DNA of 64,000 nucleotides from the NCBI RefSeq assembly GCF_032464895.1, contig NZ_JAWDIC010000001.1, forward strand, positions 1,116,001 to 1,180,000, read 5' to 3'. The DNA comes from Phycicoccus sp. M110.8. GTDB lineage: Bacteria > Actinomycetota > Actinomycetes > Actinomycetales > Dermatophilaceae. Below are positions 1 to 64,000 of this stretch, piece after piece (within the stretch, counting starts at the first letter, position 1; the number at the start of each line of letters is the position of its first letter). The notes below the pieces were generated by a model. That model was not told where the DNA came from, did not search any database, and saw nothing but the letters and a program-made list of their open reading frames with translations. A program made the position numbers and the translations under genes.

Positions 1-1
1 C

Positions 2-430
2 GTCGGCGACGACTGGACGAAGATCGACTTCTCCGCCAAGGCCGACGCCTGGATGAAGCCGATGGGCCACGGCAGCGAGGTGGACCTCGTCGAGTTCTGC
101 GGCAACTGGTACGTCGACGACCTGCCTCCGATGATGTTCAACAAGCACGCCAGCAACAGCCACGGCTACGTGAGTCCCCATGACATCGAGCGCCTGTGGA
201 ACGACCAGTTCGACTGGGTCTACCGCGAGCTCGACTACGCGGTGTTCCCGGTGACGCTGCACCCGGACGTCTCGGGGCGGCCGCAGGTCCTGCTCATGCT
301 CGAGCGGCTGATCGAGTACTGGCGCTCACACGAGGGCGTCACGTTCACCACCTTCGACACCGCAGCAGCCGACTTCCGGCAGCGATTCCCCTTCGCGCAA
401 CCGGAACGACCAGACTGCGTCGGACGCTGA
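2..430 (+). CDS. Polysaccharide deacetylase family protein, C-terminal part
   Basis: The reading frame is open from the first bases of the window, so the 5' end lies outside. The visible 142 residues are the C-terminal part of a NodB-type (CE4/PuuE-like) deacetylase. They contain the conserved tail stretch [11 protein letters not shown]...LERLIEYW, where the HP-x-VSGRP segment typically precedes the last helix. Family members remove acyl groups from polysaccharides or hydrolyse cyclic amides. The substrate cannot be told from this part. A GntR/FCD regulator follows 80 bp downstream on the same strand, and amidohydrolases lie nearby, which would suit a nitrogen-compound hydrolase. The catalytic Asp/His motifs are outside the window. 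Confidence 0.8.
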
Positions 431-510
431 CCCGACGCACCACCGGCTGCCCGCCAGACCGTCACCCCGGCGCGGCGGGCAGCCGGCAACCACGACCGGA
501 GGAGACCCGA

Positions 511-1206
511 ATGCAGAGTCCAGCCGAACGAGCGCCGCTCGGGATGCTCCACACCCCGCTGCGCGACCAGGTCCGTGACGAGCTCCGGCGCAGGATCGCC
601 GACGGTCGGCTGCAGCCGGGCAGCAAGATGGTCGAGCGCGAGCTCGCCGAGGAGTTCGGCGTCTCGCGGGTCCCCGTCCGGGAGGCGCTGCGGACCCTCG
701 AGACCGAGGGCTTCGTGCAGGTCGTCCCCCGCAAGGGCGTCGTCGTCCGCCACCTGTCCCGGCGCGACGTGGAGGAGCTCTTCGACGTCCGCGAGGCCCT
801 CGAGTTCCTGGCCACGCGCCTGGCCACGGAACAGGCCACGAACGAGGAGCTGGCGGCGCTGCGACACGTACTGGCCGAGGGTGAGGCAGCCCTGGCCCGA
901 GGCGACGCCGCCGGTGCACAGGAGTCCAACGAGGCCTTCCACGACGCGATCGTCCGGTTCGCCCACAACGACCTCCTCGCCAGCCTCCTCGAACCGCTCC
1001 AGGGGCGCCTGCACTGGCTGTTCCGCCAGAACGAGGACGTCTCCGAGCTGCTGCACGAGCACGAGGGCCTGTTCGCCGCGATGGCGTCCCGCGACTCCGA
1101 GCACGCGGCCACGCTCGCCCTCGAGCACGTCCGCGTCAACCGGCAGATCGCCCTGCGAATCCTCTTCGGTACCAAAGACGGCGAGGCCGCCGAGCAGGGC
1201 GCCTGA
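511..1206 (+). CDS. GntR family regulator, FadR/FCD subfamily (first of three)
   Basis: A 231-residue cytoplasmic DNA-binding repressor. Residues about 15-80 form the GntR winged helix (PLRDQVRDELRRRIADG then ERELAEEFGVSRVPVREALR). Residues about 90-215 form the all-helical FCD ligand domain, with the metal- or ligand-binding His/Asp/Asn positions in the NEAFHDAIVRFAHN and HEGLFAAM segments. The ATG at 511 is chosen because GGAGG lies 8-12 bases upstream. The longer open frame to the left has no ribosome site and overlaps the deacetylase. It probably controls the deacetylase gene upstream or forms part of the island's regulation. It is one candidate reader of the ATTGTCGACAAT sites. Confidence 0.93.
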   Translation: MQSPAERAPLGMLHTPLRDQVRDELRRRIADGRLQPGSKMVERELAEEFGVSRVPVREALRTLETEGFVQVVPRKGVVVRHLSRRDVEELFDVREALEFLATRLATEQATNEELAALRHVLAEGEAALARGDAAGAQESNEAFHDAIVRFAHNDLLASLLEPLQGRLHWLFRQNEDVSELLHEHEGLFAAMASRDSEHAATLALEHVRVNRQIALRILFGTKDGEAAEQGA

Positions 1207-1230
1207 CCAGCACCGGGCACCAGGCGCCGA

Positions 1231-1254
1231 TGTCGGTGTCGGTGTCGGTGTCGA
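1231..1254. repeat. Short tandem repeat (TGTCGG units)
   Basis: Three perfect TGTCGG units followed by a TGTCGA variant in the 142-bp gap between two converging genes. It is too short to have an assigned role and could be slippage-generated. Confidence 0.6.
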
Positions 1255-1348
1255 TCGAATGGTCCAGGCCCACCGTCTCCGCAGCGTGGGGTGTTCAGTC
1301 GTGACGGCTCCGCGCCCGCCACACGGCTCGGTCCTCCCTGGGGGGCCC

Positions 1349-2332
1349 TCAGCAGGGGACGGTCGACGGAGCGACTGCGGTCGCGCCGAGGTTGCGGCAG
1401 ACGCCGAGTCCACGGGCGTTGAGGCCTGCCTTGATCTGCGCAATGGCGTTGCCGTTGAACGCATGCCAGCCCATGTGCATGAGGACGGTGCTTCCCGCGC
1501 GGGCGTACGTCACGGCATACGACACGACTGCGGACTGGGACTTCCCCGTCCAGTCGCGGGTGTCGACGTTCCAGGTCCACACGCGCATCGCCTTCACCGC
1601 GTAGGCGTTCAGGACGGTCAGCGTGTTGTAGTTGCCACCCGGCGGCCGGCCGAAGGTCGTCACGACACCGGGCGGACCGAGCTGCTTCAGGACGCCGGCG
1701 TAGGTGAGGGTGGTGAGGTTCGGGTGGGTGATCGTGTGGTTGAAGACCCAGTGGCCGTGGCTGCGCGCGTATGCCGGGCTGAACTTCCCGGACGCGATGC
1801 ACGTGCCGGTCGGGAACAGCACGAGCGCGATGCCGAGCCTCTGGGCTGCGAGGACCGTGCTCTGGAATGCCGCGAGGCTCGTCGGGCAGTCGTCGTAGCT
1901 CAGGACGACCCGGCTCGACCGGTTCGGGCCGGTGCTCCGCGCGTACCGCGTGCCACCGTTGATGAGCGTCCGCCAGGTCTGCTGACCGACGATGCCGTCG
2001 ATGGTCACGCCGACGTAGTCGGACTGGAAGCGCCGCACCGCGAGGTAGGTCGCGTTGCCGAAGGCCCCGTCGGCACCCCACACGCCGACGGAGTAGCCCT
2101 TGGCGACCAGGGACCGCTGCAGGACCTTGACGCAGCTTCCCGTGTCCCCGATCCGCAGGGTTGGCCGGTAGGCGACGGGCGTCGTGGACGAGCACGACCG
2201 GACTGCAGCCCGGGCAGGCGGAGCAATGCCTTGCGGCGCCAGGGCCGGGGCGAGCACGAGGCCGAGCGTGAGGGCCAACGTACCTGCCAGGATCGAGATG
2301 CGGTGTCGCCGAGCTGGGCGGGTCCCGGACAT
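1349..2332 (-). CDS. Secreted polysaccharide deacetylase-like protein with peptidoglycan-binding domain
   Basis: A 327-residue exported protein. A basic N-terminus and a hydrophobic stretch ending in an alanine-rich site (residues about 1-45) form a signal peptide. Residues about 55-115 are a PG_binding_1 repeat (LRIGDTGSCVKVLQRSL, DGAFGNATYLAVRRFQ, DGIVGQQTWRTL). Residues about 125-300 are a NodB-like domain with SYDDC, HTITHP and RPPGG in place of the canonical TFDDGP, HSxxHP and RPPxG. The second metal-type Asp and both His are kept, so it may still be active on cell-wall glycans. ATG at 2332 has GGAGG 7 bases upstream; the longer frame lacks one. It stands alone and converges with the GntR gene. 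Confidence 0.85.
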   Translation of the reverse strand: MSGTRPARRHRISILAGTLALTLGLVLAPALAPQGIAPPARAAVRSCSSTTPVAYRPTLRIGDTGSCVKVLQRSLVAKGYSVGVWGADGAFGNATYLAVRRFQSDYVGVTIDGIVGQQTWRTLINGGTRYARSTGPNRSSRVVLSYDDCPTSLAAFQSTVLAAQRLGIALVLFPTGTCIASGKFSPAYARSHGHWVFNHTITHPNLTTLTYAGVLKQLGPPGVVTTFGRPPGGNYNTLTVLNAYAVKAMRVWTWNVDTRDWTGKSQSAVVSYAVTYARAGSTVLMHMGWHAFNGNAIAQIKAGLNARGLGVCRNLGATAVAPSTVPC

Positions 2333-2553
2333 GGTCGCCTCCGAGGTGCGCCTGTGTGCAACGTTGGCGCTGCCCCGAGAGGCGGGCGGGAACGTCTCCC
2401 TCACCCTGCACCCGTGACGGTGAGGACAAGTTCAACTCTCGTTCCGCTGGGATGGGGTGGACAGGGACCATCGGCCCCCGCGCTAGCGAGGATCTCGGTC
2501 TCCCTTGAGGCTCACGGGTTTCCGGTACCCCTGTGCAGTGCCACGATGAGGGC

Positions 2554-3117
2554 ATGACCGCAGAGCTGACCGTGCTGACGGCGGGCTACGCCGGCGACCG
2601 GGTCGCCAGCACCGTGGTGCTCGTCCGCGAGCCCGGCCACACCGTCGTCGTCGACCCCGGCATGGTCGCGAACCGCGCCATGATCCTCGACCCCCTGTCG
2701 TCCCTCGGCCTCGACCCCACGGACGTCGCCGACGTGGTCTTCAGCCACCACCACCCCGACCACACCCTCAACGCCGCCCTCTTCACGAAGGCCCGGTTCC
2801 ACGACTTCTGGGCGATCTACCAGGACGACACCTGGGTCGACCGGCCGGCCGACGGGTTCGAGCTGTCGCCCTCGGTGCGCCTGATGGCCACCCCCGGGCA
2901 CACCGCCCAGGACATCACCACGCTGGTCGACACCGCCGACGGCCTCGTCGCCTGCACCCACCTGTGGTGGTCGCAGGACGGCCCGGTCGTCGACCCGCTG
3001 GCGGAGGACCAGCAGGCGTTGGAGCGCTCACGCGCCGCCCTCCTGGCCCTCGAACCCGTGCTGATCGTGCCGGGCCACGGTGCCCCCTTCCGCCCCGAAC
3101 AGCTCGCAGAGGGCTGA
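2554..3117 (+). CDS. MBL-fold metallo-hydrolase (MBLAC1-like)
   Basis: A 187-residue metallo-beta-lactamase fold protein. It carries the HxHxDH zinc motif as HHHPDH (residues about 73-78), a second metal His in TPGHTAQD (about 118) and a third in VPGHGAPF near the C-terminus. The compact size and order resemble the MBLAC1-type hydrolases rather than beta-lactamases. The substrate is unknown. ATG at 2554 was preferred to one 21 bases upstream because the latter adds a non-conserved stub. It has its own transcription unit with a 221-bp upstream gap. Confidence 0.88.
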   Translation: MTAELTVLTAGYAGDRVASTVVLVREPGHTVVVDPGMVANRAMILDPLSSLGLDPTDVADVVFSHHHPDHTLNAALFTKARFHDFWAIYQDDTWVDRPADGFELSPSVRLMATPGHTAQDITTLVDTADGLVACTHLWWSQDGPVVDPLAEDQQALERSRAALLALEPVLIVPGHGAPFRPEQLAEG

Positions 3118-3287
3118 CGCAACACAGTCGGGCACAACGTGGACGCTGCTTCGACCGGGAGCGCTCGTGACGAGCGCGCAGCACCCGTGATTCGGCGAGG
3201 CAAACCCCATGGGGTCGACGTGGTCCGATGACCGTCCACGTGGACAGCTCTTGCGCTGACCGGGCGCAACACGTTGACTGGCGTCAC

Positions 3288-3299
3288 ATTGTCGACAAT
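3288..3299. promoter_or_regulatory. ATTGTCGACAAT operator in front of M20 amidohydrolase
   Basis: Perfect 12-bp palindrome 15 bp upstream of the M20 start at 3314 and 8 bp downstream of a TTGACT (3274-3279) that may be a -35 box. It fits the TNGT-N-ACNA pattern of FadR-subfamily GntR sites. The identical 12-mer occurs again at 19942 and 31794. Confidence 0.75.
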
Positions 3300-3313
3300 C
3301 GGACGGTTGAATC

Positions 3314-4537
3314 ATGACGAGTGGCGAAGACGCGAAGAAGCGCCTGCTGCCCGAGTTGACCGGGCTACGTCATGAGTTGCACGCCATCCCGGAGCTCGGG
3401 CTGGAGCTGCCGGCCACCCAGGGCCTGATCCTCGACGCCCTGTCAGGTCTCGATCTCGAGGTGCGGACTGGCACACGCTGCTCGTCGATCACCGCGGTGC
3501 TGCATGGTTCGGGGACGACCCACGGGGAACGCCCGGTCACGCTCTTGCGCGCGGACATGGACGGACTTCCCATCGAGGAGCGGGCCGAGGTCGACTACCG
3601 CAGCCGTCACCGGGGTCGCATGCACGCCTGCGGCCATGACCTGCACATGGCGATGCTCGTCGGTGCGGCGAAGACGCTCTGCTCGCGTCGAGAAGAGGTG
3701 AAGGGGGACGTCATCTTCGCGTTCCAGCCGGGCGAGGAGGAGGGCGGCGGCGCGGAGGTGATGCTCAGTGAGGGACTTCTTCAGGTGGCAGGTCGAAGGC
3801 CGGATGTCGCATGGGCCCTGCACGTCCTCAGTGGGACCGTGCCCCGCGGTCAGGTCCTTTCCCGCCAAGGGCCCTTGATGGCGGCGAGCAACCAGCTGCA
3901 CGTGACCGTCCGCGGGATGGGTGGGCACGGGTCCGCGCCGCATCGCGCCAAGGACCCGGTGCCGGTGGCGGCCGCGATGGTCGGCGGCCTGCAGACCATC
4001 ATGACGCGGACGGTGTCAGCCTTCGCCCCAGCCGTTCTCACCGTAGGGAGGTTCAACGCCGGCAACGCCGCCTACATCATCCCCGAGTCGGCGTCCTTCG
4101 CCGCCACGATCCGATGCTTCGACTCCGAGGTGCTTGACGGTCTTGAACACGACGTCGTGCGCTTTTGTCGTGGTGTCGCGGACTCTCACGGGCTGGACGC
4201 CGACGTCCGCTTCGAGCGGCACTACCCGGTGACCGTGAACGCCGGCGGCGCCGTCACCGTCGCCGAGGAGGTCGTCGGCACGGTTCTCGGGCAGCGTCGC
4301 TGGGAGTGGATGCCGGACCCGACGATGTTGGCCGAGGACTTCTCCAGGATCCTGGAGAGGGTCCCGGGCGCGATGCTCCTACTCGGCGCGTCCACAGGCG
4401 GCGAGGCGTGGCAGACCTCCGCTGACAACCACTCCCCCTACGCGACCTTCTCCGACGAGGTCCTCGCAGACGGAGCGGCGTTGCACGCGGCTCTCGCCGT
4501 GCGGTCCCTCTCCGACATGGTGTCGTCGCGAGCCTGA
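3314..4537 (+). CDS. M20 family amidohydrolase (hippurate/IAA-amino acid hydrolase type)
   Basis: A 407-residue cytoplasmic metallo-amidohydrolase expected to cleave N-acyl or N-aroyl amino acids. Metal motifs are visible: LLRADMDGLP (residues about 77-86), MHACGHDLHMAML (about 103-115) with the Cys/His metal ligands, QPGEEEGGGAEVM (about 136-148) with the catalytic Glu, and a late MLAEDF. The dimerisation lid lies about 190-300. Its promoter carries the ATTGTCGACAAT palindrome, tying it to the transporter and oxidase operons. A ROK-type regulator follows 235 bp downstream. The exact acyl substrate is unknown. Confidence 0.92.
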   Translation: MTSGEDAKKRLLPELTGLRHELHAIPELGLELPATQGLILDALSGLDLEVRTGTRCSSITAVLHGSGTTHGERPVTLLRADMDGLPIEERAEVDYRSRHRGRMHACGHDLHMAMLVGAAKTLCSRREEVKGDVIFAFQPGEEEGGGAEVMLSEGLLQVAGRRPDVAWALHVLSGTVPRGQVLSRQGPLMAASNQLHVTVRGMGGHGSAPHRAKDPVPVAAAMVGGLQTIMTRTVSAFAPAVLTVGRFNAGNAAYIIPESASFAATIRCFDSEVLDGLEHDVVRFCRGVADSHGLDADVRFERHYPVTVNAGGAVTVAEEVVGTVLGQRRWEWMPDPTMLAEDFSRILERVPGAMLLLGASTGGEAWQTSADNHSPYATFSDEVLADGAALHAALAVRSLSDMVSSRA

Positions 4538-4772
4538 CTGGCCCCTGCGAGACTCGGCGTCTCGAACAGGGCCACGAAGCCGGGTGGTCCCCGGCGCACC
4601 TCGTGTGCTGATACTGGCCTCCGCGATCGGCGACTGCGCCGACACTGGACCTCGACAGCAGAAGGAGTTGGTGGACGGGTGGCCAGCGCTGAGTCTCTCG
4701 GGGGACCGGAACTCGGTGAGCGCCCCCCACCTGCTCGAGTCGCGTGCCGCCACCCGTCGTCGGAGCACCTCC

Positions 4773-5951
4773 ATGAACACGCCTGAACCGCTCTCCCCCC
4801 AGACGCTCCGAAACCAGAACCTGTCGCTGCTGCTGCGCGCCCTCCTGCGTCGTGACGAGGTGACTCGCAAGCAGCTGGAGGAGGAGACAGCGCTCAGCAA
4901 GGCCACGGTCTGGCGACTCGTCGACGACCTGCTCGACGTGGGCGCAGTGGTGATGGAAACGTCCGAACCGGTCGACCCTTCCGCGCGCGGGCGCCGCCCG
5001 GGGTCGCTCCGCGCCACGAGTGCGCTCGGCGCGAGCGCCGGCCTCAGCCTCGGGCTGCGGAGCTCGAGGGTTCTGGTGACCGACCTGCTCGGAACCGAGC
5101 TCGCCCAGGAGCAGCTCCAGACGCCCACCTGGAGGGACCTCGGCGATGCTGTGGACTGGGCTGCCGGCGTCGTGACGGCGGCACTGGAGCGCGTGCACCC
5201 GAGGTTGAGGCGTCTCGTCGTGGCGGTCCCGGCCCGAGCCATCAACGGCCAGGTCGGGGCCCGCCTGCCCTTGTTCATGGGCGTCATCGAGGGTCCCGAG
5301 TTCGGGCGGCTGCTCGCGGACAGGCTCGGCTGCCCTGTCCGGATCGAGACCGATGCCGCGATGATCCTTGCCGGGCTCGAGGCGCTGAGGCTCCTTGATC
5401 GCGAGGCCTTCCCCGTGCTGCTGAACTTCGGCTCGGTCCTGACGATGTCCCTGCGGCGAGCCGACGGGACCATCGCGGAGGGCAGGAGCTCGTCCTTCGG
5501 CGACTTCGGCCTCATCCCCGTGGAGACCGAGCTGGGGCGCCTCCGGATCGGCGACCTGCTCGGCGCGCACGGGCTTTTCGAGGCTTCCAGGCGGCTGGGA
5601 CGCGAGCTGCCCGCGATGGAGGACCTGTGGCAGACGGACTCGGAGGAGGTCAAGCGCTTGGGCCGCGCCTTCGCGGTCGCCCTCGAGCACGCCCTGCGCG
5701 CCATCGTCGTGATGTCGGATCCCAAGGAGATCGTCTTCACCGGCAGACTCGCGCCCCTCGTCGAGCGGAGCCTCGCCGAGGTGGAGCGGCACCTGGCGGA
5801 CGAGGTCGCCGAGCCTCCCCGGCTTCGCGTGGTCGACTACACAGAGGAAGGCCACGCGGCAGCCGTCGGCGCTGCCGAGGAGGCCCGCTGGGGCGCCACC
5901 ATCGAGCTCCTTGATCGCGTCGCCAGACAGGGCGTCGAAGCGCTCCGGTGA
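4773..5951 (+). CDS. ROK/NagC-type transcriptional regulator (first of two)
   Basis: A 392-residue protein with an N-terminal winged helix (residues about 10-65; LRNQNLSLLLRALLRRDEVTR then LSKATVWRLVDDLLDVG) and a ROK-like sugar-kinase fold C-terminus. The kinase features are degenerate: no DxGGT phosphate loop is visible and the CxCGxxGC zinc motif of typical ROK proteins is absent. It should therefore act only as a ligand-responsive repressor. It resembles the regulator at 38087-39256, including the shared FGDxG patch. ATG at 4773 follows CGGAG by 7 bases; an open frame extends about 190 bases further left without family-like sequence. It converges with the SDR gene. Confidence 0.85.
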   Translation: MNTPEPLSPQTLRNQNLSLLLRALLRRDEVTRKQLEEETALSKATVWRLVDDLLDVGAVVMETSEPVDPSARGRRPGSLRATSALGASAGLSLGLRSSRVLVTDLLGTELAQEQLQTPTWRDLGDAVDWAAGVVTAALERVHPRLRRLVVAVPARAINGQVGARLPLFMGVIEGPEFGRLLADRLGCPVRIETDAAMILAGLEALRLLDREAFPVLLNFGSVLTMSLRRADGTIAEGRSSSFGDFGLIPVETELGRLRIGDLLGAHGLFEASRRLGRELPAMEDLWQTDSEEVKRLGRAFAVALEHALRAIVVMSDPKEIVFTGRLAPLVERSLAEVERHLADEVAEPPRLRVVDYTEEGHAAAVGAAEEARWGATIELLDRVARQGVEALR

Positions 5952-5966
5952 CTGCGCGAGGTGTGC

Positions 5967-6701
5967 TCAACCCGCCGTGTAGCCCCCATCGATGGGCAGG
6001 ACGACGCCCGTGACGTACGAGGAAGCCGGCGAGGCGAGGAAGTAGATGGGCTCGGCGATCTCGCTGGGCTCGGCAAGACGTCGCAGTGGGATCGTCGAGG
6101 CCCGCTGCGCGGTGTAATCCGCTGGGTCGTCCTTCCGCGCGAAGCTGGTCCGTATCGCCGGCGTCAGTGTCAGGCCGGGAGCTGCGACGTTGACGCGGAT
6201 GCCCTGCGGGGCCAGCTCGATCGCGGCGGCCCTCGCGAACATGATGAGGCCGCCCTTGGCGGCCGAGTAGAGCACCTGGCCGGCCATCCCCACCATCCCC
6301 AGCCGAGAGCTCACGCAGACGATGGACCCTCGTTCGCGGCTCATGTGCGGTATCGCGTGCTTCACGACCGTGAAGACGCTGAGGAGGTTGGCGTCGATGA
6401 CCTCAGCAGCGTCCTCGACCGCCATCTCGGTCAGCCCGGCGTCTCGCTGCAACCCGTGGCAGAGAACAAGGCTGTCGATCTCACCGAACCGTGCGACCGC
6501 TTCGCCCAGGATGTGCCTGGCCTGGGACTCATCACCGAGATCAGCGGGGATGTACTGGTCGCGGGGTCCCAGTCCGGATGGCGACTGTGTTCGACGCCCG
6601 GTCAGCAGGAGCTCGGCGCCATCCCTGCGGAACCGTTCGGCCACGGCCTCACCGATGCCACTGGAGGCGCCCGTGATGACCACGCGCAGGGGCCTGCTCA
6701 T
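5967..6701 (-). CDS. SDR family NAD(P)-dependent oxidoreductase
   Basis: A 244-residue classical short-chain dehydrogenase. Cofactor motif TGASSGIGEA (residues about 8-17), the active-site Ser in VSSRLGM and the YSAAKGG catalytic Tyr/Lys (about 147-153) are present. The end VLPIDGGYTAG is the usual SDR tail. ATG at 6701 is the start that gives a normal N-terminus. It is the last gene of the minus-strand set HAD, PLP aldolase-like, RidA, SDR, 91 bp after RidA. It probably reduces or oxidises a hydroxy/keto intermediate of that pathway. Confidence 0.93.
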   Translation of the reverse strand: MSRPLRVVITGASSGIGEAVAERFRRDGAELLLTGRRTQSPSGLGPRDQYIPADLGDESQARHILGEAVARFGEIDSLVLCHGLQRDAGLTEMAVEDAAEVIDANLLSVFTVVKHAIPHMSRERGSIVCVSSRLGMVGMAGQVLYSAAKGGLIMFARAAAIELAPQGIRVNVAAPGLTLTPAIRTSFARKDDPADYTAQRASTIPLRRLAEPSEIAEPIYFLASPASSYVTGVVLPIDGGYTAG

Positions 6702-6792
6702 GAACCGGCCTCCGTCTGGCATGCGTTGCGGATGTCGCTGTACTGGCAGCCAGCTCGCGCTCGAGGGGACGGGAGACAGCCCTGCCCGGGCA

Positions 6793-7260
6793 TCACTGCG
6801 CGACCTCGACGACCAGCTGGACCTCCACGGGGCTGGTCCGCGGGAGGGCAGCGACACCGATCGCGGTCCGTGCATGCCGCCCGCGCTCACCGAGGACCTC
6901 GACGAGCAGCTCGCTGCCTGCGTCCGCGACGTTCGACTGACCGCCGAACCCTGGTGCGCTGGCGACGAGTGCGAGCATCTGCACGATCCGGAGTCGTCCG
7001 ATGCCTCCCGTGGCCTGAGACGCCACGGCCAAGGCGTTGACCGTCGCGGTACGCATCAGGTCCCGGGCCGTCTCCACGTCCACATCGTCTCCGACGGCCC
7101 CTGTCCGGGGCAGGACCCCGTCCCGGTAGGGCAGCTGTCCGGCGACGAAGATGAGGCCGGCGGCGGAGGCGCGCCAGCTGGTGTACTTGGGGTCCTCGGC
7201 CACCACCGGGAGTGTGATGCCGAGCTCCCGCAGTGCCTCTTCAGGCGTTCTGTCCGTCAC
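6793..7260 (-). CDS. RidA (YjgF/YER057c/UK114) family protein
   Basis: A 155-residue trimeric-fold protein, close to the longer YjgF-homologue subtype. FVAGQLPYRDG and the VNALAVASQATGG segment mark the family. RidA deaminates reactive enamine/imine intermediates released by PLP enzymes, so its place 76 bp after a PLP-dependent aldolase/dehydratase-like gene makes functional sense. The catalytic Arg of true RidA is not obvious: the C-terminal part reads RTAIGVAALPRTSPVEVQLVVEV, where the Arg-Thr-Ala-Ile-Gly substitutes for the usual R-x-x-V. Activity may therefore differ. Confidence 0.9.
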   Translation of the reverse strand: MTDRTPEEALRELGITLPVVAEDPKYTSWRASAAGLIFVAGQLPYRDGVLPRTGAVGDDVDVETARDLMRTATVNALAVASQATGGIGRLRIVQMLALVASAPGFGGQSNVADAGSELLVEVLGERGRHARTAIGVAALPRTSPVEVQLVVEVAQ

Positions 7261-7336
7261 AGCGCATCCTTACTGGTCGATTGAGGTGTTTTGTCGATCG
7301 AGGTGTGTCTCGTCCGACGTATGGAGGTGCGGTGGC

Positions 7337-8440
7337 TCAGCTGAGCTGGCCTTGGGCGTCGACTCGCCAACGGTCCAGGAGGCTGCCGGCGCTGTCGGTG
7401 ACCAGGAGCTCGTCGAAGCTGTTGACGACCGGGCAGACGTGGTGGGGCACGACCGCGATCCGCTCCCCGACCCGGGGCCTAGCGCCTCCCGGGGGCAGGC
7501 GCAGGAAGCCGTGGTACTCGTTGAGCTTCGCCAGGTAGCCGCCGTAGCTCGGGACCTGGCCGTAGCCCCGGTCAGGATTGCCCTCACGCGCGAGGGCCTT
7601 CGTGCCCGCATCGAGGATCACGTGCTCATGACCTTGGTCGCTCACGACCGTGCTGGCAAGGAACAGACCGACATCCTGGGTCGCGCAGTCACCGAGCCGG
7701 AAGTTGTCGTAGTCGTTGAAGACGTACTCCCCGGGCCGGATCTCGGAGATGACCGGGTCGATGCTGAACTCCGCGGTCGGCGTCGACCCCGCGCTCACGA
7801 CCTCCGCCTCGATGCCGTTCTCGGTCAGAGCGTCCACGGCCTCACGCAGCGCCGCAGCCTGGTCGCGTGCGGCGTCCTCTCGCGCACCCACGGTGCCGCC
7901 ATGGCCCGGGTAGGTGAACACGCCCCGAGCGTGGAGACCGCGTGACCTCGCGTATGCCGCGAGCGCGCCCGCCGCGTCCGGGCGCACACCCGAACGCCTG
8001 GCGCCACAGTCGACCTCGACGACGACTCCCAGTCGGCTGCGAAGGGTTCCCATCGCGTCGGCGAGCGCGTCGACGGCCTCACGGCTCTCGATGCCGACGC
8101 TGAGGTCCGTGCGTTGCACCAGGCGCTGGAGCCGTTCGCCCTTCGACCCGGCCGGCCACACCGGGTACGCCAGCAAGATGCTGTCGCACCCGGCTCCGGC
8201 GAAGATCTCCGCCTCGCTGAGGGTGCCGGCAGTCAGCCCGCAGGCACCTGCCGACAGCTGCAGACGCCCGATCTCGAGGCTCTTGTGGGTCTTGACGTGG
8301 GGGCGCAGCTGCTTGCCGTGGGTCTGCGCAAAGGCCTGCATCCTGTTGATGTTCTCCTCCACGACGTCGATGAGGACGATGGGAGCCGGCGTGCTGACGC
8401 GGTCGCCGAGGGACGCGATGACCGATGGGAACTGGTGCAC
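7337..8440 (-). CDS. PLP enzyme of the D-threonine aldolase/D-serine dehydratase family
   Basis: A 367-residue fold-type III PLP enzyme. The N-terminal alanine-racemase-like barrel contains RPHVKTHKS (residues about 46-54) with the Schiff-base Lys. The C-terminal beta domain has the metal pair in VPHHVCPVVN (about 334-343), matching the His-x-Cys site of D-threonine aldolases and DSD1-type dehydratases. It would act on a D-beta-hydroxy amino acid. It sits 18 bp behind a HAD hydrolase and ahead of RidA, which can clear imine products. Substrate is not decided by sequence. Confidence 0.88.
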   Translation of the reverse strand: MHQFPSVIASLGDRVSTPAPIVLIDVVEENINRMQAFAQTHGKQLRPHVKTHKSLEIGRLQLSAGACGLTAGTLSEAEIFAGAGCDSILLAYPVWPAGSKGERLQRLVQRTDLSVGIESREAVDALADAMGTLRSRLGVVVEVDCGARRSGVRPDAAGALAAYARSRGLHARGVFTYPGHGGTVGAREDAARDQAAALREAVDALTENGIEAEVVSAGSTPTAEFSIDPVISEIRPGEYVFNDYDNFRLGDCATQDVGLFLASTVVSDQGHEHVILDAGTKALAREGNPDRGYGQVPSYGGYLAKLNEYHGFLRLPPGGARPRVGERIAVVPHHVCPVVNSFDELLVTDSAGSLLDRWRVDAQGQLS

Positions 8441-8458
8441 GAGAGGCCGTCCGCGTCT

Positions 8459-9124
8459 CTAGGCGCCGACCAGGTCCGCCACGCCTGCGAGCGTGGTGCG
8501 TCGGACGCCGGCGTAGTCGAGGGGCTCGTCACCGTGGTCGATGTACGCGATCTCCTTGATCCCCATCGCGGTGGCTGGGATGACGTCGTACCAGATGTGC
8601 GCCGACACGTGCAGCAGGTCGGCCGGGTCGGCGTCCAGCTCGTCGAGCATGTACTCGAACGCACGAAGGCGTGGCTTGTAGGCCCCCGCCTGCTCGGCTG
8701 TGAACACCCGGTAGAACTCCACGCCGAGCTTCTCGACGTTGCCGTTGACGAGGTGGTCGGAGTGGTTCGTCAGGATCACCAGGGGGTACTTCTTCGCAAG
8801 CCGCTGCAGCGGCTCCACGACGTCCGGGTGCGGCCCCCAGGTCGGGATGGCGTCGACCATCTGGTCGACGTCGGACTGGCGGAACTCGATCTTCCACCGC
8901 TTGCACGTCCGCTCCCAGGAGTCACGGATGACCTGGGGGTAGGGCTTGTACTCGCCCAGCACCTCGTCCTCGCGGTAGCTGCTGAAGTGGTCCCGAAGGA
9001 GGGAGTGGTCATCAGGCGGCACGACCCCGTCGAGAACGGAGGTGACGATCGGAGCGAGCTGGAAGTTCGTGAGCGTGCCCAGCATGTCGAAGGTGATGAA
9101 CCTGGGGGTGAGGATGTCGCTCAT
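8459..9124 (-). CDS. HAD hydrolase, haloacid-dehalogenase type II-like (paralogue 1)
   Basis: A 221-residue HAD protein. Motif I is FDMLGTL (nucleophilic Asp about residue 13), motif II LTN (about 117-119), motif III Lys in YKPR, motif IV HVSAHIWYD. The second Asp of phosphatase motif I is replaced by Leu, as in 2-haloacid dehalogenases, but the dehalogenase SSNxWD signature reads SAHxWYD. The real reaction is uncertain. It leads the operon HAD, aldolase-like, RidA, SDR. ATG at 9124 is preferred. Three paralogues with the same length and C-terminal LxG[AL] end occur in the window. Confidence 0.9.
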   Translation of the reverse strand: MSDILTPRFITFDMLGTLTNFQLAPIVTSVLDGVVPPDDHSLLRDHFSSYREDEVLGEYKPYPQVIRDSWERTCKRWKIEFRQSDVDQMVDAIPTWGPHPDVVEPLQRLAKKYPLVILTNHSDHLVNGNVEKLGVEFYRVFTAEQAGAYKPRLRAFEYMLDELDADPADLLHVSAHIWYDVIPATAMGIKEIAYIDHGDEPLDYAGVRRTTLAGVADLVGA

Positions 9125-9186
9125 TGGTCGGTGCCTCCATCGGCAGTCAGCTGTCTCGGGATGTGGTGCTGCGAGCGTACACATTA

Positions 9187-9201
9187 GATTCATGTTGAAT
9201 C
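9187..9201. promoter_or_regulatory. GATTCA-N3-TGAATC palindrome upstream of HAD 1 operon
   Basis: Perfect 6-3-6 inverted repeat 63-77 bases upstream of the HAD start at 9124, in a 243-bp AT-richer gap between two minus-strand units. It looks like an operator but differs from the ATTGTCGACAAT sites, so this operon may answer to another regulator. Confidence 0.5.
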
Positions 9202-9367
9202 AATTGTTTCCAGCGATCATTCTCGGTTTTCTGCGTCGCCAGCGGCTGCACCCAATTGCGTTGGAGCACAACGACATACAAGTTGATGCCGCCCTCCTCG
9301 TGTGCCGGTGCTGCACCACTCGCCGGCCCCACCACCGCCGCCCGGGGTGGGGCGCTCGCGGCCGTCC

Positions 9368-9925
9368 TCAGGCCGGCACCCTCCGGGCCGCAGCGACGCG
9401 TCTGAGCTCTGCGAGACATCGCCGGGTCACCTGCTCGGGGGTCCCGCGCCCGTCCACCACGGCGAGGAGGCCCCGGGCCTGGAACCAGGACAGCAACGGC
9501 CCGACCGTGTCGTCGAAGCCCACGACCCGTCGCCTCAGCCGGTCGCCATCGGCCGGGAGCCGGCGCAGTGCCTCCTGGTGCGGTACGCCCAGCAGGATGG
9601 CCAGGTCGAGCGTCTGCCCGCAGTCCGTGCACCATCGCTCGAGGTGCTGGGCCTGCTCAGGGGTGCGGGGGAACCCGTGCAGCAACCAGCCTCGTCGGGT
9701 GTCACGGTGGGACAGCCGCTCGCGGACCAGGGCCACGCAGTCGACGTCCGTGGGTTCCATCCCCGCGGCGAGTGCCGCCCGCACTCGCGCTCCGAGGGGT
9801 GTGCCCGCCGCGTGGACGCGCAGGACGTGGTCGCCACCGACAGCGGGCAGCCCCAGCGACTCGGACAGGAGGCCGGCCTGGGTGGCTGCTCCCGCGCCCG
9901 GCGCTCCCAGGAGCACGACCCTCAC
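9368..9925 (-). CDS. Adenylate kinase-like protein with altered P-loop
   Basis: A 185-residue protein that aligns with short nucleoside-monophosphate kinases: GAPGAG...TQA at residues 8-17, GGDHVLR, and GFPRTPEQAQ (about 90-99, the NMP-binding signature). The Walker A lysine is missing: GAPGAGAAT instead of GxPGxGKGT. The conserved ATP-lid arginines are not clear. Kinase activity is therefore doubtful, although nucleotide binding may remain. It starts with GTG overlapping the aldehyde dehydrogenase stop by 4 bp (GTGA), so it is translated from the catabolic operon. It is not the housekeeping adk. Confidence 0.75.
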   Translation of the reverse strand: MRVVLLGAPGAGAATQAGLLSESLGLPAVGGDHVLRVHAAGTPLGARVRAALAAGMEPTDVDCVALVRERLSHRDTRRGWLLHGFPRTPEQAQHLERWCTDCGQTLDLAILLGVPHQEALRRLPADGDRLRRRVVGFDDTVGPLLSWFQARGLLAVVDGRGTPEQVTRRCLAELRRVAAARRVPA

Positions 9926-11427
9926 GACGTCGCTCGACCATCGGCCGTGACCGCGGGCGGCGGTTGCCGGCGCACCGCGACGATCTTGGGTTCGGTCAGC
10001 TCGCGAACGACCAGCTCGGGCCCCTCCCGTCCGATCCCCGAACGCTTGAAACCGCCGAACGGCATGGCGTCCACGCGGAAGTCGGAGCTCTCGTTGATCA
10101 TCACCGCCCCTACTCGCAGGTCCGCGGCGACGGAAAGGGCCACGTCGAGGTCGCGGGTGAAGACACCGGCCTGCAAACCTGTCTCGACCGCGTTGGCGGA
10201 TGCCACGGCCTCGGTCAGGTCCTCGAACGGCTCCAGGGACACCACCGGTCCGAAGACCTCCTCGAGGCGGAGCCTCGCGTCCTCGGGCACGCCGGTCAGG
10301 ACGGCAGGCGTCAGGAAGGCTCCGGTGCGCACGCCACCGGTGTGCAGTGTCGCCCCGGCCCGGACCGCCTCGTCCACCCAGCTGCTGACCCGGGTCGCCT
10401 CCTCCACCGAGATGAGCGGACCCACATCCGTGTCCTCGCTCCGTTTGCTCCCGACCCTCAGTGCCTGCGCCCCGGCCACGACTCGGTCGAGCACGGCATC
10501 GAAGAGCTCGGCCGCGATGAAGACGCGCTGCACCGACAGGCAGTTCTGCCCCGCGACACCGAAGGCACCCTGGACGACCGCGTCGGCCACCTGGCCGGGG
10601 TCTGCGTCCGCACATGCGATCAGGGCGTTGTTACCGCCCAGCTCCATCAACAGCTTTCGAGCCGGGCCGCCGGCCGCGATGCGGTCGGCCGTGCGCGGCC
10701 CCCCGGTGAAGGAGATGACCTCCACCCGGCGGTCGGCGACGAGCGCCGGCCCGGCGTCCGCGCCGCTCACCACCGCCAGGAACGATCCCGGCACCCCGCA
10801 CTCCAGGAGGAGGTCGACCAGCGCGTACGCCGACAGCGGGGTGGGGGCGGCGGGCTTGAGGACCACGGGGTTCCCGGCGATCAGAGCCGGACCGAGCTTG
10901 TGGGCCACGAGGTTGAGCGGGTCGTTGAAGGGAGTGATGGCCCCCACCACGCCGATGGGTTCACGGGTGTACCAGCCGAGCCACCCAGTCCCGCGAGCTG
11001 TGTCGTCGAAGGGCACCGTGCCGCCTGCCAGCTCGCCTGCCGCTCGCGCCGAGACCCGCAGGGTGTCCGTCGCCCGCAGGACCTCGCTCCGCGCCTGGGC
11101 GAGTGTCTTACACCCCTCCGCGGCGATGAGATGGGCGAAGCGCTCGACGAGGTGCGTCAGCCGGTGCGCGGCACTCTCCAAGGTCTCTCGGCGCTGCCAC
11201 AGCGGCCACGAGGTGGACTGCCAGTTGCGAGCGAGGTAATCCACCGCACGCCGAACCTCGTCCTCCGTGGCGTCCATGACGCGCCCGAGCTCCGCACCGT
11301 CCTCCGGGTCGTGGACGCTCAGCCAGCGGGCACCGTCCTGCCAGCGACCCTCCCAGAAGCCACCAGCAAGTGGCTGCCACACCTCGACCTCGGACGAGGT
11401 GCGCGTGCCTTCCTCCACCGGGCTCAT
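9922..11427 (-). CDS. Aldehyde dehydrogenase (ALDH superfamily)
   Basis: A 501-residue NAD(P)-dependent dehydrogenase. It shows the general-base Glu in LLMELGGNN (residues about 262-270), the catalytic Cys in AGQNCLS (about 300) and the C-terminal EEVFGPVV and FGGFKRSG patches. It would oxidise the aldehyde released by the amine oxidase encoded in the same operon (16085-17362). ATG at 11427 overlaps the stop of the transporter ATPase gene (ATGA) and has GAGGAGG upstream. The best family resemblance is to benzaldehyde/vanillin-type or salicylaldehyde ALDHs; the substrate is not fixed by sequence. Confidence 0.93.
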   Translation of the reverse strand: MSPVEEGTRTSSEVEVWQPLAGGFWEGRWQDGARWLSVHDPEDGAELGRVMDATEDEVRRAVDYLARNWQSTSWPLWQRRETLESAAHRLTHLVERFAHLIAAEGCKTLAQARSEVLRATDTLRVSARAAGELAGGTVPFDDTARGTGWLGWYTREPIGVVGAITPFNDPLNLVAHKLGPALIAGNPVVLKPAAPTPLSAYALVDLLLECGVPGSFLAVVSGADAGPALVADRRVEVISFTGGPRTADRIAAGGPARKLLMELGGNNALIACADADPGQVADAVVQGAFGVAGQNCLSVQRVFIAAELFDAVLDRVVAGAQALRVGSKRSEDTDVGPLISVEEATRVSSWVDEAVRAGATLHTGGVRTGAFLTPAVLTGVPEDARLRLEEVFGPVVSLEPFEDLTEAVASANAVETGLQAGVFTRDLDVALSVAADLRVGAVMINESSDFRVDAMPFGGFKRSGIGREGPELVVRELTEPKIVAVRRQPPPAVTADGRATS

Positions 11428-12461
11428 GCGTTCGCCTCCTCTTCGTGCACCAGGAGCTGTCGCGACTCCTCCCATCGGTGGCACCTGACCTGGTGCCCGT
11501 CCCCGACCTCGCGGAGCTCCGGCATCACCGTGCGGCACGTGTCGGTCGCCAGGGGACACCGCGTGTTGAACCGGCATCCGGAAGGGGGGTTGATGGGTGA
11601 CGGGGGCTCGCCGGCGACGACCGTGTCGCCGGCCGTGACGGAAGCCGACAGGAGGGCGATCGTGTACGGGTGGAGGGCTCCTTCGAACAGGTCCTCCCGC
11701 GGCGCCGTCTCCACGATCTGGCCGAGGTACATGACGGCAACGCGGTCACTCACGAACCGGACCACGCGCAGGTCGTGCGAGATCACGATCATCGAGAGGT
11801 GGTGGTCTCGGCGCAGCCGGTTGAGCAGGTTCAGCACCTTGGCCTGCACGGAGGCGTCCAGGGCCGACGTGGGCTCGTCACAGACCAGCAGCTTGGGGCT
11901 GGTGAGCAGCGCCCTTGCGATCACGACCCGCTGGAGCTGGCCACCCGAGCACTCGCCGGGATACCTGTCCACATAGGTCGGGTCCAGGCCCACCTCCTCC
12001 AGGGCTGCCACGACCCGGTCACGACGATCCGCCCTCGTCCCGATCGCGTGGGTGGCCAGGACGGCCGCCAGGCTCGCCCCGAGCGTCATCCGCGGGTCCA
12101 TGGCCGCATGCGGGTCCTGGAAGACCAGCTGGGCCTTGGTTCGCAGTTCCCTGACCGTCGCGCCGGAGCCCCTCGTGACGTCGGTGCCGTCGACCGAGAC
12201 CACTCCCGAGTCGATCCGCAGCAGGCGCAGGACCACCCGGGCCAAGGTGCTCTTGCCCGAGCCCGACTCGCCGACCAGTCCCAGCACCTCGCCCTGCCCC
12301 ACCCGCAGGGACACGCCATCGACGGAGTGCACGACGTCGGGCTTGCCCAGGAGGTGACGACGACCCACGCGGAAGTGCTTGACGACGTCGCGCAGGACGA
12401 CGATGTCCTCCGCGGTCGGCTGGACGGTCGGCGTCGACGGGGCCGCTTCCACCATGCTCAT
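11424..12461 (-). CDS. Oligopeptide-type ABC transporter ATP-binding protein (DppF/OppF-like)
   Basis: A 345-residue cytoplasmic ATPase. Walker A GESGSGKST (residues about 66-74), Q-loop VFQDPHAAMDPRM, signature CSGGQLQRV, Walker B LLVCDEPTSALD and the H-switch ISHDL are intact. The C-terminal oligo_HPY region (CRFNTRCPLATDTC) has the Cys cluster typical of peptide importers, where a [4Fe-4S] cluster can bind. The start at 12461 overlaps the previous stop by 4 bp; a second ATG six bases later is also possible. Works with the partner ATPase and two permeases upstream. Confidence 0.95.
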   Translation of the reverse strand: MSMVEAAPSTPTVQPTAEDIVVLRDVVKHFRVGRRHLLGKPDVVHSVDGVSLRVGQGEVLGLVGESGSGKSTLARVVLRLLRIDSGVVSVDGTDVTRGSGATVRELRTKAQLVFQDPHAAMDPRMTLGASLAAVLATHAIGTRADRRDRVVAALEEVGLDPTYVDRYPGECSGGQLQRVVIARALLTSPKLLVCDEPTSALDASVQAKVLNLLNRLRRDHHLSMIVISHDLRVVRFVSDRVAVMYLGQIVETAPREDLFEGALHPYTIALLSASVTAGDTVVAGEPPSPINPPSGCRFNTRCPLATDTCRTVMPELREVGDGHQVRCHRWEESRQLLVHEEEANA

Positions 12462-13453
12462 CCCGCCTTCTCCGTCACTGCCGTGGCCCAGCACCGTGCC
12501 GTGTGCTGCACCGAGCCACAGTCCGCCAGCGCCGGCTCCTGGGTCTCGCACTTGACCTCGATGTGCTCTGCCGTGCACACCAGGCACCGTGGGCGGAAAC
12601 GACACCCGTCACCGACCGCCCGTGCCGTGTTCGCGTCACCGGGGATCATGAAGAGGTCGCCGTCTCGCTGCGGCTCCAACAGGGAGCACTGGATCAGGGC
12701 CTTGGTGTACGGGTGCTGCGGCGCCTTCAGGATCTCCTGCGCAGGCCCGGTCTCGACGATGCGCCCGGCATACATGACCGCGATCCGGTCCGCGATCGAG
12801 GAGACGACGCCGAGGTCGTGGGACACGAAGAGGACGGACATCCCCGTCTCGGCCTGCTTCGCCTTGATGAGCCTCAGTATCTGCACCTCAACCGTGACGT
12901 CGAGGGCTGTTGTCGGCTCGTCGGCGATCAGGACGTCCGGCTGGCCGGCCAGCGCCATGGCGATCATCACCCGTTGCGCGATCCCGCCCGAGAGCTGGTG
13001 GGCGTAGGAGCGCGCCCGGCGCTCCGGTTCGGCGATGCCCACGTCCGCCAGCAGCTCGACGACGCGCGCGTGGGCCTGGCGCCGGCTCAGCCCGGCGTGC
13101 CGACGAAGGGGCTCGGCGACCTGGGCCGCGACGGTCGAGGTGGGATCGAGCATGCGCTTGGGTTGCTGGAACAGCATGCTGATGCGCCCGCCACGGACCT
13201 CGTTCATGGCACGTTCGCTGGCGTTGAGGACATCCACGTCCCCGAGGCGCAACGTCTCGGCGCTCATGCGGGCCCCAGGAGGGAGCAGCCGCATGATCGA
13301 CAGGGCCGTCATGCTCTTGCCGGACCCCGACTCCCCCACCAGGGCCAGCACCTCCCCCGGAGCCGTGGACAGCGACACGCCGTCGAGGACCGGGGCCGAG
13401 TCCTGTCGGCCCAGCCTGACGGTGAGCCCCTCGACGGTCAGCGCGTCACCCAT
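12458..13453 (-). CDS. Oligopeptide-type ABC transporter ATP-binding protein (DppD/OppD-like)
   Basis: A 331-residue ATPase with Walker A GESGSGKSM (residues about 39-47), QQPKRMLDP Q-loop, signature LSGGIAQRV, Walker B LIADEPTTALD and SHDLGVV. The oligo_HPY tail has CRFRPRCLVC with the Cys set. The Q-loop reads LFQQPKRML rather than the common FQDPMTSLNP, a mild divergence. ATG at 13453 lies 8 bp inside the end of the GntR gene, so translation is probably coupled. Confidence 0.95.
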   Translation of the reverse strand: MGDALTVEGLTVRLGRQDSAPVLDGVSLSTAPGEVLALVGESGSGKSMTALSIMRLLPPGARMSAETLRLGDVDVLNASERAMNEVRGGRISMLFQQPKRMLDPTSTVAAQVAEPLRRHAGLSRRQAHARVVELLADVGIAEPERRARSYAHQLSGGIAQRVMIAMALAGQPDVLIADEPTTALDVTVEVQILRLIKAKQAETGMSVLFVSHDLGVVSSIADRIAVMYAGRIVETGPAQEILKAPQHPYTKALIQCSLLEPQRDGDLFMIPGDANTARAVGDGCRFRPRCLVCTAEHIEVKCETQEPALADCGSVQHTARCWATAVTEKAG

Positions 13454-14162
13454 GGCCGTCTCCCGCGTGAACCACCCCGGTGCCGTCACCCGGGGCGATG
13501 GTCATGAGCGTGTTCAGCCCGGTCTGCAGGTGGCCCTCGAGCTCCTTGATCAGCGCCTCCCTGTCCCCGGCCACGAGGTGCTGGAAGATCTGCTGGTGCT
13601 CCTCCACGTAGTCCGTCCGCCCCTCGATCGTCGACAACAGCAGGTTGATTCCGAGCCGGGACTCCCCCAGCAACGTGGCATACATGCGGGAGAGCCGCGG
13701 TGACCCTGCGGCCTCCACGACCACCTCGTGGAACCGGAGGTCCGCGGCTGCCACGGCTCTCCAGTCCTCGTCCCTGATCCCCGCCGCCATCTGGCCTAGC
13801 GCCTGCTCGAGGGCTGCGATGTCAGCCGCCTTGAGGCCGGACTCGACGATCCGGATCATGGCTGCGCGCTCGATGGCGGCCCGTGCGAAGTAGACGTCCT
13901 TGAGGTCCTCCTCCGTGAGGACCGGCACGAACACCCCACGGTGGGGCTCGCTGATCAGGAGTCCCTCCTGGACCAGGCGTTGCAGGCCCTCGCGCAGCGG
14001 TCCCCGGCTCGTCGCGAACTGCGTGGCGAGGTCGACCTCGTTGAGCTGCATCCCCGGCGGGTAGGTGCCGTCAAGGATCCGCCGTCGGACCTGGGAGGTG
14101 ATGACGGACGACAGCGTCCGCTTCCGCACGTCCGGTTGCCCCTGCTGCCGCCTGCTGCTCAC
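13446..14162 (-). CDS. GntR family regulator, FCD subfamily, inside the transporter operon (second of three)
   Basis: A 238-residue repressor. The winged helix (residues about 12-80) holds VDLATQFATSRGPLREGLQRL, the recognition helix of the FadR subfamily. The FCD domain (about 90-225) has the RFHEVVVEAAGS and EEHQQIFQHL ligand/metal segments. GTG at 14162 is chosen for AGGAG 6 bases upstream; ATG at 14204 is the alternative. It is cotranscribed between permease and ATPase genes, so its level follows the transporter. It is a good candidate for binding the ATTGTCGACAAT boxes in front of this operon. Confidence 0.92.
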   Translation of the reverse strand: MSSRRQQGQPDVRKRTLSSVITSQVRRRILDGTYPPGMQLNEVDLATQFATSRGPLREGLQRLVQEGLLISEPHRGVFVPVLTEEDLKDVYFARAAIERAAMIRIVESGLKAADIAALEQALGQMAAGIRDEDWRAVAAADLRFHEVVVEAAGSPRLSRMYATLLGESRLGINLLLSTIEGRTDYVEEHQQIFQHLVAGDREALIKELEGHLQTGLNTLMTIAPGDGTGVVHAGDGHG

Positions 14163-14211
14163 TGGTACTCCTGTCCGGTCACTCTCGCCAAAACCTCGCC
14201 TCATGATGGCC

Positions 14212-15114
14212 TCATTCCTGCCGCCGTCGTCGCACGTCGATCCCCTGGCCGATCAGGGTCACCGAGAGGGCCGTCAGGAAGATGGCCAGTCCCGGGAAGA
14301 CGACCGGTCCCGCCGATCGGCTCATGTAGGGGAGCCCGGCTGCGAGCATGGATCCCCAGTCCGCCGCCGGCGGTTGCACTCCCAGGCCGAGGAAGGACAG
14401 GGCGCCCACGGTGATGAGCATGTGCCCGAACCTGAGCGAGGCGTGCGCCAGCAAGGGACCCGAGGCGTTGGGCAGCACGTGCCGCAGCACGATGAACCGC
14501 CGGGAGAAGCCCAGGCTCTCGGCCGCCTCGATGAAGTCGCGAGAGCTGATCTCGAGCGCAAGCCCGCGCGCGAGCCGGGCGAAGGGTGTCCAGCCCCCCA
14601 CGACCAACGCGATGACCAGCGTGCCGTAGCCCGGGCTCAGGATCGCCACCAGGAACATGGCGACGATCATCTCGGGGAAGGCGAGCAGGACGTCTGACAC
14701 CCGCATCACGAACTCGTCGAACGCTCCCCTGACCCGGGCGCAGACGATTCCCAGAAGCGTGCCGAGGACGGCGGAGATGACGAGCGTGACAGCGGCTATC
14801 GAGACCGAGAACCGCCCTCCCCACATGATGCGGCTCAGCACGTCACGGCCCAGCTGGTCGGTGCCGAGCCAGTTCCGGGCACTCGGCGGCTGCAACCGAC
14901 GCGCCAGGTCCTGGGCCGCGGGGTCGTGGGGAGCGATCCACGGCGTCAGCAGCAGGACCACGACCACGAGCCCCAGGCCGACGAGTCCGACCCGCAGGCT
15001 CCATGGCCAGGTGCCGACCTGGCGCCACCCCCTCGACATCGCACCGCCTCCCATGGGGACCACGTCATGGGTGCCGTCCAGGGCCGGGGAGGCAGGGTTG
15101 TCAACGAGCGACAT
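14212..15114 (-). CDS. Oligopeptide-type ABC transporter permease (DppC/OppC-like)
   Basis: A 300-residue inner-membrane permease. The N-terminal OppC_N helix (residues about 40-62) is followed by HDPAAQDLARRLQPPS and NWLGTDQLGRDVLSR, the hallmark of DppC. The EAA loop is EAAESLGFSRRFIVLRHVLPN (about 193-213). Five to six membrane segments are visible. It starts 14 bp inside the partner permease gene. The GntR gene follows after about 50 bp. Confidence 0.95.
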   Translation of the reverse strand: MSLVDNPASPALDGTHDVVPMGGGAMSRGWRQVGTWPWSLRVGLVGLGLVVVVLLLTPWIAPHDPAAQDLARRLQPPSARNWLGTDQLGRDVLSRIMWGGRFSVSIAAVTLVISAVLGTLLGIVCARVRGAFDEFVMRVSDVLLAFPEMIVAMFLVAILSPGYGTLVIALVVGGWTPFARLARGLALEISSRDFIEAAESLGFSRRFIVLRHVLPNASGPLLAHASLRFGHMLITVGALSFLGLGVQPPAADWGSMLAAGLPYMSRSAGPVVFPGLAIFLTALSVTLIGQGIDVRRRRQE

Positions 15115-16045
15115 GCGAGGACCTCACCGTCGGGTTGATGAGCGCGTAGAGCACGTCGGTGAGGGTGGTGATCAGCACTGTCAGCCCCACGATGCAGACG
15201 ATGGCCGCCTGGATGACCGGGATGTCGCCGTTGGTCACGGACTCGTAGAGCAGCCGCCCCATACCGGGAACGGCGAAGATGACCTCGACGACCACGGACC
15301 CGCCGAGCAGACCAGCCAGCCACACCGAGAAGAGAGTCACGACCGGCAGCACGGCGTTCCGGAGCCCGTGCCTCACCATGGACTGGGCGAAGCTGAGGCC
15401 CCGGCTCCGTGCCGCTGTGATGTGGGGTGACTCGAGCACGTCAACCATCGACGCGCGGGTGACCTGCGTGAAGTAGCTCAACGGCCGCAGCGCCAGGGTC
15501 GCGCAGGGCAGGACCATCGAGGCAGGGTTCGTCCAACCGGCCGAGGGCAGCACCGCCAGGTTGAGCGCGAAGACCAGGACGAGCACCGGCGCCATCCAGT
15601 ACTCGGGGATCGCCACGAATCCCTGCGTGACGGTGGTGATGGCGCGGTCGGTGACGGTTCCCCGCTTGACTGCCGCCAAGGACCCCAGTGGCAGCGCGAC
15701 CAGCAGCGCGATGAGCAGTGCCACCGCCGCAAGGCTGGCCGTCACCGCCAGGGCGCTGCCGACCATCTGCACCACCTCGGTGCGACTGATGTAGGAGAGA
15801 CCGAGGTTGCCGTGGAGGACGTTGTCGAGCCACGTCCAGTACTGGGCCAGCACCGGCTTGTCCAGGCCGTACTTGATCCGCGCGGCATCGACGGCGGCCG
15901 GGTCGAGGTTCGGGTCGCCCGTCCGCGCCCTGAGGATCTTGCGCGTGGGGTCCCCGGGCGTCACGTAGGGAAGCAGGAAGACCAGGAACGACACCGTCAC
16001 CAGGGTCGCGAGCAGGACGCCGAGGCGTCTCAGGAAGAAGAACAC
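15101..16045 (-). CDS. Oligopeptide-type ABC transporter permease (DppB/OppB-like)
   Basis: A 314-residue inner-membrane permease starting with the typical RRLGVLLATLVTVSFLVFLL first helix. It contains the YVTPGDPTRKI periplasmic motif and an EAA loop with ARSRGLSFAQSMVRHGLRN (residues about 210-228). Six membrane segments fit the family. Start is GTG at 16045 with GAGGAGAG upstream. Together with the binding protein at 18095-19639 it forms a complete importer. Confidence 0.95.
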   Translation of the reverse strand: MFFFLRRLGVLLATLVTVSFLVFLLPYVTPGDPTRKILRARTGDPNLDPAAVDAARIKYGLDKPVLAQYWTWLDNVLHGNLGLSYISRTEVVQMVGSALAVTASLAAVALLIALLVALPLGSLAAVKRGTVTDRAITTVTQGFVAIPEYWMAPVLVLVFALNLAVLPSAGWTNPASMVLPCATLALRPLSYFTQVTRASMVDVLESPHITAARSRGLSFAQSMVRHGLRNAVLPVVTLFSVWLAGLLGGSVVVEVIFAVPGMGRLLYESVTNGDIPVIQAAIVCIVGLTVLITTLTDVLYALINPTVRSSHVAR

Positions 16046-16084
16046 GGTTCTCTCCTCAAGCGGTCGTGGGGCAGCGGGCTGAGG

Positions 16085-17362
16085 TCACTTCACAGCGTCG
16101 AGCACCTTGTAGTAGGCGCCGGCAGGCGGCAGGAACCAGGGCGGCCCGAAGTGACCCGGCACCGCCGGGAACGACAGGTTGCGCCAGGTGTTCGAGGACG
16201 AGTCTCCGGCGACCATCTCGGCGAGGACCTTCCCCATGTGCGTAGCCATCTGCACACCATGACCGCTGTACCCCACGGAGTACAGGACCCCGTCACGTTC
16301 GCCGGCATGCACCATCTGGTCGAGGGTCATGTCCACGAGGCCGCCCCAGCAGTAGTCGATGCGGGTGCCCCGCAGCTGGGGAAAGACCTTGGTCATGCCC
16401 CGCTGCAGGATCCGACCGCTCTTGACGTCGGACTCCTGGCTTGACATGGCGAAGCGGGCACGACCGCCGAAGAGCAGGCGGTTGTCCGGCGTGATGCGGA
16501 AGTAGTAGAGGAGGTTGTTGCTGTCGGACGCCATGCGACGGTGCGGGAGGAGCTCGTCCACCACCTCCTGGCTCAGCGGCTCGGTGACGATGATGAAGCT
16601 GCCGATCGGCACGACCCGTCGCCGCAGCCATGGAGTCACCGAACCGGTGTACCCGCTCGTGGCGACGACCACCTGGTCGGCCCGCACGACGCCCTGGGAG
16701 GTCTGCACGTCATGGACCCGGCCGCCTATCCGACGCAGCTCGCTCACCTCGCAGCTCTCGTGGATCGACACACCCCTCGCGTCGCCCGCCCGGGCCAGGC
16801 CTGCGCAGAGCTTGCCGACGTGGGCCCCGGCAGCCATCGGGTCCACCATGGCGCCGTGGTAGTGGTCGCTGCCGATCTCGCTGCGGATCGCCGAGCGCGG
16901 GACGAGCTCCACCGCGTGGCCCAGGTCCTGGTGCAGGAGTCTGGCCGAGGTCTCGAAGTGCTCGTAGTGCGACGGCTTGCACGCGAGGGTCAGCTTGCCG
17001 GTGCGGGCGAAGTCGCAGTCGATCCCCTCGTCCTGGACCACCTTCTCGACGGTGTCGATGGCGTCGTTGTATGCCGTGAACATGCGGGCGGCTTCCCGAT
17101 GGCCGTAACGCTTCACGGCCTTGGGGTAGGAGATCGCCAGACCAGTGGTGGCCATGCCGCCGTTGCGCCCGGACGCGCCCCATCCGACCGTGTTCGCCTC
17201 GAGCAGCACCACCTCGGCTCCCGACCGGGCCAGGTGCAGTGCGGTCGACAGACCGGTGAGGCCGGCCCCAATCACCGCCACGTCTGCCCTGGAGGGCAGC
17301 TCCCGGCGGCGGAAGTCGCCGGCGGGCTCAGCGGTGTCGAGCCAGTACGAGCGCAGCTTCAT
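16085..17362 (-). CDS. FAD-dependent amine oxidase of the PuuB/OrdL type
   Basis: A 425-residue DAO-fold flavoenzyme. The dinucleotide motif VAVIGAGLTGLSTALHLA lies at residues about 29-46, the GWGASGRNGG motif at about 62-71, and the C-terminal FAD contact is SVGYSGHGVQMATHMG. PuuB oxidises gamma-glutamylputrescine to an aldehyde; related OrdL proteins oxidise other secondary or primary amines. An ALDH in the same operon could take the aldehyde. It lies 19 bp after HAD 2 and 39 bp ahead of the permease genes. Substrate is inferred only at class level. Confidence 0.9.
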   Translation of the reverse strand: MKLRSYWLDTAEPAGDFRRRELPSRADVAVIGAGLTGLSTALHLARSGAEVVLLEANTVGWGASGRNGGMATTGLAISYPKAVKRYGHREAARMFTAYNDAIDTVEKVVQDEGIDCDFARTGKLTLACKPSHYEHFETSARLLHQDLGHAVELVPRSAIRSEIGSDHYHGAMVDPMAAGAHVGKLCAGLARAGDARGVSIHESCEVSELRRIGGRVHDVQTSQGVVRADQVVVATSGYTGSVTPWLRRRVVPIGSFIIVTEPLSQEVVDELLPHRRMASDSNNLLYYFRITPDNRLLFGGRARFAMSSQESDVKSGRILQRGMTKVFPQLRGTRIDYCWGGLVDMTLDQMVHAGERDGVLYSVGYSGHGVQMATHMGKVLAEMVAGDSSSNTWRNLSFPAVPGHFGPPWFLPPAGAYYKVLDAVK

Positions 17363-17381
17363 GAGTCCCTACTTCCTTCGC

Positions 17382-18056
17382 CTACAGTCCCAGCAGCTTC
17401 GGGACGCCCGCCAGGTCCTCTGTCTCCGCGTAGCCGTAGTACGGGGTCGAGGGGTCGTAGCCGCGGTTCACGTAGACCTTGTGCTCGATGCGCAGCTCGT
17501 TGCAGGGGATGATGTCGTACCAGATGTGCGAGGAGACGTGGAGGATCTCGTCCCTTCCACACCCGAGCTGGTCGAGCATGTACTCGAAGGCCGCGTACCG
17601 CGGCTTGTACGCACGGGCCTGCTCCGCCGTGAACACGCGGTGGAAGTCGACTCCGAGCTTCTCCACGTTCCCCTCCAGCATCGCGTCGTCGGCGTTCGAG
17701 AGGATCACCAGCGGGTACTTCTCCGCGAGCCGGGCCAACGGTTCCGGGACGTCATCGTGCGGGCCCCACGAGCCAACGGCCTCGACGATGGCGTCGACGT
17801 CGCTCGACCGGTACTGCAGGCGCCAACGGTTGCAGGCACGCTGCCAGGAGTCCCGAAGGACCTGCCGGTAGGGCTTGTAGGCACCCAGCACCTCGTCGAT
17901 GCGGTACGCCCTGAAGTCCTTGAGGAAGACCGCGGTGTGCTCCTCGGGCACGACGTCGGCGACGAGGGGGCGGACGGCCGCCTCCATCTGGTAGTTGGTC
18001 AACGTGCCGTAGCAGTCGAAGGTGATGTACTTCGGTTCGAATCCGTTGAGGTCCAT
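17382..18056 (-). CDS. HAD hydrolase, haloacid-dehalogenase type II-like (paralogue 2)
   Basis: A 224-residue HAD protein with FDCYGTL (Asp nucleophile about residue 14), LSN, YKPRYAAFEYML and HVSSHIWYD. It is closest by eye to HAD 4 and HAD 1, sharing the YGTL, AYKPR and HxWYD patches. It sits between the binding protein and the amine oxidase in the transporter operon, so it likely acts on an intermediate of the imported compound. A simple dehalogenase assignment is not justified because the SSNxWD motif is changed. Confidence 0.9.
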   Translation of the reverse strand: MDLNGFEPKYITFDCYGTLTNYQMEAAVRPLVADVVPEEHTAVFLKDFRAYRIDEVLGAYKPYRQVLRDSWQRACNRWRLQYRSSDVDAIVEAVGSWGPHDDVPEPLARLAEKYPLVILSNADDAMLEGNVEKLGVDFHRVFTAEQARAYKPRYAAFEYMLDQLGCGRDEILHVSSHIWYDIIPCNELRIEHKVYVNRGYDPSTPYYGYAETEDLAGVPKLLGL

Positions 18057-18094
18057 GCGAATGCTCTCCTTGGTCGAGCGGGTGCGTCAGACGG

Positions 18095-19639
18095 TCACTT
18101 GCCCAGGGCAAGGGCCGAGGTGATGGCCACCCGTGAGAGGGGGTCGTTCTGGAAGTTCTTCACGGTGCTGCGGGTCGCCGTGATCGTCTGCGGGTGCACG
18201 AGGTAGACCGTCACGGCGTCGTCCTGCAGCTTCTGCGCGACCTTGGCGTAGACGGCATACCGGCTCTCCGCCTTGTCCATGGTCGCGGCGCCTGCCAGTT
18301 CCTGGTCGACCTGCGCGTCGCAGTAGTGGCTGATGTTGTAGGTCCCCTTGCAGGTGTAGTCGGCCGTGAGGGCACCGATCGGGTCCGGGATGTCGATGGT
18401 GTAGTTCCGCGACAGCAGGCTCATGTCGTAGTTGCCGGAAAGAAGATCGGGCTCGATGGCGGCGTAGCTCGTGGACTTCACCTTCACGGTGATGCCGATC
18501 TTCGCCAGGTCGGACTGGATGACGGTCGCGAGGTCGGCGAACTCCGGCTGGTCCGTGTAGGCGAGCAGCGTGAAGGTGCGCTTCTTGGGGTCCACCCCCG
18601 ACGCGGCCAGGAGGGACTTCGCCTTCGCGAGGTCCTGCTTCACCGGGTCTCCCTTGGGCGACCAGGGCTGGTTGGCCGAGAAGGGACCGATCGCCGGCTG
18701 GGCTGTCCCGTCGTAGACCTGGGAGGCGATGCTCGACGTGTCGATCGCGGACTGGATGGCCTGACGCAGTGCCTTGTTGTTGAAGGGCGCCTTGGACACG
18801 TTGAAGTACAACGCGTTCGTCCGGGTGGACTCCGCCTTGCTCACCACCACGCTCTTGTCGGCCGTCAGGTCCGTCAGGCTGGCGGCGGGGATGCCCATGG
18901 CGATGTCGGACTCACCCGTGCGGACCTGCGTGGCCCGCGTGGCGCCGTCAGGGACGAACTTGGCGGTCACCGAGGAAATCGCGGCCTTGGGGCCCCAGTA
19001 GCTGTCGTTGCGGACCAGCGACATGGTCTGTCCGGGGGTGTACGAGGTGGGCTTGAACGGGCCTGTGCACATGCCGATGGGGTTGACCCCAGTGCCCTTG
19101 AACGCCTCGGGGGCGAGGATCCCGGTGTTCACACTCGACAAGCGGGCTGGGATGAGGGGGCTCGGGCTGGGGGTCGTGATGCGGACCGTCTTGTCGTCGG
19201 GTGCCGTCACGGAGGAGATGAAAGCCGGCTTGAACGCCTTCGCGGGGGTCTCGACCTTGAGCGCGCGGGTGAGGTCGTCGACGACCACCTGCGCGGTGAG
19301 CTTGGTGCCGTTCTGGAAGGTGACTCCAGGCCGGAGGGTGAAGTCCCACTGCTGGGGCGAGGTCTGCTTCCACTCCGTCGCCAAGGACGGCTCCAGCTTG
19401 CCCGCCTGGCTGTCGTAGCGAACCAGCGTCTCCAGGCACCCGACCTGGCTGAGGACGAATGCATCGTCCGTCTCGAGGGCGAAGTTGGCCCGCGGGCTGA
19501 ACTGCATGCTGATGTTGAGTCCGTGCCCGTCCGCGGCCGAGGCGCTGGAACCAGCGCCCCCCGAGAACGAACACGCACTCAGGCCGACGGCCAGGAGGAG
19601 GGGGCCAGCGCCGACGAGGACTGTCTTGTTGCTTCGCAT
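18095..19639 (-). CDS. ABC transporter substrate-binding lipoprotein (SBP family 5, peptide/nickel type)
   Basis: A 514-residue exported lipoprotein. The signal peptide ends in a lipobox LSAC (Cys about residue 22). The SBP_bac_5 body contains LATEWKQTSPQQWDFTLRPGVTFQNG and the ANQPW..KGDPVKQDLAKAK segment. It captures peptides or similarly sized compounds outside the membrane for the DppBCDF-like importer. It is the first gene of the ten-gene minus-strand operon. Two TTGTC-type palindromes lie 79-118 bp upstream of its ATG. Confidence 0.95.
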   Translation of the reverse strand: MRSNKTVLVGAGPLLLAVGLSACSFSGGAGSSASAADGHGLNISMQFSPRANFALETDDAFVLSQVGCLETLVRYDSQAGKLEPSLATEWKQTSPQQWDFTLRPGVTFQNGTKLTAQVVVDDLTRALKVETPAKAFKPAFISSVTAPDDKTVRITTPSPSPLIPARLSSVNTGILAPEAFKGTGVNPIGMCTGPFKPTSYTPGQTMSLVRNDSYWGPKAAISSVTAKFVPDGATRATQVRTGESDIAMGIPAASLTDLTADKSVVVSKAESTRTNALYFNVSKAPFNNKALRQAIQSAIDTSSIASQVYDGTAQPAIGPFSANQPWSPKGDPVKQDLAKAKSLLAASGVDPKKRTFTLLAYTDQPEFADLATVIQSDLAKIGITVKVKSTSYAAIEPDLLSGNYDMSLLSRNYTIDIPDPIGALTADYTCKGTYNISHYCDAQVDQELAGAATMDKAESRYAVYAKVAQKLQDDAVTVYLVHPQTITATRSTVKNFQNDPLSRVAITSALALGK

Positions 19640-19717
19640 TTCGGGACCGCCTTGTTCACGGGGGTTCGGCTCCACGGCCGACCAGGGCTGCCGTTCAGGC
19701 TGACAGCGGTCCCCGTC

Positions 19718-19729
19718 ATTGTCAACAAT
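19718..19729. promoter_or_regulatory. ATTGTCAACAAT operator, transporter operon
   Basis: One-base variant of the perfect 12-bp palindrome, about 80 bp upstream of the binding-protein ATG. The minus-strand reading contains TTGACA. Centre-to-centre distance to the next weaker copy (19748-19757) is about 29 bp, similar to the 27-bp pair near 31.8 kb. Confidence 0.7.
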
Positions 19730-19941
19730 TTCTCCCATCACATTTTCTTGACGACAAGAGCGCCTGGCGGCCGCCTGCCCCGACCACGGTCCGTGGGTGC
19801 CGGCTGGCCTCGGCACAGCGGCCGAGGTAAGCCTTCCCTCACTTAAAGTGAGCACGGATTGACCTCGCTTGCTGCCCACGCTCTTCCCGCGACCAGACCC
19901 CGGCGCCTGTCTGCCGAACCGCCAGGCTCGCCTGACGAACA

Positions 19942-19953
19942 ATTGTCGACAAT
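19942..19953. promoter_or_regulatory. ATTGTCGACAAT operator, GNAT/aminotransferase operon
   Basis: Perfect palindrome ending 3 bp before a TTGACC -35 candidate and about 100 bp before the GNAT start. A protein bound here would block or contact polymerase. Confidence 0.75.
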
Positions 19954-20043
19954 GTGTTGACCCCTGTGCGGTTGGTGTCATACGGTCCCCCTGCACGAGC
20001 GACCCAGCGCCCCATGCCGGGCACCGCCAAGAGGGGACTGTCG

Positions 20044-20601
20044 ATGAGCCAGCAGACGAGCGTCGGTTACCAGGTCACCGAGCTGCGCCCGGAGGACGTG
20101 GAGCAGGCACGCGAGGTCATGTTCCGGTCGATCGCCGAGGACTTCGGGTCCGACTACGACCCGGTGGTGCACGCGGACATCGACGACCTCGAGGGTTGGT
20201 ACTCGAAGCCGCAGGGGCCCTTCATGCTGGTCGTCCGGGACGACGCCACGGGGCGCGTGATCGCGACCGGCGGCATCCGCGGAGGCGAGCTCAAGGAAGG
20301 GCGGAGCCCGCAGCACCTCGTGGACCGCTACCGCGACCGACGGACCGGACAGGTCGTGCGGGTGTATGTCCTGCGCGAGGAACGGCGTCGCGGGATCGCT
20401 CGAGCGCTGGTGGGCGCGATCCTGGACCGGGCGCGGTCGGAGGGGCACTACGACCGCATCGTCCTGCACACCTACCTCCACTCGCCCGGGGCCGTCGCCT
20501 TCTGGACGTCGACGGGTGCCGTCCTCGTCGAGGACGACACCGAGGGGGTCTCGAACGCGATGTTCTACGAGTTCGACAGCTCCCCAGTCGCAGCACCCTG
20601 A
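20044..20601 (+). CDS. GNAT family N-acetyltransferase
   Basis: A 185-residue acyl-CoA-dependent N-acyltransferase. The acetyl-CoA loop is VRVYVLREERRRGIARALVG (residues about 103-122; R-R-G-I-A core), and the C-terminal half has HSPGAVAFWTSTGAVLVE, the usual beta-bulge and last strands. ATG at 20044 with GAGGGGA 10 bases upstream. It opens the operon GNAT, dimeric-barrel-like protein, aminotransferase, ALDH. It might acetylate the amine substrate or product of the pathway. Confidence 0.9.
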   Translation: MSQQTSVGYQVTELRPEDVEQAREVMFRSIAEDFGSDYDPVVHADIDDLEGWYSKPQGPFMLVVRDDATGRVIATGGIRGGELKEGRSPQHLVDRYRDRRTGQVVRVYVLREERRRGIARALVGAILDRARSEGHYDRIVLHTYLHSPGAVAFWTSTGAVLVEDDTEGVSNAMFYEFDSSPVAAP

Positions 20602-20675
20602 GGGCTCCGGCCCCTGTCTCACCACCCCTTCGACCTGCCGGCAAACCCAACGAGAACAAGCAAAGGACGCACACC

Positions 20676-21098
20676 ATGACCAAGCGCCGTGACCTCTTCA
20701 TCTTCGTCGCCGACCCGGAGAAGGGCGACGAGGCCCGCGCCTACCTCAGCGACTGGCTGCGCGAGCTCGACGGGCACCCCGGCTACCTCGGAGGTGCGGT
20801 GCTCAGGGAGTCCGCAGGTGAGCTGTTCGACAACACCCTGGTCCTGGCCCTCGACTTCGAGTCGACCGAGGCCGCGCGCGCACTGTGGCCCAAGATCGAG
20901 AACACGGTGAACCCGCTCTACCCGGACGACAAGTCCGACAAGAGCCCCGACCAGGGCACCGCGTTCTACGACGGGACGGCCAAGGCCGTCGCCGAGGGCG
21001 CTCCCCTGCCGCTGAAGTTCACGCGTGGGAACGGCCTGCTTGCCCGGATGCTGCACATCCACGCCGAGGCCGTCGACGAGTTCGCCACCGCGTCCTGA
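20676..21098 (+). CDS. Conserved hypothetical protein, possible dimeric alpha/beta-barrel
   Basis: A 140-residue soluble protein that I do not recognise with certainty. The beginning RRDLFIFVADPEKGDEARAY and later DNTLVLALDFESTEAARALWPKI have the strand-helix pattern of EthD/ABM-like ferredoxin folds. It has no signal peptide or membrane segment. It lies 74 bp after GNAT and 58 bp before the aminotransferase, so it belongs to that operon. AAAGGA precedes its ATG. Confidence 0.7.
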   Translation: MTKRRDLFIFVADPEKGDEARAYLSDWLRELDGHPGYLGGAVLRESAGELFDNTLVLALDFESTEAARALWPKIENTVNPLYPDDKSDKSPDQGTAFYDGTAKAVAEGAPLPLKFTRGNGLLARMLHIHAEAVDEFATAS

Positions 21099-21156
21099 TC
21101 CGCCCGCCGGCTCACGCCGACGTCGCCGTCCCCTCCCCAAGCAGAGGAGCACGAAA

Positions 21157-22410
21157 GTGAAGCCCATCGGCACCCTGTGGCACCCGCAGACGTCCATGCC
21201 CAGCGCCGTGGAGCGCCGGCTCGTGATCACCTCCGGTGAGGGTGCGTGGGTCACCACCGAGGACGGGCAGCGCCTGCTCGACCTGCCTGCAGGTCTCTGG
21301 CACGCCAACGTTGGGCACGGCCGCCGTCGGCTGGCCGAGGTGGCGGCTCGTCAGCTGTCCACCCTGGAGACCTACCACCTGTTCGGGGCACACGCGAACC
21401 GCCCCGCACTGGAGCTCGCGGACCGCCTGTCGGACATGGTGCCCATCCAGGACGCCACGATCTTCTTCACCTCCGGCGGCTCGGACTCCATCGACACGGC
21501 CTGTAAGCTCGCCCGCCGCTACTGGCAGGCGGTGGGCGAGCCCGACCGGAAGGTCATCCTGAGCAGGGACGGCGGGTACCACGGCCTGCACGGCTACGGC
21601 ACGAGCATCGCCGGCCTGGACTTCAACCGTGAGGGCTACGGCACCGAGTCCCTCGTCCCCGACACCCGACGCCTGCCTCGCGACGACCTGCAGAGGACCG
21701 CGGACCTGATCGACGAGATCGGTCCGGAGAACGTCGCCGCCGTCGTCGTGGAACCGGTCATCGGTACGGGCGGGGTGTTCCCGCCCCCGCCCGGCTACCT
21801 CCGCGGGCTGCGGGAGCTGACCGCCCGCCACGGCATCCTGTTGGTGGCCGACGAGGTGATCACCGGCTTCGGGCGCACCGGCTCGTGGTTCGCGTGCGAG
21901 CGGTGGGGCATCGAGCCCGACATCATCACCATGGCCAAGGGCATCACGTCGGGGTATCTCCCCCTCGGGGCGGTCGCCTTCGCCCCCCGGCTCGCAGAGC
22001 CGTTCTTCGTGGGAGCCGATGCGCCGACGTTCCGCCACGGACTCACCTACTCCGGTCACGCGACGGCCTGCGCGGTGGCGATGGCCAACCTCGACATCAT
22101 CGAGGAGGAGCACCTGGTGGAGCGGGTCGAGCAGCTCGAGCCGGTCCTCGCGGACGCGGTGGCGGGCGTGGCCACGTCCCCCTTGGTCAAGGACGCGCGA
22201 TCCGTCGGCCTGATGGCCGGGATCCAGCTGGACCCGACCGTCGACGGGGACGCACTCGTCCGCGCAGTCCGGGACGACGGCGTCCTCACCCGACTGATCA
22301 CCGACAACACCCTGCACGTGTCGCCGCCGTTCGTGGTGACCGAGCAGGAGCTGCGCGACGCACTGGGGGCGGTCACGAACCGCCTGGCCGAGCTCGAGAG
22401 GAGTGCCTGA
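21157..22410 (+). CDS. Class III aminotransferase (omega-amino acid/putrescine type)
   Basis: A 417-residue fold-type I PLP enzyme. It carries the FFTSGGSDSIDTACKLARRY phosphate-binding segment (residues about 101-120), the GLHGYGTSIAG region, VVEPVIGTGGVFPPPPGY, DEVITGFGRTGSWF and the Schiff-base Lys in ITMAKGITSGYLPLGA (about 262-277). The start is GTG at 21157 with AGAGGAG upstream. Only 1 bp separates it from the following ALDH. The pair would convert a primary amine to an aldehyde and then to an acid, as in diamine or beta-alanine/GABA catabolism. Confidence 0.93.
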   Translation: MKPIGTLWHPQTSMPSAVERRLVITSGEGAWVTTEDGQRLLDLPAGLWHANVGHGRRRLAEVAARQLSTLETYHLFGAHANRPALELADRLSDMVPIQDATIFFTSGGSDSIDTACKLARRYWQAVGEPDRKVILSRDGGYHGLHGYGTSIAGLDFNREGYGTESLVPDTRRLPRDDLQRTADLIDEIGPENVAAVVVEPVIGTGGVFPPPPGYLRGLRELTARHGILLVADEVITGFGRTGSWFACERWGIEPDIITMAKGITSGYLPLGAVAFAPRLAEPFFVGADAPTFRHGLTYSGHATACAVAMANLDIIEEEHLVERVEQLEPVLADAVAGVATSPLVKDARSVGLMAGIQLDPTVDGDALVRAVRDDGVLTRLITDNTLHVSPPFVVTEQELRDALGAVTNRLAELERSA

Positions 22411-22411
22411 C

Positions 22412-23908
22412 ATGACCGAGCTGAGCGAACGTCCTAGGGTGTCGCCGCGTCTCGTGGGGAGTCTCCCCACGGGGTTCCTCGCAGCGACGTGGCAGCAACC
22501 GGCGGAGGGTCGGACCTTCGGCGTCACGGACCCGGCCACGGGCGAGGTCGTCGCGCAGGTCGCCGACTGCGACCCACAGGACGCGATGACGGCCCTCGAC
22601 GCGGCCTGCGCGGTCGCGCCCTCCTGGACGAGGACATCTCCTCGACACCGGGCCGACGTCCTGCACCGCGTCTACTCGCTCATGCACGAGCGTCGTGAAC
22701 ACCTCGCAGGGCTGATCACCCTGGAGGTCGGCAAGACGCTGACCGAGGCGCGCGGCGAGGTCGACTACGCCGCGGACTACGTGCGCTGGTACGCCGAGGA
22801 GGCCGTGCGCCCGGCTGGTCGCTCCACCACCGCCCCCAACGGCGAGTACCAGATCCTCACCGTCGCCGAGCCCGTCGGGCCGTGCCTGCTGATCACACCC
22901 TGGAACGTCCCCCTCGCCATGGCCACGCGCAAGGCCGCGCCCGCCCTGGCCGCGGGGTGCACGGCCGTGTTGAAGCCGTCCGAGCTCACTCCCCTGTCCT
23001 CCATCGCCTTCGCCCAGCTCGTGCTGGACGCGGGTGCGCCTCCCGGGGCGCTCACCCTCGTCACCACGGTGTCGGCAGGGCCGTTGTGCGCCCAGGTCAT
23101 GGCTGACGAGCGGCTGCGCAAGGTCTCCTTCACGGGCTCCACAGCCGTGGGCCGGACATTGCTGTCCCACGCGGGGGCGCGCGTGCTGCGGACCTCGATG
23201 GAGCTGGGAGGCAACGCCCCCTTCATCGTCTTCGACGACGCGGACCTCGAGGTCGCGGTGGAGCAGGCGGTCATCGCCAAGATGCGCCTGGGGGGACAGT
23301 CCTGCGTCGCGGCAAACCGCTTCCTCGTCCAGGACGGCATCGCTGGGCGGTTCGCCACCGCGCTCGGCGAGCGCCTGGCGGCATACCGGCTCGGACCCGG
23401 CGACGCCGACGGCGTGGGCTTGGGCCCTCTGGTGGACGACCGGGCCGTCGACAAGGCGACCAGGCTCCGGGATGACGCACTGGCCCGGGGCGCCACGCTC
23501 GTCGCGCAGGCGCAGATGCCTGAGCCCCAGGTGGCCTCCCGGGGCAGCTACTTCGCTCCCGTCGTCCTCGACCTGGTGCCCCCTGACGCTGCCATCACGC
23601 ACGAGGAGGTGTTCGCCCCCGTCGCGGCGATCACCCGGTTCCGGACCGAAGATGAAGCCGTCGCCCTGGCCAACGACACGGAGCACGGCCTCGTCTCCTA
23701 CCTGTTCACGCAGGACCTGACGCGCGCGAGCCGGGTGACCGGCCTGCTGCAGAGCGGCATGGTCGGCATCAACCGCGGTCTGGTCTCGGACGTCGCCGCG
23801 CCGTTCGGTGGCATCAAGCAGTCGGGTCTCGGCCGTGAAGGCGGACCCGAGGGGATCACCGAGTACCAGCAGCTCAAGTACGTGGCCGCTCCGGGACTGC
23901 GCACCTGA
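22412..23908 (+). CDS. Aldehyde dehydrogenase, succinate-semialdehyde dehydrogenase-like
   Basis: A 498-residue NAD(P)-dependent ALDH. It contains TPWNVPLAM, LKPSELTPLSS, MELGGNAPFIVF with the base Glu (residues about 257-262), GGQSCVAANRF with the catalytic Cys (about 291) and EEVFAPVAAI. The GQSC-x-AANR motif is typical of GabD-like enzymes. ATG at 22412 is 9 bases after AGAGGAG. It is the last gene of the GNAT operon and likely finishes oxidation of the aminotransferase product. Confidence 0.93.
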   Translation: MTELSERPRVSPRLVGSLPTGFLAATWQQPAEGRTFGVTDPATGEVVAQVADCDPQDAMTALDAACAVAPSWTRTSPRHRADVLHRVYSLMHERREHLAGLITLEVGKTLTEARGEVDYAADYVRWYAEEAVRPAGRSTTAPNGEYQILTVAEPVGPCLLITPWNVPLAMATRKAAPALAAGCTAVLKPSELTPLSSIAFAQLVLDAGAPPGALTLVTTVSAGPLCAQVMADERLRKVSFTGSTAVGRTLLSHAGARVLRTSMELGGNAPFIVFDDADLEVAVEQAVIAKMRLGGQSCVAANRFLVQDGIAGRFATALGERLAAYRLGPGDADGVGLGPLVDDRAVDKATRLRDDALARGATLVAQAQMPEPQVASRGSYFAPVVLDLVPPDAAITHEEVFAPVAAITRFRTEDEAVALANDTEHGLVSYLFTQDLTRASRVTGLLQSGMVGINRGLVSDVAAPFGGIKQSGLGREGGPEGITEYQQLKYVAAPGLRT

Positions 23909-24044
23909 GGTCCCTGGCCCCTCCCCGCCGGCCCCCCTCGGGGAAAGGCATCTCTTCGCCGCGCTCGCGGGCCCGGGTTCCACCGCCCCTTCCACCACCA
24001 TCGCCACGGCGCACGTCCGTGGCGCCCACCACCAGGAGAGCTCG

Positions 24045-24758
24045 ATGACATCTGTCGCCGCGGAACGTCCGCACCACGTCGACCACCACCGCGACGTCAC
24101 CGGAGGGTGGCTGCGCGCGGGTGTGTTCGGGGCCATGGACGGCCTCATCTCGAACTTCGCCCTCATCTCCGGCGTCGTGGGGGGCGGCGCACCATCCAAG
24201 GTGGTCGTGCTGACCGGCGTCGCCGGCCTGTCCGCCGGGGCCCTCTCCATGGCGGTCGGCGAGTTCATCTCCGTGGCGTCGCAGAGCGAGGCGACCATGG
24301 CCGAGATCGAGAAGGAGCGGCGGGAGCTGCACCGCCACCCCGGCCAGGAAGCAGCAGAGCTGGCCCAGGTGTACGAGTCGTACGGCGTGGAACCGGAACT
24401 GGCCCAGGCCGTCGCCACCCAGATCGCCAAGGACCCCGAGGTGGCCCTGCGCGTCCACGTGCGCGAGGAGATGGGCGTGGACGCGGACGACCTCCCGTCG
24501 CCCTGGACCGCCGCGCTCGCGTCCTTCATCTGCTTCTCGGTGGGCGCCCTCATCCCCCTCATCCCGTTCCTGTTGGGCGCAAGCACGATCGTCGTCGCGG
24601 CGATCCTGAGCGCGGTCGGCCTGTTCACATCCGGGGCCGTCGTCTCCCGCCTGACCGTGCGCTCCCCGTTCTACGGGGGCGTGCGGCAGCTGTTGCTCGG
24701 CATCTTCGCGGCCGCCGCGACCTACGGCATCGGAAGCCTCGTCGGCACCTCCTTGTGA
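24045..24758 (+). CDS. VIT1/CCC1 family transporter
   Basis: A 237-residue membrane protein with five membrane segments. The first is GVFGAMDGLISNFALISGVVG, with the conserved DGLISNF motif, and the second holds GALSMAVGEFISVASQSE. The cytosolic loop (residues about 85-150) has Glu-rich metal-binding helices. The family exports Fe2+ or Mn2+ from the cytosol. The upstream 136 bp contains only a short leader; the gene is not clearly part of the ALDH operon. A strong hairpin follows. Confidence 0.92.
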   Translation: MTSVAAERPHHVDHHRDVTGGWLRAGVFGAMDGLISNFALISGVVGGGAPSKVVVLTGVAGLSAGALSMAVGEFISVASQSEATMAEIEKERRELHRHPGQEAAELAQVYESYGVEPELAQAVATQIAKDPEVALRVHVREEMGVDADDLPSPWTAALASFICFSVGALIPLIPFLLGASTIVVAAILSAVGLFTSGAVVSRLTVRSPFYGGVRQLLLGIFAAAATYGIGSLVGTSL

Positions 24759-24777
24759 GGGTCGTGGTCCCAGCACG

Positions 24778-24817
24778 ACTGACCGGCGGCAGACGTAGGC
24801 GTCTGCCGCCGGTCAGT
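24778..24817. terminator. Perfect 18-bp hairpin between converging genes
   Basis: Arms at 24778-24795 and 24800-24817 are perfectly complementary over 18 bp with a 4-base loop. It lies 20 bp after the transporter stop and about 100 bp before the end of the minus-strand oxidase gene. It probably terminates in both directions, although no long T-run follows. Confidence 0.8.
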
Positions 24818-24915
24818 CATGTCGAGCGCTCCTCAGGGCCGACACAGCCGGCGGCGGCGCACCAGGCCAGCAGCCCACCGGGTCAGCTGCCCGCCACCTC
24901 CTGCGGCGGGCCGGG

Positions 24916-26067
24916 TCAGCGGGCCGGGGCGACAGCGGTCCTGGCGTCCTGTGGGAGCATGAAGGCGGCATCGCGGCGCGTCCGGCCGTCGATGACGTAG
25001 TCGGCGACGATGTCGCCCATCACCGGCGCGAACTTGAACCCAGAACCCGAGAAGCCGCACGCCGCATACACCCCGTCGTGACCGGGCACCGGGCCCACCA
25101 GCGGTGTCGAGTCGTGGGTGTAACCCTCGATGTGGATGGACAGGTTGACCGGCTCCGGGTGCAGGCCGGGAAGGAACCTCCTGACCTGCTCTCGGAGCTC
25201 GAGTGCCTTGGCGACGTCGACCACGTGGTCGACGGCCTCGACGTCGCCCACGACCGGGTGCTCCCCGGTCCAGAACCCGAGCTTCACGGTGGCGCCGTCG
25301 ACCGTGGGGAACCCGTAGGCGCGCACGTCCCCGACGCGCTCGAACACCGGAAAGCGCTCCGCACGGTACAGGGCGATGTCCTGCGGCACGTACCACGCCT
25401 GGACCAGCCGACGCGGGACGACGTCCGCGCCGGCACCGGGGACCAGCTGGCTCGCCCAGGCGCCAGGCGCCACCACGACCGCGTCGTGGTGTGCCTCTCC
25501 CTCATCGGTCCGGACGACGACATGGTTCCCGCGGCCCTCGATGCCCAGAACCCTCGTGTACTGGGACACGGTTGCCCCTGCACCCATGGCGGCTTCGACG
25601 GCGGCGACGACGCTGAGCTCCGGCCGGATGTAGCCGGTCAGCTCGTCCGTGACGCCCGCATCCCCGATCCGGACGTGGTGTTGGGGGAACCTGGCCTTCA
25701 GGTCCTCGGACCCCAGCACCTCGTGCGCCAGGTCATTGGTGCGCGCCGACTCGATGGCGCTGGTCAGGGCGGGGGCGTCCTCGGGACCGAAGATCAGGCC
25801 GCCCGTGAGAGTCAGCACCTCGTGCTCGGTGGTCCGACGCAGCTCACGCCACAGCTCGAGCGCCTCCAGGGCCAGCGGCGTGTTCTGCTGGATGCGCTGG
25901 CTGAGCGTGGAGAAGCGCCGCGTCTGGCCTCCTGCGGCCCCACGGTGGTGGCCGACGCCGAAGCGTTCGTAGCCGTGGACCCGCACACCTCGTTCAGCGA
26001 GGCGCCACAACGCCATGCTGCCCATGGTTCCCAGCCCCACGACCCCCACGTTCACGCTGCTCGTCAC
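24916..26067 (-). CDS. Monomeric sarcosine oxidase/N-methyltryptophan oxidase-type FAD enzyme
   Basis: A 383-residue flavoprotein. The FAD motif GVVGLGTMGSMALWRLAERG lies at residues about 7-26. The MSOX-like covalent flavin Cys is in ACGFSGSGFKFAPVMG (about 340-355), matching the CGFSGHGFKF signature. EGYTHDSTPLVGP is also typical. It oxidises a secondary amine, for example an N-methyl amino acid, to an aldehyde or ketone plus amine. The start is GTG at 26067, overlapping the dehydrogenase stop by 4 bp, so translation is coupled. Confidence 0.9.
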   Translation of the reverse strand: MTSSVNVGVVGLGTMGSMALWRLAERGVRVHGYERFGVGHHRGAAGGQTRRFSTLSQRIQQNTPLALEALELWRELRRTTEHEVLTLTGGLIFGPEDAPALTSAIESARTNDLAHEVLGSEDLKARFPQHHVRIGDAGVTDELTGYIRPELSVVAAVEAAMGAGATVSQYTRVLGIEGRGNHVVVRTDEGEAHHDAVVVAPGAWASQLVPGAGADVVPRRLVQAWYVPQDIALYRAERFPVFERVGDVRAYGFPTVDGATVKLGFWTGEHPVVGDVEAVDHVVDVAKALELREQVRRFLPGLHPEPVNLSIHIEGYTHDSTPLVGPVPGHDGVYAACGFSGSGFKFAPVMGDIVADYVIDGRTRRDAAFMLPQDARTAVAPAR

Positions 26068-27134
26068 CTGCGGACTCCTTTCGTATCCAGCGCGGCGACG
26101 ACCGCATCGGTCACCTCGCCCGTGCTTGCCGTCCCACCGACGTCCGGTGTGCGCGTGGCGGGGTCGCGAAGGGACGACTCCACCGCTCCCATGAGCACCG
26201 CGCTCGCCTCCTTCATGCCGAGGTGGTCCAACATCATGACCACCGACCACAGCATGCCCACGGGGTTGGCCAGTCCCTGGCCGGCGATGTCCGGCGCCGA
26301 GCCGTGCACAGGCTCGAACATGGATGGGTTGGTACCAGTGGGGTCGAGGTTGGCGGACGGCGCGATGCCGATGCTCCCGCAGACCCCCGCTGCCAGGTCG
26401 CTGAGGATGTCCCCGAACAGGTTCGAGCCCAGCACCACGTCGAAGGAGCTGGGCACCATGACCAGCTTCGCGGCCAAGGCGTCGATGTGCTCCAGGCGCA
26501 GCTGGACCGGGAGCCCGGAGAGGGTCTCTGCGACCACCTCGTCCCAGAACGGCATGGTGTGCACGATGCCGTTGGACTTCGTCGCTGCCGTGACCAGTCC
26601 GCGTCGAGACATCGCCTCCTGCGCGGCGAAGCGCGCGATGCGTTCGACGCCCGTCCTCGTGAAGATCGCCTGTTGCACAGCCTGCTCGTGAGGGGTCCCT
26701 GCGCCGAACCGTCCGCCGACCTCGCTGTACTCGCCCTCACTGTTCTCGCGCACGATGAGCAGGTCGACGCCGGCGGCGAGGTCGGGGCGCAGCGGTCCGG
26801 TCACGCCGTCGAGGGCGCGGACCGGCCGCAGGTTGACGTACTGGCCGAAGGCGCGCCGGATGGGGATGAGCAGCCCCCACAGCGACACGTGGTCGGGGAC
26901 ACCCGGCCAGCCGACAGCGCCGAGCAGGATCGCGTCGTGACCTCGAAGAACCTCGAGGCCGTCCTCGGGCATCATCGAGCCGCGTTCGAGGTAGCGCTGG
27001 CACGACCAGTCGAGCTCGGTGAACTCGAACCGTTCACCCGCCACGCGTTCCAGGGACCGGAGCACGCTGCGTGCTGCAGCCATCACCTCCACCCCGATGC
27101 CGTCGCCCGGGATGAGCGCCACAGACGTCGTCAT
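26064..27134 (-). CDS. Isocitrate/isopropylmalate dehydrogenase family, tartrate/D-malate type
   Basis: A 356-residue NAD-dependent beta-decarboxylating dehydrogenase. It begins VALIPGDGIGVEV (residues about 5-17) and has NLRPVRALDG, LLIVRENSEGEYSEVGG (about 131-147), TKSNGI, GSNLFGDILSDLAAG and FEPVHGSAPDIAGQG. The ENSEGEY-x-x-x-G motif and length suggest tartrate dehydrogenase/D-malate dehydrogenase rather than leucine synthesis, because no leu gene is near. ATG at 27134. Its promoter carries a TTGACA -35 (27228-27233) and GACAAT -10 (27205-27210) overlapping the palindrome. Confidence 0.9.
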   Translation of the reverse strand: MTTSVALIPGDGIGVEVMAAARSVLRSLERVAGERFEFTELDWSCQRYLERGSMMPEDGLEVLRGHDAILLGAVGWPGVPDHVSLWGLLIPIRRAFGQYVNLRPVRALDGVTGPLRPDLAAGVDLLIVRENSEGEYSEVGGRFGAGTPHEQAVQQAIFTRTGVERIARFAAQEAMSRRGLVTAATKSNGIVHTMPFWDEVVAETLSGLPVQLRLEHIDALAAKLVMVPSSFDVVLGSNLFGDILSDLAAGVCGSIGIAPSANLDPTGTNPSMFEPVHGSAPDIAGQGLANPVGMLWSVVMMLDHLGMKEASAVLMGAVESSLRDPATRTPDVGGTASTGEVTDAVVAALDTKGVRR

Positions 27135-27204
27135 CCGACGCACCGATGCCGAGCGGTCCCAGCTGCGAACGACACCGTACCTCCAGGGAAGATCGAGAGC
27201 CACA

Positions 27205-27216
27205 ATTGTCGACAAC
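27205..27216. promoter_or_regulatory. ATTGTCGACAAC operator over the -10 of the dehydrogenase/oxidase operon
   Basis: Eleven of twelve bases match the palindrome. On the minus strand a TTGACA (27228-27233) is followed after 17 bases by GACAAT (27205-27210), so the operator covers the -10 box. This is a direct steric-repression layout. Confidence 0.75.
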
Positions 27217-27316
27217 CGGGACCCGCATGTCAATCACCCTTTCGGAGTGCGAACGCGTCTGCGTTGAAGCGCAATCTCTTTCGTCGTCATCACAGCGCGT
27301 GCAAGACTGCGCCCAT

Positions 27317-27328
27317 CCTGTCGACAAT
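27317..27328. promoter_or_regulatory. CCTGTCGACAAT operator in front of AbgA-like gene
   Basis: Ten of twelve bases match the palindrome, with an intact right half. It ends 11 bp before the ATG at 27340, so bound repressor would block the start of transcription or translation of the M20 gene. Confidence 0.6.
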
Positions 27329-27339
27329 TGGGGAGAACG

Positions 27340-28596
27340 ATGACGGATCTGGTCGCGCTGAGGCGGGCACTGCACGCCCGGCCGGAGCTCGCGTTCACCG
27401 AGATCGAGACCGCCGCCAAGGTCGTGACGGAGCTGACAGGCAGAGCCGACAGCATCCAGGCAGGTACCGCGGTGTGCGACCTCGACTGCGTGACCGGGCT
27501 CCCCGACCCCGATCAGCTCGAGGCCAGTCGGCGGCGCGCCCTTGCCTCCGGAGTACCCCAAGAGCTCGTGCGCACCCTCGGCGAGGGCGCCACGGGTGTC
27601 GTCGTCACGGTCCGAGGCCGGCGCCCGGGGCCGACGATCGGGATCCGCTTCGACATGGACGCGATCGCTGTCGGTGAGAGCACGAGCCCGGCCCACGCCC
27701 CGACGCGTGGGGGGTTCGCCTCGACGCGTCCCGGGATCATGCACGCGTGCGGACACGACGGGCACGTGGCCGTGGGCATCGAGCTCGGCCGGCGGCTGTG
27801 CGCGGACCGCGACTTCGCCGGCAGAGTCCTGCTCGTCTTCCAGCCCGGCGAGGAGGGGGTACGAGGTGCGCAGGCCATGGTCGCAGCCGGAGTGGTGGAC
27901 GACGTGAGCGTCATGCTCGGACTCCACCTCGGCATCGACCTGCCTGTCGGCACCGTCGCGGCGGGCACGCAGGGCCTGCTCGCCACCCAGAAGCTGCGCG
28001 TCGAGTTCGAGGGCGAAGCCGCCCACGCCGCGCTGGCCCCGCACCAGGGTAGGAACGCGTTGCTCGGGGCGGCATCCGCGAGCCTGGCACTCCACACCCT
28101 CCCGCCGCACGGCGACCACACCACGCGAGTCAATGTCGGTCGACTCGTCGCAGGCACCGCCGCAGGCATCGTTCCCGAGCGAGCGGTGATGGACTGCGAG
28201 CTGCGGGCAGACGACGAGACCGTCCTGGAGTGGCTTCGCGGTCGCGCCGGCGACATCGTCCGCGGCGCGGCAAGAAGCTACGGCCTCGCCGCCTCCGTCA
28301 CGCAGATGGGCGCCGCCACCGTGGCGCGGTGCGACGCGCGGCTGGTCCAGGACCTCATGACGGCAGCGTCCACCTTGGCCGCGGTCCAGACCTCGCTCGC
28401 GTCCGCGCCCATGCGGGCCAGCGACGACATGACCCTGTTCATGTCCCACGTGCAGGAGCGCGGGGGCGTGGCCACCTTCGCCCTCGTCGGGGCGTCGAGC
28501 CCTGCCCCACACCACCACCCGCTGTTCGACATCGATGAGCGCGCCCTCCCCATCGCGGCGGACTGGCTGGAGCGCCTGATTCGCGCCGGCTTGTGA
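27340..28596 (+). CDS. M20 amidohydrolase, AbgA-like (aminobenzoyl-glutamate hydrolase subunit A family)
   Basis: A 418-residue metallo-amidohydrolase. The order GLPDPDQL, GEGATGVVVTV, RPGPTIGIRFDMDA, GFASTRPGIMHACGHDGH (residues about 127-144), FQPGEEGVRGAQAMV and a late MGAATVAR closely follows E. coli AbgA, the catalytic partner in folate-fragment (p-aminobenzoyl-glutamate) hydrolysis. E. coli needs AbgB and the AbgT permease; neither is in this window. It could act as a homodimer on another acyl-amino acid brought in by the ABC transporter. ATG at 27340 follows GGGAGA by 4 bases. Confidence 0.9.
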   Translation: MTDLVALRRALHARPELAFTEIETAAKVVTELTGRADSIQAGTAVCDLDCVTGLPDPDQLEASRRRALASGVPQELVRTLGEGATGVVVTVRGRRPGPTIGIRFDMDAIAVGESTSPAHAPTRGGFASTRPGIMHACGHDGHVAVGIELGRRLCADRDFAGRVLLVFQPGEEGVRGAQAMVAAGVVDDVSVMLGLHLGIDLPVGTVAAGTQGLLATQKLRVEFEGEAAHAALAPHQGRNALLGAASASLALHTLPPHGDHTTRVNVGRLVAGTAAGIVPERAVMDCELRADDETVLEWLRGRAGDIVRGAARSYGLAASVTQMGAATVARCDARLVQDLMTAASTLAAVQTSLASAPMRASDDMTLFMSHVQERGGVATFALVGASSPAPHHHPLFDIDERALPIAADWLERLIRAGL

Positions 28597-28639
28597 CCGA
28601 GTGGCGGACGAGGGTTGTCCGGGTCCACCGATCGTGCAA

Positions 28640-28663
28640 CTATCTGCGCATGAACGCAGATAG
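28640..28663. promoter_or_regulatory. ArsR-type inverted repeat overlapping the start codon
   Basis: CTATCTGCG (28640-28648) and CGCAGATAG (28655-28663) form a perfect 9-6-9 inverted repeat. The ATG of the ArsR gene (28650) lies in the spacer, so the protein probably represses its own operon by covering the start site. Confidence 0.75.
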
Positions 28664-29042
28664 CCAGACATTCGCGGGTGAGCGATCTCCCACCCCCGAC
28701 GAGGTGGATCTCGCCACGGAGGTCTTCCGGATGCTGGCGGACAGCACCCGCTTCCGACTCCTCCTCGCACTCGTCGATCGCGAGCTGTCGGTCAACGACC
28801 TCGCCCAAGCCCTCGAGAAGCCGTCCACCGGCGTCTCGCAGCACCTCGCGAAGCTGCGGCTGGCCCGTCTCGTCGCCACCCGCCGACAGGGCACGCACGT
28901 CTACTACCGCCTGGAGAACGAGCATGTCCGGCAGCTCGTGGTGGATGTCCTCGACCACGCGGAACACCTCGGCCCATCCGTTCCGAGGCACCACCAACAG
29001 CAGTCGCACCCGATCACCCGACGAGCAGCAGGAGACCGATGA
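28650..29042 (+). CDS. ArsR/SmtB family metal-responsive repressor (first of two)
   Basis: A 130-residue winged-helix repressor. The HTH region is SVNDLAQALEKPSTGVSQHLAKLRLARLV (residues about 47-75) and the wing RRQGTHVYYRL. The last helix has DVLDHAEH and a HHQQQSH tail, consistent with alpha-5 or C-terminal metal ligands of the zinc/cobalt sensors. ATG at 28650 sits within a 9-bp inverted repeat. It overlaps the CDF exporter start by 4 bp (ATGATGA), so sensor and exporter form one unit. Confidence 0.92.
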   Translation: MNADSQTFAGERSPTPDEVDLATEVFRMLADSTRFRLLLALVDRELSVNDLAQALEKPSTGVSQHLAKLRLARLVATRRQGTHVYYRLENEHVRQLVVDVLDHAEHLGPSVPRHHQQQSHPITRRAAGDR

Positions 29043-30286
29043 TGAGCACGCCGATCCCGCCGTCCCACGGGAGGGCAACCGCAGAGACGGGCCACGCGCA
29101 CCCCCACCCGCACCCGGCAACGGAGCACGGTCACGACCACGGGGAGCACGGTCACGGGGACCACGGTCACGACCACGGGGAGCACGGTCACGGGGACCAC
29201 GGTCACGGGGACCACGGTCACGCCCACGCCGAGCACGACCACGGGGACCACGGCCACGGCCACGGCCACGGCCACGGCGACCACGACCACGACCACGAGC
29301 ACCCGGGCGGCATCAAGGGCTTCTTCCTCGACATCTTCAAGCCGCACAGCCACGACTCTGCGGACTCCGTGGACCAGGCGCTGGAATCCAGCACCGAGGG
29401 CATCCGTGCGGTGAAGATCAGCCTCGTCGCCCTGGGCGTCACGGCCCTCCTGCAGGCACTCGTCGTGGTCATCACGGGCTCGGTGGCCCTCCTCGCCGAC
29501 ACGATCCACAACTTCTCGGACGCCCTCACCGCGGTTCCCCTCTGGATCGCCTTCGTCCTGGGCCGCCGGGCGGCCAACCGTCGGTTCACCTATGGCTACG
29601 GCCGCGCCGAGGACATCGCCGGAGTGTTCATCGTCCTCATGATCACCCTGTCCGCGGTCCTGGCCGGCTACGAGTCGGTGGTGCGCATCATCGATCCGCA
29701 CCCCATCGAGAACGTCGGCGTCGTCCTCGCCGCAGGGTTCCTCGGCTTTGTCGGCAACGAGCTCGTCGCCCAGTACCGCATCCGCGTGGGCAACCGGATC
29801 GGCTCGGCGGCCCTCGTCGCCGACGGCCTGCACGCCCGAACCGACGGATTCACCTCCTTGGCGGTCGCGGTCGGGGCCGTCGGGGTCATGCTGGGATTCC
29901 CCCTTGCCGACCCCATCATCGGACTGCTCATCACCGTCGCCATTCTCGTGGTCCTGAAGGGCGCGATCGTCGACATCGGCCGCCGGCTGATGGATGCCGT
30001 TGACCCGGAGCTCGTCGACCGGGCCGAGGGCGTACTGCTCTCCGTCCCCGGCGTGCAGGCCGTCGACTCCCTCAAGGTCCGCTGGGTGGGCCACCGCCTG
30101 CGCGCGGAGACCGGCGTGGAGATCGCCGGCTCCCTCGACGTCTTCCAGGCCCACGACATCGCGCACGAAGCGGAGCGCCGGCTGGTTGCCGGAGTCCCCA
30201 AGCTGGTCGAGGCAACCGTCCACGTGAGCCCGGCGCCCGTCCCGGCGACGACCGAGATCCCGACGGGCGCCGCGGCCTTCCACTAG
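29039..30286 (+). CDS. Cation diffusion facilitator (zinc/cobalt exporter) with very His-rich N-terminus
   Basis: A 415-residue membrane antiporter. Residues 10-90 carry 31 histidines in HGD/HGE/HDH repeats, likely a cytosolic zinc-binding tail. Six membrane segments follow from about residue 125. The zinc site motifs HNFSDA (about 160) and DGLHARTDG (about 263) are intact and match the CDF HxxxD pairs. A C-terminal cytoplasmic domain ends about residue 400. It exports Zn2+ or Co2+ using the proton gradient and is coupled to the ArsR gene. A strong hairpin follows its stop. Confidence 0.95.
   Translation: MMSTPIPPSHGRATAETGHAHPHPHPATEHGHDHGEHGHGDHGHDHGEHGHGDHGHGDHGHAHAEHDHGDHGHGHGHGHGDHDHDHEHPGGIKGFFLDIFKPHSHDSADSVDQALESSTEGIRAVKISLVALGVTALLQALVVVITGSVALLADTIHNFSDALTAVPLWIAFVLGRRAANRRFTYGYGRAEDIAGVFIVLMITLSAVLAGYESVVRIIDPHPIENVGVVLAAGFLGFVGNELVAQYRIRVGNRIGSAALVADGLHARTDGFTSLAVAVGAVGVMLGFPLADPIIGLLITVAILVVLKGAIVDIGRRLMDAVDPELVDRAEGVLLSVPGVQAVDSLKVRWVGHRLRAETGVEIAGSLDVFQAHDIAHEAERRLVAGVPKLVEATVHVSPAPVPATTEIPTGAAAFH
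29118..29300 (+). repeat. In-frame imperfect DNA repeats coding the His-rich tail
   Basis: Imperfect repeats of CACGGTCACGGGGAC and CACGACCACGGGGAG type, in phase with the codons. They encode alternating His-Gly/His-Asp units. Such repeats can expand or contract by slippage. Confidence 0.8.
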
Positions 30287-30311
30287 CTGGGGGCAGGATC
30301 CCCCTGACTGG

Positions 30312-30356
30312 CGTCGACGCCCCGCGGCCGTTCGTGAAGGCCGCGGGGCGTCGACG
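30312..30356. terminator. Perfect 18-bp hairpin between CDF and GntR genes
   Basis: Arms 30312-30329 and 30339-30356 are complementary over 18 bp, with a 9-base loop. It lies 26 bp after the CDF stop and 43 bp before the end of the minus-strand GntR gene, so it can serve both converging units. Confidence 0.85.
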
Positions 30357-30398
30357 TGCGAGCCCCCGGGCGAGGAGCGGGTGGCCCGCAGAACCCCG

Positions 30399-31040
30399 CT
30401 ACGTGTCGAGCGCGCTCGTGAAATGACGCGCCAGCTCCCACCCGAAGGCCTCCACGTCGTCCTCGAGCACCGCCTCTGCCAGGGGCTCGTGCTCAGCGGC
30501 GACGTCCTGCAGGGTCGGGTACGTGCCGTGGTCCACGGAGAGATAGAGACGGAGCCTGCTCTCCCAGCCGTCCCAGAGCTCCTGGAGGAGCCCGTGTCCG
30601 GACATGGCGTAGAACAACCGGTGGAACTGCAGGTGCGCGTCGATGCTGGCCGGCGCGTCCTGGGAGGCGGTCGCCGACCTCAGCGCCTCGAGGGCGGTCG
30701 CCACCGCCTCCCGGACGCTCACCCGCGCCCTTGCGAGGGCAAGCTGACCGGCATACGGCTCCACGAGCAGCCGGATCGACGCGATCTCAGCGATCTCCGC
30801 TTCACCCACCTCCACGACGAAGGCGCCCCGGAACGGGACCCTCGTGAGCAGACCCTCCTCTTCGAGCCTGCTCATGGCTTCGCGCAGCGGGGTCCTGCTC
30901 GTGCCCAGGTCCCGGGCGAGGTCCACCTCCCGCAGCGCCTCACCCTGTCGGATCCTGCCCGCGAGGATCGCCGATCGGAGCACCGCATGGATGCCCTCCC
31001 CGGTGGTGCTTCGCTGCAGGCCGACGAATCTGCGGTCCAA
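30399..31040 (-). CDS. GntR family regulator, FCD subfamily, behind HAD 3 (third of three)
   Basis: A 213-residue repressor. Winged helix residues about 10-75 (LRSAILAGRIRQGEALREVDLARDLGTSRTPLREA) and FCD domain about 85-205 with HLQFHRLFYAMSGH and EHEPLAEAVL metal/ligand segments. No ATG fits the N-terminus; TTG at 31040 is preceded by AAGGAG at 8-13 bases. It follows HAD 3 by 38 bp and shares its promoter, which has two palindrome copies. Autoregulation by this gene is the simplest reading, so it is the leading candidate regulator of the ATTGTCGACAAT set. Confidence 0.9.
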   Translation of the reverse strand: MDRRFVGLQRSTTGEGIHAVLRSAILAGRIRQGEALREVDLARDLGTSRTPLREAMSRLEEEGLLTRVPFRGAFVVEVGEAEIAEIASIRLLVEPYAGQLALARARVSVREAVATALEALRSATASQDAPASIDAHLQFHRLFYAMSGHGLLQELWDGWESRLRLYLSVDHGTYPTLQDVAAEHEPLAEAVLEDDVEAFGWELARHFTSALDT

Positions 31041-31078
31041 CGGCGTTCTCCTTCAAGAGAGCGTGCCCTCAGGCCCTG

Positions 31079-31750
31079 TCAGGCCCCAAGGACCACGGGC
31101 AGGTCCGCAATGTCGGTGATCCGCTCGTAGCCCAGCCAGTTCTCGTCGTGCTCGAAGCCGCGATCCATGTAGACCTTGTGCGTGATCCCCATCGCCGCCG
31201 CCGGTCGAAGGTCGTAGGTGGGGCTCGCCGACACGTGGACGACCTCGTGCGGCGCCGCCCCGAGCCGTTCCAGCATGTACTCGAAGGCCCGGAGTCGAGG
31301 CTTGTAGACGCCCATCTCCTCCGCCGTGATCACGGTGTCGAAGGGAGCACGGAGGTTGTCGACCAGCTGGGCCGCGTGGGCGTTGTCGCTGTTCGTGACG
31401 ATCACCAGGGGGTAGGACGCCGCCAGGCGATTGAGGGCGTCGGTGACGCCCGGATAGGGGCCCCACGTCGGGATCTGGTCGTAGACGGCCTTGGCGTCGC
31501 CCTCGTGCGCCTCGATCCCGAACCGGTGCGTGGCACGGGCGAGTGAGCTCCCGACGACGTCGAGGAAGGACTGGTACTCCCCCAGGCACTCATCGACGCG
31601 GTAGACCTTGCAGGCCCGGAGGAAGTCGTCCGCCACCTCGTCGGGGAGTCGACTGCCCAACGTCGCTCGAATGGCGTCGTTGATTCGGAAGCGGATCAAC
31701 GTCCCGTTCATGTCGAACGTGACGAATCGGGGCTCGATGTCGAACTGCAC
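31079..31750 (-). CDS. HAD hydrolase, haloacid-dehalogenase type II-like (paralogue 3)
   Basis: A 223-residue HAD protein, the most divergent of the four. Motif I is FDMNGTL, motif II VTNSD, motif III VYKPRLRAFEYML and motif IV HVSASPTYD, where the HxWYD pattern is partly lost. The reaction is unknown. GTG at 31750 is preceded by GAGGAGAG. It leads a two-gene operon with the GntR regulator, an arrangement different from the enzyme-linked paralogues. It may make or destroy the inducer. Confidence 0.88.
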   Translation of the reverse strand: MQFDIEPRFVTFDMNGTLIRFRINDAIRATLGSRLPDEVADDFLRACKVYRVDECLGEYQSFLDVVGSSLARATHRFGIEAHEGDAKAVYDQIPTWGPYPGVTDALNRLAASYPLVIVTNSDNAHAAQLVDNLRAPFDTVITAEEMGVYKPRLRAFEYMLERLGAAPHEVVHVSASPTYDLRPAAAMGITHKVYMDRGFEHDENWLGYERITDIADLPVVLGA

Positions 31751-31793
31751 GGGCTCTCCTCAACTCGTCCACCCCGGGACCTCCGTGGTGTCG

Positions 31794-31805
31794 ATTGTCG
31801 ACAAT
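31794..31805. promoter_or_regulatory. ATTGTCGACAAT operator O1, HAD 3-GntR promoter -10
   Basis: Perfect palindrome covering most of the minus-strand -10 TATTGT (31801-31806). With O2 it encloses the promoter of the HAD 3-GntR operon. Confidence 0.8.
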
Positions 31806-31820
31806 ACGCTGTCGCTGATC

Positions 31821-31832
31821 ATTGTCAACAAT
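31821..31832. promoter_or_regulatory. ATTGTCAACAAT operator O2, HAD 3-GntR promoter -35
   Basis: One-base variant of the palindrome. Its minus-strand reading contains the -35 TTGACA (31823-31828), so repressor and polymerase would compete. Confidence 0.8.
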
Positions 31833-31961
31833 AGAAGGACGAGGATGCCATGACGCTGATCGTGCACGGCTCGCTCTGGATTGCTTGGCACGTCACGCTT
31901 TGCGGCACACACGAAACAGGTCGACCTGCTCGCGCCCTCGACCGTCGTGGGGTTCCGCGTA

Positions 31962-31973
31962 CCTGTTGACAAT
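31962..31973. promoter_or_regulatory. CCTGTTGACAAT operator at the cupin promoter
   Basis: Nine of twelve bases match the palindrome; the site contains the plus-strand -35 TTGACA (31966-31971). It lies about 120 bp upstream of the cupin ATG. Confidence 0.55.
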
Positions 31974-32093
31974 GTGCCTGCCGCCTTCCTACCGTGGGTC
32001 GGGCCCCGGTTCGGACGGTCGTCACGCCGCCACGTGACCGCGGATCGCGACCCATGCGGGAGCTGCCCGCACCCACACCCCAGGAGCCGAACC

Positions 32094-32459
32094 ATGGCGA
32101 AGTACGTCCACATCCCCGCCGACACGGTGCAGGGTTCGCTGGCCGCGCAGGGGCAGCGGCCGGGGGCGGACGCCGGCGACCCCCAGGTCTCCCTGGCACG
32201 CCTCGACGGCCCCGTCGACGTGCGCGCGGGCATCTGGCAGTGCACTCCTGGCGGATGGCCCGTGGAACCCCGCACTGACACCGAGACCTGCTACATCCTC
32301 AGCGGAAGCGCCAGGGTGACCGACGGCACGACCGGCACGGTGTACGAGGTGGGCGCCGGCGACGTCATCATCCAGCCGAAGGGGTGGTCCGGTCGCTGGG
32401 ACGTCACCGAGACGATCCGCAAGGTCTACAGCATCGGCGTTCCCGGCGTGCCCGCGTGA
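32094..32459 (+). CDS. Cupin-domain protein
   Basis: A 121-residue single-domain cupin (DUF861/ureidoglycolate-type look). PRTDTETCYILSGSARVTDGTT and GDVIIQPKGWSGRWDVTETIRKVY cover the two cupin motifs. The first metal motif lacks the usual HxH pair, having only Glu and Cys, so metal binding is doubtful. CAGGAG precedes ATG at 32094. It has a palindrome-controlled promoter and is followed 28 bp later by a MATE exporter. Confidence 0.85.
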   Translation: MAKYVHIPADTVQGSLAAQGQRPGADAGDPQVSLARLDGPVDVRAGIWQCTPGGWPVEPRTDTETCYILSGSARVTDGTTGTVYEVGAGDVIIQPKGWSGRWDVTETIRKVYSIGVPGVPA

Positions 32460-32487
32460 CCCCCCTGCGGCGGCCTTGCGGCGGCGT

Positions 32488-33840
32488 ATGAGCGTTCGCC
32501 CGTGGCCTCGACGGCTGGCGGGCCCGCACGACAGGCAGTTGCTCTCACTCGCCGCACCAGCGTTGGGCGCCCTCTTCGCCGAACCCCTGTTCCTCGCCGT
32601 CGACAGCGCCACCGTCGGCCATCTGGGCACGGCCCAGATGGCCGGCCTGGGCGTGGCTTCCGCGGTTCTGCTCAACGTGGTGCTGCTCTGCGTCTTCCTC
32701 GCCTACGGCACCACAACCGTCGTCGCACGGGACATCGGGGCCGGACGGCCTCGCGCCGGCCTCGAGGGCGGCATCGACGGAATGTGGCTGGGCCTCCTGA
32801 TGGGGGGCGCCTTCGCGTGCGTGGCCCTCCCCATGGCGCCCGAGCTCGTCCAGGTCTTCGGGTCCTCAGCCCGCGCCGCTCCGTATGCGACGACGTACCT
32901 GCAGATCAGCGCGACCGGCCTGCCCTCGATGCTGCTCGTCCTGGCGGCGACCGGCGTGATGCGGGGGCTCCAGCACGTCAACACCATCCTGACCGTGACC
33001 GTGACCGCGCTCGCGGCGAACGTCGCGCTGAACTTCGTGCTGGTCTACCCCGCCGGGATGGGCATAGCAGGGTCGGCACTCGGCACCGTCATCGCGCAGA
33101 CGGGTGCTGCTGCCGTCCTGGCCGGTGCGGTGCTCCGCGAGGCACGCAGGCGGGGAGCCCGCACCCGCCCTACCGCCAAGGGGGTCCTGGCCGCGGCGAT
33201 CACAGGAGTCCCCTTGTTGTTGCGAACTGCCCTGATGCGCGTCGCGGTCGTGGTCATGGCCTTCGTCGCGACCGCACAGGGGGACCGCGGACTCGCGGCC
33301 CACCAGATCGCCTTCACCCTGTGGTTCCTGCTGGCGATCCCCCCGGAAGCCTTCGGTATCGCGGCGCAGTCGATGGTGGCCCAGGCCGTGGGGGCCACAG
33401 CAGCCGGTCACCCGCGGGCGATCGGCCACCGGGCCGTCGCCTGGGGGTTGGCTTCTGGAGTCTGCCTGGCGCTCCTGGTCGTCGTCCTCCGACCAGCGTT
33501 CGTGCCGCTGTTCACCCGCGATCCCGCGGTTCGTGAGATCGCCTTGACCCTGGTCCTCGTGGTGGCTGCAACCCAGCCCGTCGGCGCTGTGCTGTACGTC
33601 ATCGAGGACGTGCTGATCGGCGCAGGGGACGGGGGGTTTCTTGCCTGGTCGAGCCTCGTGGCTCTCGCTGGCTTCCTGCCGCTGGCGTGGCTGGTCCTGG
33701 CCAGGAGGGAAGGCGTTGTCGCCCTGTGGGGCGCCCTGTGTGCATGGCTCGTCGTCCGGTTCGCCTGTGCCGCCTGGCGGTTCGCGTCCGACGGGTGGAT
33801 CGAGCGTGACCCTCGGGTGCGGGCTGGACGGGCAGGATGA
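32488..33840 (+). CDS. MATE family efflux transporter (DinF-like)
   Basis: A 450-residue membrane protein with about 12 membrane segments in two repeats. Family segments LSLAAPALGALFAEPLFLAVDSATVGHLG (helix 1 and loop) and ISATGLPSMLLVLAATGVMRGLQ are clear. It exports organic cations or toxic intermediates with Na+ or H+. Because it trails the cupin in a regulated unit, it may vent a pathway product. No strong ribosome site is seen at 32488; a TTG 12 bases earlier is an alternative. Confidence 0.9.
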   Translation: MSVRPWPRRLAGPHDRQLLSLAAPALGALFAEPLFLAVDSATVGHLGTAQMAGLGVASAVLLNVVLLCVFLAYGTTTVVARDIGAGRPRAGLEGGIDGMWLGLLMGGAFACVALPMAPELVQVFGSSARAAPYATTYLQISATGLPSMLLVLAATGVMRGLQHVNTILTVTVTALAANVALNFVLVYPAGMGIAGSALGTVIAQTGAAAVLAGAVLREARRRGARTRPTAKGVLAAAITGVPLLLRTALMRVAVVVMAFVATAQGDRGLAAHQIAFTLWFLLAIPPEAFGIAAQSMVAQAVGATAAGHPRAIGHRAVAWGLASGVCLALLVVVLRPAFVPLFTRDPAVREIALTLVLVVAATQPVGAVLYVIEDVLIGAGDGGFLAWSSLVALAGFLPLAWLVLARREGVVALWGALCAWLVVRFACAAWRFASDGWIERDPRVRAGRAG

Positions 33841-33915
33841 GGCGGCCGACGTGGTGCCCAGCAGCGCGCGGCCCCGCGCAAAGCACCTGGGAGAGGAAGG
33901 CGTCGGACCGGGAGG

Positions 33916-34314
33916 TCAGCCCCCCTGCGCGGGCTGCGACGTCGGCCTGTCCGGAGCACTCAGCCGCAGGTGCTCAGCGTGGTAGACCGCCTGGTCGAGG
34001 AGCTCCGCGACGTGGTTGTCGTACAGCGAGTACACGATCGTGCGGCCCTTGCGCTCACCGTCGACCAGGCCCAGGTGACGCAGGAGGCGCAGCTGGTGCG
34101 AGACCGCCGACTGCTCCATCTGGACAGCCTGGGCCAGCTCGCCCACCGTGGCCGGGCCTTGGTGGAGCCGGCCGAGGATCATCAGGCGGCTCGGGGCCGC
34201 CAGCGCCTGGAGTGTCGCGGCGACCGCCTTGGCGGAGGACAGGTCGAGTCGGCTGGTTGGCGATGCCTGCTCGTCGAGCCCGTGTCCCACTCCTCGAGCA
34301 TAACATCGACCCAT
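33916..34314 (-). CDS. ArsR/SmtB family metal-responsive repressor (second of two)
   Basis: A 132-residue repressor. The HTH is TVGELAQAVQMEQSAVSHQLRLLRHLGLV (residues about 56-84), the wing RKGRTIVYSLYDNHVAELLDQAVYHAEH. The alpha-5 metal site is visible as D-x-H followed by H-x-x-H (DNHVAELLDQAVYHAEH, about 98-114), the SmtB/CzrA/NmtR type of zinc or nickel/cobalt site. It is divergent from the P1B-4 ATPase, with one shared operator. The ATG at 34314 may be followed by an alternative GTG at residue 9. Confidence 0.93.
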   Translation of the reverse strand: MGRCYARGVGHGLDEQASPTSRLDLSSAKAVAATLQALAAPSRLMILGRLHQGPATVGELAQAVQMEQSAVSHQLRLLRHLGLVDGERKGRTIVYSLYDNHVAELLDQAVYHAEHLRLSAPDRPTSQPAQGG

Positions 34315-34320
34315 GCTTGC

Positions 34321-34336
34321 ATGAACGTATGTTCAT
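34321..34336. promoter_or_regulatory. SmtB/CzrA-type operator ATGAAC-N4-GTTCAT
   Basis: Inverted repeat ATGAAC/GTTCAT with a 4-base centre, the classic TGAACA-TGTTCA type bound by zinc/cobalt ArsR proteins. It fills the spacer between TTGCAT (34317-34322) and TTAATT (34340-34345) of the ATPase promoter and lies 7 bp upstream of the ArsR start. Confidence 0.85.
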
Positions 34337-34380
34337 CCTTTAATTTCTAGAGTACCCCTCCCCAGCCACCGGAGTCCCTC

Positions 34381-36371
<1,991 letters not shown>

Positions 36372-36375
<4 letters not shown>

Positions 36376-37646
36376 CGCCCCCCGCGACCCGCTCCACGCC
36401 GAGGCTCCGCAACGTCGTCATAGTCGGGGCGTCGCTGGCCGGCCATCACGTGGCCGCCACCCTTCGGCGCCTGGGCTACCAGGGGACGGTCACGGTGGTG
36501 GGTGAGGAGGTGGAGGCGCCCTACGACCGGTACCCGCTGTCCAAGGCGTTTCTCGTCGGAACTGCCACCCGAGCGCAGCTCAGCCTGGACGACACGGTGC
36601 CCGACGTCGAGTGGCACCTGGGCCGCAGGGCCACCGGCCTGGACCTCACTCGACGACGGGTGACCGTCGACGAGGTGGGCGAGCTCCCCTTCGACGGTCT
36701 CGTCATCGCGTCGGGTGCACGCCCCCGCGACCGGGAGGCCGTTGCCGGGATCGACGGGGCGTTCGTGCTCCGCACCCTGGGTGACGCTGTCGCTCTCCGG
36801 AAAACCCTGCAGGGGCAACGACTACGAGTGGTCGTCGTGGGCGGCGGTCTCATCGGGGCCGAGATCGTCTCGGAGGCCGCGCGCGGCGGTCACCACACGA
36901 CCTGGGCCCACAGCGGCTCACTTCCCACGTCGACGAGCCTCGGGACACTCGTGGCGAAGCACCTCGTGGAGCTGCATCGGGCTGCGGAGGTCCGGATCGA
37001 GGGCCGCCAGCGGGTGGAGAGCCTCGGGGTGGCAGGTGGTCGCGTCACGCACGTGAACCTCCACGACGGCCGACGGGTCGACGCCGACGTCGTCGTCATG
37101 GCGACCGGGACACTGCCCAACGTCGAGTGGCTCGGCGCCGTGGTGCCGACCGCGAACGGTGTCCTCTGCGGACCCACGATGCACGTGCGTGGCACCGACC
37201 GCGTCGTCGCCGTCGGAGACGTCGCTCGCGCACCCCACGCCGCCCTCGCCGGCCAGGCGGTACGTGTCGAGCACTGGGCCAGCGCCCGTCACCAGGCCGA
37301 GCTCGCGGCCCGCAACCTGGTGTCGCCGCCCACCGCCCGCCGAGGGTGGACAGAGCTCCCGACCTTCGGCACGACCATCCAGGGAACACGCATCCGGTGC
37401 GTCGGCTTTCCCGGACTGGCCGACAGGAGCGACCTGTCGTGGGGCTCCCTCGACAGCGGGTCCGCCGGTGTCTGCCTCAGCCGTCGGGGACAGGTCGTGG
37501 CCGCGATCGGGGTCAATGCGGAGGACTCGGTCGACCGCCTCCACCGCCTGGTGCGGGGACGTCCGACGGTCGACCACCTCGGGAACAGCCTTAGGCCCGC
37601 CGCGCCGCCCGGCGCGCCTCTTCACGGACAGGATGTCTGCACATGA
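36372..37646 (+). CDS. NAD(P)/FAD-dependent ferredoxin reductase-like oxidoreductase
   Basis: A 424-residue flavoprotein of the rubredoxin/ferredoxin reductase class. FAD motif VVIVGASLAGHHVAATLRRLG (residues about 14-34), YDRYPLSKAFL, the NAD motif VVVVGGGLIGAEIVSEAARGG (about 153-173) and ATGTLPN...GDVARAPH are clear. A reductase-C domain ends about residue 400. It overlaps both neighbours by 4 bp. The next gene encodes a thioredoxin-like ferredoxin that could be its electron acceptor. Confidence 0.9.
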
Positions 37647-38068
37647 CCAGACGCAGGGACGGCAAACCCGACAAGGGGCGGGCAGCGACCGAGCCCACGA
37701 GCTCCGCCGTCACGGTCACCGTGTGCCGCGGTTGCTGCTGCGGCAGCCGGCGCAAGCACCCGGCGTTCGACCACGAGGGCCAGCTGGAGCTCATACGAGC
37801 CGGTGGTGGGGACGACGTGCGCGTGCGGGTCGCGGACTGTCTCGACGCGTGCGAGCGGTCCAACGTCATGGTGGTGACGCCATCGGCCGCGGGGCGCGCG
37901 GCCGGTGCCCGACCAGTCTGGCTCGGTGACCTCCTGGACGACGACGTGGCGACCGATGTCATCGAGTGGGCCGCGTCCGGTGGACCTGGCATCGCCGAGG
38001 TCCCGGCCGTCCTCGACCTGTACGAGTTCCGCCCGTCGCGCCGTGCCCGGGGCGGACTGGTCGGCTGA
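37643..38068 (+). CDS. Thioredoxin-like [2Fe-2S] ferredoxin-domain protein
   Basis: A 141-residue protein. The Cys pattern VCRGCCCGS (residues about 28-36) and DCLDACERSNVMVV (about 65-78) match thioredoxin-like 2Fe-2S ferredoxins, in which four Cys hold the cluster. An additional Cys pair (CCC) is unusual. It overlaps the reductase gene by 4 bp and ends the metal-efflux operon. It may deliver electrons or bind exported metal; both are inference. Confidence 0.8.
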   Translation: MTRRRDGKPDKGRAATEPTSSAVTVTVCRGCCCGSRRKHPAFDHEGQLELIRAGGGDDVRVRVADCLDACERSNVMVVTPSAAGRAAGARPVWLGDLLDDDVATDVIEWAASGGPGIAEVPAVLDLYEFRPSRRARGGLVG

Positions 38069-38086
38069 TCCCGGCGGCGGCAGGAC

Positions 38087-39256
38087 TCAGTAGGCGGGTG
38101 CGGACCCCGCCGGGTCCGCGGACCGGTGTCGAGTCGACAGCACCGATTCCCGCAGCTCCTCGCGAACCGTCGCGAGGCACGCATACACCGCGCCGCGCGC
38201 CACGGAGAGGCCCAGGACCTGCGTGGGCGTCGACACCTCTGGCGCCTTCGGGAGCCTCTCGCCCAGCCTTCGCCGAACCATGGGGAGCACCTCCTCGACG
38301 AGGGGTTGCAGCCGTCCCACAAAGTACACGCGGTCCGGCTCGAGCGTCACGGCGACGGCACTGACCGCGGTCACCAGGGCAGTGGTCAACGCATCCAGCA
38401 CCTCGGGACGCGACGCCTGCGAGCCCGCGTCGAGCCACAGGTCCTCGACGCGCTGGACGTCCGGGTCCCGCAGACGAGCGAAGCGGAGCAGACCGCCCGT
38501 GCTCATCAAGCCCTCGAGGGACTCTCCCGGCACGCCGGACCACAGCACCCCCAGGTCGCCGAAGGTCGGCGTGCGGCCCCGGTCGAGTACGTGGTCAGCG
38601 CAGCTCGCGAAGTTCAGGATGCTGCTCAGGCTGAAGAGAGCAGCGTTGCCGATCGCCCGGCCCTCGGTGAGGATCCCCAGCAGGGAGGCGTTCGCGTCGC
38701 TGTCGAACTCCACGCGGGCACCGAGCCGAGCTGCAAGTGTCCGCTGCAGGTCCGGGCCGACGAGTGCCTTCATGGCCTCCGCCGGGCCCAGGATCTCCGC
38801 GCCGGACCGCACCCGCCCGGGCACCGCGACCACGACCTCACGGAGAGGGCCCTTCGCCCCCTTGGTGACGTCGCCGACCATGTCGACCAGCCACCGCGCC
38901 GCGGCGGCGGCGTCGTGGTGCTCCACGGTCGGGCGGAGGACGCGCCCGATGTCCCGGCCCCGGAGGTCGGCGGCGAGGACGCAGGTGTCCTGGGCGCCGA
39001 AGCTCACCCCGACGACGTGACCGGCGGTGTCAGGCACGTCCAGGTAGGTCGACCGCCGTCCACGACCGGTGGCGTCGTCGAGCCCTCCGTCGACGACGAA
39101 CCCGTCCGCCCGGAGCTCCTCCACGGCTCGCGACACCGTGGCCTTGCTCAAGCCCGTCTGCTCCATGACCTCTGTGCGCGTCAGCGGCGCCCGCGAAAGG
39201 ACCACGTCGAGGACAGCGGCCTTGTTGTGGTCGCGCGAGGTCGGGTTGCCGGTCAC
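38087..39256 (-). CDS. ROK/NagC-type transcriptional regulator (second of two)
   Basis: A 389-residue regulator. The winged helix lies at residues about 10-65 (LTRTEVMEQTGLSKATVSRAVEELRADG). The ROK-like domain lacks the phosphate loop and the CxCGxxGC zinc motif, like the paralogue at 4773-5951, with which it shares FGDLG and the VYFVGRLQPLVEEVLP segment. Start GTG at 39256. It is the last gene of the operon HAD 4, aminotransferase, kinase, regulator. Candidate binder of the palindrome at 42643-42657. Confidence 0.88.
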   Translation of the reverse strand: MTGNPTSRDHNKAAVLDVVLSRAPLTRTEVMEQTGLSKATVSRAVEELRADGFVVDGGLDDATGRGRRSTYLDVPDTAGHVVGVSFGAQDTCVLAADLRGRDIGRVLRPTVEHHDAAAAARWLVDMVGDVTKGAKGPLREVVVAVPGRVRSGAEILGPAEAMKALVGPDLQRTLAARLGARVEFDSDANASLLGILTEGRAIGNAALFSLSSILNFASCADHVLDRGRTPTFGDLGVLWSGVPGESLEGLMSTGGLLRFARLRDPDVQRVEDLWLDAGSQASRPEVLDALTTALVTAVSAVAVTLEPDRVYFVGRLQPLVEEVLPMVRRRLGERLPKAPEVSTPTQVLGLSVARGAVYACLATVREELRESVLSTRHRSADPAGSAPAY

Positions 39257-39293
39257 CGGGCGACCCTAGCGACGGCGGGTGCGTCACGTCTGG

Positions 39294-40367
39294 TCACCGA
39301 GGTGCCGTCCGCAGCTGGGAGAGGACCTCGTCCATGGGCACGGCGATGGAACGCTGCAATCTGACCCAGTCGTCCTTGGCGTGGGCGAGGACGTAGTCCC
39401 TGCGGCCCGGGACGCGGCTCGCGCGCCAGTTGGTGACCAGCGCCCGCAGGGTGAGACGTGCGAGGGCGGCAACCGGGAGCACTGCGAGCTCCCGGTCCAC
39501 CATGGGGGAGACCTGTTCGTACCCGGCCACGAAGGCGCCGGCATCGCGCCAGGGCTCTTGCTCCCCCCGTCCGATCAGGTTCGCCAGCGCCACGGCGGGA
39601 TCGAACACCTTCGCACTGCGCATGGTGTCCCCGAAGTCGATCACGCCGGTGACGTATGCGTCGCTCAGCTCGTCGACGACCACGTTGTAAGGGCTGTAGT
39701 CCCCGTGGATCACCTGCGTCTCGAGCTGCCCGAGGCCTGGCACGACGGTTGTCTCGAACAGTCGGAAGACAGCCTCTGCCAGTCTTCGGTGCTCCGTGCT
39801 GGACGTGTGCTCCAGGAGCTCGGTCATCTCGCGGAAGTGCCGGAGATCCCAGACCAGCGCTCGCGTGTCCGCCGGGTGGGCGAACGACTTCAGGGCTGCG
39901 TCGACCCGCGCGAGCATCCGCCCGAGCTTGGCCAGCTGGTCGACGTTCGGGACCGTCCCGGCCCAGAGCGTTCCCTCGACGAACCCGAGCACGCGCAGGA
40001 CGCGCGTCCCACCCACGGCCGTGTCGATGGCCACGCTGTCCAGACCACCGCCGGTGAGTCGCACCCGCTGGGCGGGGACATCCGGCGCAGCCCGGTGCAG
40101 GAAGCGCATTGCAGCTGTCTGTAGATCCACGACTGTCCGCGGCTCGTCGCTCTGCGAGACCTTGACGAGCCAGCTGCCGGTCGACCCCGTGAGCAACCTG
40201 AAGGTGTCGTCCTTCTCCGTCGACACGGCTTGGAGACGTCCGGTGAGGCCGTAGTGGCGACGCAGCAGACTTCGCAACTGACGCACGTCGATGGGTTCGT
40301 GTGTCGCTGCGAGACCGCTGTCGGCAAAGAGTCCCTGTACGCGCGTCACGGGAGGTGATGCGTCCAC
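39294..40367 (-). CDS. APH-type phosphotransferase, hydroxylysine kinase (HYKK/AGPHD1)-like
   Basis: A 357-residue kinase of the aminoglycoside-phosphotransferase fold. Catalytic loop VIHGDYSPYNVVVDE (residues about 220-234) and the DFG-like VIDFGDT (about 242-248) are intact. The N-terminal part has an ATP-binding strand-loop (STGSWLVKVS). The pairing with an AGXT2L-like aminotransferase mirrors the eukaryotic pair hydroxylysine kinase and phosphohydroxylysine phospho-lyase. Start is GTG at 40367 preceded by GGAAGGA. It follows the aminotransferase by 22 bp. The phosphorylated amino alcohol is unknown. Confidence 0.87.
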   Translation of the reverse strand: MDASPPVTRVQGLFADSGLAATHEPIDVRQLRSLLRRHYGLTGRLQAVSTEKDDTFRLLTGSTGSWLVKVSQSDEPRTVVDLQTAAMRFLHRAAPDVPAQRVRLTGGGLDSVAIDTAVGGTRVLRVLGFVEGTLWAGTVPNVDQLAKLGRMLARVDAALKSFAHPADTRALVWDLRHFREMTELLEHTSSTEHRRLAEAVFRLFETTVVPGLGQLETQVIHGDYSPYNVVVDELSDAYVTGVIDFGDTMRSAKVFDPAVALANLIGRGEQEPWRDAGAFVAGYEQVSPMVDRELAVLPVAALARLTLRALVTNWRASRVPGRRDYVLAHAKDDWVRLQRSIAVPMDEVLSQLRTAPR

Positions 40368-40389
40368 CGTGTTCCTTCCATCCTCGGCG

Positions 40390-41739
40390 CTAGAGGTGCT
40401 TCCTGGAGATCTCGGCGAAAGTGTCCAGGAACCGGGTGACGTCAGCAGAGCTGAACGCCAAGGGAGGGCGGACCTTCAGCACGTTCGCCGCCCTGCCGGT
40501 TCCGCTGATGAGAACACGACGATCCCGCATCGCGTTGATGACGTCCTCGGCGCGAGCGCGGTCGGGGACACGGGCCTCCCGGTCGCGGACGACCTCGACG
40601 GCAACGTACAGGCCGCTGCCGCGGACCTCGCTGACGTGGGGCGACTCCCGCGTGAGCTCCTCCAGACCGGCACGCAGAGCATCGCCGTTACCGAGCACAC
40701 GGGCCGGCACGCCCTCCTCCTCGAACACGTCCAGCACCGCGGTCGCCGCCGCGACCGGGATCGAGCTGCCGGCGAAGGTGTTGAAGTAGCGGACGCTGCG
40801 CCCGAACTCCTCACAGACCTCGGGTCGGAAGACCACGCCTGAGATGGGCAGGCCGTTGCCCATCGGCTTGCCCATCGTGACGATGTCAGGGAGGACCTGA
40901 TGACGGCTGAAGCCCCACATCGACTCTCCCAGCCGGGCGAAACCTGCCTGCACCTCGTCCGCGATGTACACGCCGCCCGCGGAGTGGACCGCGTCGACGA
41001 CGTCCGGCAGATACCCCACGGGATGGGTGAAGATGCCGTCGCTGCTGTACGCGGAGTCACTGATGAACGCCGCGAGGCGATGACCGTGACGCTCGAGGTC
41101 CACGATCGCCGCACGGACCTCGGCAACCATGTGGTCGGCCAGAGTGACGCCCGGGGGAATCGCCCGTGGGTCGGGTGCATCGACGACCCTGACGGCGGGG
41201 CCCAGTGGCGAGCCGTCGCCGAGGGAGGGTGAGAAGCTGGCGACCTCGCGCGTGATGCCGTGGTACGCCCAGCGGGTGACGATGACGCCCTCGTTGCCGG
41301 TGTGGAACTTCGCCACGCGCATGGCGAGGTCGTTGGCCTCGGAGCCACTGCAGGCGAAGCTCACTCGCGACAGCTCCGCGGGGAACGTGGCGAGAAGCCG
41401 CTCCGCATAGTCGACCAGGGCCTCTTCGACGTACCTGGTGTTGGTGTTCACCATCGCGATCTGCTGGGACACCGCCTCGACCACGCGAGGATGCGCGTGC
41501 CCGACGCAGGGAACGTTGTTGTACGCGTCGAGGTAGTCGTTTCCGTCGCGGTCGAACAGGTGCGCCCCGCGGCCGGAGACGAACTCCACCGGCTCTCGAT
41601 AGATCAGCGTGTAGCCCGGACCCAGGACATCGCTGCGCCGTCGGATGGTCCTCTGGAGCCGGTCGGGCAACGCATCGAGGGCAGCAGGGTCGAAGCGGTT
41701 GGGGTAGTTGTCGATCGCGCGACTGAGCGTTGAGGTCAT
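40390..41739 (-). CDS. Class III PLP enzyme, AGXT2L-type phospho-lyase-like
   Basis: A 449-residue fold-type I PLP enzyme. DAYNNVPCVGHAHPRVV (residues about 71-87), NTNTRYVEE, SGSEANDLAMRVA, the YIADEVQAGFARLGESMWGF stretch and the Schiff-base Lys in DIVTMGKPMGNGLPISGVV are visible. These segments closely follow AGXT2L1/AGXT2L2, which eliminate phosphate and ammonia from phosphoethanolamine or phosphohydroxylysine. The following kinase would supply the phosphorylated substrate. HAD 4 lies 85 bp upstream. A plain aminotransferase is the alternative. Confidence 0.9.
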   Translation of the reverse strand: MTSTLSRAIDNYPNRFDPAALDALPDRLQRTIRRRSDVLGPGYTLIYREPVEFVSGRGAHLFDRDGNDYLDAYNNVPCVGHAHPRVVEAVSQQIAMVNTNTRYVEEALVDYAERLLATFPAELSRVSFACSGSEANDLAMRVAKFHTGNEGVIVTRWAYHGITREVASFSPSLGDGSPLGPAVRVVDAPDPRAIPPGVTLADHMVAEVRAAIVDLERHGHRLAAFISDSAYSSDGIFTHPVGYLPDVVDAVHSAGGVYIADEVQAGFARLGESMWGFSRHQVLPDIVTMGKPMGNGLPISGVVFRPEVCEEFGRSVRYFNTFAGSSIPVAAATAVLDVFEEEGVPARVLGNGDALRAGLEELTRESPHVSEVRGSGLYVAVEVVRDREARVPDRARAEDVINAMRDRRVLISGTGRAANVLKVRPPLAFSSADVTRFLDTFAEISRKHL

Positions 41740-41824
41740 CGCGAGGTCCTCCGTGCGGGTGTCGTCGAGTGCGCCGCGCCAACCAGAGGGCCGGCCCCCG
41801 GGCGGGCGCCGTGGCCGGCGCCCA

Positions 41825-42499
41825 TCACAGTCCGAGCATGGTGTTGAGCTCGTCGAGCGACTTCACCACGGTGAGGCCGTAGCCCGGCGGCACGGGGTCG
41901 TAGCCGCGGTCGAGCAGCACCAGGTTGCGGAACCCCATGTCGTGCATGGGAAGCGGGTCGTAGCGGGTGTGTGAGGAGACGTGCACGAAGTCGTCGGGTA
42001 CCGCATCGAGCTGCTCGAGCATGTACTCGAAGGCGGCATACCGCGGCTTGTAGTACCCAGCCTGGTCAGCCGTGAACACGGCGTGGAAGTTCGCGCCCAG
42101 CCGCGGCACGCTCTCCTCCAGGAAGGAGCCCTCGGCGTTGGAGAGGATCACCAGCTTGTAGTGCTCGCCCATCGTCTTCAGCGGTGCCGGGACGTCGGGG
42201 TGGGGTCCCCAGCTGCGCACCCCGTCGGCGAACCGCTTGCCTGCGGTGGGGTCGGACCTGATGCCCCACTTTCGGCACACCCTGTCGAACGAGTCCTGTA
42301 GGACCTGCTCGTAGGGGTAGTACTCCCCGCACACCTGGTCGTACCGGTAGCCCCGGAACTCCGCCACGAAGCGGTCCCAGTCCGCGGGTGGCACCTGGTC
42401 ACCCACGAGCTCCTTGGTGATGGGCGTCATCGGCCAGCTGATCAGTGTGCCGTAGCAGTCGAACGAGACGTACTTCGGACGGAACGAAGGGGTGCTCAT
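41825..42499 (-). CDS. HAD hydrolase, haloacid-dehalogenase type II-like (paralogue 4)
   Basis: A 224-residue HAD protein with FDCYGTL (Asp about residue 14), LSNAEGSF, YYKPRYAAFEYML and HVSSHTRYD. It resembles HAD 2 most closely at the N-terminus and in motif III. It leads the operon HAD 4, phospho-lyase-like, kinase, ROK. ATG at 42499. It could dephosphorylate a pathway intermediate, but the missing second motif-I Asp argues against a standard phosphatase. Confidence 0.9.
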   Translation of the reverse strand: MSTPSFRPKYVSFDCYGTLISWPMTPITKELVGDQVPPADWDRFVAEFRGYRYDQVCGEYYPYEQVLQDSFDRVCRKWGIRSDPTAGKRFADGVRSWGPHPDVPAPLKTMGEHYKLVILSNAEGSFLEESVPRLGANFHAVFTADQAGYYKPRYAAFEYMLEQLDAVPDDFVHVSSHTRYDPLPMHDMGFRNLVLLDRGYDPVPPGYGLTVVKSLDELNTMLGL

Positions 42500-42642
42500 C
42501 AGGGTGCCTCTCCAATCGCAGGGTTGCGGAGGTGTCGACGCATCCAACGGCGGTTAGGCGCAGGCTCGGCACCATCGATCGAACCGTCCGGAGCCTCCTG
42601 GCTGGGCGGCGCCACCGACATCACAACGGTACCATTATTATT

Positions 42643-42657
42643 CTCTGTTTGAAACAG
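42643..42657. promoter_or_regulatory. TCTGTTT-N-AAACAGA palindrome between HAD 4 and racemase
   Basis: Perfect 7-1-7 inverted repeat in the 215-bp divergent gap, next to AT-rich sequence (TTATTATT) unusual for this DNA. It is 58 bp upstream of the racemase start. TTTG/AAAC palindromes are common for ROK repressors such as XylR, so the operon's own ROK protein may bind. Confidence 0.65.
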
Positions 42658-42714
42658 AAACTTATATCTACACGGCCGCGCCCCGGATCGTCGATCATCA
42701 AGGAAGATGACGCC

Positions 42715-43407
42715 ATGAGGCTTCTCGGGGTACTCGGCGGCATGAGCTGGACGAGCACCGCGGAGTACTACCGGCTGCTCAACCACGGTGTCGCTTCCCG
42801 GCTCGGCGGGCTGCACTCCGCCCGAATCGTGCTGCACAGCGTCGACTTCGAACCGGTCGCCGCCATGCAGCACGACGGGAACTGGAACGGCACCGCCCAC
42901 GTGCTGGTGGAGGCCGCCCGCGGGCTCGAACGCGCTGGCGCCGAAGGGCTCGTCCTCGCGACCAACACCATGCACAAGGTCGCCGACCAGATCCAGGCAG
43001 CGACGGACATCCCCCTCCTGCACATCGCCGACGCCACGGCGGCGCGCATCCGCGCCGACGGTGTCAGCTCGGTCGCCCTGCTCGCGACGGCCTTCACCAT
43101 GGAGGAAGACTTCTACATCGGCCGGCTGCGTGCTCGAGGTCTCGAGGTCATCACCCCCGGCGCAGCTGAGCGTGCCGACGTCCACCGCATCATCTACGAG
43201 GAGCTGTGCCAGGACGTCGTCCTCGACTCCTCCCGTGCTCGATTTCGCACGGTGATGGATCGCCTGGTCCGACACGGCGCGCAAGGCATCATCCTGGGCT
43301 GCACGGAGATCGGCCTCCTGGTGAAGTCGGGCGATGCCTCCGTCCCGCTGTACGACACCGCCGCGATCCACGCCGAGGAGGCCGTCAGCTGGATGCTCGC
43401 CCCCTAG
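42715..43407 (+). CDS. Aspartate/glutamate racemase family protein, YgeA-like
   Basis: A 230-residue amino acid racemase fold. It begins MRLLGVLGGMSWTSTAEYY. The first catalytic loop reads LATNTMHKVADQI (residues about 80-92), with Thr instead of Cys as in E. coli YgeA, and the second is LGCTEIGLL (Cys about 195). It interconverts L- and D-amino acids, probably with relaxed specificity. It is divergent from the HAD 4 operon and shares its palindrome-containing promoter. It may feed D- or L-substrates to that cassette. Confidence 0.92.
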   Translation: MRLLGVLGGMSWTSTAEYYRLLNHGVASRLGGLHSARIVLHSVDFEPVAAMQHDGNWNGTAHVLVEAARGLERAGAEGLVLATNTMHKVADQIQAATDIPLLHIADATAARIRADGVSSVALLATAFTMEEDFYIGRLRARGLEVITPGAAERADVHRIIYEELCQDVVLDSSRARFRTVMDRLVRHGAQGIILGCTEIGLLVKSGDASVPLYDTAAIHAEEAVSWMLAP

Positions 43408-43408
43408 T

Positions 43409-43438
43409 CGGGTGACGGAGGGCTCTCCGTGCGACCCG
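43409..43438. terminator. Nested hairpin between racemase and reductase-methyltransferase genes
   Basis: CGGAG (43416-43420) pairs with CTCCG (43425-43429); outer CGGGT (43409-43413) pairs with ACCCG (43434-43438). It lies directly after the racemase stop and before the end of the converging gene. No T-run is visible. Confidence 0.5.
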
Positions 43439-43456
43439 AGAGGACGAACAGCCGGG

Positions 43457-45061
43457 TCAGCCGGCTCGGCGCGCGCGGAGCACTCGGTCGTCGGCGTGGT
43501 GGGATGCGCTCGCCGATCCTGCCGGGCGCGGGCGCTTGTCGTTGACCTCGATGGTCCAGCCCGGCGCGGCGGTGAGCGCGGCGGCGAAGTCGTCGAGGTG
43601 GAGGTAAGCCTCGGGGTCGAACGGGCGATGCTGGTGCTCGGGGTGACGCATCGCCTCGAGGTCGTGGCTGAGGACGACGAGGGTGCCACCGGGGGCGACC
43701 GCGTCGAGGATGTTGTGCACGCCGCGCAGGTCGGGCGTGCGCGGGATCGACGCGTATGCCGCCGTGACCAGGTCGAAGGCACCCCGCGGGAAGGGCTCCC
43801 GCGCATTGGCGTCGGCCAGGAGGCACGTGACCGCCAGGCCGCGCCGTTCTGCCTCGGCCCGGATGGTCTCGAGCGCGCGCGAGGACACGTCGCTGGCCGT
43901 CACTTCCCAGTCCTTCTCGGCCAACCAGATCGCGTCGCCACCCTCACCGGCGCCGACGTCCAGCGCGCGGCCGGTGGGCAGGTCGGCCACTTCCGCGACA
44001 AGCGAGCCGTTCGGGTTGCCGCTCCACACCGGGGCGCCGGAGTAGCGGTGGTCCCAGTCGGCGACCGAGGCGGACGGGCGGGCAGAGAGTCCCATGTCCT
44101 CGGCAGCGAGGCTGACGGCGACCGCTCCCCCGACGCGGCTGCCGTGTGCGGCGGCCGAGAGCACCTGCTGGCTCGGGTCCGTGACGTTGCCGGCGGCGAA
44201 GACCCCGGCGACGGACGTCGCACCGGTCGCGTCGACCTCGACGACCTCCCCCAGGCCGGTGGGGTGGGGTGCACGCGCCACTCCGAGCCCGGCGCAGGGC
44301 TCCACCCGCGGACGGAATCGCGGTCCGATGAGCACGGCGTCGGCGTCGATTCGCGAGCCGTCGGCCAGCTCCACACCGGTCAACCGAGCCTCCCCATCCG
44401 CGAGCACCCGTGTTGCCGTCGCCGCGACTCGGACGTCGACACCTGCAGCGGCCATGGTCGCGAGCTCGGCATCGTCGACCTCCACCCCGGCGGCGACCAG
44501 CACCGTCAGGCGGTCGGTGAGCTGGCGCAGCATCGCGACGACGTGCAGCCCCATCGGGTGGGTGACCAACTGGACCAACCGCTGGTCCCGCACCTCGTAC
44601 CCGTGGCAGAACGGGCAGTGGATCACATCACGACCCCAGTGGGCGGCCAGTCCCTCGACGTCGGGCAGGTCGTCGACCAGTCCTGTCGCGATGACGACCC
44701 GGCGCGCAGCGACGCTGTCCCCGGTGGCGAGCTGGACGACGAACCGCCCTTCCTCCCGGGTGACGGCCAGCGCCTCGCCGGCCAGTACCTCACCGCCGTA
44801 GCTGCGCACCTCGGCTCGCCCCGCCTCCAGCAGCTCCGCCGGGTCGGTGCCGTCACGGCCGAGGAAGCTGTGCATGTGCGCGGCCGGCGCGTTGCGCGGC
44901 TCGCCGGAGTCCACGACGATCACCGACCTCCGCTGACGGCCCAGCTGCAGGGCGGCGGCGAGACCCGCGGCCGACCCGCCGATGACCGCGACGTCACAGT
45001 GGCGGACGAGCGCAGGGATGGCGGAGCCATGGGCTTCCTCGTGGGAGTTCTCGTCGATCAT
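43457..45061 (-). CDS. Fusion of thioredoxin-reductase-like flavoprotein and SAM methyltransferase
   Basis: A 534-residue two-domain protein. Residues about 20-325 are a TrxB-like FAD/NAD(P) oxidoreductase with AVIGGSAAGLAAALQLG and a redox pair CPFC (about 150) in HCPFCHGYEVR. Residues about 335-520 are a class I methyltransferase with ALDVGAGEGGDAIWLAEKDW (about 365-384). This fusion occurs in actinobacteria and is thought to handle thiol- or metalloid-type toxic compounds; the substrate is not known. ATG at 45061 has no ribosome site; ATG at 45091 with AAGGA upstream is the alternative. An XRE-cupin gene is divergent. Confidence 0.88.
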   Translation of the reverse strand: MIDENSHEEAHGSAIPALVRHCDVAVIGGSAAGLAAALQLGRQRRSVIVVDSGEPRNAPAAHMHSFLGRDGTDPAELLEAGRAEVRSYGGEVLAGEALAVTREEGRFVVQLATGDSVAARRVVIATGLVDDLPDVEGLAAHWGRDVIHCPFCHGYEVRDQRLVQLVTHPMGLHVVAMLRQLTDRLTVLVAAGVEVDDAELATMAAAGVDVRVAATATRVLADGEARLTGVELADGSRIDADAVLIGPRFRPRVEPCAGLGVARAPHPTGLGEVVEVDATGATSVAGVFAAGNVTDPSQQVLSAAAHGSRVGGAVAVSLAAEDMGLSARPSASVADWDHRYSGAPVWSGNPNGSLVAEVADLPTGRALDVGAGEGGDAIWLAEKDWEVTASDVSSRALETIRAEAERRGLAVTCLLADANAREPFPRGAFDLVTAAYASIPRTPDLRGVHNILDAVAPGGTLVVLSHDLEAMRHPEHQHRPFDPEAYLHLDDFAAALTAAPGWTIEVNDKRPRPAGSASASHHADDRVLRARRAG

Positions 45062-45102
45062 GCTGCAACCGTACGAGGCGCCTGGCGGCATACGCTAGAG
45101 TC

Positions 45103-45119
45103 CTTGCACTATCTGCAAG
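45103..45119. promoter_or_regulatory. CTTGCA-N5-TGCAAG operator between fusion gene and XRE gene
   Basis: Perfect 6-5-6 inverted repeat in the short divergent gap. It overlaps the AAGGAGG ribosome site of the XRE gene, so the XRE protein probably represses both directions. Confidence 0.65.
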
Positions 45120-45127
45120 GAGGAACG

Positions 45128-45694
45128 GTGGCCGCCCTCTCCGACATCGAGCACGTCGTCCGGACGCGCCTGCGCAGTCTGCGCTCCACGCTTGGGCTGT
45201 CCCTCGACGAGCTGGCGGCGCGCACGAACCTCAGCCCGTCGACGATCAGCCGGGTGGAGACCGGCAAGCGCAGTCTCAGTCTCGACGTCCTGTTGCCGCT
45301 GGCCGCCGGCCTCCAGGTCGGCCTGGAGGCGCTTCTCGACGTGAGCAGCGACGAGGACGTGGTCATCCGCCCCACGCCGAGCCGGTCCGACGGCCGCACG
45401 ACCTGGGCGTTGAGCCGGCCTGACAGCAGCACGGTCGCGGTGAAGACGCGGGTCGAGCCCAGCAGGGCACGACCGCAACAGCGCGTCCACCCCGGCCACG
45501 ACTGGCTCTTCGTACTCAGCGGTCGCCTTCTCCTGCTCCTCGGCGACCGCGAGATCACCGTCGAGGCAGGCGAGGCGGCCGAGTTCGCGACCATGACCCC
45601 GCACGCGTTCGTCGCGGTCGACGGACCGGCCGAGCTGTTGATGATCTTCGACCGCGATGGCCAGCGCGCCCATGTGCACCGCGGCGGGGAGTGA
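45128..45694 (+). CDS. XRE family regulator with C-terminal cupin domain
   Basis: A 188-residue repressor. The HTH is LRSTLGLSLDELAARTNLSPSTISRVETGKRSLS (residues about 15-48). The cupin half (about 110-180) has HPGHDWLFVLSGRLLLLLGDREITVEAGEAAEF with His/Asp and a later HAF. Such proteins sense small ligands. GTG at 45128 directly follows AAGGAGG (45117-45123). It is divergent from the fusion enzyme, which it likely controls. Confidence 0.92.
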   Translation: MAALSDIEHVVRTRLRSLRSTLGLSLDELAARTNLSPSTISRVETGKRSLSLDVLLPLAAGLQVGLEALLDVSSDEDVVIRPTPSRSDGRTTWALSRPDSSTVAVKTRVEPSRARPQQRVHPGHDWLFVLSGRLLLLLGDREITVEAGEAAEFATMTPHAFVAVDGPAELLMIFDRDGQRAHVHRGGE

Positions 45695-45725
45695 GCAGTC
45701 GCCGCTCGCCCCCGGCAACGGGGCG

Positions 45726-46187
45726 CTACTCGCCGCGGGCACCCCGCTGGACGGGCTCCGCCTCGAGGGTGGCCTTCAGGTTGGCGAGGTTCTTCCGGTA
45801 CCCGGACCGGACGAACGCCGGCATCACGGGCTGGAACAGCCGGAAGACGCCCTTCAGCCGGATCTCGTCGGTGAGCACCACCAGGGTTCCGCCCTGCTGG
45901 CTCTCGAACGTGTAGAGGTTGTTCGTCCTCAGGGGTCCCCTCGTGGGCCGGTACCCGAACGCCGATCCGGGCTGCAGCACGGTCACCTCGACGTCGATGG
46001 GGACCGTCCGTCCGAGGACGAGGGCGAGTCCTCGCGCCTGTGACCCCACCCTCATGGGGCCCTCGGTGAGCAGCTCGCCCCCCACGACGTCACTGCGCCA
46101 CTGCGGCCAGCGGTCCAGGTCGACGGTGTAGGCGTACACCTCCTCGACCGGGCGGTCGATCCAGACCCGGACCTCCACCGTCCTCAT
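45726..46187 (-). CDS. SRPBCC/START-like fold protein
   Basis: A 153-residue single-domain protein beginning RTVEVRVWIDRPVEEVYAYTVDLDRWPQW, the typical SRPBCC/polyketide-cyclase entry. It would bind a hydrophobic ligand in the central cavity. No catalytic residue can be named. It converges with the XRE gene and is divergent from the SnoaL-like gene, with a 255-bp gap in which I see no clear operator. Confidence 0.88.
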   Translation of the reverse strand: MRTVEVRVWIDRPVEEVYAYTVDLDRWPQWRSDVVGGELLTEGPMRVGSQARGLALVLGRTVPIDVEVTVLQPGSAFGYRPTRGPLRTNNLYTFESQQGGTLVVLTDEIRLKGVFRLFQPVMPAFVRSGYRKNLANLKATLEAEPVQRGARGE

Positions 46188-46442
46188 GTCGCCTCCATCT
46201 CGTGTCGCCCGTGGCCGGGTCGCGACTGGCCGGCCGGCCGCCGTATGCCGCGTGCCCGCGTCCGATCACGCGGGTCCACGGCCCCTCGCGACCACTCGCC
46301 GCTCGTGGCGCCGAGGTTTGCGCGAACTCACGCTCCATGGTGACCGGCAACGGGTAGGTGGTCGTCACTCGATCGAGCGATGTCACGGGATTCGCGGCCC
46401 TCCCACACTGGTGCCACAGACGCCACGAGAAGGAGACACACG

Positions 46443-46838
46443 GTGACTGAGCACCCAGACGCGGCGGTGGTTCGCTCCGCCTACGAGGCACTGGCACGCG
46501 GTGACATGGCCGGCTTCGCCGACCTCCTGCACGAGGACATCGTGTGGCACGAGTCCGCCGCCGGAATGGAGGGGGACTACCGCGGGCGCGAGGAGACCCT
46601 GGCGTTCCTGGCACGGGTCTTCCAGGAGTCGGGTCTCGAGATGACGTCGATGGAGATCCACGACGTCCTGGCGAGCGACGACCACGTCGTGATCCTGCAC
46701 GAGGACGCCATGACCATGGGCGGTCGCAGCCTCTCCGCCAAGTACGTGGACGTCTACCACGTACGTGACCGCAAGCTCGCCGAACACTGGCACCTCGCTG
46801 TCGATCCGACGGCGGACGCGGCCTTCATGACCGGCTGA
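46443..46838 (+). CDS. SnoaL-like/NTF2-fold protein
   Basis: A 131-residue protein with AAVVRSAYEALARGDMAGFADLLHEDIVWHESAAG (residues about 7-41), followed by the DYRGREETLAFLARVF helix and a KYVDVYHVRDRKLAEHWHL end. This matches the ketosteroid-isomerase-like NTF2 superfamily. The substrate is unknown. GTG at 46443 with GAAGGAGA upstream. Confidence 0.9.
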   Translation: MTEHPDAAVVRSAYEALARGDMAGFADLLHEDIVWHESAAGMEGDYRGREETLAFLARVFQESGLEMTSMEIHDVLASDDHVVILHEDAMTMGGRSLSAKYVDVYHVRDRKLAEHWHLAVDPTADAAFMTG

Positions 46839-46996
46839 CGCGTACGCCCCGGGCCGGGCGAGACGCAACAGGACAGTCGGGCTCCACCAAGGCCCCTCGC
46901 TCGAACGAGTGATGTCCGGCGGGCGGGCTGCGTCGAGCATCGATGTCATCACCAGGCCGGCACACCGCACCGGCCGGAACAGCAACGGAGGTCGCC

Positions 46997-47260
46997 ATGC
47001 CCAGAGTCATCATCAGCCACGACATCCGCGAGGTCGACCGCTGGCTGGCCGGCAAGAGCGAACGGGCGGCAGCGATGCCGGGGGCGGTCGGCGTCACCGA
47101 CCTCGTGGCGATGGACGGCAGCAACCGGGCGGCCGTGACCTTCGAGACCGACGACCTCGATGCGCTCAGGGCCCTGCTCGAGTCGATGCCACCGGAGGTC
47201 GCCGCCCAGGCGGAGTCGCACGGAGTCGTGCCGCCGTTCACCGTCTACGTGGAGCGCTAG
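46997..47260 (+). CDS. Small conserved hypothetical protein
   Basis: An 87-residue soluble protein I do not recognise. MPRVIISHDIREVDRWL and TDLVAMDGSNRAAVTFETDDL give a strand-helix-strand pattern, possibly a ferredoxin-like fold. CGGAGG precedes the ATG at 46997 by 7 bases. The neighbours are SnoaL-like and LuxR genes. Confidence 0.65.
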   Translation: MPRVIISHDIREVDRWLAGKSERAAAMPGAVGVTDLVAMDGSNRAAVTFETDDLDALRALLESMPPEVAAQAESHGVVPPFTVYVER

Positions 47261-47403
47261 GCCCTCCACGGGACTCGAGCCGAGTCTGCGAGCATCGAGC
47301 GGAGAGGGCTTCCCCGCGACGAATGCCGGATCCGCCCCACTTGCCCGCGGGGCGGGTGCCCCCGGGCTCTGGACGGCCCCTTCGCGTTGCGGGACCCTTG
47401 AGC

Positions 47404-50211
47404 GTGGCCGCTGCTCACGGGCTGGTCGGGCGCCTGGACGAGCTGGCGACCGCAGAGACCGCGATCCGGAGCCTCGTCGCCAGGAGGGCCTCGGCGCTCG
47501 TCGTCGAGGGGGAGGCCGGCATCGGCAAGACCCGCCTGGTGGAGGCCATGGTCGAGGCGGCGCAGCCACACGGCCTGACGGTTCTCCGCGGTCAGGCGCA
47601 CCCCTTCGAGCGCAGCCGCCCCTTCGGTCTGGTCTCGGCGGCGCTGGGCCTGAGACGCCGCGCGGTCGACCCCCGCCGGGCAGCGATCGCGGCGCTGCTG
47701 TCCGGCGGGGCCGGCCCCGGTTCGGGCGAGCTGCACTACCGGGTCGTCGAGGAGGTCGTCGACCTGGTCGAGTCGTCCTGCGCGGACCGTCCGGTGCTGC
47801 TGGTGGCCGAGGACGTCCACTGGGCCGACCCGGCGAGCCTGCTGACCATCTCCTCACTCGTGCGGCGGCTGCCGCTTTCCGCCTTGTCCGTCGTTGTGAC
47901 CGTGCGCCCGGCGCCCCGGTCCGCCGACGTCGTTCGGCTCCTCGAGGACCTCTCGGAGGCAGGCGGCGCCGTCCTGCGCCTGGGGCCCCTCTCGTCCGCG
48001 GAGATCCTGGACCTGGCTGCACAACGACTGGGAGGGCTGCCCGGGCCGGGCCTCGCCGCCATGCTCGAAGGCGCAAGGGGAAACCCCCTGTGGGCATTGG
48101 CGCTGCTGCGCTCCCTCGTCGACGACGGGATGCTGTCGCGAACCGGTGTGGGCGTGGAGGCGGCCTCCCCCGGCGTTCCCACCTCGCTGAGCGAGCTGGT
48201 CGTTCGTCGCCTGGGCGACCTCCCGGAGGAGACGTTGGAGATGCTCCGAGTCGCAGCGGCCCTCGGGGACGCCGTGCAGCTCCGCGACCTCGGTGCCGTT
48301 GCCCAGCGGTCGGAGGCCGACGTCGCCCGGCACCTGCGCCCGGCGTACGACGCACGACTTCTCGACGAGGCACAGGACCAGGTGGTGTTCAGGCACCAGC
48401 TGGTGCACGACGCCATCCACCAGGACATCCCGGGGCCGGTCCGACGGGCGCTGCACCGCGAGGCGGCAGTAGCCCTCATGGCCGCGGGAGCCTCGCCGCT
48501 CGGCGTGGCCGACCACCTGATGCTCGGCTCGCAGACCGGCGACCACGAGGCGGTCGCCTGGCTCCGGGCCGCCGCCCGGGACGCGGCGGCACAGTCGGGG
48601 TCCGTCGCCGTCGAGCTCCTCCGACGAGCCGAGGCCCTCTTGCCCGACGGCCACCCCGACGCCGACCTCCTGGCGCTCGAGGTGGTCCAGGCGATGATCC
48701 GTGCCGGGCTCGTGACCGAGGGGACGGCCCGCGCGGAGGCCGTCCTCGCCCGACGCCACGCGCCGGAGACGGACACGCCCCTGCGCCTCGCGCTCGTCGG
48801 CGGCCTCGCCCTGCTGAACCGGGCCGACGAGCTCATGGCTCTGGTCCGCGACAGCCTCGATGAGCTCGGGCCGGCAGAGCAGGTGCCGGTGTTGGCCCAG
48901 CTGAGCTGGGTGCTCACCTACCGTGGTGACCCACGCGCCGGAGAGGAGTCCGCGCGCCGCGCCCTGCGCCTCGCCGAGGCGACGGGCCACGCCGGGCTGA
49001 CGGTGTGGGCGCTCACCGCGCTGCTCGTGGCCGTAGGACGTCAGGGCCGCTTCGACGAGGCACTGGGTCAGGCCCGGCGCGCGGCCGACCTCGCCGAGGG
49101 CGGCTCAGACGTCTCGTCGTTGCCCCTGCAACCAAGCCTCTTCCTCGGCCTCGCCCTCTTCGACGCCGACCTCGTCGCGGAGGCACGCGCCGCCTACCGG
49201 GCTGCCCTCGACGACGAGTTCGGGTCCGGCTGGTGGCTGGCCGAGACGCTGATGGCGGACGCCGAGGCCTGCTTCGCCGTGGGCGACTGGGACGACGCGG
49301 TACCTCGGCTCGTCGCGGGAGGTGAGGCCGCACGGGAGAAGGGCAAGCCGATGCTGCTGGCGCAGTCGCTGGCCCACCGTACCGTCATCGCCACCGCGAC
49401 CGGCGACCTGGAGGCGGCCGGGCAGCTGGCGCGCGAGCTGGCAGCGTGGGTCGCGGAAGAGGACCTGCCGTACAACGCCGGCGCTGTGGCCGTCGCCCTG
49501 TCAGGGGTCTGGGAGGCCGAAGGCGACCGTCAGGCTGCCTACGACCTCCTGCTGCGGTGCTGGCGCTCCGACACGGCAGGAGGGAGCCGGTACTACCACC
49601 GCCGCCTCGGCCCCGACCTGGTGCGCCTCGCACTCGCGCTGGGTCATCCCGACGTCGCGGCGGAAGTGGCGGCCGACCTCGCCGCGGACGCTGCGCTCGC
49701 GCCGGGCGTCGGCTCCGTCCGCAGCGTCGCGCTCCGGTGCCGGGGCCTGGTGGACGCCGATGCCGACACGGCCCTGGAGGCGGTGGACCTGGCCCGACAG
49801 GCGCCGTTCCTCCTCGACCGCACCGGGGCCTGTGAGGACGCCGCGACACTACTGGTCCGGTCCCGGCGAAGCGACGAGGCTGTCGCCCTGCTCCTCGAGG
49901 CACTGGCCTGCTACGAGGACGCCGGCGCCAGCGCCCGGGCCGCACGGGTGCGGGCGCAGCTGCGGGAACTCGGGGCGCACCCCCGGGCCCGCGGACACCG
50001 CAACGGGTCACGGGCGGGGTGGGACGGCCTGACCAGGACCGAGCGCGCCGTGTCGCTCCTCGTGGCCGAGGGGCTCACCAACGGCGCGGTCGCCAAGCGG
50101 CTGTACGTGTCCCCGCACACCGTGAACACCCATCTCCGGCATGTCTTCGCCAAGCTCGGGGTGTCGAACCGCGTCGAGCTCGCACGCGTGGTGCATCGCT
50201 CGATCGGGTGA
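47404..50211 (+). CDS. Large LuxR family regulator with AAA-type ATPase domain (LAL)
   Basis: A 935-residue protein. The N-terminus has LVGRLDELATAETAIRSLV and Walker A VVEGEAGIGKTRLVEAM (residues about 34-50), then Walker B LLVAEDVHW. A long helical TPR-like centre follows. The C-terminus has a LuxR HTH: LTRTERAVSLLVAEGLTNGA and SPHTVNTHLRHVFAKLGVSNR (about 880-925). It is an ATP-dependent activator. The start is unsure; GTG at 47404 gives a normal N-terminus, ATG at 47323 is an alternative. Target genes are unknown; the adjacent ABM-like gene is one option. Confidence 0.88.
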   Translation: MAAAHGLVGRLDELATAETAIRSLVARRASALVVEGEAGIGKTRLVEAMVEAAQPHGLTVLRGQAHPFERSRPFGLVSAALGLRRRAVDPRRAAIAALLSGGAGPGSGELHYRVVEEVVDLVESSCADRPVLLVAEDVHWADPASLLTISSLVRRLPLSALSVVVTVRPAPRSADVVRLLEDLSEAGGAVLRLGPLSSAEILDLAAQRLGGLPGPGLAAMLEGARGNPLWALALLRSLVDDGMLSRTGVGVEAASPGVPTSLSELVVRRLGDLPEETLEMLRVAAALGDAVQLRDLGAVAQRSEADVARHLRPAYDARLLDEAQDQVVFRHQLVHDAIHQDIPGPVRRALHREAAVALMAAGASPLGVADHLMLGSQTGDHEAVAWLRAAARDAAAQSGSVAVELLRRAEALLPDGHPDADLLALEVVQAMIRAGLVTEGTARAEAVLARRHAPETDTPLRLALVGGLALLNRADELMALVRDSLDELGPAEQVPVLAQLSWVLTYRGDPRAGEESARRALRLAEATGHAGLTVWALTALLVAVGRQGRFDEALGQARRAADLAEGGSDVSSLPLQPSLFLGLALFDADLVAEARAAYRAALDDEFGSGWWLAETLMADAEACFAVGDWDDAVPRLVAGGEAAREKGKPMLLAQSLAHRTVIATATGDLEAAGQLARELAAWVAEEDLPYNAGAVAVALSGVWEAEGDRQAAYDLLLRCWRSDTAGGSRYYHRRLGPDLVRLALALGHPDVAAEVAADLAADAALAPGVGSVRSVALRCRGLVDADADTALEAVDLARQAPFLLDRTGACEDAATLLVRSRRSDEAVALLLEALACYEDAGASARAARVRAQLRELGAHPRARGHRNGSRAGWDGLTRTERAVSLLVAEGLTNGAVAKRLYVSPHTVNTHLRHVFAKLGVSNRVELARVVHRSIG

Positions 50212-50341
50212 TGTCCCTCAGCCGCCCAGGACGCACGCTCGACCAGGGGCACCCGACGCGCGGCCACGGACTGCCAGCACGTGGCCCGAGCCGGAGCCTG
50301 CCCGCGGAGTGCGGGCGTCATCGCAAGGGAGGAGTGTGCAC

Positions 50342-50626
50342 ATGCCCATCACCGTGGTCATCGAGTTCCGGGCCAGGCCCGGGAGGCGCGAGGAGCTGCG
50401 AAGCGTGCTCGCCGGGATCTCGGCCACGCACGGGCCGAGCGCACCCGGGTACCTCGGGAGCAGCATCCACGACACGCTCGACGACGAGGCCGGCCTGGTC
50501 GAGATCGCCACGTGGGAGTCCGCGGCGGCCCAGGCCGAGGCGGTGCAGAGGGCGATGACGACGGGCATCTACGCACCCGTCATCGAGCTCGTCGCCGAGC
50601 CCTTCCGCGCCCTCAGGCTCGGCTGA
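50342..50626 (+). CDS. Antibiotic biosynthesis monooxygenase (ABM)-like protein
   Basis: A 94-residue dimeric alpha/beta-barrel protein: ITVVIEFRARPGRREELRSVL, then GYLGSSIHDTLDDEAGLVEIATWES. It resembles cofactor-free quinol monooxygenases and heme-binding ABM proteins. Catalytic residues cannot be named. It follows the LuxR gene by 130 bp. GGGAGGAG lies upstream of ATG at 50342. Confidence 0.83.
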   Translation: MPITVVIEFRARPGRREELRSVLAGISATHGPSAPGYLGSSIHDTLDDEAGLVEIATWESAAAQAEAVQRAMTTGIYAPVIELVAEPFRALRLG

Positions 50627-50708
50627 ACGGCTGCGGACGCCGACCTCGAGACGCAGCACGGATCTGTCCCGTCTCGACGACATCCGCCGGGAGCAGTGTT
50701 GCCAGGTC

Positions 50709-52169
50709 CTATGCCTCCGATGCTTCGGCGTGGGAAGCGAGGTCACGGACGCCGCCCGGCCGTCCGGCGCGTACCCACGCGCGGTGGAGGACCGCGGCGA
50801 TGATGAGTGCAGCGGCGAGGCTGACCAACGGCAGTCCGCGGGCCAGGTTGATGACCAGCGTGAAGGTGACGACCGCGGCGCCGGCGACGTTCAGGAGAAC
50901 GTGGCCCGTCCGACCTTCCTGGTGCGCGAACTTGGCCATGGCCAGGAGACCGGCGAGGAAGCTCAGGAAGACCGAGACCGCGTAGAACAGCACGAGCTCT
51001 TGGTCGTGACCTCCGGCTGCCGCAACGACCGCGGCGGACACTGCGGTGAACAGGGCGACTCCCCAGAACGGCGTGTGATGGACGTTGGTGCGGCCGACAA
51101 GGCTCGGCAGGATGCCAGTGTGTCCGCCGCCCGGTGCGGGGCGACGGGCCAGCGCCTTCAGCAGTCCGGGTCCGGCTTGGAAGGACGAGCTGGCGGCCGA
51201 GAGCAGCAGCAGTGCGGTGACGAGCTGGAAGGCAGCGAACAGCCCACCGGGTGCGGCGACGCGGGCGAGCTCGGCGATCTGCGTGCTGTCGTGGTGCGGT
51301 ATGCCGATGCGCAGCCGGTGGGCTTCCAGGGCCAGTCCGAGGGTGATCGTGCCGACGATGCCAAGGGTGAGCCAAAGGGTGACTCGCCCGAACTGTCGTC
51401 GGCCGTCGTCGTCGAGGTGGCCGAGCTGGGCGATCGCCGAGGAGGGGGCCTCGACCCCGGTGGCGAGTGCCATCGCGACCGGGAAGGCGAGCGCGACCGC
51501 GAGCACCGAGGCGTGGCCGGGAGTGCTGGTGAGGGTGCCGCCGGGGTGCGGCGCAGCAGCGATGCCGAAGACCAGCACCGCGGCCGCGACGGCAATGAAC
51601 GCCAGCGTCATCAGCGCGAAGAACAACCGGCCCAGGTGCCCGAACCAGGTGATGCCCCCGACGACCAGCACCAGCACCAGGGCTAGGACCAGGCGCCACG
51701 GCGCCAACGCCGGGAAGTAGGCGATCACCGCTGAGGCGCCAGCCGAGACGCTGATGGCGATAGTGAGGACGAAGTCGACGACCAGGGCGCCGATCGGTAT
51801 GAACGCCCACCCGTCACCAAAAGCGTCTCCGGCGGCCGCGGATGCCCCTCCTCCCGTGGGGTACCGGGCCACCAGCTGCTGGTAGTTGACGATGACGAGC
51901 GCGATGATGCACAGCACCAGCGCCATGGTCGGGACGAGCAGGGCCAAGTCGCCGTGCAGGGCGCGCAGGGCGGCCTCCACGGCATACGCGACGGATGACA
52001 CGGGGTCTGCCATCACCGCGAAGGCGAACGCGAGGAGCAGGATCGGACGCCGGTGGAGGAGTCCGGACACTCCTGAGGAACCCTGTCGTCCGCCGCCGGG
52101 ACGGCCGATCGGCGCGTCCAGGCTCGCCATTGAGTTCTGCGTGGTGTCCTGCGGCGTTGTGCCTGCCAT
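50709..52169 (-). CDS. APC family amino acid permease
   Basis: A 486-residue membrane protein with about 12 hydrophobic segments. The first segments read FAFAVMADPVSSVAYAVEAALRAL and ALVLCIIALVIVNYQQLVARYPTGGGASAA. The latter carries the YPTGGG substrate motif of APC transporters. It could import amino acids or a related cation. ATG at 52169 has CCAGGAG upstream; ATG at 52193 is less likely. It is divergent from the DUF4396 gene. Confidence 0.9.
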   Translation of the reverse strand: MAGTTPQDTTQNSMASLDAPIGRPGGGRQGSSGVSGLLHRRPILLLAFAFAVMADPVSSVAYAVEAALRALHGDLALLVPTMALVLCIIALVIVNYQQLVARYPTGGGASAAAGDAFGDGWAFIPIGALVVDFVLTIAISVSAGASAVIAYFPALAPWRLVLALVLVLVVGGITWFGHLGRLFFALMTLAFIAVAAAVLVFGIAAAPHPGGTLTSTPGHASVLAVALAFPVAMALATGVEAPSSAIAQLGHLDDDGRRQFGRVTLWLTLGIVGTITLGLALEAHRLRIGIPHHDSTQIAELARVAAPGGLFAAFQLVTALLLLSAASSSFQAGPGLLKALARRPAPGGGHTGILPSLVGRTNVHHTPFWGVALFTAVSAAVVAAAGGHDQELVLFYAVSVFLSFLAGLLAMAKFAHQEGRTGHVLLNVAGAAVVTFTLVINLARGLPLVSLAAALIIAAVLHRAWVRAGRPGGVRDLASHAEASEA

Positions 52170-52343
52170 CAGTGCTCCTGGAGTCGACGACATGTCCTCG
52201 CCGACCAGACTTCCCGGCACACCGCGTGGAACAGTACACCGCACTTGAGGCACGGACACGGCAACCCGCGCATGGTGCAGCGCCTGGACAGGACGTCTGT
52301 ACCTGTAGGTGCTGGGGTCGTCTGCGACGGGTAGGAAGGTGGG

Positions 52344-53036
52344 GTGGTTTCTCACTGGCTTGTTGTCGTCTCCTGGGTGTTCATCCTCGGTGCAGTCGTG
52401 TGTGCGCTCGACATAGGCGTCGACATCTGGGTGCGCAGGTATCGCCAGCCGATGCGGGTGATGGAGGCGGTGTGGCCGGTCACCGCCTTGTACTTCGGGC
52501 CGCTCGCGTCGTGGGCGTACCGCCGCTTCGGCAGGCCGATGTCCCGCCGATGGCAACAGGAGGAGGGTGTGGACGGACCGCCTGACAAGCCCGGGTGGGC
52601 GACAACCGCCATCGGGGTGAGTCACTGCGGGGCGGGTTGCACGCTTGGGGACATCGTCGCGGAGTTCGCGGTGTTCGCCGCAGCCATCACCATCGCCTCC
52701 CACGCCGTCTTTGCGGAGATGGTCGCCGACTACGTCCTCGCGGTCCTGCTGGGGGTGGTCTTCCAGTACTTCGCCATCGCACCAATGCGGGGCCTGGGCC
52801 TGCGCAAGGGCCTGGCCGCCGCCGTGAAGGCGGACATCCTCAGCCTGACGGCGTTCGAGGTGGGCTTGTTCGGGTGGATGCTGCTGATGGCGTTCGTGTT
52901 CTTTCCCGGGCCCCACCTGCACCCAGATCAGGTCACGTACTGGTTCCTGATGCAGATCGGGATGGTGATCGGCTTCTTCACCGCGTGGCCGGCGAACGTC
53001 TGGCTCATTCGCCGTGGCATCAAGGAGGCCATGTGA
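52344..53036 (+). CDS. DUF4396 family membrane protein
   Basis: A 230-residue protein with about six membrane segments. A conserved patch GVSHCGAGCTLGDIVAE (residues about 91-107) with one His and two Cys is the family mark. Function is unknown; metal binding by the His/Cys patch is possible. GTG at 52344 follows AGGAAGG. It converges with the ABC-2 exporter. Confidence 0.85.
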   Translation: MVSHWLVVVSWVFILGAVVCALDIGVDIWVRRYRQPMRVMEAVWPVTALYFGPLASWAYRRFGRPMSRRWQQEEGVDGPPDKPGWATTAIGVSHCGAGCTLGDIVAEFAVFAAAITIASHAVFAEMVADYVLAVLLGVVFQYFAIAPMRGLGLRKGLAAAVKADILSLTAFEVGLFGWMLLMAFVFFPGPHLHPDQVTYWFLMQIGMVIGFFTAWPANVWLIRRGIKEAM

Positions 53037-53068
53037 TCCTGGGGTCTCTGCCCGGCCGGGCAAGCCCT

Positions 53069-53857
53069 TCAGCGCAGGTCCAGCCGGTCGAAACCCCAGA
53101 AGGCGACGGCCCCGAGCACGGCGGTGGTTGCGATGAGCGCGACCAGTGCGGGCAGAGGCAGCCCTCTTTCGACCTGGTTCTGGCCGACCGACCAGTAGAG
53201 GGGAGACAGCAGTCGCAGGTGGTGCACCCAGTCGACGCTGCCGGCCAAGGAGCTGATGACGTACGAGGCGGCCGCGAACGTCGAGGCGACGCCGATGGCG
53301 ACTCCGCGACTGTTGGTCAGGCATCCCACGGCCAGCGCCAGGCAGCCGAACAACATGGCCGTCAACGCCACCCCGACGGTGACACCCACCAGACCGGCCC
53401 ATGGGGGTCGCAGCTCGTAGAACCGGCCAACCACATCAGCTGCCAGGGTCGCGATCGCTACCGGCAGGGACAGCACCGCCAGAGTGAGCAGCTTCTGCGC
53501 CAGCACGGCGTGCCTGCTGACGGGTAAGGCAGCAAACAGGCCGAGTCGTTCGTCGCTGTTGTCACCGGCGACAGCGGTCGCCCCGTAGCCGATGGTCAGC
53601 AGCAGCGCGAACAGCGGGACGATGTTGGCGTAGAGGTTCGCGTTCAACCATCCCGCTGGCGAGATCAGGGATCCCGAGATGCCAAACAAGGCGGCGACGG
53701 TCGGGTTACCGCGCATGAGCTGGTCCAGAGACGAGTCGTGCTTGAAGGCGGGGTAGAGGACGACGATCAGCAGGGCGTAGGCGGCGACACCGAGGGAGTA
53801 GGCCCAGGATCCCCGACGCCTCAGTCTCAGGTCCAACCGCGCGAGGTCAGTGCGCAT
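53069..53857 (-). CDS. ABC-2 type transporter permease
   Basis: A 262-residue membrane protein with six hydrophobic segments: LGVAAYALLIVVLYPAF, then helices around residues 80-100, 115-135, 150-170, 175-195 and 235-255. It exports an unknown compound, energised by the ATPase encoded upstream, whose gene end it overlaps by 11 bp. ATG at 53857 has GAAGGAGGAG upstream. Confidence 0.9.
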   Translation of the reverse strand: MRTDLARLDLRLRRRGSWAYSLGVAAYALLIVVLYPAFKHDSSLDQLMRGNPTVAALFGISGSLISPAGWLNANLYANIVPLFALLLTIGYGATAVAGDNSDERLGLFAALPVSRHAVLAQKLLTLAVLSLPVAIATLAADVVGRFYELRPPWAGLVGVTVGVALTAMLFGCLALAVGCLTNSRGVAIGVASTFAAASYVISSLAGSVDWVHHLRLLSPLYWSVGQNQVERGLPLPALVALIATTAVLGAVAFWGFDRLDLR

Positions 53858-54782
53858 GGATCTCCTCCCTTCCGGGAGTGTCCTCGTAGAACGACCGGAA
53901 GATCGCATCCAACGAGGCCGGCCGAGCGGTCAGGTCGGCGACGCCCAACGGCTCGACCACGTGCAGCAGGTCCCCCAACGGGCCGGTCACCTCGAGCCGC
54001 ACCTCCGTGGCGTTCGCGTCCAGCGCCCGAACACCGGGCACCGCCAGGAGCCGGGTCGGGTCGGTGGGTCCGACGAAGCGCACCTCCACCTGTCGCGGCG
54101 CGCGTTGCCGGAGGTGGTCCAGGGTGTCCACCCCGACAAGTCGGCCGTTTCGGATGATCGCCACGCGGTCCACGACCCGGTCGACCTCCTCCAGGTCGTG
54201 CGAGGAGAGGAAGACCGTCGCGCCGTCACGCACGCGTTCGTGGACCAGACGCTCGAACTCCTCCTGCAGCAACGGATCCAGGCCGGAGCCGGGCTCGTCG
54301 AGCATGAGCAGGTCCGGCTGGTGCATGAAGGCCAGGACCAGTCCGACCTTCTGGCGGTTTCCCTTCGACAGGGCACGAACCGGGCGGTCGAGCTCTACCC
54401 GCAGCCGGTCGACCAGCCGGTCGACCTGCGTGGCGTCGACACCCCCGCGGATCCCCGCGACGCGGCCGATCAGCTCGCGCCCACTGAGCGAGGGGAACAG
54501 GGCCAGCTCGCCGGGCAGGTAGCCGACCCTTCGTCGCACCGAGACGTCGCGGCGAGGATCCGAGCCGAAGACCCGGACGGAGCCGGCGTTGGGAAGCAGC
54601 AGCCCCATCACCAACCGGATCGTGGTGGACTTACCGGCGCCGTTCGGCCCGAGGAAGCCGAGCACCTCCCCCTCGCGGACCTCAAGGCACACCTCCTCGA
54701 CCCCCCGCCGCGCGCCGAACCTCTTCGTGAGCCGGTCCAGCTCCACGGCGACCCCCGGATGCACTGCCTGTCGTGTCGACAC
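53847..54782 (-). CDS. ABC transporter ATP-binding protein
   Basis: A 311-residue ATPase. Walker A GPNGAGKST (residues about 45-53), Q-loop LPGELALF, signature LSKGNRQKV (a variant of LSGGQ), Walker B LLMLDEPGSGLDP and SSHDLEEV. The C-terminal domain about 220-300 is typical of drug/lipid exporters. The GTG start at 54782 follows GAGGAGGGG. A MarR-type ATTGC-N5-GCAAT box lies 33 bp upstream. Confidence 0.93.
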   Translation of the reverse strand: MSTRQAVHPGVAVELDRLTKRFGARRGVEEVCLEVREGEVLGFLGPNGAGKSTTIRLVMGLLLPNAGSVRVFGSDPRRDVSVRRRVGYLPGELALFPSLSGRELIGRVAGIRGGVDATQVDRLVDRLRVELDRPVRALSKGNRQKVGLVLAFMHQPDLLMLDEPGSGLDPLLQEEFERLVHERVRDGATVFLSSHDLEEVDRVVDRVAIIRNGRLVGVDTLDHLRQRAPRQVEVRFVGPTDPTRLLAVPGVRALDANATEVRLEVTGPLGDLLHVVEPLGVADLTARPASLDAIFRSFYEDTPGREEIHAH

Positions 54783-54814
54783 CGCCCCTCCTCGATCCGT
54801 TGCTTACTTCAATG

Positions 54815-54829
54815 ATTGCACTAAGCAAT
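54815..54829. promoter_or_regulatory. ATTGC-N5-GCAAT operator at the ABC-2 exporter
   Basis: Perfect 5-5-5 palindrome in an AT-rich patch upstream of the exporter ATPase start (54782). It is related to the box at 59564-59578. A further GTAAGCAA-like half lies next to it on the minus strand. Confidence 0.7.
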
Positions 54830-54990
54830 CAATTGGGAAAGGGGTTACCGCAGTCGATCGACACACAACTGCAAAGTGATCGACACCGGGATCGTCATCC
54901 GCGGCCAGCACGGTGATGAGGAGGGCGCAGCCCAGTGTCGTGTCTGCGCCCTCGCCAACCGTCCACGACAGCGACTGGAGGTCGACCGGA

Positions 54991-55242
54991 ATGTCCGAGC
55001 GAAGCGTCGTCAAGCTCGAGCCCCACCACCGACTGGGATCCGAGAGTGCGCACGCCGTGGTTGCTGCCCAGCTGCGCGGAGAGTCCAGGGCCCAGGACGA
55101 GGAGCCGGGCGCGGTGGTGGCCGCTGTCGCCCGCGAGATCGAGGACCTCGGTCTCGTGCCGGACCGGGAGGAGCTGCGTGACCGCTACGACGTCCCGGCC
55201 GAGCTGCCGGAGGGATTCACCGACCGCCCAACGGCGGGGTGA
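54991..55242 (+). CDS. Small hypothetical protein
   Basis: An 83-residue acidic soluble protein. The RLGSESAHAVVAAQLRGES and EEPGAVVAAVAREIEDLGLV segments predict helices. No family is recognised. GGAGG lies 9 bases before ATG at 54991. It lies between exporter and MarR genes, so it may be an accessory protein. Confidence 0.6.
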   Translation: MSERSVVKLEPHHRLGSESAHAVVAAQLRGESRAQDEEPGAVVAAVAREIEDLGLVPDREELRDRYDVPAELPEGFTDRPTAG

Positions 55243-55293
55243 GGCGCGCCCGAGGGTCGACAGCCTGTGCGCACCCCGCCCGAGGGTCTCGGA

Positions 55294-55773
55294 TCACCAG
55301 CCCCAGACGGTGGCCGCGTCCAGTGCGGCGGTCGGCTCGTCCGCGGCGGCCGCGAAAGCGGTGAGGGCCCGGACGAGCTGCTCGGCCTCCGGTCGCGGCA
55401 TCGCCTCGGCGATGGTCCGGATCGCCGACCGCCTCTGTGCCGTCACCTCGTCGACGACCTGCACCCCTCGCGCGGTGAGGTCGATGACCACCTCACGACG
55501 GTCCTGGTCGTTCTCCCGCCGCGTCACCAGGTCGGCACCGATCAGCCGGTCCACCGTTCGCAGCGCCGTCGAAGGGCTCACACCGAGACGCTCGGCAAGC
55601 AGGTTCAAGCGGGTCTCGCCGTGCCCACGCAGGACGACCAGCACACGGAACTGCGTCACCGTGACCGACTCGTCGAGGTGGGCCAGGGAACGGGCAGAGA
55701 CGCCGACCAGCACCCGGGACGCCGTCAGCAGGGCCGTCACCAGGTCGTCGACATCGGGTTCGTCACCACGCAC
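55294..55773 (-). CDS. MarR family transcriptional regulator
   Basis: A 159-residue winged-helix repressor. The HTH is TRLNLLAERLGVSPSTALRTVDRLIGADLV (residues about 54-83) and the wing RRENDQDRREVVIDLT. Dimer helices flank it. GTG at 55773 is chosen for GGGAGA 8 bases upstream; GTG at 55803 is the alternative. A degenerate copy of the ATTGC-N5-GCAAT box lies 69 bp upstream (55842-55856), suggesting autoregulation and control of the exporter and the ClC operon. Confidence 0.92.
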   Translation of the reverse strand: MRGDEPDVDDLVTALLTASRVLVGVSARSLAHLDESVTVTQFRVLVVLRGHGETRLNLLAERLGVSPSTALRTVDRLIGADLVTRRENDQDRREVVIDLTARGVQVVDEVTAQRRSAIRTIAEAMPRPEAEQLVRALTAFAAAADEPTAALDAATVWGW

Positions 55774-55841
55774 GCGCCATTCTCCCCAGGTCGTGGGCCC
55801 CACTGCGGTCGCGAGGCACCCTTGCGCTGATCATCCCGATT

Positions 55842-55856
55842 CTTTCACGATGCAAT
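55842..55856. promoter_or_regulatory. Degenerate ATTGC-N5-GCAAT operator at the MarR gene
   Basis: CTTTC-N5-GCAAT: one half perfect, the other three of five bases. It is in the leader of the MarR gene and has the same spacing as the two perfect sites. Confidence 0.5.
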
Positions 55857-55925
55857 TCATCGAGGGGGTCGGGCCCGGGGAAGGAACGAGCAGCCACCGC
55901 CACCGTCCCGCTGACACCGGACGCG

Positions 55926-56552
55926 TCAGGGGTTGCCCATGGTCCCGGTGGGCAGCGGCGCCGGTCTGCGAGTGAGCGGCAGGTAGTCGCGCGCACCCAC
56001 GGGTGACCCGGTCAGAGCTCCTCCCGGCAGGGGAAGCTCCACCGGCTGCCCGTCCCGGGTCATCCGCACCCGGTCGACTCCGGGGACGGACGTCACCGTG
56101 AGGACCACCTGCGCGACCGCCAGCGGCACCCTCGACGCCGCCGGCGCCTGGTCCCCGGACGTCAGGTCGACAGTGGCCACGTTCTCGGCGAGGACGCGCA
56201 GTCGGAGTGCGGTCCCGGGGCCGAGGGCAGTCGAGAGGCCCGCCGCCCGTTCGCGCTCCGACGGACCCTCGGCGAGCTGGGCCAGGACGTCGGTGACGGC
56301 CGCTGACGGCAGGGTGGCCCGGTCGGTCTGCGCCTTGACCGGGACGACGACGTCGTCCCGGACGAGGTACACGTACGGACGTGCGGTGCCGGCCGGGTCC
56401 GGGGTGCCCGTCGACCCCGGGGAAGGACTGGTGAGGTCGTACGGCACGCGCGTGATCGTGACGGGTGGGCCGTGGTCCGGCGCCCCGCAACCGGCAAGGA
56501 GGAACACGGCCGCGGCCGTCGCCCAACGCCGCCGAGCGGTACGGCTGCTCAC
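55926..56552 (-). CDS. GerMN-domain lipoprotein
   Basis: A 208-residue exported lipoprotein. The signal ends in AVFLLAGCG (Cys about residue 22). The GerMN region (about 60-175) contains YVYLVRDDVVVPVKAQ and an ATVDLTSG strand. LpqB and GerM proteins carry this fold and act with two-component systems or the cell wall. The GTG start overlaps the kinase stop by 4 bp (GTGA). Confidence 0.88.
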   Translation of the reverse strand: MSSRTARRRWATAAAVFLLAGCGAPDHGPPVTITRVPYDLTSPSPGSTGTPDPAGTARPYVYLVRDDVVVPVKAQTDRATLPSAAVTDVLAQLAEGPSERERAAGLSTALGPGTALRLRVLAENVATVDLTSGDQAPAASRVPLAVAQVVLTVTSVPGVDRVRMTRDGQPVELPLPGGALTGSPVGARDYLPLTRRPAPLPTGTMGNP

Positions 56553-57964
56553 GTCACCACCTCCTGGGACTCGGGGGTCGTCGTCTCCTCGCCGCCGCGG
56601 GCGCGCGGGAGTCGCAGCACGAAGCGCGCGCCGCCACCAGGAGCCTCCGCGCACAGGACGTCACCGGAGTGTGCTCGCATCGTCTCTGCGACGAGGCTGA
56701 GCCCGAGTCCGGAGCCGGGGCGCGAGGCCCTCGAGCCGGACCGCGCGAAGCGTTCGAAGATGCGTCGCCTCTCCTCCTGCGGGACGCCGGGGCCCGCGTC
56801 GTCGATCGCCACGAAGCCCCACCTCCCCTGGCGGCCGACGACGACGCGTACGACTCCCCCGCCGTGGATGTCCGCGTTGTCCAGCAGGTTCGTCACGCTG
56901 CGCAGCAGCGCGGCCTTGTCCGCCTGCACCAGGAGCCCATCACTGGCGTCCTGCATCAGTGAGACCGGTCGGTGCGTCACGGTCAGCGTGTTGGCCACGA
57001 GCTCGGCCAGGGCGACGCGTCCGCGGGGGGCGTCGTCCACGCCCGCCTCGAGACGCCCCAGCGCGAGCAGCTGCTCGAGGACGTGCCCCAGCCGGTCGAC
57101 CTCGCGCCGGAGCAGCCGCACCGACTCAGCACGGTGCCGATCGTCCGGGGTCTGCTCCAGGAGGCCGACCGTCGTCGTGAGGGCAGTGACCGGGGACCTC
57201 AGCTCGTGCGCGACGTCGGCGGCGAAACGCGCGTCCCGGTCCAGTCGCTCCTGTAACGCCTCCACCATCGCGTTGAACGACCCGACGATGACGCTGAGGT
57301 CGGGATCGCGGGTCGGGCCGAGCCGCGCGTGGATGTCCCCGCCCGCGATGCGGGCAGTGGCGGTGGCGATGCCGTCCAGGGGCGCGACCACACCACCTGC
57401 AGCACGGCGTCCCAAGGCTGCACCGCCGGCAGTGGTCAACAGCGCGAAGGTGAGCAGCGCGAGGCGCAGCGTGTCGAGGGTGGAGGAGAGCTCCTTGGCC
57501 GGCGAGACCTCGAAGAGCTCGGCTCCGACCGCGGTCAACGGCGTGCCGACGACGATGGCGGGCGCGCCGTCCACCCGGGTCCACGAGCTCGCAGCAGCTC
57601 CACCGATCACGGTCTCGCGCAACGCGGACGGCACGACCGCCCGGTCGGCGCCGAGGGACGAGGAGTACCACCTGCCCCGCCGGTGCAGCAGGACGACGGC
57701 ACCGGAGGGTGGGGACGTGGAGGCAAGGACGTCGTCGACCTGGGCACCCGAGGTCAGCAGTCCCTGCCGGACGAACGACGCGTCGACGAAGGCCTGCCGC
57801 GCAGCCGTGTGCTCACGCTGCGCCACGAGGTAGTGGCGTGCGGTCAGGTAGGTCCCCAGGGCGAGGGTCACGGAGACGGTCAGGGCCAGGGCCGCGAAGA
57901 CCAGGGTGATGCGCGTCCGCAGACCTGGCGGCTGCCAAGGCATCCCGAGCCGCTGCCACGCCAT
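56549..57964 (-). CDS. Sensor histidine kinase
   Basis: A 471-residue membrane kinase. First membrane segment residues about 18-40, a periplasmic sensor about 42-160, second membrane segment about 170-195, HAMP about 190-245, the H-box VAHELRSPVT (His about 252) and catalytic domain with LLDNADIHGGG (N-box), DDAGPGVP (G1) and GSGLGLSL (G2). It overlaps the response regulator by 1 bp and the lipoprotein by 4 bp. The sensed signal is unknown. Confidence 0.95.
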   Translation of the reverse strand: MAWQRLGMPWQPPGLRTRITLVFAALALTVSVTLALGTYLTARHYLVAQREHTAARQAFVDASFVRQGLLTSGAQVDDVLASTSPPSGAVVLLHRRGRWYSSSLGADRAVVPSALRETVIGGAAASSWTRVDGAPAIVVGTPLTAVGAELFEVSPAKELSSTLDTLRLALLTFALLTTAGGAALGRRAAGGVVAPLDGIATATARIAGGDIHARLGPTRDPDLSVIVGSFNAMVEALQERLDRDARFAADVAHELRSPVTALTTTVGLLEQTPDDRHRAESVRLLRREVDRLGHVLEQLLALGRLEAGVDDAPRGRVALAELVANTLTVTHRPVSLMQDASDGLLVQADKAALLRSVTNLLDNADIHGGGVVRVVVGRQGRWGFVAIDDAGPGVPQEERRRIFERFARSGSRASRPGSGLGLSLVAETMRAHSGDVLCAEAPGGGARFVLRLPRARGGEETTTPESQEVVT

Positions 57965-58665
57965 CAGGGGCGCCGGTCGAACCGATACCCCAGACCACGC
58001 ACCGTCACGAGGAGCTCGGGTCGGCCGGGGTCACGCTCGATCTTCGTTCGCAGGCGACGGATGTGGACGTCGACGATCCTCTCGTCGCCGAAGTAGTCGC
58101 GCTCCCACACCCTGTCGAGCAGGGCTTGCCGGCTCAGGACGCGGCCGGACGGCTGGTTCAGCTCACAGAGCAGGCGGAACTCCGTGCTCGTGAGGTGGAT
58201 CTCCTGGTCCCCCCGCCGGACGGTCCCGGCTCCCCACTCCAGGACCAGGGGACCGTCGGCGCCATCGAGGACGACGGCCTCTGCCTCGGACCGGGCGAGG
58301 GCAGGAGGCCGTCTGCGCAGGGCACGCACGCGGGCGGAGACCTCCTTGACCTGGAAGGGCTTGGTCACGTAGTCGTCGGCGCCCGACTCCAGCGCCGCGA
58401 CGATGTCATGGGTGTCGGCGCGAGCGCTGACGACGATGATCGGGACGTCGCTGCGCTGCCGTACCTCGCGCACGAAGGTGAACCCGTCCATCTCGCCGAG
58501 CATGAGGTCGACGAGCATGAGGTCGACCGACAGCCCGGGAAGCTCGGCCAGGGCGTGCTCGGCCAGACCGAAGGGGATCGTCTCGTAGCCCTCTGCCTGC
58601 AGGGCCAGGCACAACGAGCTCCGGATCCCCTCGTCGTCCTCGAGAACGAGCAGGGTGGCAGCCAT
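57964..58665 (-). CDS. OmpR/PhoB family response regulator
   Basis: A 233-residue regulator. Receiver residues 1-120 with the phosphorylation Asp in LMLVDLMLGEMDG (about 50), Thr/Ser and Lys in VVSARAD and VTKPFQ. Trans_reg_C winged helix about 135-230: STEFRLLCELNQPSGRVLSRQALLDRVW and RIVDVHIRRLRTKIE. ATG at 58665. It leads the three-gene signalling operon. Confidence 0.95.
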   Translation of the reverse strand: MAATLLVLEDDEGIRSSLCLALQAEGYETIPFGLAEHALAELPGLSVDLMLVDLMLGEMDGFTFVREVRQRSDVPIIVVSARADTHDIVAALESGADDYVTKPFQVKEVSARVRALRRRPPALARSEAEAVVLDGADGPLVLEWGAGTVRRGDQEIHLTSTEFRLLCELNQPSGRVLSRQALLDRVWERDYFGDERIVDVHIRRLRTKIERDPGRPELLVTVRGLGYRFDRRP

Positions 58666-58807
58666 CGGGCGCCATTCTGCCAGCGGGACACCGTGAGGTC
58701 CGGCGCACCGGCGCGCGCCCGGCATTCGTCACGGAAACGCAAAGAAACGACCGGCGCCATCGTCACACTCGTCCGGCAGCCTCCTGTGCTGTGACCGAGG
58801 AGGTGCC

Positions 58808-59113
58808 ATGACCACCATCGAGGAGCCCAGCACGGGGACCCGCTCAGCGGCGCTGCACGAGTCGTCGCTGACCCAGGACCTGCTCGTCCTGCGCTCGACC
58901 GTCGCGGACGTCCTGCTCACGCGCAGCCACCGCGTCGTCGTGGATGTCTCCTGCCTCGACCGGCCCTCGTCGACGGCGGTCGCGGCACTGCTCTGGGCCA
59001 AGCGCAGCTGCGCCCGCGCGGGGGTGGACTTTCAGGTCCACGGTGCGCGGCCGGCAAACCGCGACGTCTTGAGGCGATGCGGCCTGGTCGTCAGGGGCGG
59101 TGGCGCCGGGTGA
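58808..59113 (+). CDS. STAS-domain-like protein
   Basis: A 101-residue protein resembling anti-sigma-factor antagonists: HRVVVDVSCLDRPSSTAVAALLWAKRSCARAG (residues about 41-72) matches the STAS switch region. The Ser or Thr usually phosphorylated in the switch lies in RPSSTA. No partner kinase or sigma factor is in the window. A 57-codon frame starting at 59110 overlaps its stop and is not convincing. Confidence 0.8.
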   Translation: MTTIEEPSTGTRSAALHESSLTQDLLVLRSTVADVLLTRSHRVVVDVSCLDRPSSTAVAALLWAKRSCARAGVDFQVHGARPANRDVLRRCGLVVRGGGAG

Positions 59114-59288
59114 GCGCGCCTGCCCTGGTGTTCACCCCATCGGGGTGCCGCACCGCGCCGACGCGACCAGGTGGGCGTGAGCTCGTCTCCTTGGGCGGGG
59201 ACGAGGCCTTCCTCCTTCCCGTCTCGTCGGTTCTCGAGGCATTTCCCACCCGCACCCACAGCCCAACCGATCCCGAGGAGTGACGTCG

Positions 59289-59468
59289 ATGAACGCCTTC
59301 AACTCAGCACTTGCCGACGAGGTGGCACAGGCCTGGGCGACGCTCGCTCGCGCCCGGCGCGAGCAGGACGAGGCAGCGGTGACCGACGCGGTGGACCGCC
59401 TGCACGACCTCGACGAGATCCGCCAGCGCGTCAGCGAAGGGCTCGTGCTGGCGGCGATCCACCCCTGA
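59289..59468 (+). CDS. Small helical hypothetical protein
   Basis: A 59-residue protein, mostly helical and charged (ALADEVAQAWATLARARREQ). GAGGAG lies 8 bases before ATG at 59289. No family is recognised. It lies 112 bp before the ClC gene and may be a free-standing small gene. Confidence 0.55.
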   Translation: MNAFNSALADEVAQAWATLARARREQDEAAVTDAVDRLHDLDEIRQRVSEGLVLAAIHP

Positions 59469-59563
59469 GGCGCAGCTCGCGGGGGCTCGACCGACGGCGT
59501 CGTTGCCATGCCGGAGCCGGGGCCGCCCGACACGTGGACGAATTTGTGTTGACCGTGGCAAGT

Positions 59564-59578
59564 ATTGCATCATGCAAT
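59564..59578. promoter_or_regulatory. ATTGC-N5-GCAAT operator at the ClC operon
   Basis: Perfect 5-5-5 palindrome (ATTGCATCATGCAAT) directly before the ATG at 59581, with TTGACC at 59549-59554. It resembles the exporter site, so one MarR protein could control both. Its position suggests a very short or leaderless transcript. Confidence 0.75.
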
Positions 59579-59580
59579 TC

Positions 59581-61422
59581 ATGTCCGATGCCACCATCAG
59601 TCCTCTTCCGGCGCCCACCGCGAGCTCGGGTCGTCGTCGACTGGCAGGCATGTCGGGCAGCCGACTGGGCGCCGCCGCCCGCACCTCGAACGCGGGTCTC
59701 CTGGCACTGTCTCTGGCCGTCGGGGCAGCTGCTGCCGCCTTCGCGGTGCTCTTCCGGTGGCTGATCCGGACGTTCACGCTGCTGTTCTCGGGACACGCGG
59801 ACTATGCCGGCGCTGCCGGCGCCGCCCACCCGTCACTGCCAGGGCTGGGTCGCTGGTTCGTCATCGGCGCACCGGTCGTGGCCGGTCTGCTCTACGGCCC
59901 CCTGGTGCACTTCTTCGCCCGGGAGGCACGCGGGCACGGCGTGCCCGAGGTCATGTATGCCGTGTCGCACCGTGGGGGCCGGATCGCACCCCAGGTGGCG
60001 GCGGTCAAGGCACTGGCGTCGGCACTGTGCATCGGCGGCGGCGGGTCCGTGGGACGCGAGGGCCCGATCGTGCAGATCGGCTCCGCCCTGGGCTCAACCC
60101 TCGGCCGCGTGCTGCGCGTCCCGGAGGTGCGGCTGCGCGTCCTCGTCGCCTGTGGGGCAGCGGCGGGGATCGCGGCAACCTTCAACGCACCTCTGGCCGG
60201 GGTGTTCTTCGCGATGGAGCTGATCCTGGCCGACTTCACCGCCCAGGCGTTCGGCATGGTCGTGCTCTCCTCCGTCGCCGCCAGCGTCATCGGGCGCGCA
60301 GTGCTGGGCGACACGCCCTTCCTCCGCCTGCCGTCCTTCACGGTCCAGCACCCGTCCGAGTACCTCCTCTTCGCACTGCTCGGCCTGCTCGCGGGCGGGG
60401 TGGGCGTGGTGTTCACGAAGGTGCTCTACGCGATCGAGGACCTGTGCGACACCGTGTGGCGCGGCCCCGAGTGGCTGCGCCCGGCAGTCGGCGGAATCGT
60501 GCTCGGGCTGCTCCTGCTCGTGCTCCCCCAGATGTACGGCGTCGGCTACCCCGTCCTGGGCAACGCCGTGGACGGCCGCTACACGGTCGCCTTCCTCCTG
60601 CTGCTCCTGCTCGGCAAGATGGTGGCGACCAGCCTCACGATCGGCATCGGGGGCTCCGGCGGCGTCTTCGCCCCCAGCCTGTTCATCGGCGCCATGCTCG
60701 GGGCCGGGTTCGGCGAGGCCGCCCACACGCTCGCGCCGGGCATCGCAGGTCCGGTCGGCGCCTACGGCCTCATCGGGATGGGCGCGGTGTTCGCGGGTGC
60801 GGCGCGCGCACCCATCACGGCCGTGATCATCCTCTTCGAGCTGACCGGCGAGTACACGATCATCCTGCCCCTCATGGCCGCGATCGTGCTGGCCACCGGC
60901 ATCAGCCACCGCCTCTCGCCGGACACCATCTACACGTTGAAGTTGCGGCGCCGCGGAGTCTCCCTGGCCCGCCCCGAGACCCTGCCGGTCCACCACGGGC
61001 CCGTCCAGGTGCGCGAGGTCATGACTCCGGTACCGCAGCCGGTCTCCGAGGACGCCACCCTCGCCGACGTCGCGACCGCCCTCGCCGGCAGCCGGTTCGG
61101 CATCCTGCCCGTCCTTGCCGCGAGTGGCGACTACCTCGGGGTGGTCACCGCCCGCGGCGTCTCCGCCGCCCTCGCGGACGGACGACACGACGCAGCAGCC
61201 GCGTCGATGGCCACCGAGGTCCCGACCGTCATCCGGGGCAACGACAGCCTCGACGCCGCCGCCGAGGCCCTGTCGCGCGACGACACCAGCGCCCTGCCCG
61301 TCGTCGACGACGACGACACCGTCATCGGCTGGCTCGACTACCGCGCCCTCTTCACCGCCCGACGTACCGCCGCCGCGGGGTCACCGACGACGAACGGGTC
61401 GGCCACTCCAGAGCAGGTGTGA
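59581..61422 (+). CDS. ClC family chloride channel/antiporter with CBS domains
   Basis: A 613-residue membrane protein. Chloride pore motifs are GGGSVGREGPIVQIGS (residues about 150-165) with the gating Glu, and GIGGSGGVFAPSLFIGAMLG. Two CBS domains occupy residues about 480-600. It moves Cl-, in bacteria often as a Cl-/H+ antiporter for acid resistance. The ATG at 59581 has no ribosome site; translation may be leaderless. An ATG 9 bases earlier is inside the palindrome. It overlaps the CtaG gene by 4 bp. Confidence 0.92.
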   Translation: MSDATISPLPAPTASSGRRRLAGMSGSRLGAAARTSNAGLLALSLAVGAAAAAFAVLFRWLIRTFTLLFSGHADYAGAAGAAHPSLPGLGRWFVIGAPVVAGLLYGPLVHFFAREARGHGVPEVMYAVSHRGGRIAPQVAAVKALASALCIGGGGSVGREGPIVQIGSALGSTLGRVLRVPEVRLRVLVACGAAAGIAATFNAPLAGVFFAMELILADFTAQAFGMVVLSSVAASVIGRAVLGDTPFLRLPSFTVQHPSEYLLFALLGLLAGGVGVVFTKVLYAIEDLCDTVWRGPEWLRPAVGGIVLGLLLLVLPQMYGVGYPVLGNAVDGRYTVAFLLLLLLGKMVATSLTIGIGGSGGVFAPSLFIGAMLGAGFGEAAHTLAPGIAGPVGAYGLIGMGAVFAGAARAPITAVIILFELTGEYTIILPLMAAIVLATGISHRLSPDTIYTLKLRRRGVSLARPETLPVHHGPVQVREVMTPVPQPVSEDATLADVATALAGSRFGILPVLAASGDYLGVVTARGVSAALADGRHDAAAASMATEVPTVIRGNDSLDAAAEALSRDDTSALPVVDDDDTVIGWLDYRALFTARRTAAAGSPTTNGSATPEQV

Positions 61423-62405
61423 CCGTGGGACCCACCACCGCCGCCCTGATGTGGATGCCGTTGCACCCGCCGGTGCTGCGGACCCTGGTGGCTTGGCACC
61501 CTCAGCCGCTTCCGCTGCTGCCGACGCTGTGCGTGGTGGCTTTCCTCGTCTACAGCTGGGGTGTCCTGCGCCTGCGCCGGCGCGGCCACACCTGGCCCGT
61601 CGGCAGGTGGATCAGCTTCACCGGCGGCCTCGTCACGGTCGTCGCCGTCACCGGCACCGCCCTCAACGGGTATGCGATGCGGCTCTTCAGCGTCCACATG
61701 GTCCAGCACATGGTGCTGAGCATGGTCTCGCCGCTCCTGCTGCTCATGGGCGCGCCGGTCATGCTGTGCCTGCGGGCGACACCGGCACGGGGCGCCGGTT
61801 CGTTCCTCAGGCGCACCGTCGTGCGGTGCCTGCACAGCCGGGTCCTGTCGGTGATCACGAAGCCTGCGGTCACGTTGCCGCTGTTCATCGCCAGCCTCTA
61901 CGGGCTCTACTTCACGCCGGTGTTCGACGCCGCCATGCGGACCTGGTGGGGCCACGACCTGATGCTGCTGCACTTCCTCCTCGTAGGCCTCCTGCTGTTC
62001 TGGCCGATCATGGCCATCGACCCCAGCCCACGGGCCACAAGTCCCGTCCTGCGGATGCTCGAGCTGTTCGTGGCGATGCCGTTCCACGCCTTCTTCGGCG
62101 TCATCGTGATGACCAGCACGACGCTCCTCGTCCAGACCTTCAGGACAACGCCGGCAGGATGGGGCATCACTCCGGTGGGCGACCAGCAGCTCGGCGGAGG
62201 GATCGCGTGGGCGTTCAGCGAGATCCCCACGCTGCTGGTGGTGGCGGTGCTCTTCGTGCAGTGGGCCCGCTCCAGTGACCGCGAGGCACGGAGGTCCGAC
62301 CGGGCGGCAGACCGGCACGACGACGCCCTGGACGCCTACAACGCCTGGCTCGGCCGGCTGGCACGAGAGGGCAGCACCCCTCCACGTGGACGGGGACTGC
62401 GGTGA
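61419..62405 (+). CDS. ctaG: Cytochrome c oxidase assembly protein, CtaG/caa3 type
   Basis: A 328-residue membrane protein with seven segments. The copper-delivery type CtaG_caa3 family motif HMVQHMVLSMVSPLLLLMGAP (residues about 90-110) with conserved His/Met is present, as are His residues in the later HDLMLLHFLL and MPFHAFFG helices. It helps mature the CuA/CuB centres of cytochrome oxidase. The GTG at 61419 overlaps the ClC stop (GTGA) and it is followed by SCO with the same overlap. Confidence 0.9.
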   Translation: MTVGPTTAALMWMPLHPPVLRTLVAWHPQPLPLLPTLCVVAFLVYSWGVLRLRRRGHTWPVGRWISFTGGLVTVVAVTGTALNGYAMRLFSVHMVQHMVLSMVSPLLLLMGAPVMLCLRATPARGAGSFLRRTVVRCLHSRVLSVITKPAVTLPLFIASLYGLYFTPVFDAAMRTWWGHDLMLLHFLLVGLLLFWPIMAIDPSPRATSPVLRMLELFVAMPFHAFFGVIVMTSTTLLVQTFRTTPAGWGITPVGDQQLGGGIAWAFSEIPTLLVVAVLFVQWARSSDREARRSDRAADRHDDALDAYNAWLGRLAREGSTPPRGRGLR

Positions 62406-63217
62406 CCACGAGCACGGCGGGCAGTCGTGGCGGCAGCGGGAGGATCGGCGCGCGAGGCCGACTCGCGCCGGCCCTGGGTCTCGTGCCCGCCGCACTGCTC
62501 CTCGCGGGCTGCAGCGGTGTCGACGCCGCACCACCGCGCACGCCACCCACGCCGACCTCGGGAACGGTGCTCGACGAGCCGCTCCCGGCCCGGATCGCGA
62601 ACCTCCCGCTGGTCGACCAGCACGGTCGGCACTTCACCCTCGCCTCCCTGCGTGGCAAGACGGTCGTGCTCGGCGACTTCCTGACCCTGTGCCAGGAGGT
62701 CTGCCCCATGACCAGCGTCAACCTCCGCGACGTCGCCAAGGCGGTCCATCGCGACGGCCGGTCCGACGACATCGAGGTCGTGGAAGCGACCGTCGACCCG
62801 CACAGGGACACCCCGGCCAGGCTCGCGGCATACGAGAAGCTCTTCGGGGCACAGCAGGACTGGACCCTCGCCACCGGTGGGCAACGCCCCCTCGACGCAC
62901 TGTGGGCATATCTCGGCGTGTACCACCAGAAGGCCCGGGAGGACGTGTCCCCCGCACCGCGGGACTGGTGGACGGGCGCCCCCCTCACGTACGACGTCCA
63001 CCACCAGGACGTCGTCTACGTCATCGACGCACGCGGTCACGCCCGCTGGCTCGACGACGGCACGCCGAACACGCTGGGAGAGAAGCCGTCGGGACCGATG
63101 CTCCGGTTCCTCAACAACGAGGGCAGGCACAACCTGGCCTCTCCCACTGATCCCTCGTGGACGGTCCGCGACGTCGAGCAGGCCGTCACCTACGTGACCG
63201 GGGTACCGCTGACCTGA
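62402..63217 (+). CDS. SCO1/SenC family copper-binding lipoprotein
   Basis: A 271-residue exported protein. The signal ends in LLLAGCSG (Cys about residue 37). The thioredoxin-like domain has the copper pair CQEVC (about 97-101) in place of CxxxC, and the third ligand His in YDVHHQDVVYVIDARG. It donates copper to cytochrome oxidase. GTG at 62402 overlaps the CtaG stop by 4 bp. The insert DWWTGAPLTYDVHH is longer than in common SCO proteins. Confidence 0.93.
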   Translation: MTTSTAGSRGGSGRIGARGRLAPALGLVPAALLLAGCSGVDAAPPRTPPTPTSGTVLDEPLPARIANLPLVDQHGRHFTLASLRGKTVVLGDFLTLCQEVCPMTSVNLRDVAKAVHRDGRSDDIEVVEATVDPHRDTPARLAAYEKLFGAQQDWTLATGGQRPLDALWAYLGVYHQKAREDVSPAPRDWWTGAPLTYDVHHQDVVYVIDARGHARWLDDGTPNTLGEKPSGPMLRFLNNEGRHNLASPTDPSWTVRDVEQAVTYVTGVPLT

Positions 63218-63261
63218 GACGTCTCCACGCTCCCCGACGGCTGGGCCCTGTCCGTGTCGGC

Positions 63262-63339
63262 TCACATGGTCGCGACCATGCCACCGTCGACGAGGACGTC
63301 GGCTCCGGTCAGGTTGCCGACCGCGTCTGATGCGAGGAA
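63262..63339 (-). pseudogene. Short-chain dehydrogenase, C-terminal remnant
   Basis: The minus strand encodes FLASDAVGNLTGADVLVDGG and a further MVATM before TGA. FLAS...G..L.VDGG is the universal tail of SDR enzymes. No SDR sequence continues upstream of 63339; the frame changes to unrelated sequence. This is a truncated relic, marking a past deletion, insertion or rearrangement. Confidence 0.75.
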
Positions 63340-63722
63340 GTTTCATTGCGAAGGCCTCAGTGGCGCACCGCATCGCCTGCCCTTGTGCTCGGGAGACACC
63401 CCGCCGGTGCATCCAATGCACCGCGTGAACCTCCGGGAGCACAAAGGGGGCACAAGCAGCCGGCTCGCCGGGAGGGTCGAACTGGACCGTCCTGCGGTCC
63501 GCAGAGGCGACGGATCTACAGCCCGCCGTATGCCGCCGCCCACCAGCGGAGACGAAGCTCGCGAGGGAACATCGCCGCGAAATTCGCCATGGATTCTCGA
63601 CGCCAGTCCGTGTTCCCGCACCACTCCGGACACCGCGTCACCTCTCCTGTCGCGCCCAACGCTCGCGTCGCAACCGCTCTCGAGGCACTGCGTTCGCCCA
63701 CTATGGGTGACCCACTTCGTTG
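63340..63722. other. Gene-poor stretch
   Basis: Between the SDR remnant and the terminator of the SIS gene I see no frame with a family pattern, no tRNA, no transposase and no clear inverted repeat. Codon usage looks random compared with the rest of the window. It may be decayed DNA of a former junction. Confidence 0.6.
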
Positions 63723-63774
63723 AAAAAGACGCAGTCCCACCACTTTCCGGGGCCCCGCCTAGAGAGTCTGCGTC
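63723..63774 (-). terminator. Probable Rho-independent terminator of the SIS gene
   Basis: GACGCAG and CTGCGTC (63728-63734 and 63768-63774) pair around a GC-rich loop; on the minus strand the stem is followed by TTTTT. The stop codon of the SIS gene (63759-63761) lies within the loop. Confidence 0.5.
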
Positions 63775-64000
63775 ACTTTCGAGAGTCCGCGCGGGGAATC
63801 TGGGTTATGCCCGCGTGCGACGGCCATTGAGAGGGCGAGGCGTTGGAACGGGATGATCTCGATCAGGGGTGACAGCTCTGGGATCGTGAAGGGCACCTCG
63901 ACATCTGGGCTTGGCAAGCCGGGGATACGAGCGCCGATGACGTGCACGTCGCCGCCCCGCTCCTTCACCCGGTCCAGGACCGGACCCATCGCCTCCCCTC
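63759..64000 (-). CDS. SIS-domain protein (GlmS C-terminus/AgaS type), partial
   Basis: The last 79 residues are seen; the gene continues past the window end. GEAMGPVLDRVKERGGDV is typical of the second SIS domain, and the end PFQRLALSMAVARGHNPDSPRGLSKVTQTL matches sugar-phosphate isomerase/deaminase-type SIS proteins. It probably acts on an amino sugar phosphate. A terminator-like hairpin follows its stop. Confidence 0.85.
   Translation of the reverse strand, partial: GEAMGPVLDRVKERGGDVHVIGARIPGLPSPDVEVPFTIPELSPLIEIIPFQRLALSMAVARGHNPDSPRGLSKVTQTL

Follow-up and report, generated by a model that had tools for sequence, protein, structure and literature searches.

A palindrome conserved before dispersed operons as the predicted operator of an FCD-type GntR regulon in Phycicoccus, possibly for the catabolism of azetidine-ring chelators

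The window, i.e. the whole stretch of DNA analysed, comprises 64,000 nucleotides from Phycicoccus sp. M110.8 and contains the following genes, named from family matches except where another basis is given in brackets.

3314 to 4537, + strand: M20 amidohydrolase, DoeB2/CpsA-like
7337 to 8440, - strand: BhcC-like aldolase/dehydratase family protein; no separate site found
8459 to 9127, - strand: HAD1, closest to azetidine-2-carboxylate hydrolase (sequence score)
9922 to 11427 (start approximate), - strand: ALDH1, aldehyde dehydrogenase
11424 to 13489, - strand: two ATPases of an oligopeptide/nickel-type ABC transporter
13446 to 14204, - strand: FCDa, GntR/FCD regulator within the transporter operon (profile match and SRGP helix)
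14212 to 16045, - strand: two ABC transporter permeases
16085 to 17362, - strand: DAO1, FAD amine oxidoreductase
17382 to 18056, - strand: HAD2, closest to azetidine-2-carboxylate hydrolase (sequence and fold match)
18095 to 19639, - strand: solute-binding protein, NikA-like (sequence match)
20044 to 20601, + strand: GNAT acetyltransferase
20676 to 21098, + strand: small conserved protein, no family assigned (homologues 71-81% identical in related islands)
21157 to 22410, + strand: AT3, class-III aminotransferase
22403 to 23908, + strand: SSADH-like aldehyde dehydrogenase (TIGR01780, 504.6 bits, below the cut-off of 646)
23808 to 24758, + strand: VIT-family metal transporter
24916 to 26070, - strand: DAO2, N-methyltryptophan/sarcosine oxidase-like (276.4 bits, cut-off 257)
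26064 to 27134, - strand: TTC, tartrate/D-malate-type dehydrogenase (TIGR02089, 483.3 bits, cut-off 470.4)
27340 to 28596, + strand: AbgA-like M20 amidohydrolase
28593 to 30286, + strand: ArsR regulator and CDF metal exporter
30399 to 31040, - strand: FCDb, second GntR/FCD regulator (profile match)
31079 to 31750, - strand: HAD3, HAD type II of ambiguous specificity (sequence score)
32094 to 32459, + strand: EutQ-like cupin
32476 to 33840, + strand: MATE transporter

A palindrome recurs in front of several of these genes, with the decamer TTGTCRACAA as its exact form; its centre consists of two bases (TTGT-CG-ACAA), not of the single one (TNGT-N-ACNA) that the initial annotation had given. Scanning the window for the 12-mer ATTGTCGACAAT with up to three mismatches yielded 16 matches against 7.05 expected, the largest number in 100 shuffles being 13. 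Perfect copies begin at 3288, 19942 and 31794, copies with one change at 19718, 27205 and 31821, one with two changes at 27317, and those with three at 19747 and 31962. These nine had been listed as sites from the start, and eight of them stand. With a position matrix built on 113 sites of at most one mismatch, taken from homologous loci, six score at least 20, a level at which the Markov mean is 0.02 per 64 kb; 31962 and 27317 exceed noise (mean 0.18 at 14 or above) and are retained as weak sites, while the site at 19747/8, CTTGACGACAAG, is absent from the 14 best matrix scores and was rejected. A score of 12.9 is found at 13627, within the FCDa gene. The retained sites, to which no strand is assigned, are:

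3288 to 3299: predicted operator ATTGTCGACAAT before the M20 gene, matrix score 25.8
19718 to 19729: predicted operator ATTGTCAACAAT before the transporter operon, 26.2
19942 to 19953: predicted operator ATTGTCGACAAT before the GNAT/aminotransferase operon, 25.8
27205 to 27216: predicted operator ATTGTCGACAAC before the TTC/DAO2 operon, 20.1; overlaps a -10-like hexamer on the - strand
27317 to 27328: weak predicted operator CCTGTCGACAAT before the AbgA-like gene, 14.5
31794 to 31805: predicted operator ATTGTCGACAAT before HAD3/FCDb, 25.8; overlaps a -10-like hexamer
31821 to 31832: predicted operator ATTGTCAACAAT before HAD3/FCDb, 26.2; overlaps a -35-like hexamer
31962 to 31973: weak predicted operator CCTGTTGACAAT before the cupin gene, 14.8

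They span a 29-kb island, and all eight stand before gene starts, namely those of M20 (ATG at 3314), the solute-binding protein (19639, - strand), GNAT (about 20044), the dehydrogenase (27134, - strand), the AbgA-like protein (27340), HAD3 (31750, - strand) and the cupin (32094). DAO2, whose gene lies downstream of the dehydrogenase gene, lacks a separate site. Between 18 and 33 kb, three promoter-like matches were found; each overlaps an operator, and one is on the opposite strand to its operon. As for the genes behind the weak sites, the AbgA homologue of a relative (L021) is preceded by a perfect site, and cupin homologues in two other loci (L061 and L092) have sites nearby.

The palindrome is a genuine and specific feature. 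In all, the 4.12-Mb genome contains six exact copies of TTGTCRACAA, all within 28.5 kb of the window. The initial annotation had named hits equally frequent elsewhere in the genome as the outcome that would speak against its proposal; when up to one mismatch to the 12-mer is allowed, six of the seven places in the genome lie in the island, and the seventh, at 508024, falls within a likely coding ORF. One mismatch to the decamer is common genome-wide (117 forward and 129 reverse matches, against 40 and 38 for the reversed control), so that only near-perfect sites discriminate.

Comparison of homologous promoters, which had likewise been suggested, revealed the palindrome before related operons, with empty controls. 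Eighty loci were fetched by DAO1, not by the motif; L103 was left out, giving 46 actinobacterial and 33 proteobacterial loci, and the upstream scan covered 45 of the former, one having fewer than 150 bases upstream. The X5-NN palindrome most often seen in front of the HAD/DAO1 operon is ATTGTNNACAAT, in 12 of these 45 loci (the next in 3). Thirty of the 45 contain a site with no more than one mismatch, none contains the reversed pattern, and 60 permuted palindromes reach a maximum of 0; no such site was found in the 33 proteobacterial loci selected by DAO1. Among loci collected by FCDa homology, mostly of 3.6 kb, 8 of 29 contain a perfect site, the reversed pattern and 30 permuted palindromes again giving 0. 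The FCDa-bearing transporter islands with at least 300 bp upstream all carry a site of at most one mismatch (9/9), two of them on alphaproteobacterial (rhizobial) nodule plasmids. On these plasmids and in other actinobacteria alike, the palindrome stands in front of the homologous operons with FCD-type GntR regulators alongside. Few or no homologues of TTC, DAO2, ALDH1, SSADH, BhcC or HAD1 have a site directly upstream, in part because these genes lie inside operons. The grouping of dispersed operons into one regulon, proposed from the window alone, is thus supported both by genome-wide specificity and by homologous promoters, as is one probable pathway; the regulon as such is near certain.

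The order HAD-DAO1-ALDH1-TTC is found in 17 of the 46 actinobacterial loci, and Rhodococcus opacus plasmid pROB01 carries a near-complete island with an aspartate ammonia-lyase gene near it. In two of five plasmid records (Phyllobacterium and Bosea) no HAD gene appears in the annotated 29-kb stretches. Of six CDF matches, four have a site in front; CDF homologues occur in 3/46 actinobacterial and 0/33 proteobacterial loci, and P-ATPase homologues in 2/46 and 1/33. Linkage to metal exporters is thus confined to the closest islands, and metal genes are no general partner of HAD/DAO1.

The assignment of the palindrome to FadR-subfamily (FCD) GntR repressors is supported by regulator profile scores of 77 bits for FCD and 58.7 bits for GntR, both exceeding the gathering score. 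Three such proteins had been put forward as candidates, and they are not equal. For FCDc (184 to 1206), no site with up to two mismatches is present in the stretch scanned around its gene (L139). FCDa is most likely the repressor: among the seven FCD matches of the genome it alone has the SRGP recognition helix, the commonest FCD helix type beside the palindrome in other genomes. Three of the 24 genes for SRGP-type FCD proteins are nonetheless found in loci that lack a site. SRAP and SRSP relatives of FCDa also adjoin the palindrome, so the helix argument is not exclusive. FCDb lies behind the two strong sites at 31794 and 31821, directly before HAD3-FCDb, and 10 of 12 HAD3 homologues, in loci mostly with FCDb relatives, are preceded by sites; FCDb may thus act on the same sites. 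That the palindrome is bound here by FCDb instead of FCDa, or by both together, is nevertheless rather unlikely, since sites at loci of FCDb relatives have the variant form ATTGTCGACCAT/ATGGTCGACAAT, and relatives of FCDa adjoin the exact one.

The chemistry of the island is suggested by its HAD proteins. HAD1 scores 81.4 bits to azetidine-2-carboxylate hydrolase and 45.4 bits at best outside that group; HAD2 scores 80.9 bits to the same enzyme (3smv) and 40.2 bits outside the 3smv/8hp5-like group; for HAD3 the azetidine hydrolase is not singled out (53.6 versus 52.4 bits). Scores about twice those of outside dehalogenases led to the rejection of haloacids as first-choice substrates of HAD1 and HAD2. 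In a fold search with HAD2, azetidine hydrolase 8ywo ranks first (E 2.6e-17) and dehalogenase 2no4 second (E 3.2e-17); rank 4 is 8hp7, of the 8hp5-7 set labelled (S)-2-haloacid dehalogenase, trapped with (2R)-4-amino-2-hydroxybutanoate. The 2R configuration is the one required for D-malate, and tartrate/D-malate-type dehydrogenases use D-malate. The order HAD, amine oxidase, aldehyde dehydrogenase, tartrate/D-malate-type dehydrogenase fits ring opening, N-dealkylation and formation of malate, and the aminotransferase and SSADH-like enzyme fit conversion of diaminobutyrate to aspartate; an azetidine route is likely.

Families, gene order and stereochemistry point to the following scheme. Without substrate, a repressor dimer would cover core promoter elements at some seven genes or operons, FCDa itself sitting in the transporter operon under its own control; repression would be lifted by a pathway intermediate, for which 2,4-diaminobutyrate or one of its derivatives may be a candidate. 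The NikA-type ABC transporter would import the chelate, with CDF and VIT proteins disposing of the metal. A HAD enzyme would open the azetidine ring to (2R)-2-hydroxy-4-(alkylamino)butyrate, DAO1 would cut the secondary amine to give malate semialdehyde, ALDH1 would produce D-malate and TTC pyruvate. DAO2 would release the remaining aminobutyrate units, and AT3 with the SSADH-like enzyme would take diaminobutyrate via aspartate semialdehyde to aspartate, while GNAT and the M20 enzymes would acetylate and deacetylate intermediates. The substrate is best read as nicotianamine or a mugineic-acid-type chelator. The entire proposal, an operator of an FCD-type GntR repressor (likeliest FCDa) governing catabolism of an azetidine-ring aminobutyrate chelator, we give an even chance. 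Against it count the ambiguity of HAD3, the near-equal fold score of 2no4 for HAD2, the remoteness of DAO1 from all its solved relatives (best 45.7 bits), the limited linkage of metal exporters, the two plasmid records showing no HAD gene, the proteobacterial loci without a site, the scarcity of sites directly upstream of TTC, DAO2, ALDH1, SSADH, BhcC and HAD1 homologues, and the spread of helix types beside sites. Somewhat more tentative is its extension to a bacterial catabolism of nicotianamine, mugineic-acid phytosiderophores or both under one FCD repressor, coupled to metal export and present also on plasmids of Actinomycetota and Pseudomonadota that associate with plants.

Another opine-like or polyamine substrate, with the HADs performing other chemistry, e.g. 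on haloacids or epoxides, is perhaps one chance in several: each of the three HADs exceeds the NCBIfam cut-off for 'haloacid dehalogenase type II', the fold search parts azetidine hydrolases and dehalogenases only slightly, and the models nearest to DAO1 are those of pipecolate and aminophosphonate oxidoreductases. Against this stand the roughly twofold higher sequence scores of HAD1 and HAD2 for azetidine hydrolase than for outside-group dehalogenases, and the presence of TTC next to ALDH1 in the 17 loci, which suggests a malate-type product. Glutamyl-putrescine (Puu) synthetase or hydrolase was not found among the 30 window proteins scanned. A little less probable still is the same regulon serving free azetidine-2-carboxylate or another small azetidine amino acid, which a HAD would convert to 2-hydroxy-4-aminobutyrate, and DAO1 or the aminotransferase to malate semialdehyde and hence malate. 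The enzyme of free azetidine-2-carboxylate is indeed the one closest to HAD1 and HAD2, and in Aspergillus the route runs through GABA catabolism assisted by an acetyltransferase (PMC8016842), the island having both GNAT and an aminotransferase; yet such a substrate needs no two amine oxidases, NikA-type importer, M20 enzymes or linked metal exporter. Finally, a chance cluster or promoter feature that is no operator, as overlaps with -35- or -10-like hexamers and the frequent looser matches might suggest, is highly improbable, being already contradicted by the confinement of the six exact decamers to the island and by the DAO1-selected locus scan.

Ectoine was rejected as the substrate here, as the genome search for ectoine hydrolase (DoeA/EutD) gave a best score of 20 bits against a cut-off of 613; 14 control genomes also give matches, none above it. 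In L010, a relative with the motif, an ectoine-hydrolase-like gene is present (407.5 bits, under the same cut-off), and there a class-III aminotransferase and an SSADH gene adjoin an SRGP-type FCD gene. GABA clusters were considered as the identity of such aminotransferase/SSADH clusters and discarded, Pfam and NCBIfam scans giving the ectoine type in L010, the one examined.

By uniting dispersed operons, an FCD regulon makes a testable pathway out of annotations as vague as haloacid dehalogenase, FAD oxidoreductase and peptide transporter, and the operator provides a marker by which other genomes can be searched for the regulon. Should nicotianamine or a phytosiderophore be the substrate, these would be genes for the microbial loss of chelators with which plants move or acquire iron, zinc, nickel and copper. 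No bacterial pathway or genes for degrading nicotianamine-type chelators were found in the literature searched, and a text search with the palindrome letters returned no bacterial regulon of this kind among the matches listed, judged by title; a search for a paper on an FCD/GABA regulon gave no lead either.

Compared with known systems, the island resembles FCD GntR regulons, whose operators are palindromes in which 2-3 bases separate the GT and AC boxes (PMC4494728): it shares a GntR HTH with an FCD domain, an A/T-rich palindrome with these boxes two bases apart, and catabolic operons, whereas the operator TTGT-CR-ACAA and the present gene set are not mentioned in the consulted passages of that source. 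Ectoine utilisation (DoeABCD; PMC5924519) likewise relies on an aminotransferase and an SSADH-related enzyme to turn diaminobutyrate, via aspartate semialdehyde, into aspartate; the island M20 is similar to DoeB2, and the palindrome also stands at the ectoine-type cluster of L010, but ectoine utilisation is described there as regulated by EnuR, of the MocR type, in place of an FCD protein. By sequence, HAD1 and HAD2 are both matched best by L-azetidine-2-carboxylate hydrolase (the Pseudomonas A2C enzyme and Aspergillus AzhA; 3smv, 8ywo; PMC8016842), and by fold 8ywo is the best match of HAD2 at 25% identity, although the operon partners found here suggest a larger substrate. Lastly, importers of nickel and opine metallophores (NikA, Cnt) include the best solved relatives of the solute-binding protein, which are nickel-binding proteins (158.8 bits), and the ATPase matches include staphylopine CntD/CntF models; unlike those systems, the importer is linked here to genes for catabolism and for metal export, a linkage suggesting that the ligand serves as food.

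The initial annotation had placed one palindrome, ATTGTCGACAAT, in front of several operons of a ~29 kb island, and sequence matching in the window confirmed its presence there, perfect or slightly changed. At up to three mismatches 16 matches occur in the window against 7.05 expected, hence the weaker sites require separate testing. With a position matrix derived from 113 sites of homologous loci, six window sites score at least 20 (3288, 19718, 19942, 27205, 31794 and 31821), compared to 0.02 in Markov sequences; those at 31962 and 27317 score 14.8 and 14.5, with 0.18 expected at 14 or more. A further proposed site, at 19747, was not sustained, being outside the 14 best matrix scores of the window. 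A search of the genome (4.12 Mb, 7 contigs) at up to one mismatch returned seven places, six of them within the island; the seventh is inside a likely coding ORF elsewhere. The exact decamer TTGTCRACAA has six copies genome-wide, all in the island, spanning 28,545 bases. Window G+C is 70%, and between 18 and 33 kb three promoter-like sites are found against 0.5 expected; all overlap operators, one lying on the strand opposite to its operon, and this overlap is the arrangement that a repressor would need.

Genes of the island discussed in the text
3314-4537, M20 enzyme
8459-9127 (-), HAD1
9922-11427, ALDH1
13446-14204 (-), FCDa, GntR/FCD regulator
16085-17362, DAO1, FAD amine oxidoreductase
17382-18056 (-), HAD2
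21157-22410, AT3, class-III aminotransferase
24916-26070, DAO2, oxidase
26064-27134, TTC, tartrate/D-malate-type dehydrogenase
30399-31040 (-), FCDb, GntR/FCD regulator
31079-31750 (-), HAD3

In a set of 98 genomes comprising relatives and the genome of the window itself, 25 contain exact ATTGTCRACAAT, often in several copies within 10-20 kb, against 5 matches in total for its reversed control. Since these loci had been picked by the motif, two motif-independent tests were added. In the first, the best 80 of 571 relatives in a DAO1 alignment were taken as loci; upstream of the HAD/DAO1 operon, ATTGTNNACAAT is the most frequent X5-NN palindrome (12 of 45 actinobacterial loci; runner-up, 3). Allowing one mismatch, a site precedes this operon in 30 of the 45, with 0 for the reversed pattern and for each of 60 permuted palindromes, and in 0 of 33 proteobacterial loci. 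The loci of this set are not independent, because many come from Arthrobacter and kin. In the second, based on FCDa homology (match in 31 of 394 genomes, 29 loci fetched), eight loci carry a perfect site and controls give 0. A site is found in all nine islands with FCDa among transporter genes and at least 300 bp of upstream sequence, among them those on the Phyllobacterium and Microvirga nodule plasmids; a tenth, from S. hainanensis, has none in its 121 bp upstream, nor does a second Microvirga stretch ahead of a HAD gene. Another perfect ATTGTCAACAAT (Microvirga ossetica, L176:1146-1157) precedes a further GntR gene (1184) and an amino-acid ABC transporter.

Both FCDa and FCDb may bind the operator. 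In the window, as in eight other genomes, FCDa has permease genes on one side and ATPase genes on the other. Of the seven FCD matches in this genome, it alone has helix SRGP. In the DAO1-selected actinobacterial set, 21 of 24 SRGP-type genes are in site-bearing loci; SRAP, SRSP and other types share such loci, thus the helix is only a suggestive pointer. FCDb has helix SRTP and two exact-type sites in front of it, while its relatives have SRSP, all ten in site-bearing loci with palindrome ATTGTCGACCAT or ATGGTCGACAAT. These variants mark a sister system of HAD3-like, FCDb-like and DAO1 genes, frequently joined by BhcC- and SDR-like genes; it occurs in Lentzea, Amycolatopsis, Streptomyces, Nocardioides and Antribacter (loci L075, L077, L078, L082, L085, L086, L094, L096, L099, L101). 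Outside the window, about 6 kb to its left, a further FCD gene (helix SRITLRE; G000:C1:1109780-1110406, L137) has directly upstream ATGGTCGACCAT, a putative sister operator, at L137:60 and L137:1415.

HAD2 matches azetidine-2-carboxylate hydrolase 3smv at 80.9 bits, with 8hp5-7 and 8yvw similar (77-81) and the next group at 40; HAD1 gives 81.4 bits versus 45.4 outside the group, and HAD3, at 53.6 versus 52.4, does not separate the two. In a fold search with the HAD2 model (mean pLDDT 95.7), 8ywo ranks first and dehalogenase 2no4 second with nearly equal E-value; the fourth match, 8hp7, has (2R)-4-amino-2-hydroxybutanoate trapped in it. D-malate has the 2R configuration, and TTC exceeds its curated cut-off. 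In the same best 80 of 571, 31 of 46 actinobacterial loci have a HAD gene immediately ahead of DAO1, as do 18 of the 33 from Proteobacteria, and the consecutive order HAD, DAO1, ALDH1, TTC occurs in 17 of the 46. These predicted chemistries would meet in one type of compound, 2-hydroxy-4-aminobutyrate or an N-alkyl form, whose amine would be converted to an aldehyde, then to malate and then to pyruvate. A Burkholderia cepacia plasmid (L175) has an operator-free HAD/DAO1 cluster with EutB/EutC- or BhcB/BhcD-like genes, a DoeB2-like M20 and a TTC above its cut-off, possibly a route for a hydroxylated diaminobutyrate unit.

The closest solved relatives of the solute-binding protein are nickel-binding proteins (158.8 bits). 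A CDF exporter is found in islands of two Nonomuraea strains, Occultella, G250 and R. opacus, a site precedes four of six CDF matches, and a CueR gene and two heavy-metal P-ATPases flank the Phyllobacterium copy. Few of the other HAD/DAO1 loci have metal genes, so the metal link belongs to the transporter-type islands. Two ArsR regulators, a CDF exporter and a heavy-metal P-type ATPase lie within or beside the window's island (28593-30286 and 33916-36375). The island of R. opacus pROB01 encodes amidohydrolase, DAO2, SSADH, AT3, small protein, GNAT, HAD, DAO1, ALDH and aspartate ammonia-lyase, together with CDF, binding protein, permeases, ATPases, FCD and ArsR; the small protein (window 20676-21098) is 71-81% identical across related islands. 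DAO1 homologues occur on 320 plasmid records (Rhizobium 135, Sinorhizobium 72), 316 of them below 60% identity, and these may serve other functions; an annotated HAD is missing from the stretch viewed in two of five inspected records (Phyllobacterium, Bosea).

Nicotianamine is a plant metal chelator and the precursor of mugineic acids. It consists of azetidine-2-carboxylate bearing two aminobutyrate units (PMC10341464). With such a substrate, the regulon's enzymes would open the azetidine ring and cleave two secondary amines, one end giving malate and the remainder aspartate, whereas free azetidine-2-carboxylate would require fewer enzymes. Bacterial genes for nicotianamine breakdown were not found described in the open-licence literature searched.

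A putative diaminobutyrate module has parallels in ectoine catabolism. The M20 enzyme resembles DoeB2 (248 bits, cut-off 550). One motif-bearing relative, L010, has the palindrome, together with an FCD gene of SRGP type, at a cluster of aminotransferase, SSADH and a protein resembling ectoine hydrolase (407.5 bits, cut-off 613). A genome search of Phycicoccus sp. M110.8 found no ectoine hydrolase. AT3 and the SSADH-like enzyme belong to the aminotransferase and SSADH-type families that ectoine catabolism uses to turn diaminobutyrate into aspartate (PMC5924519).
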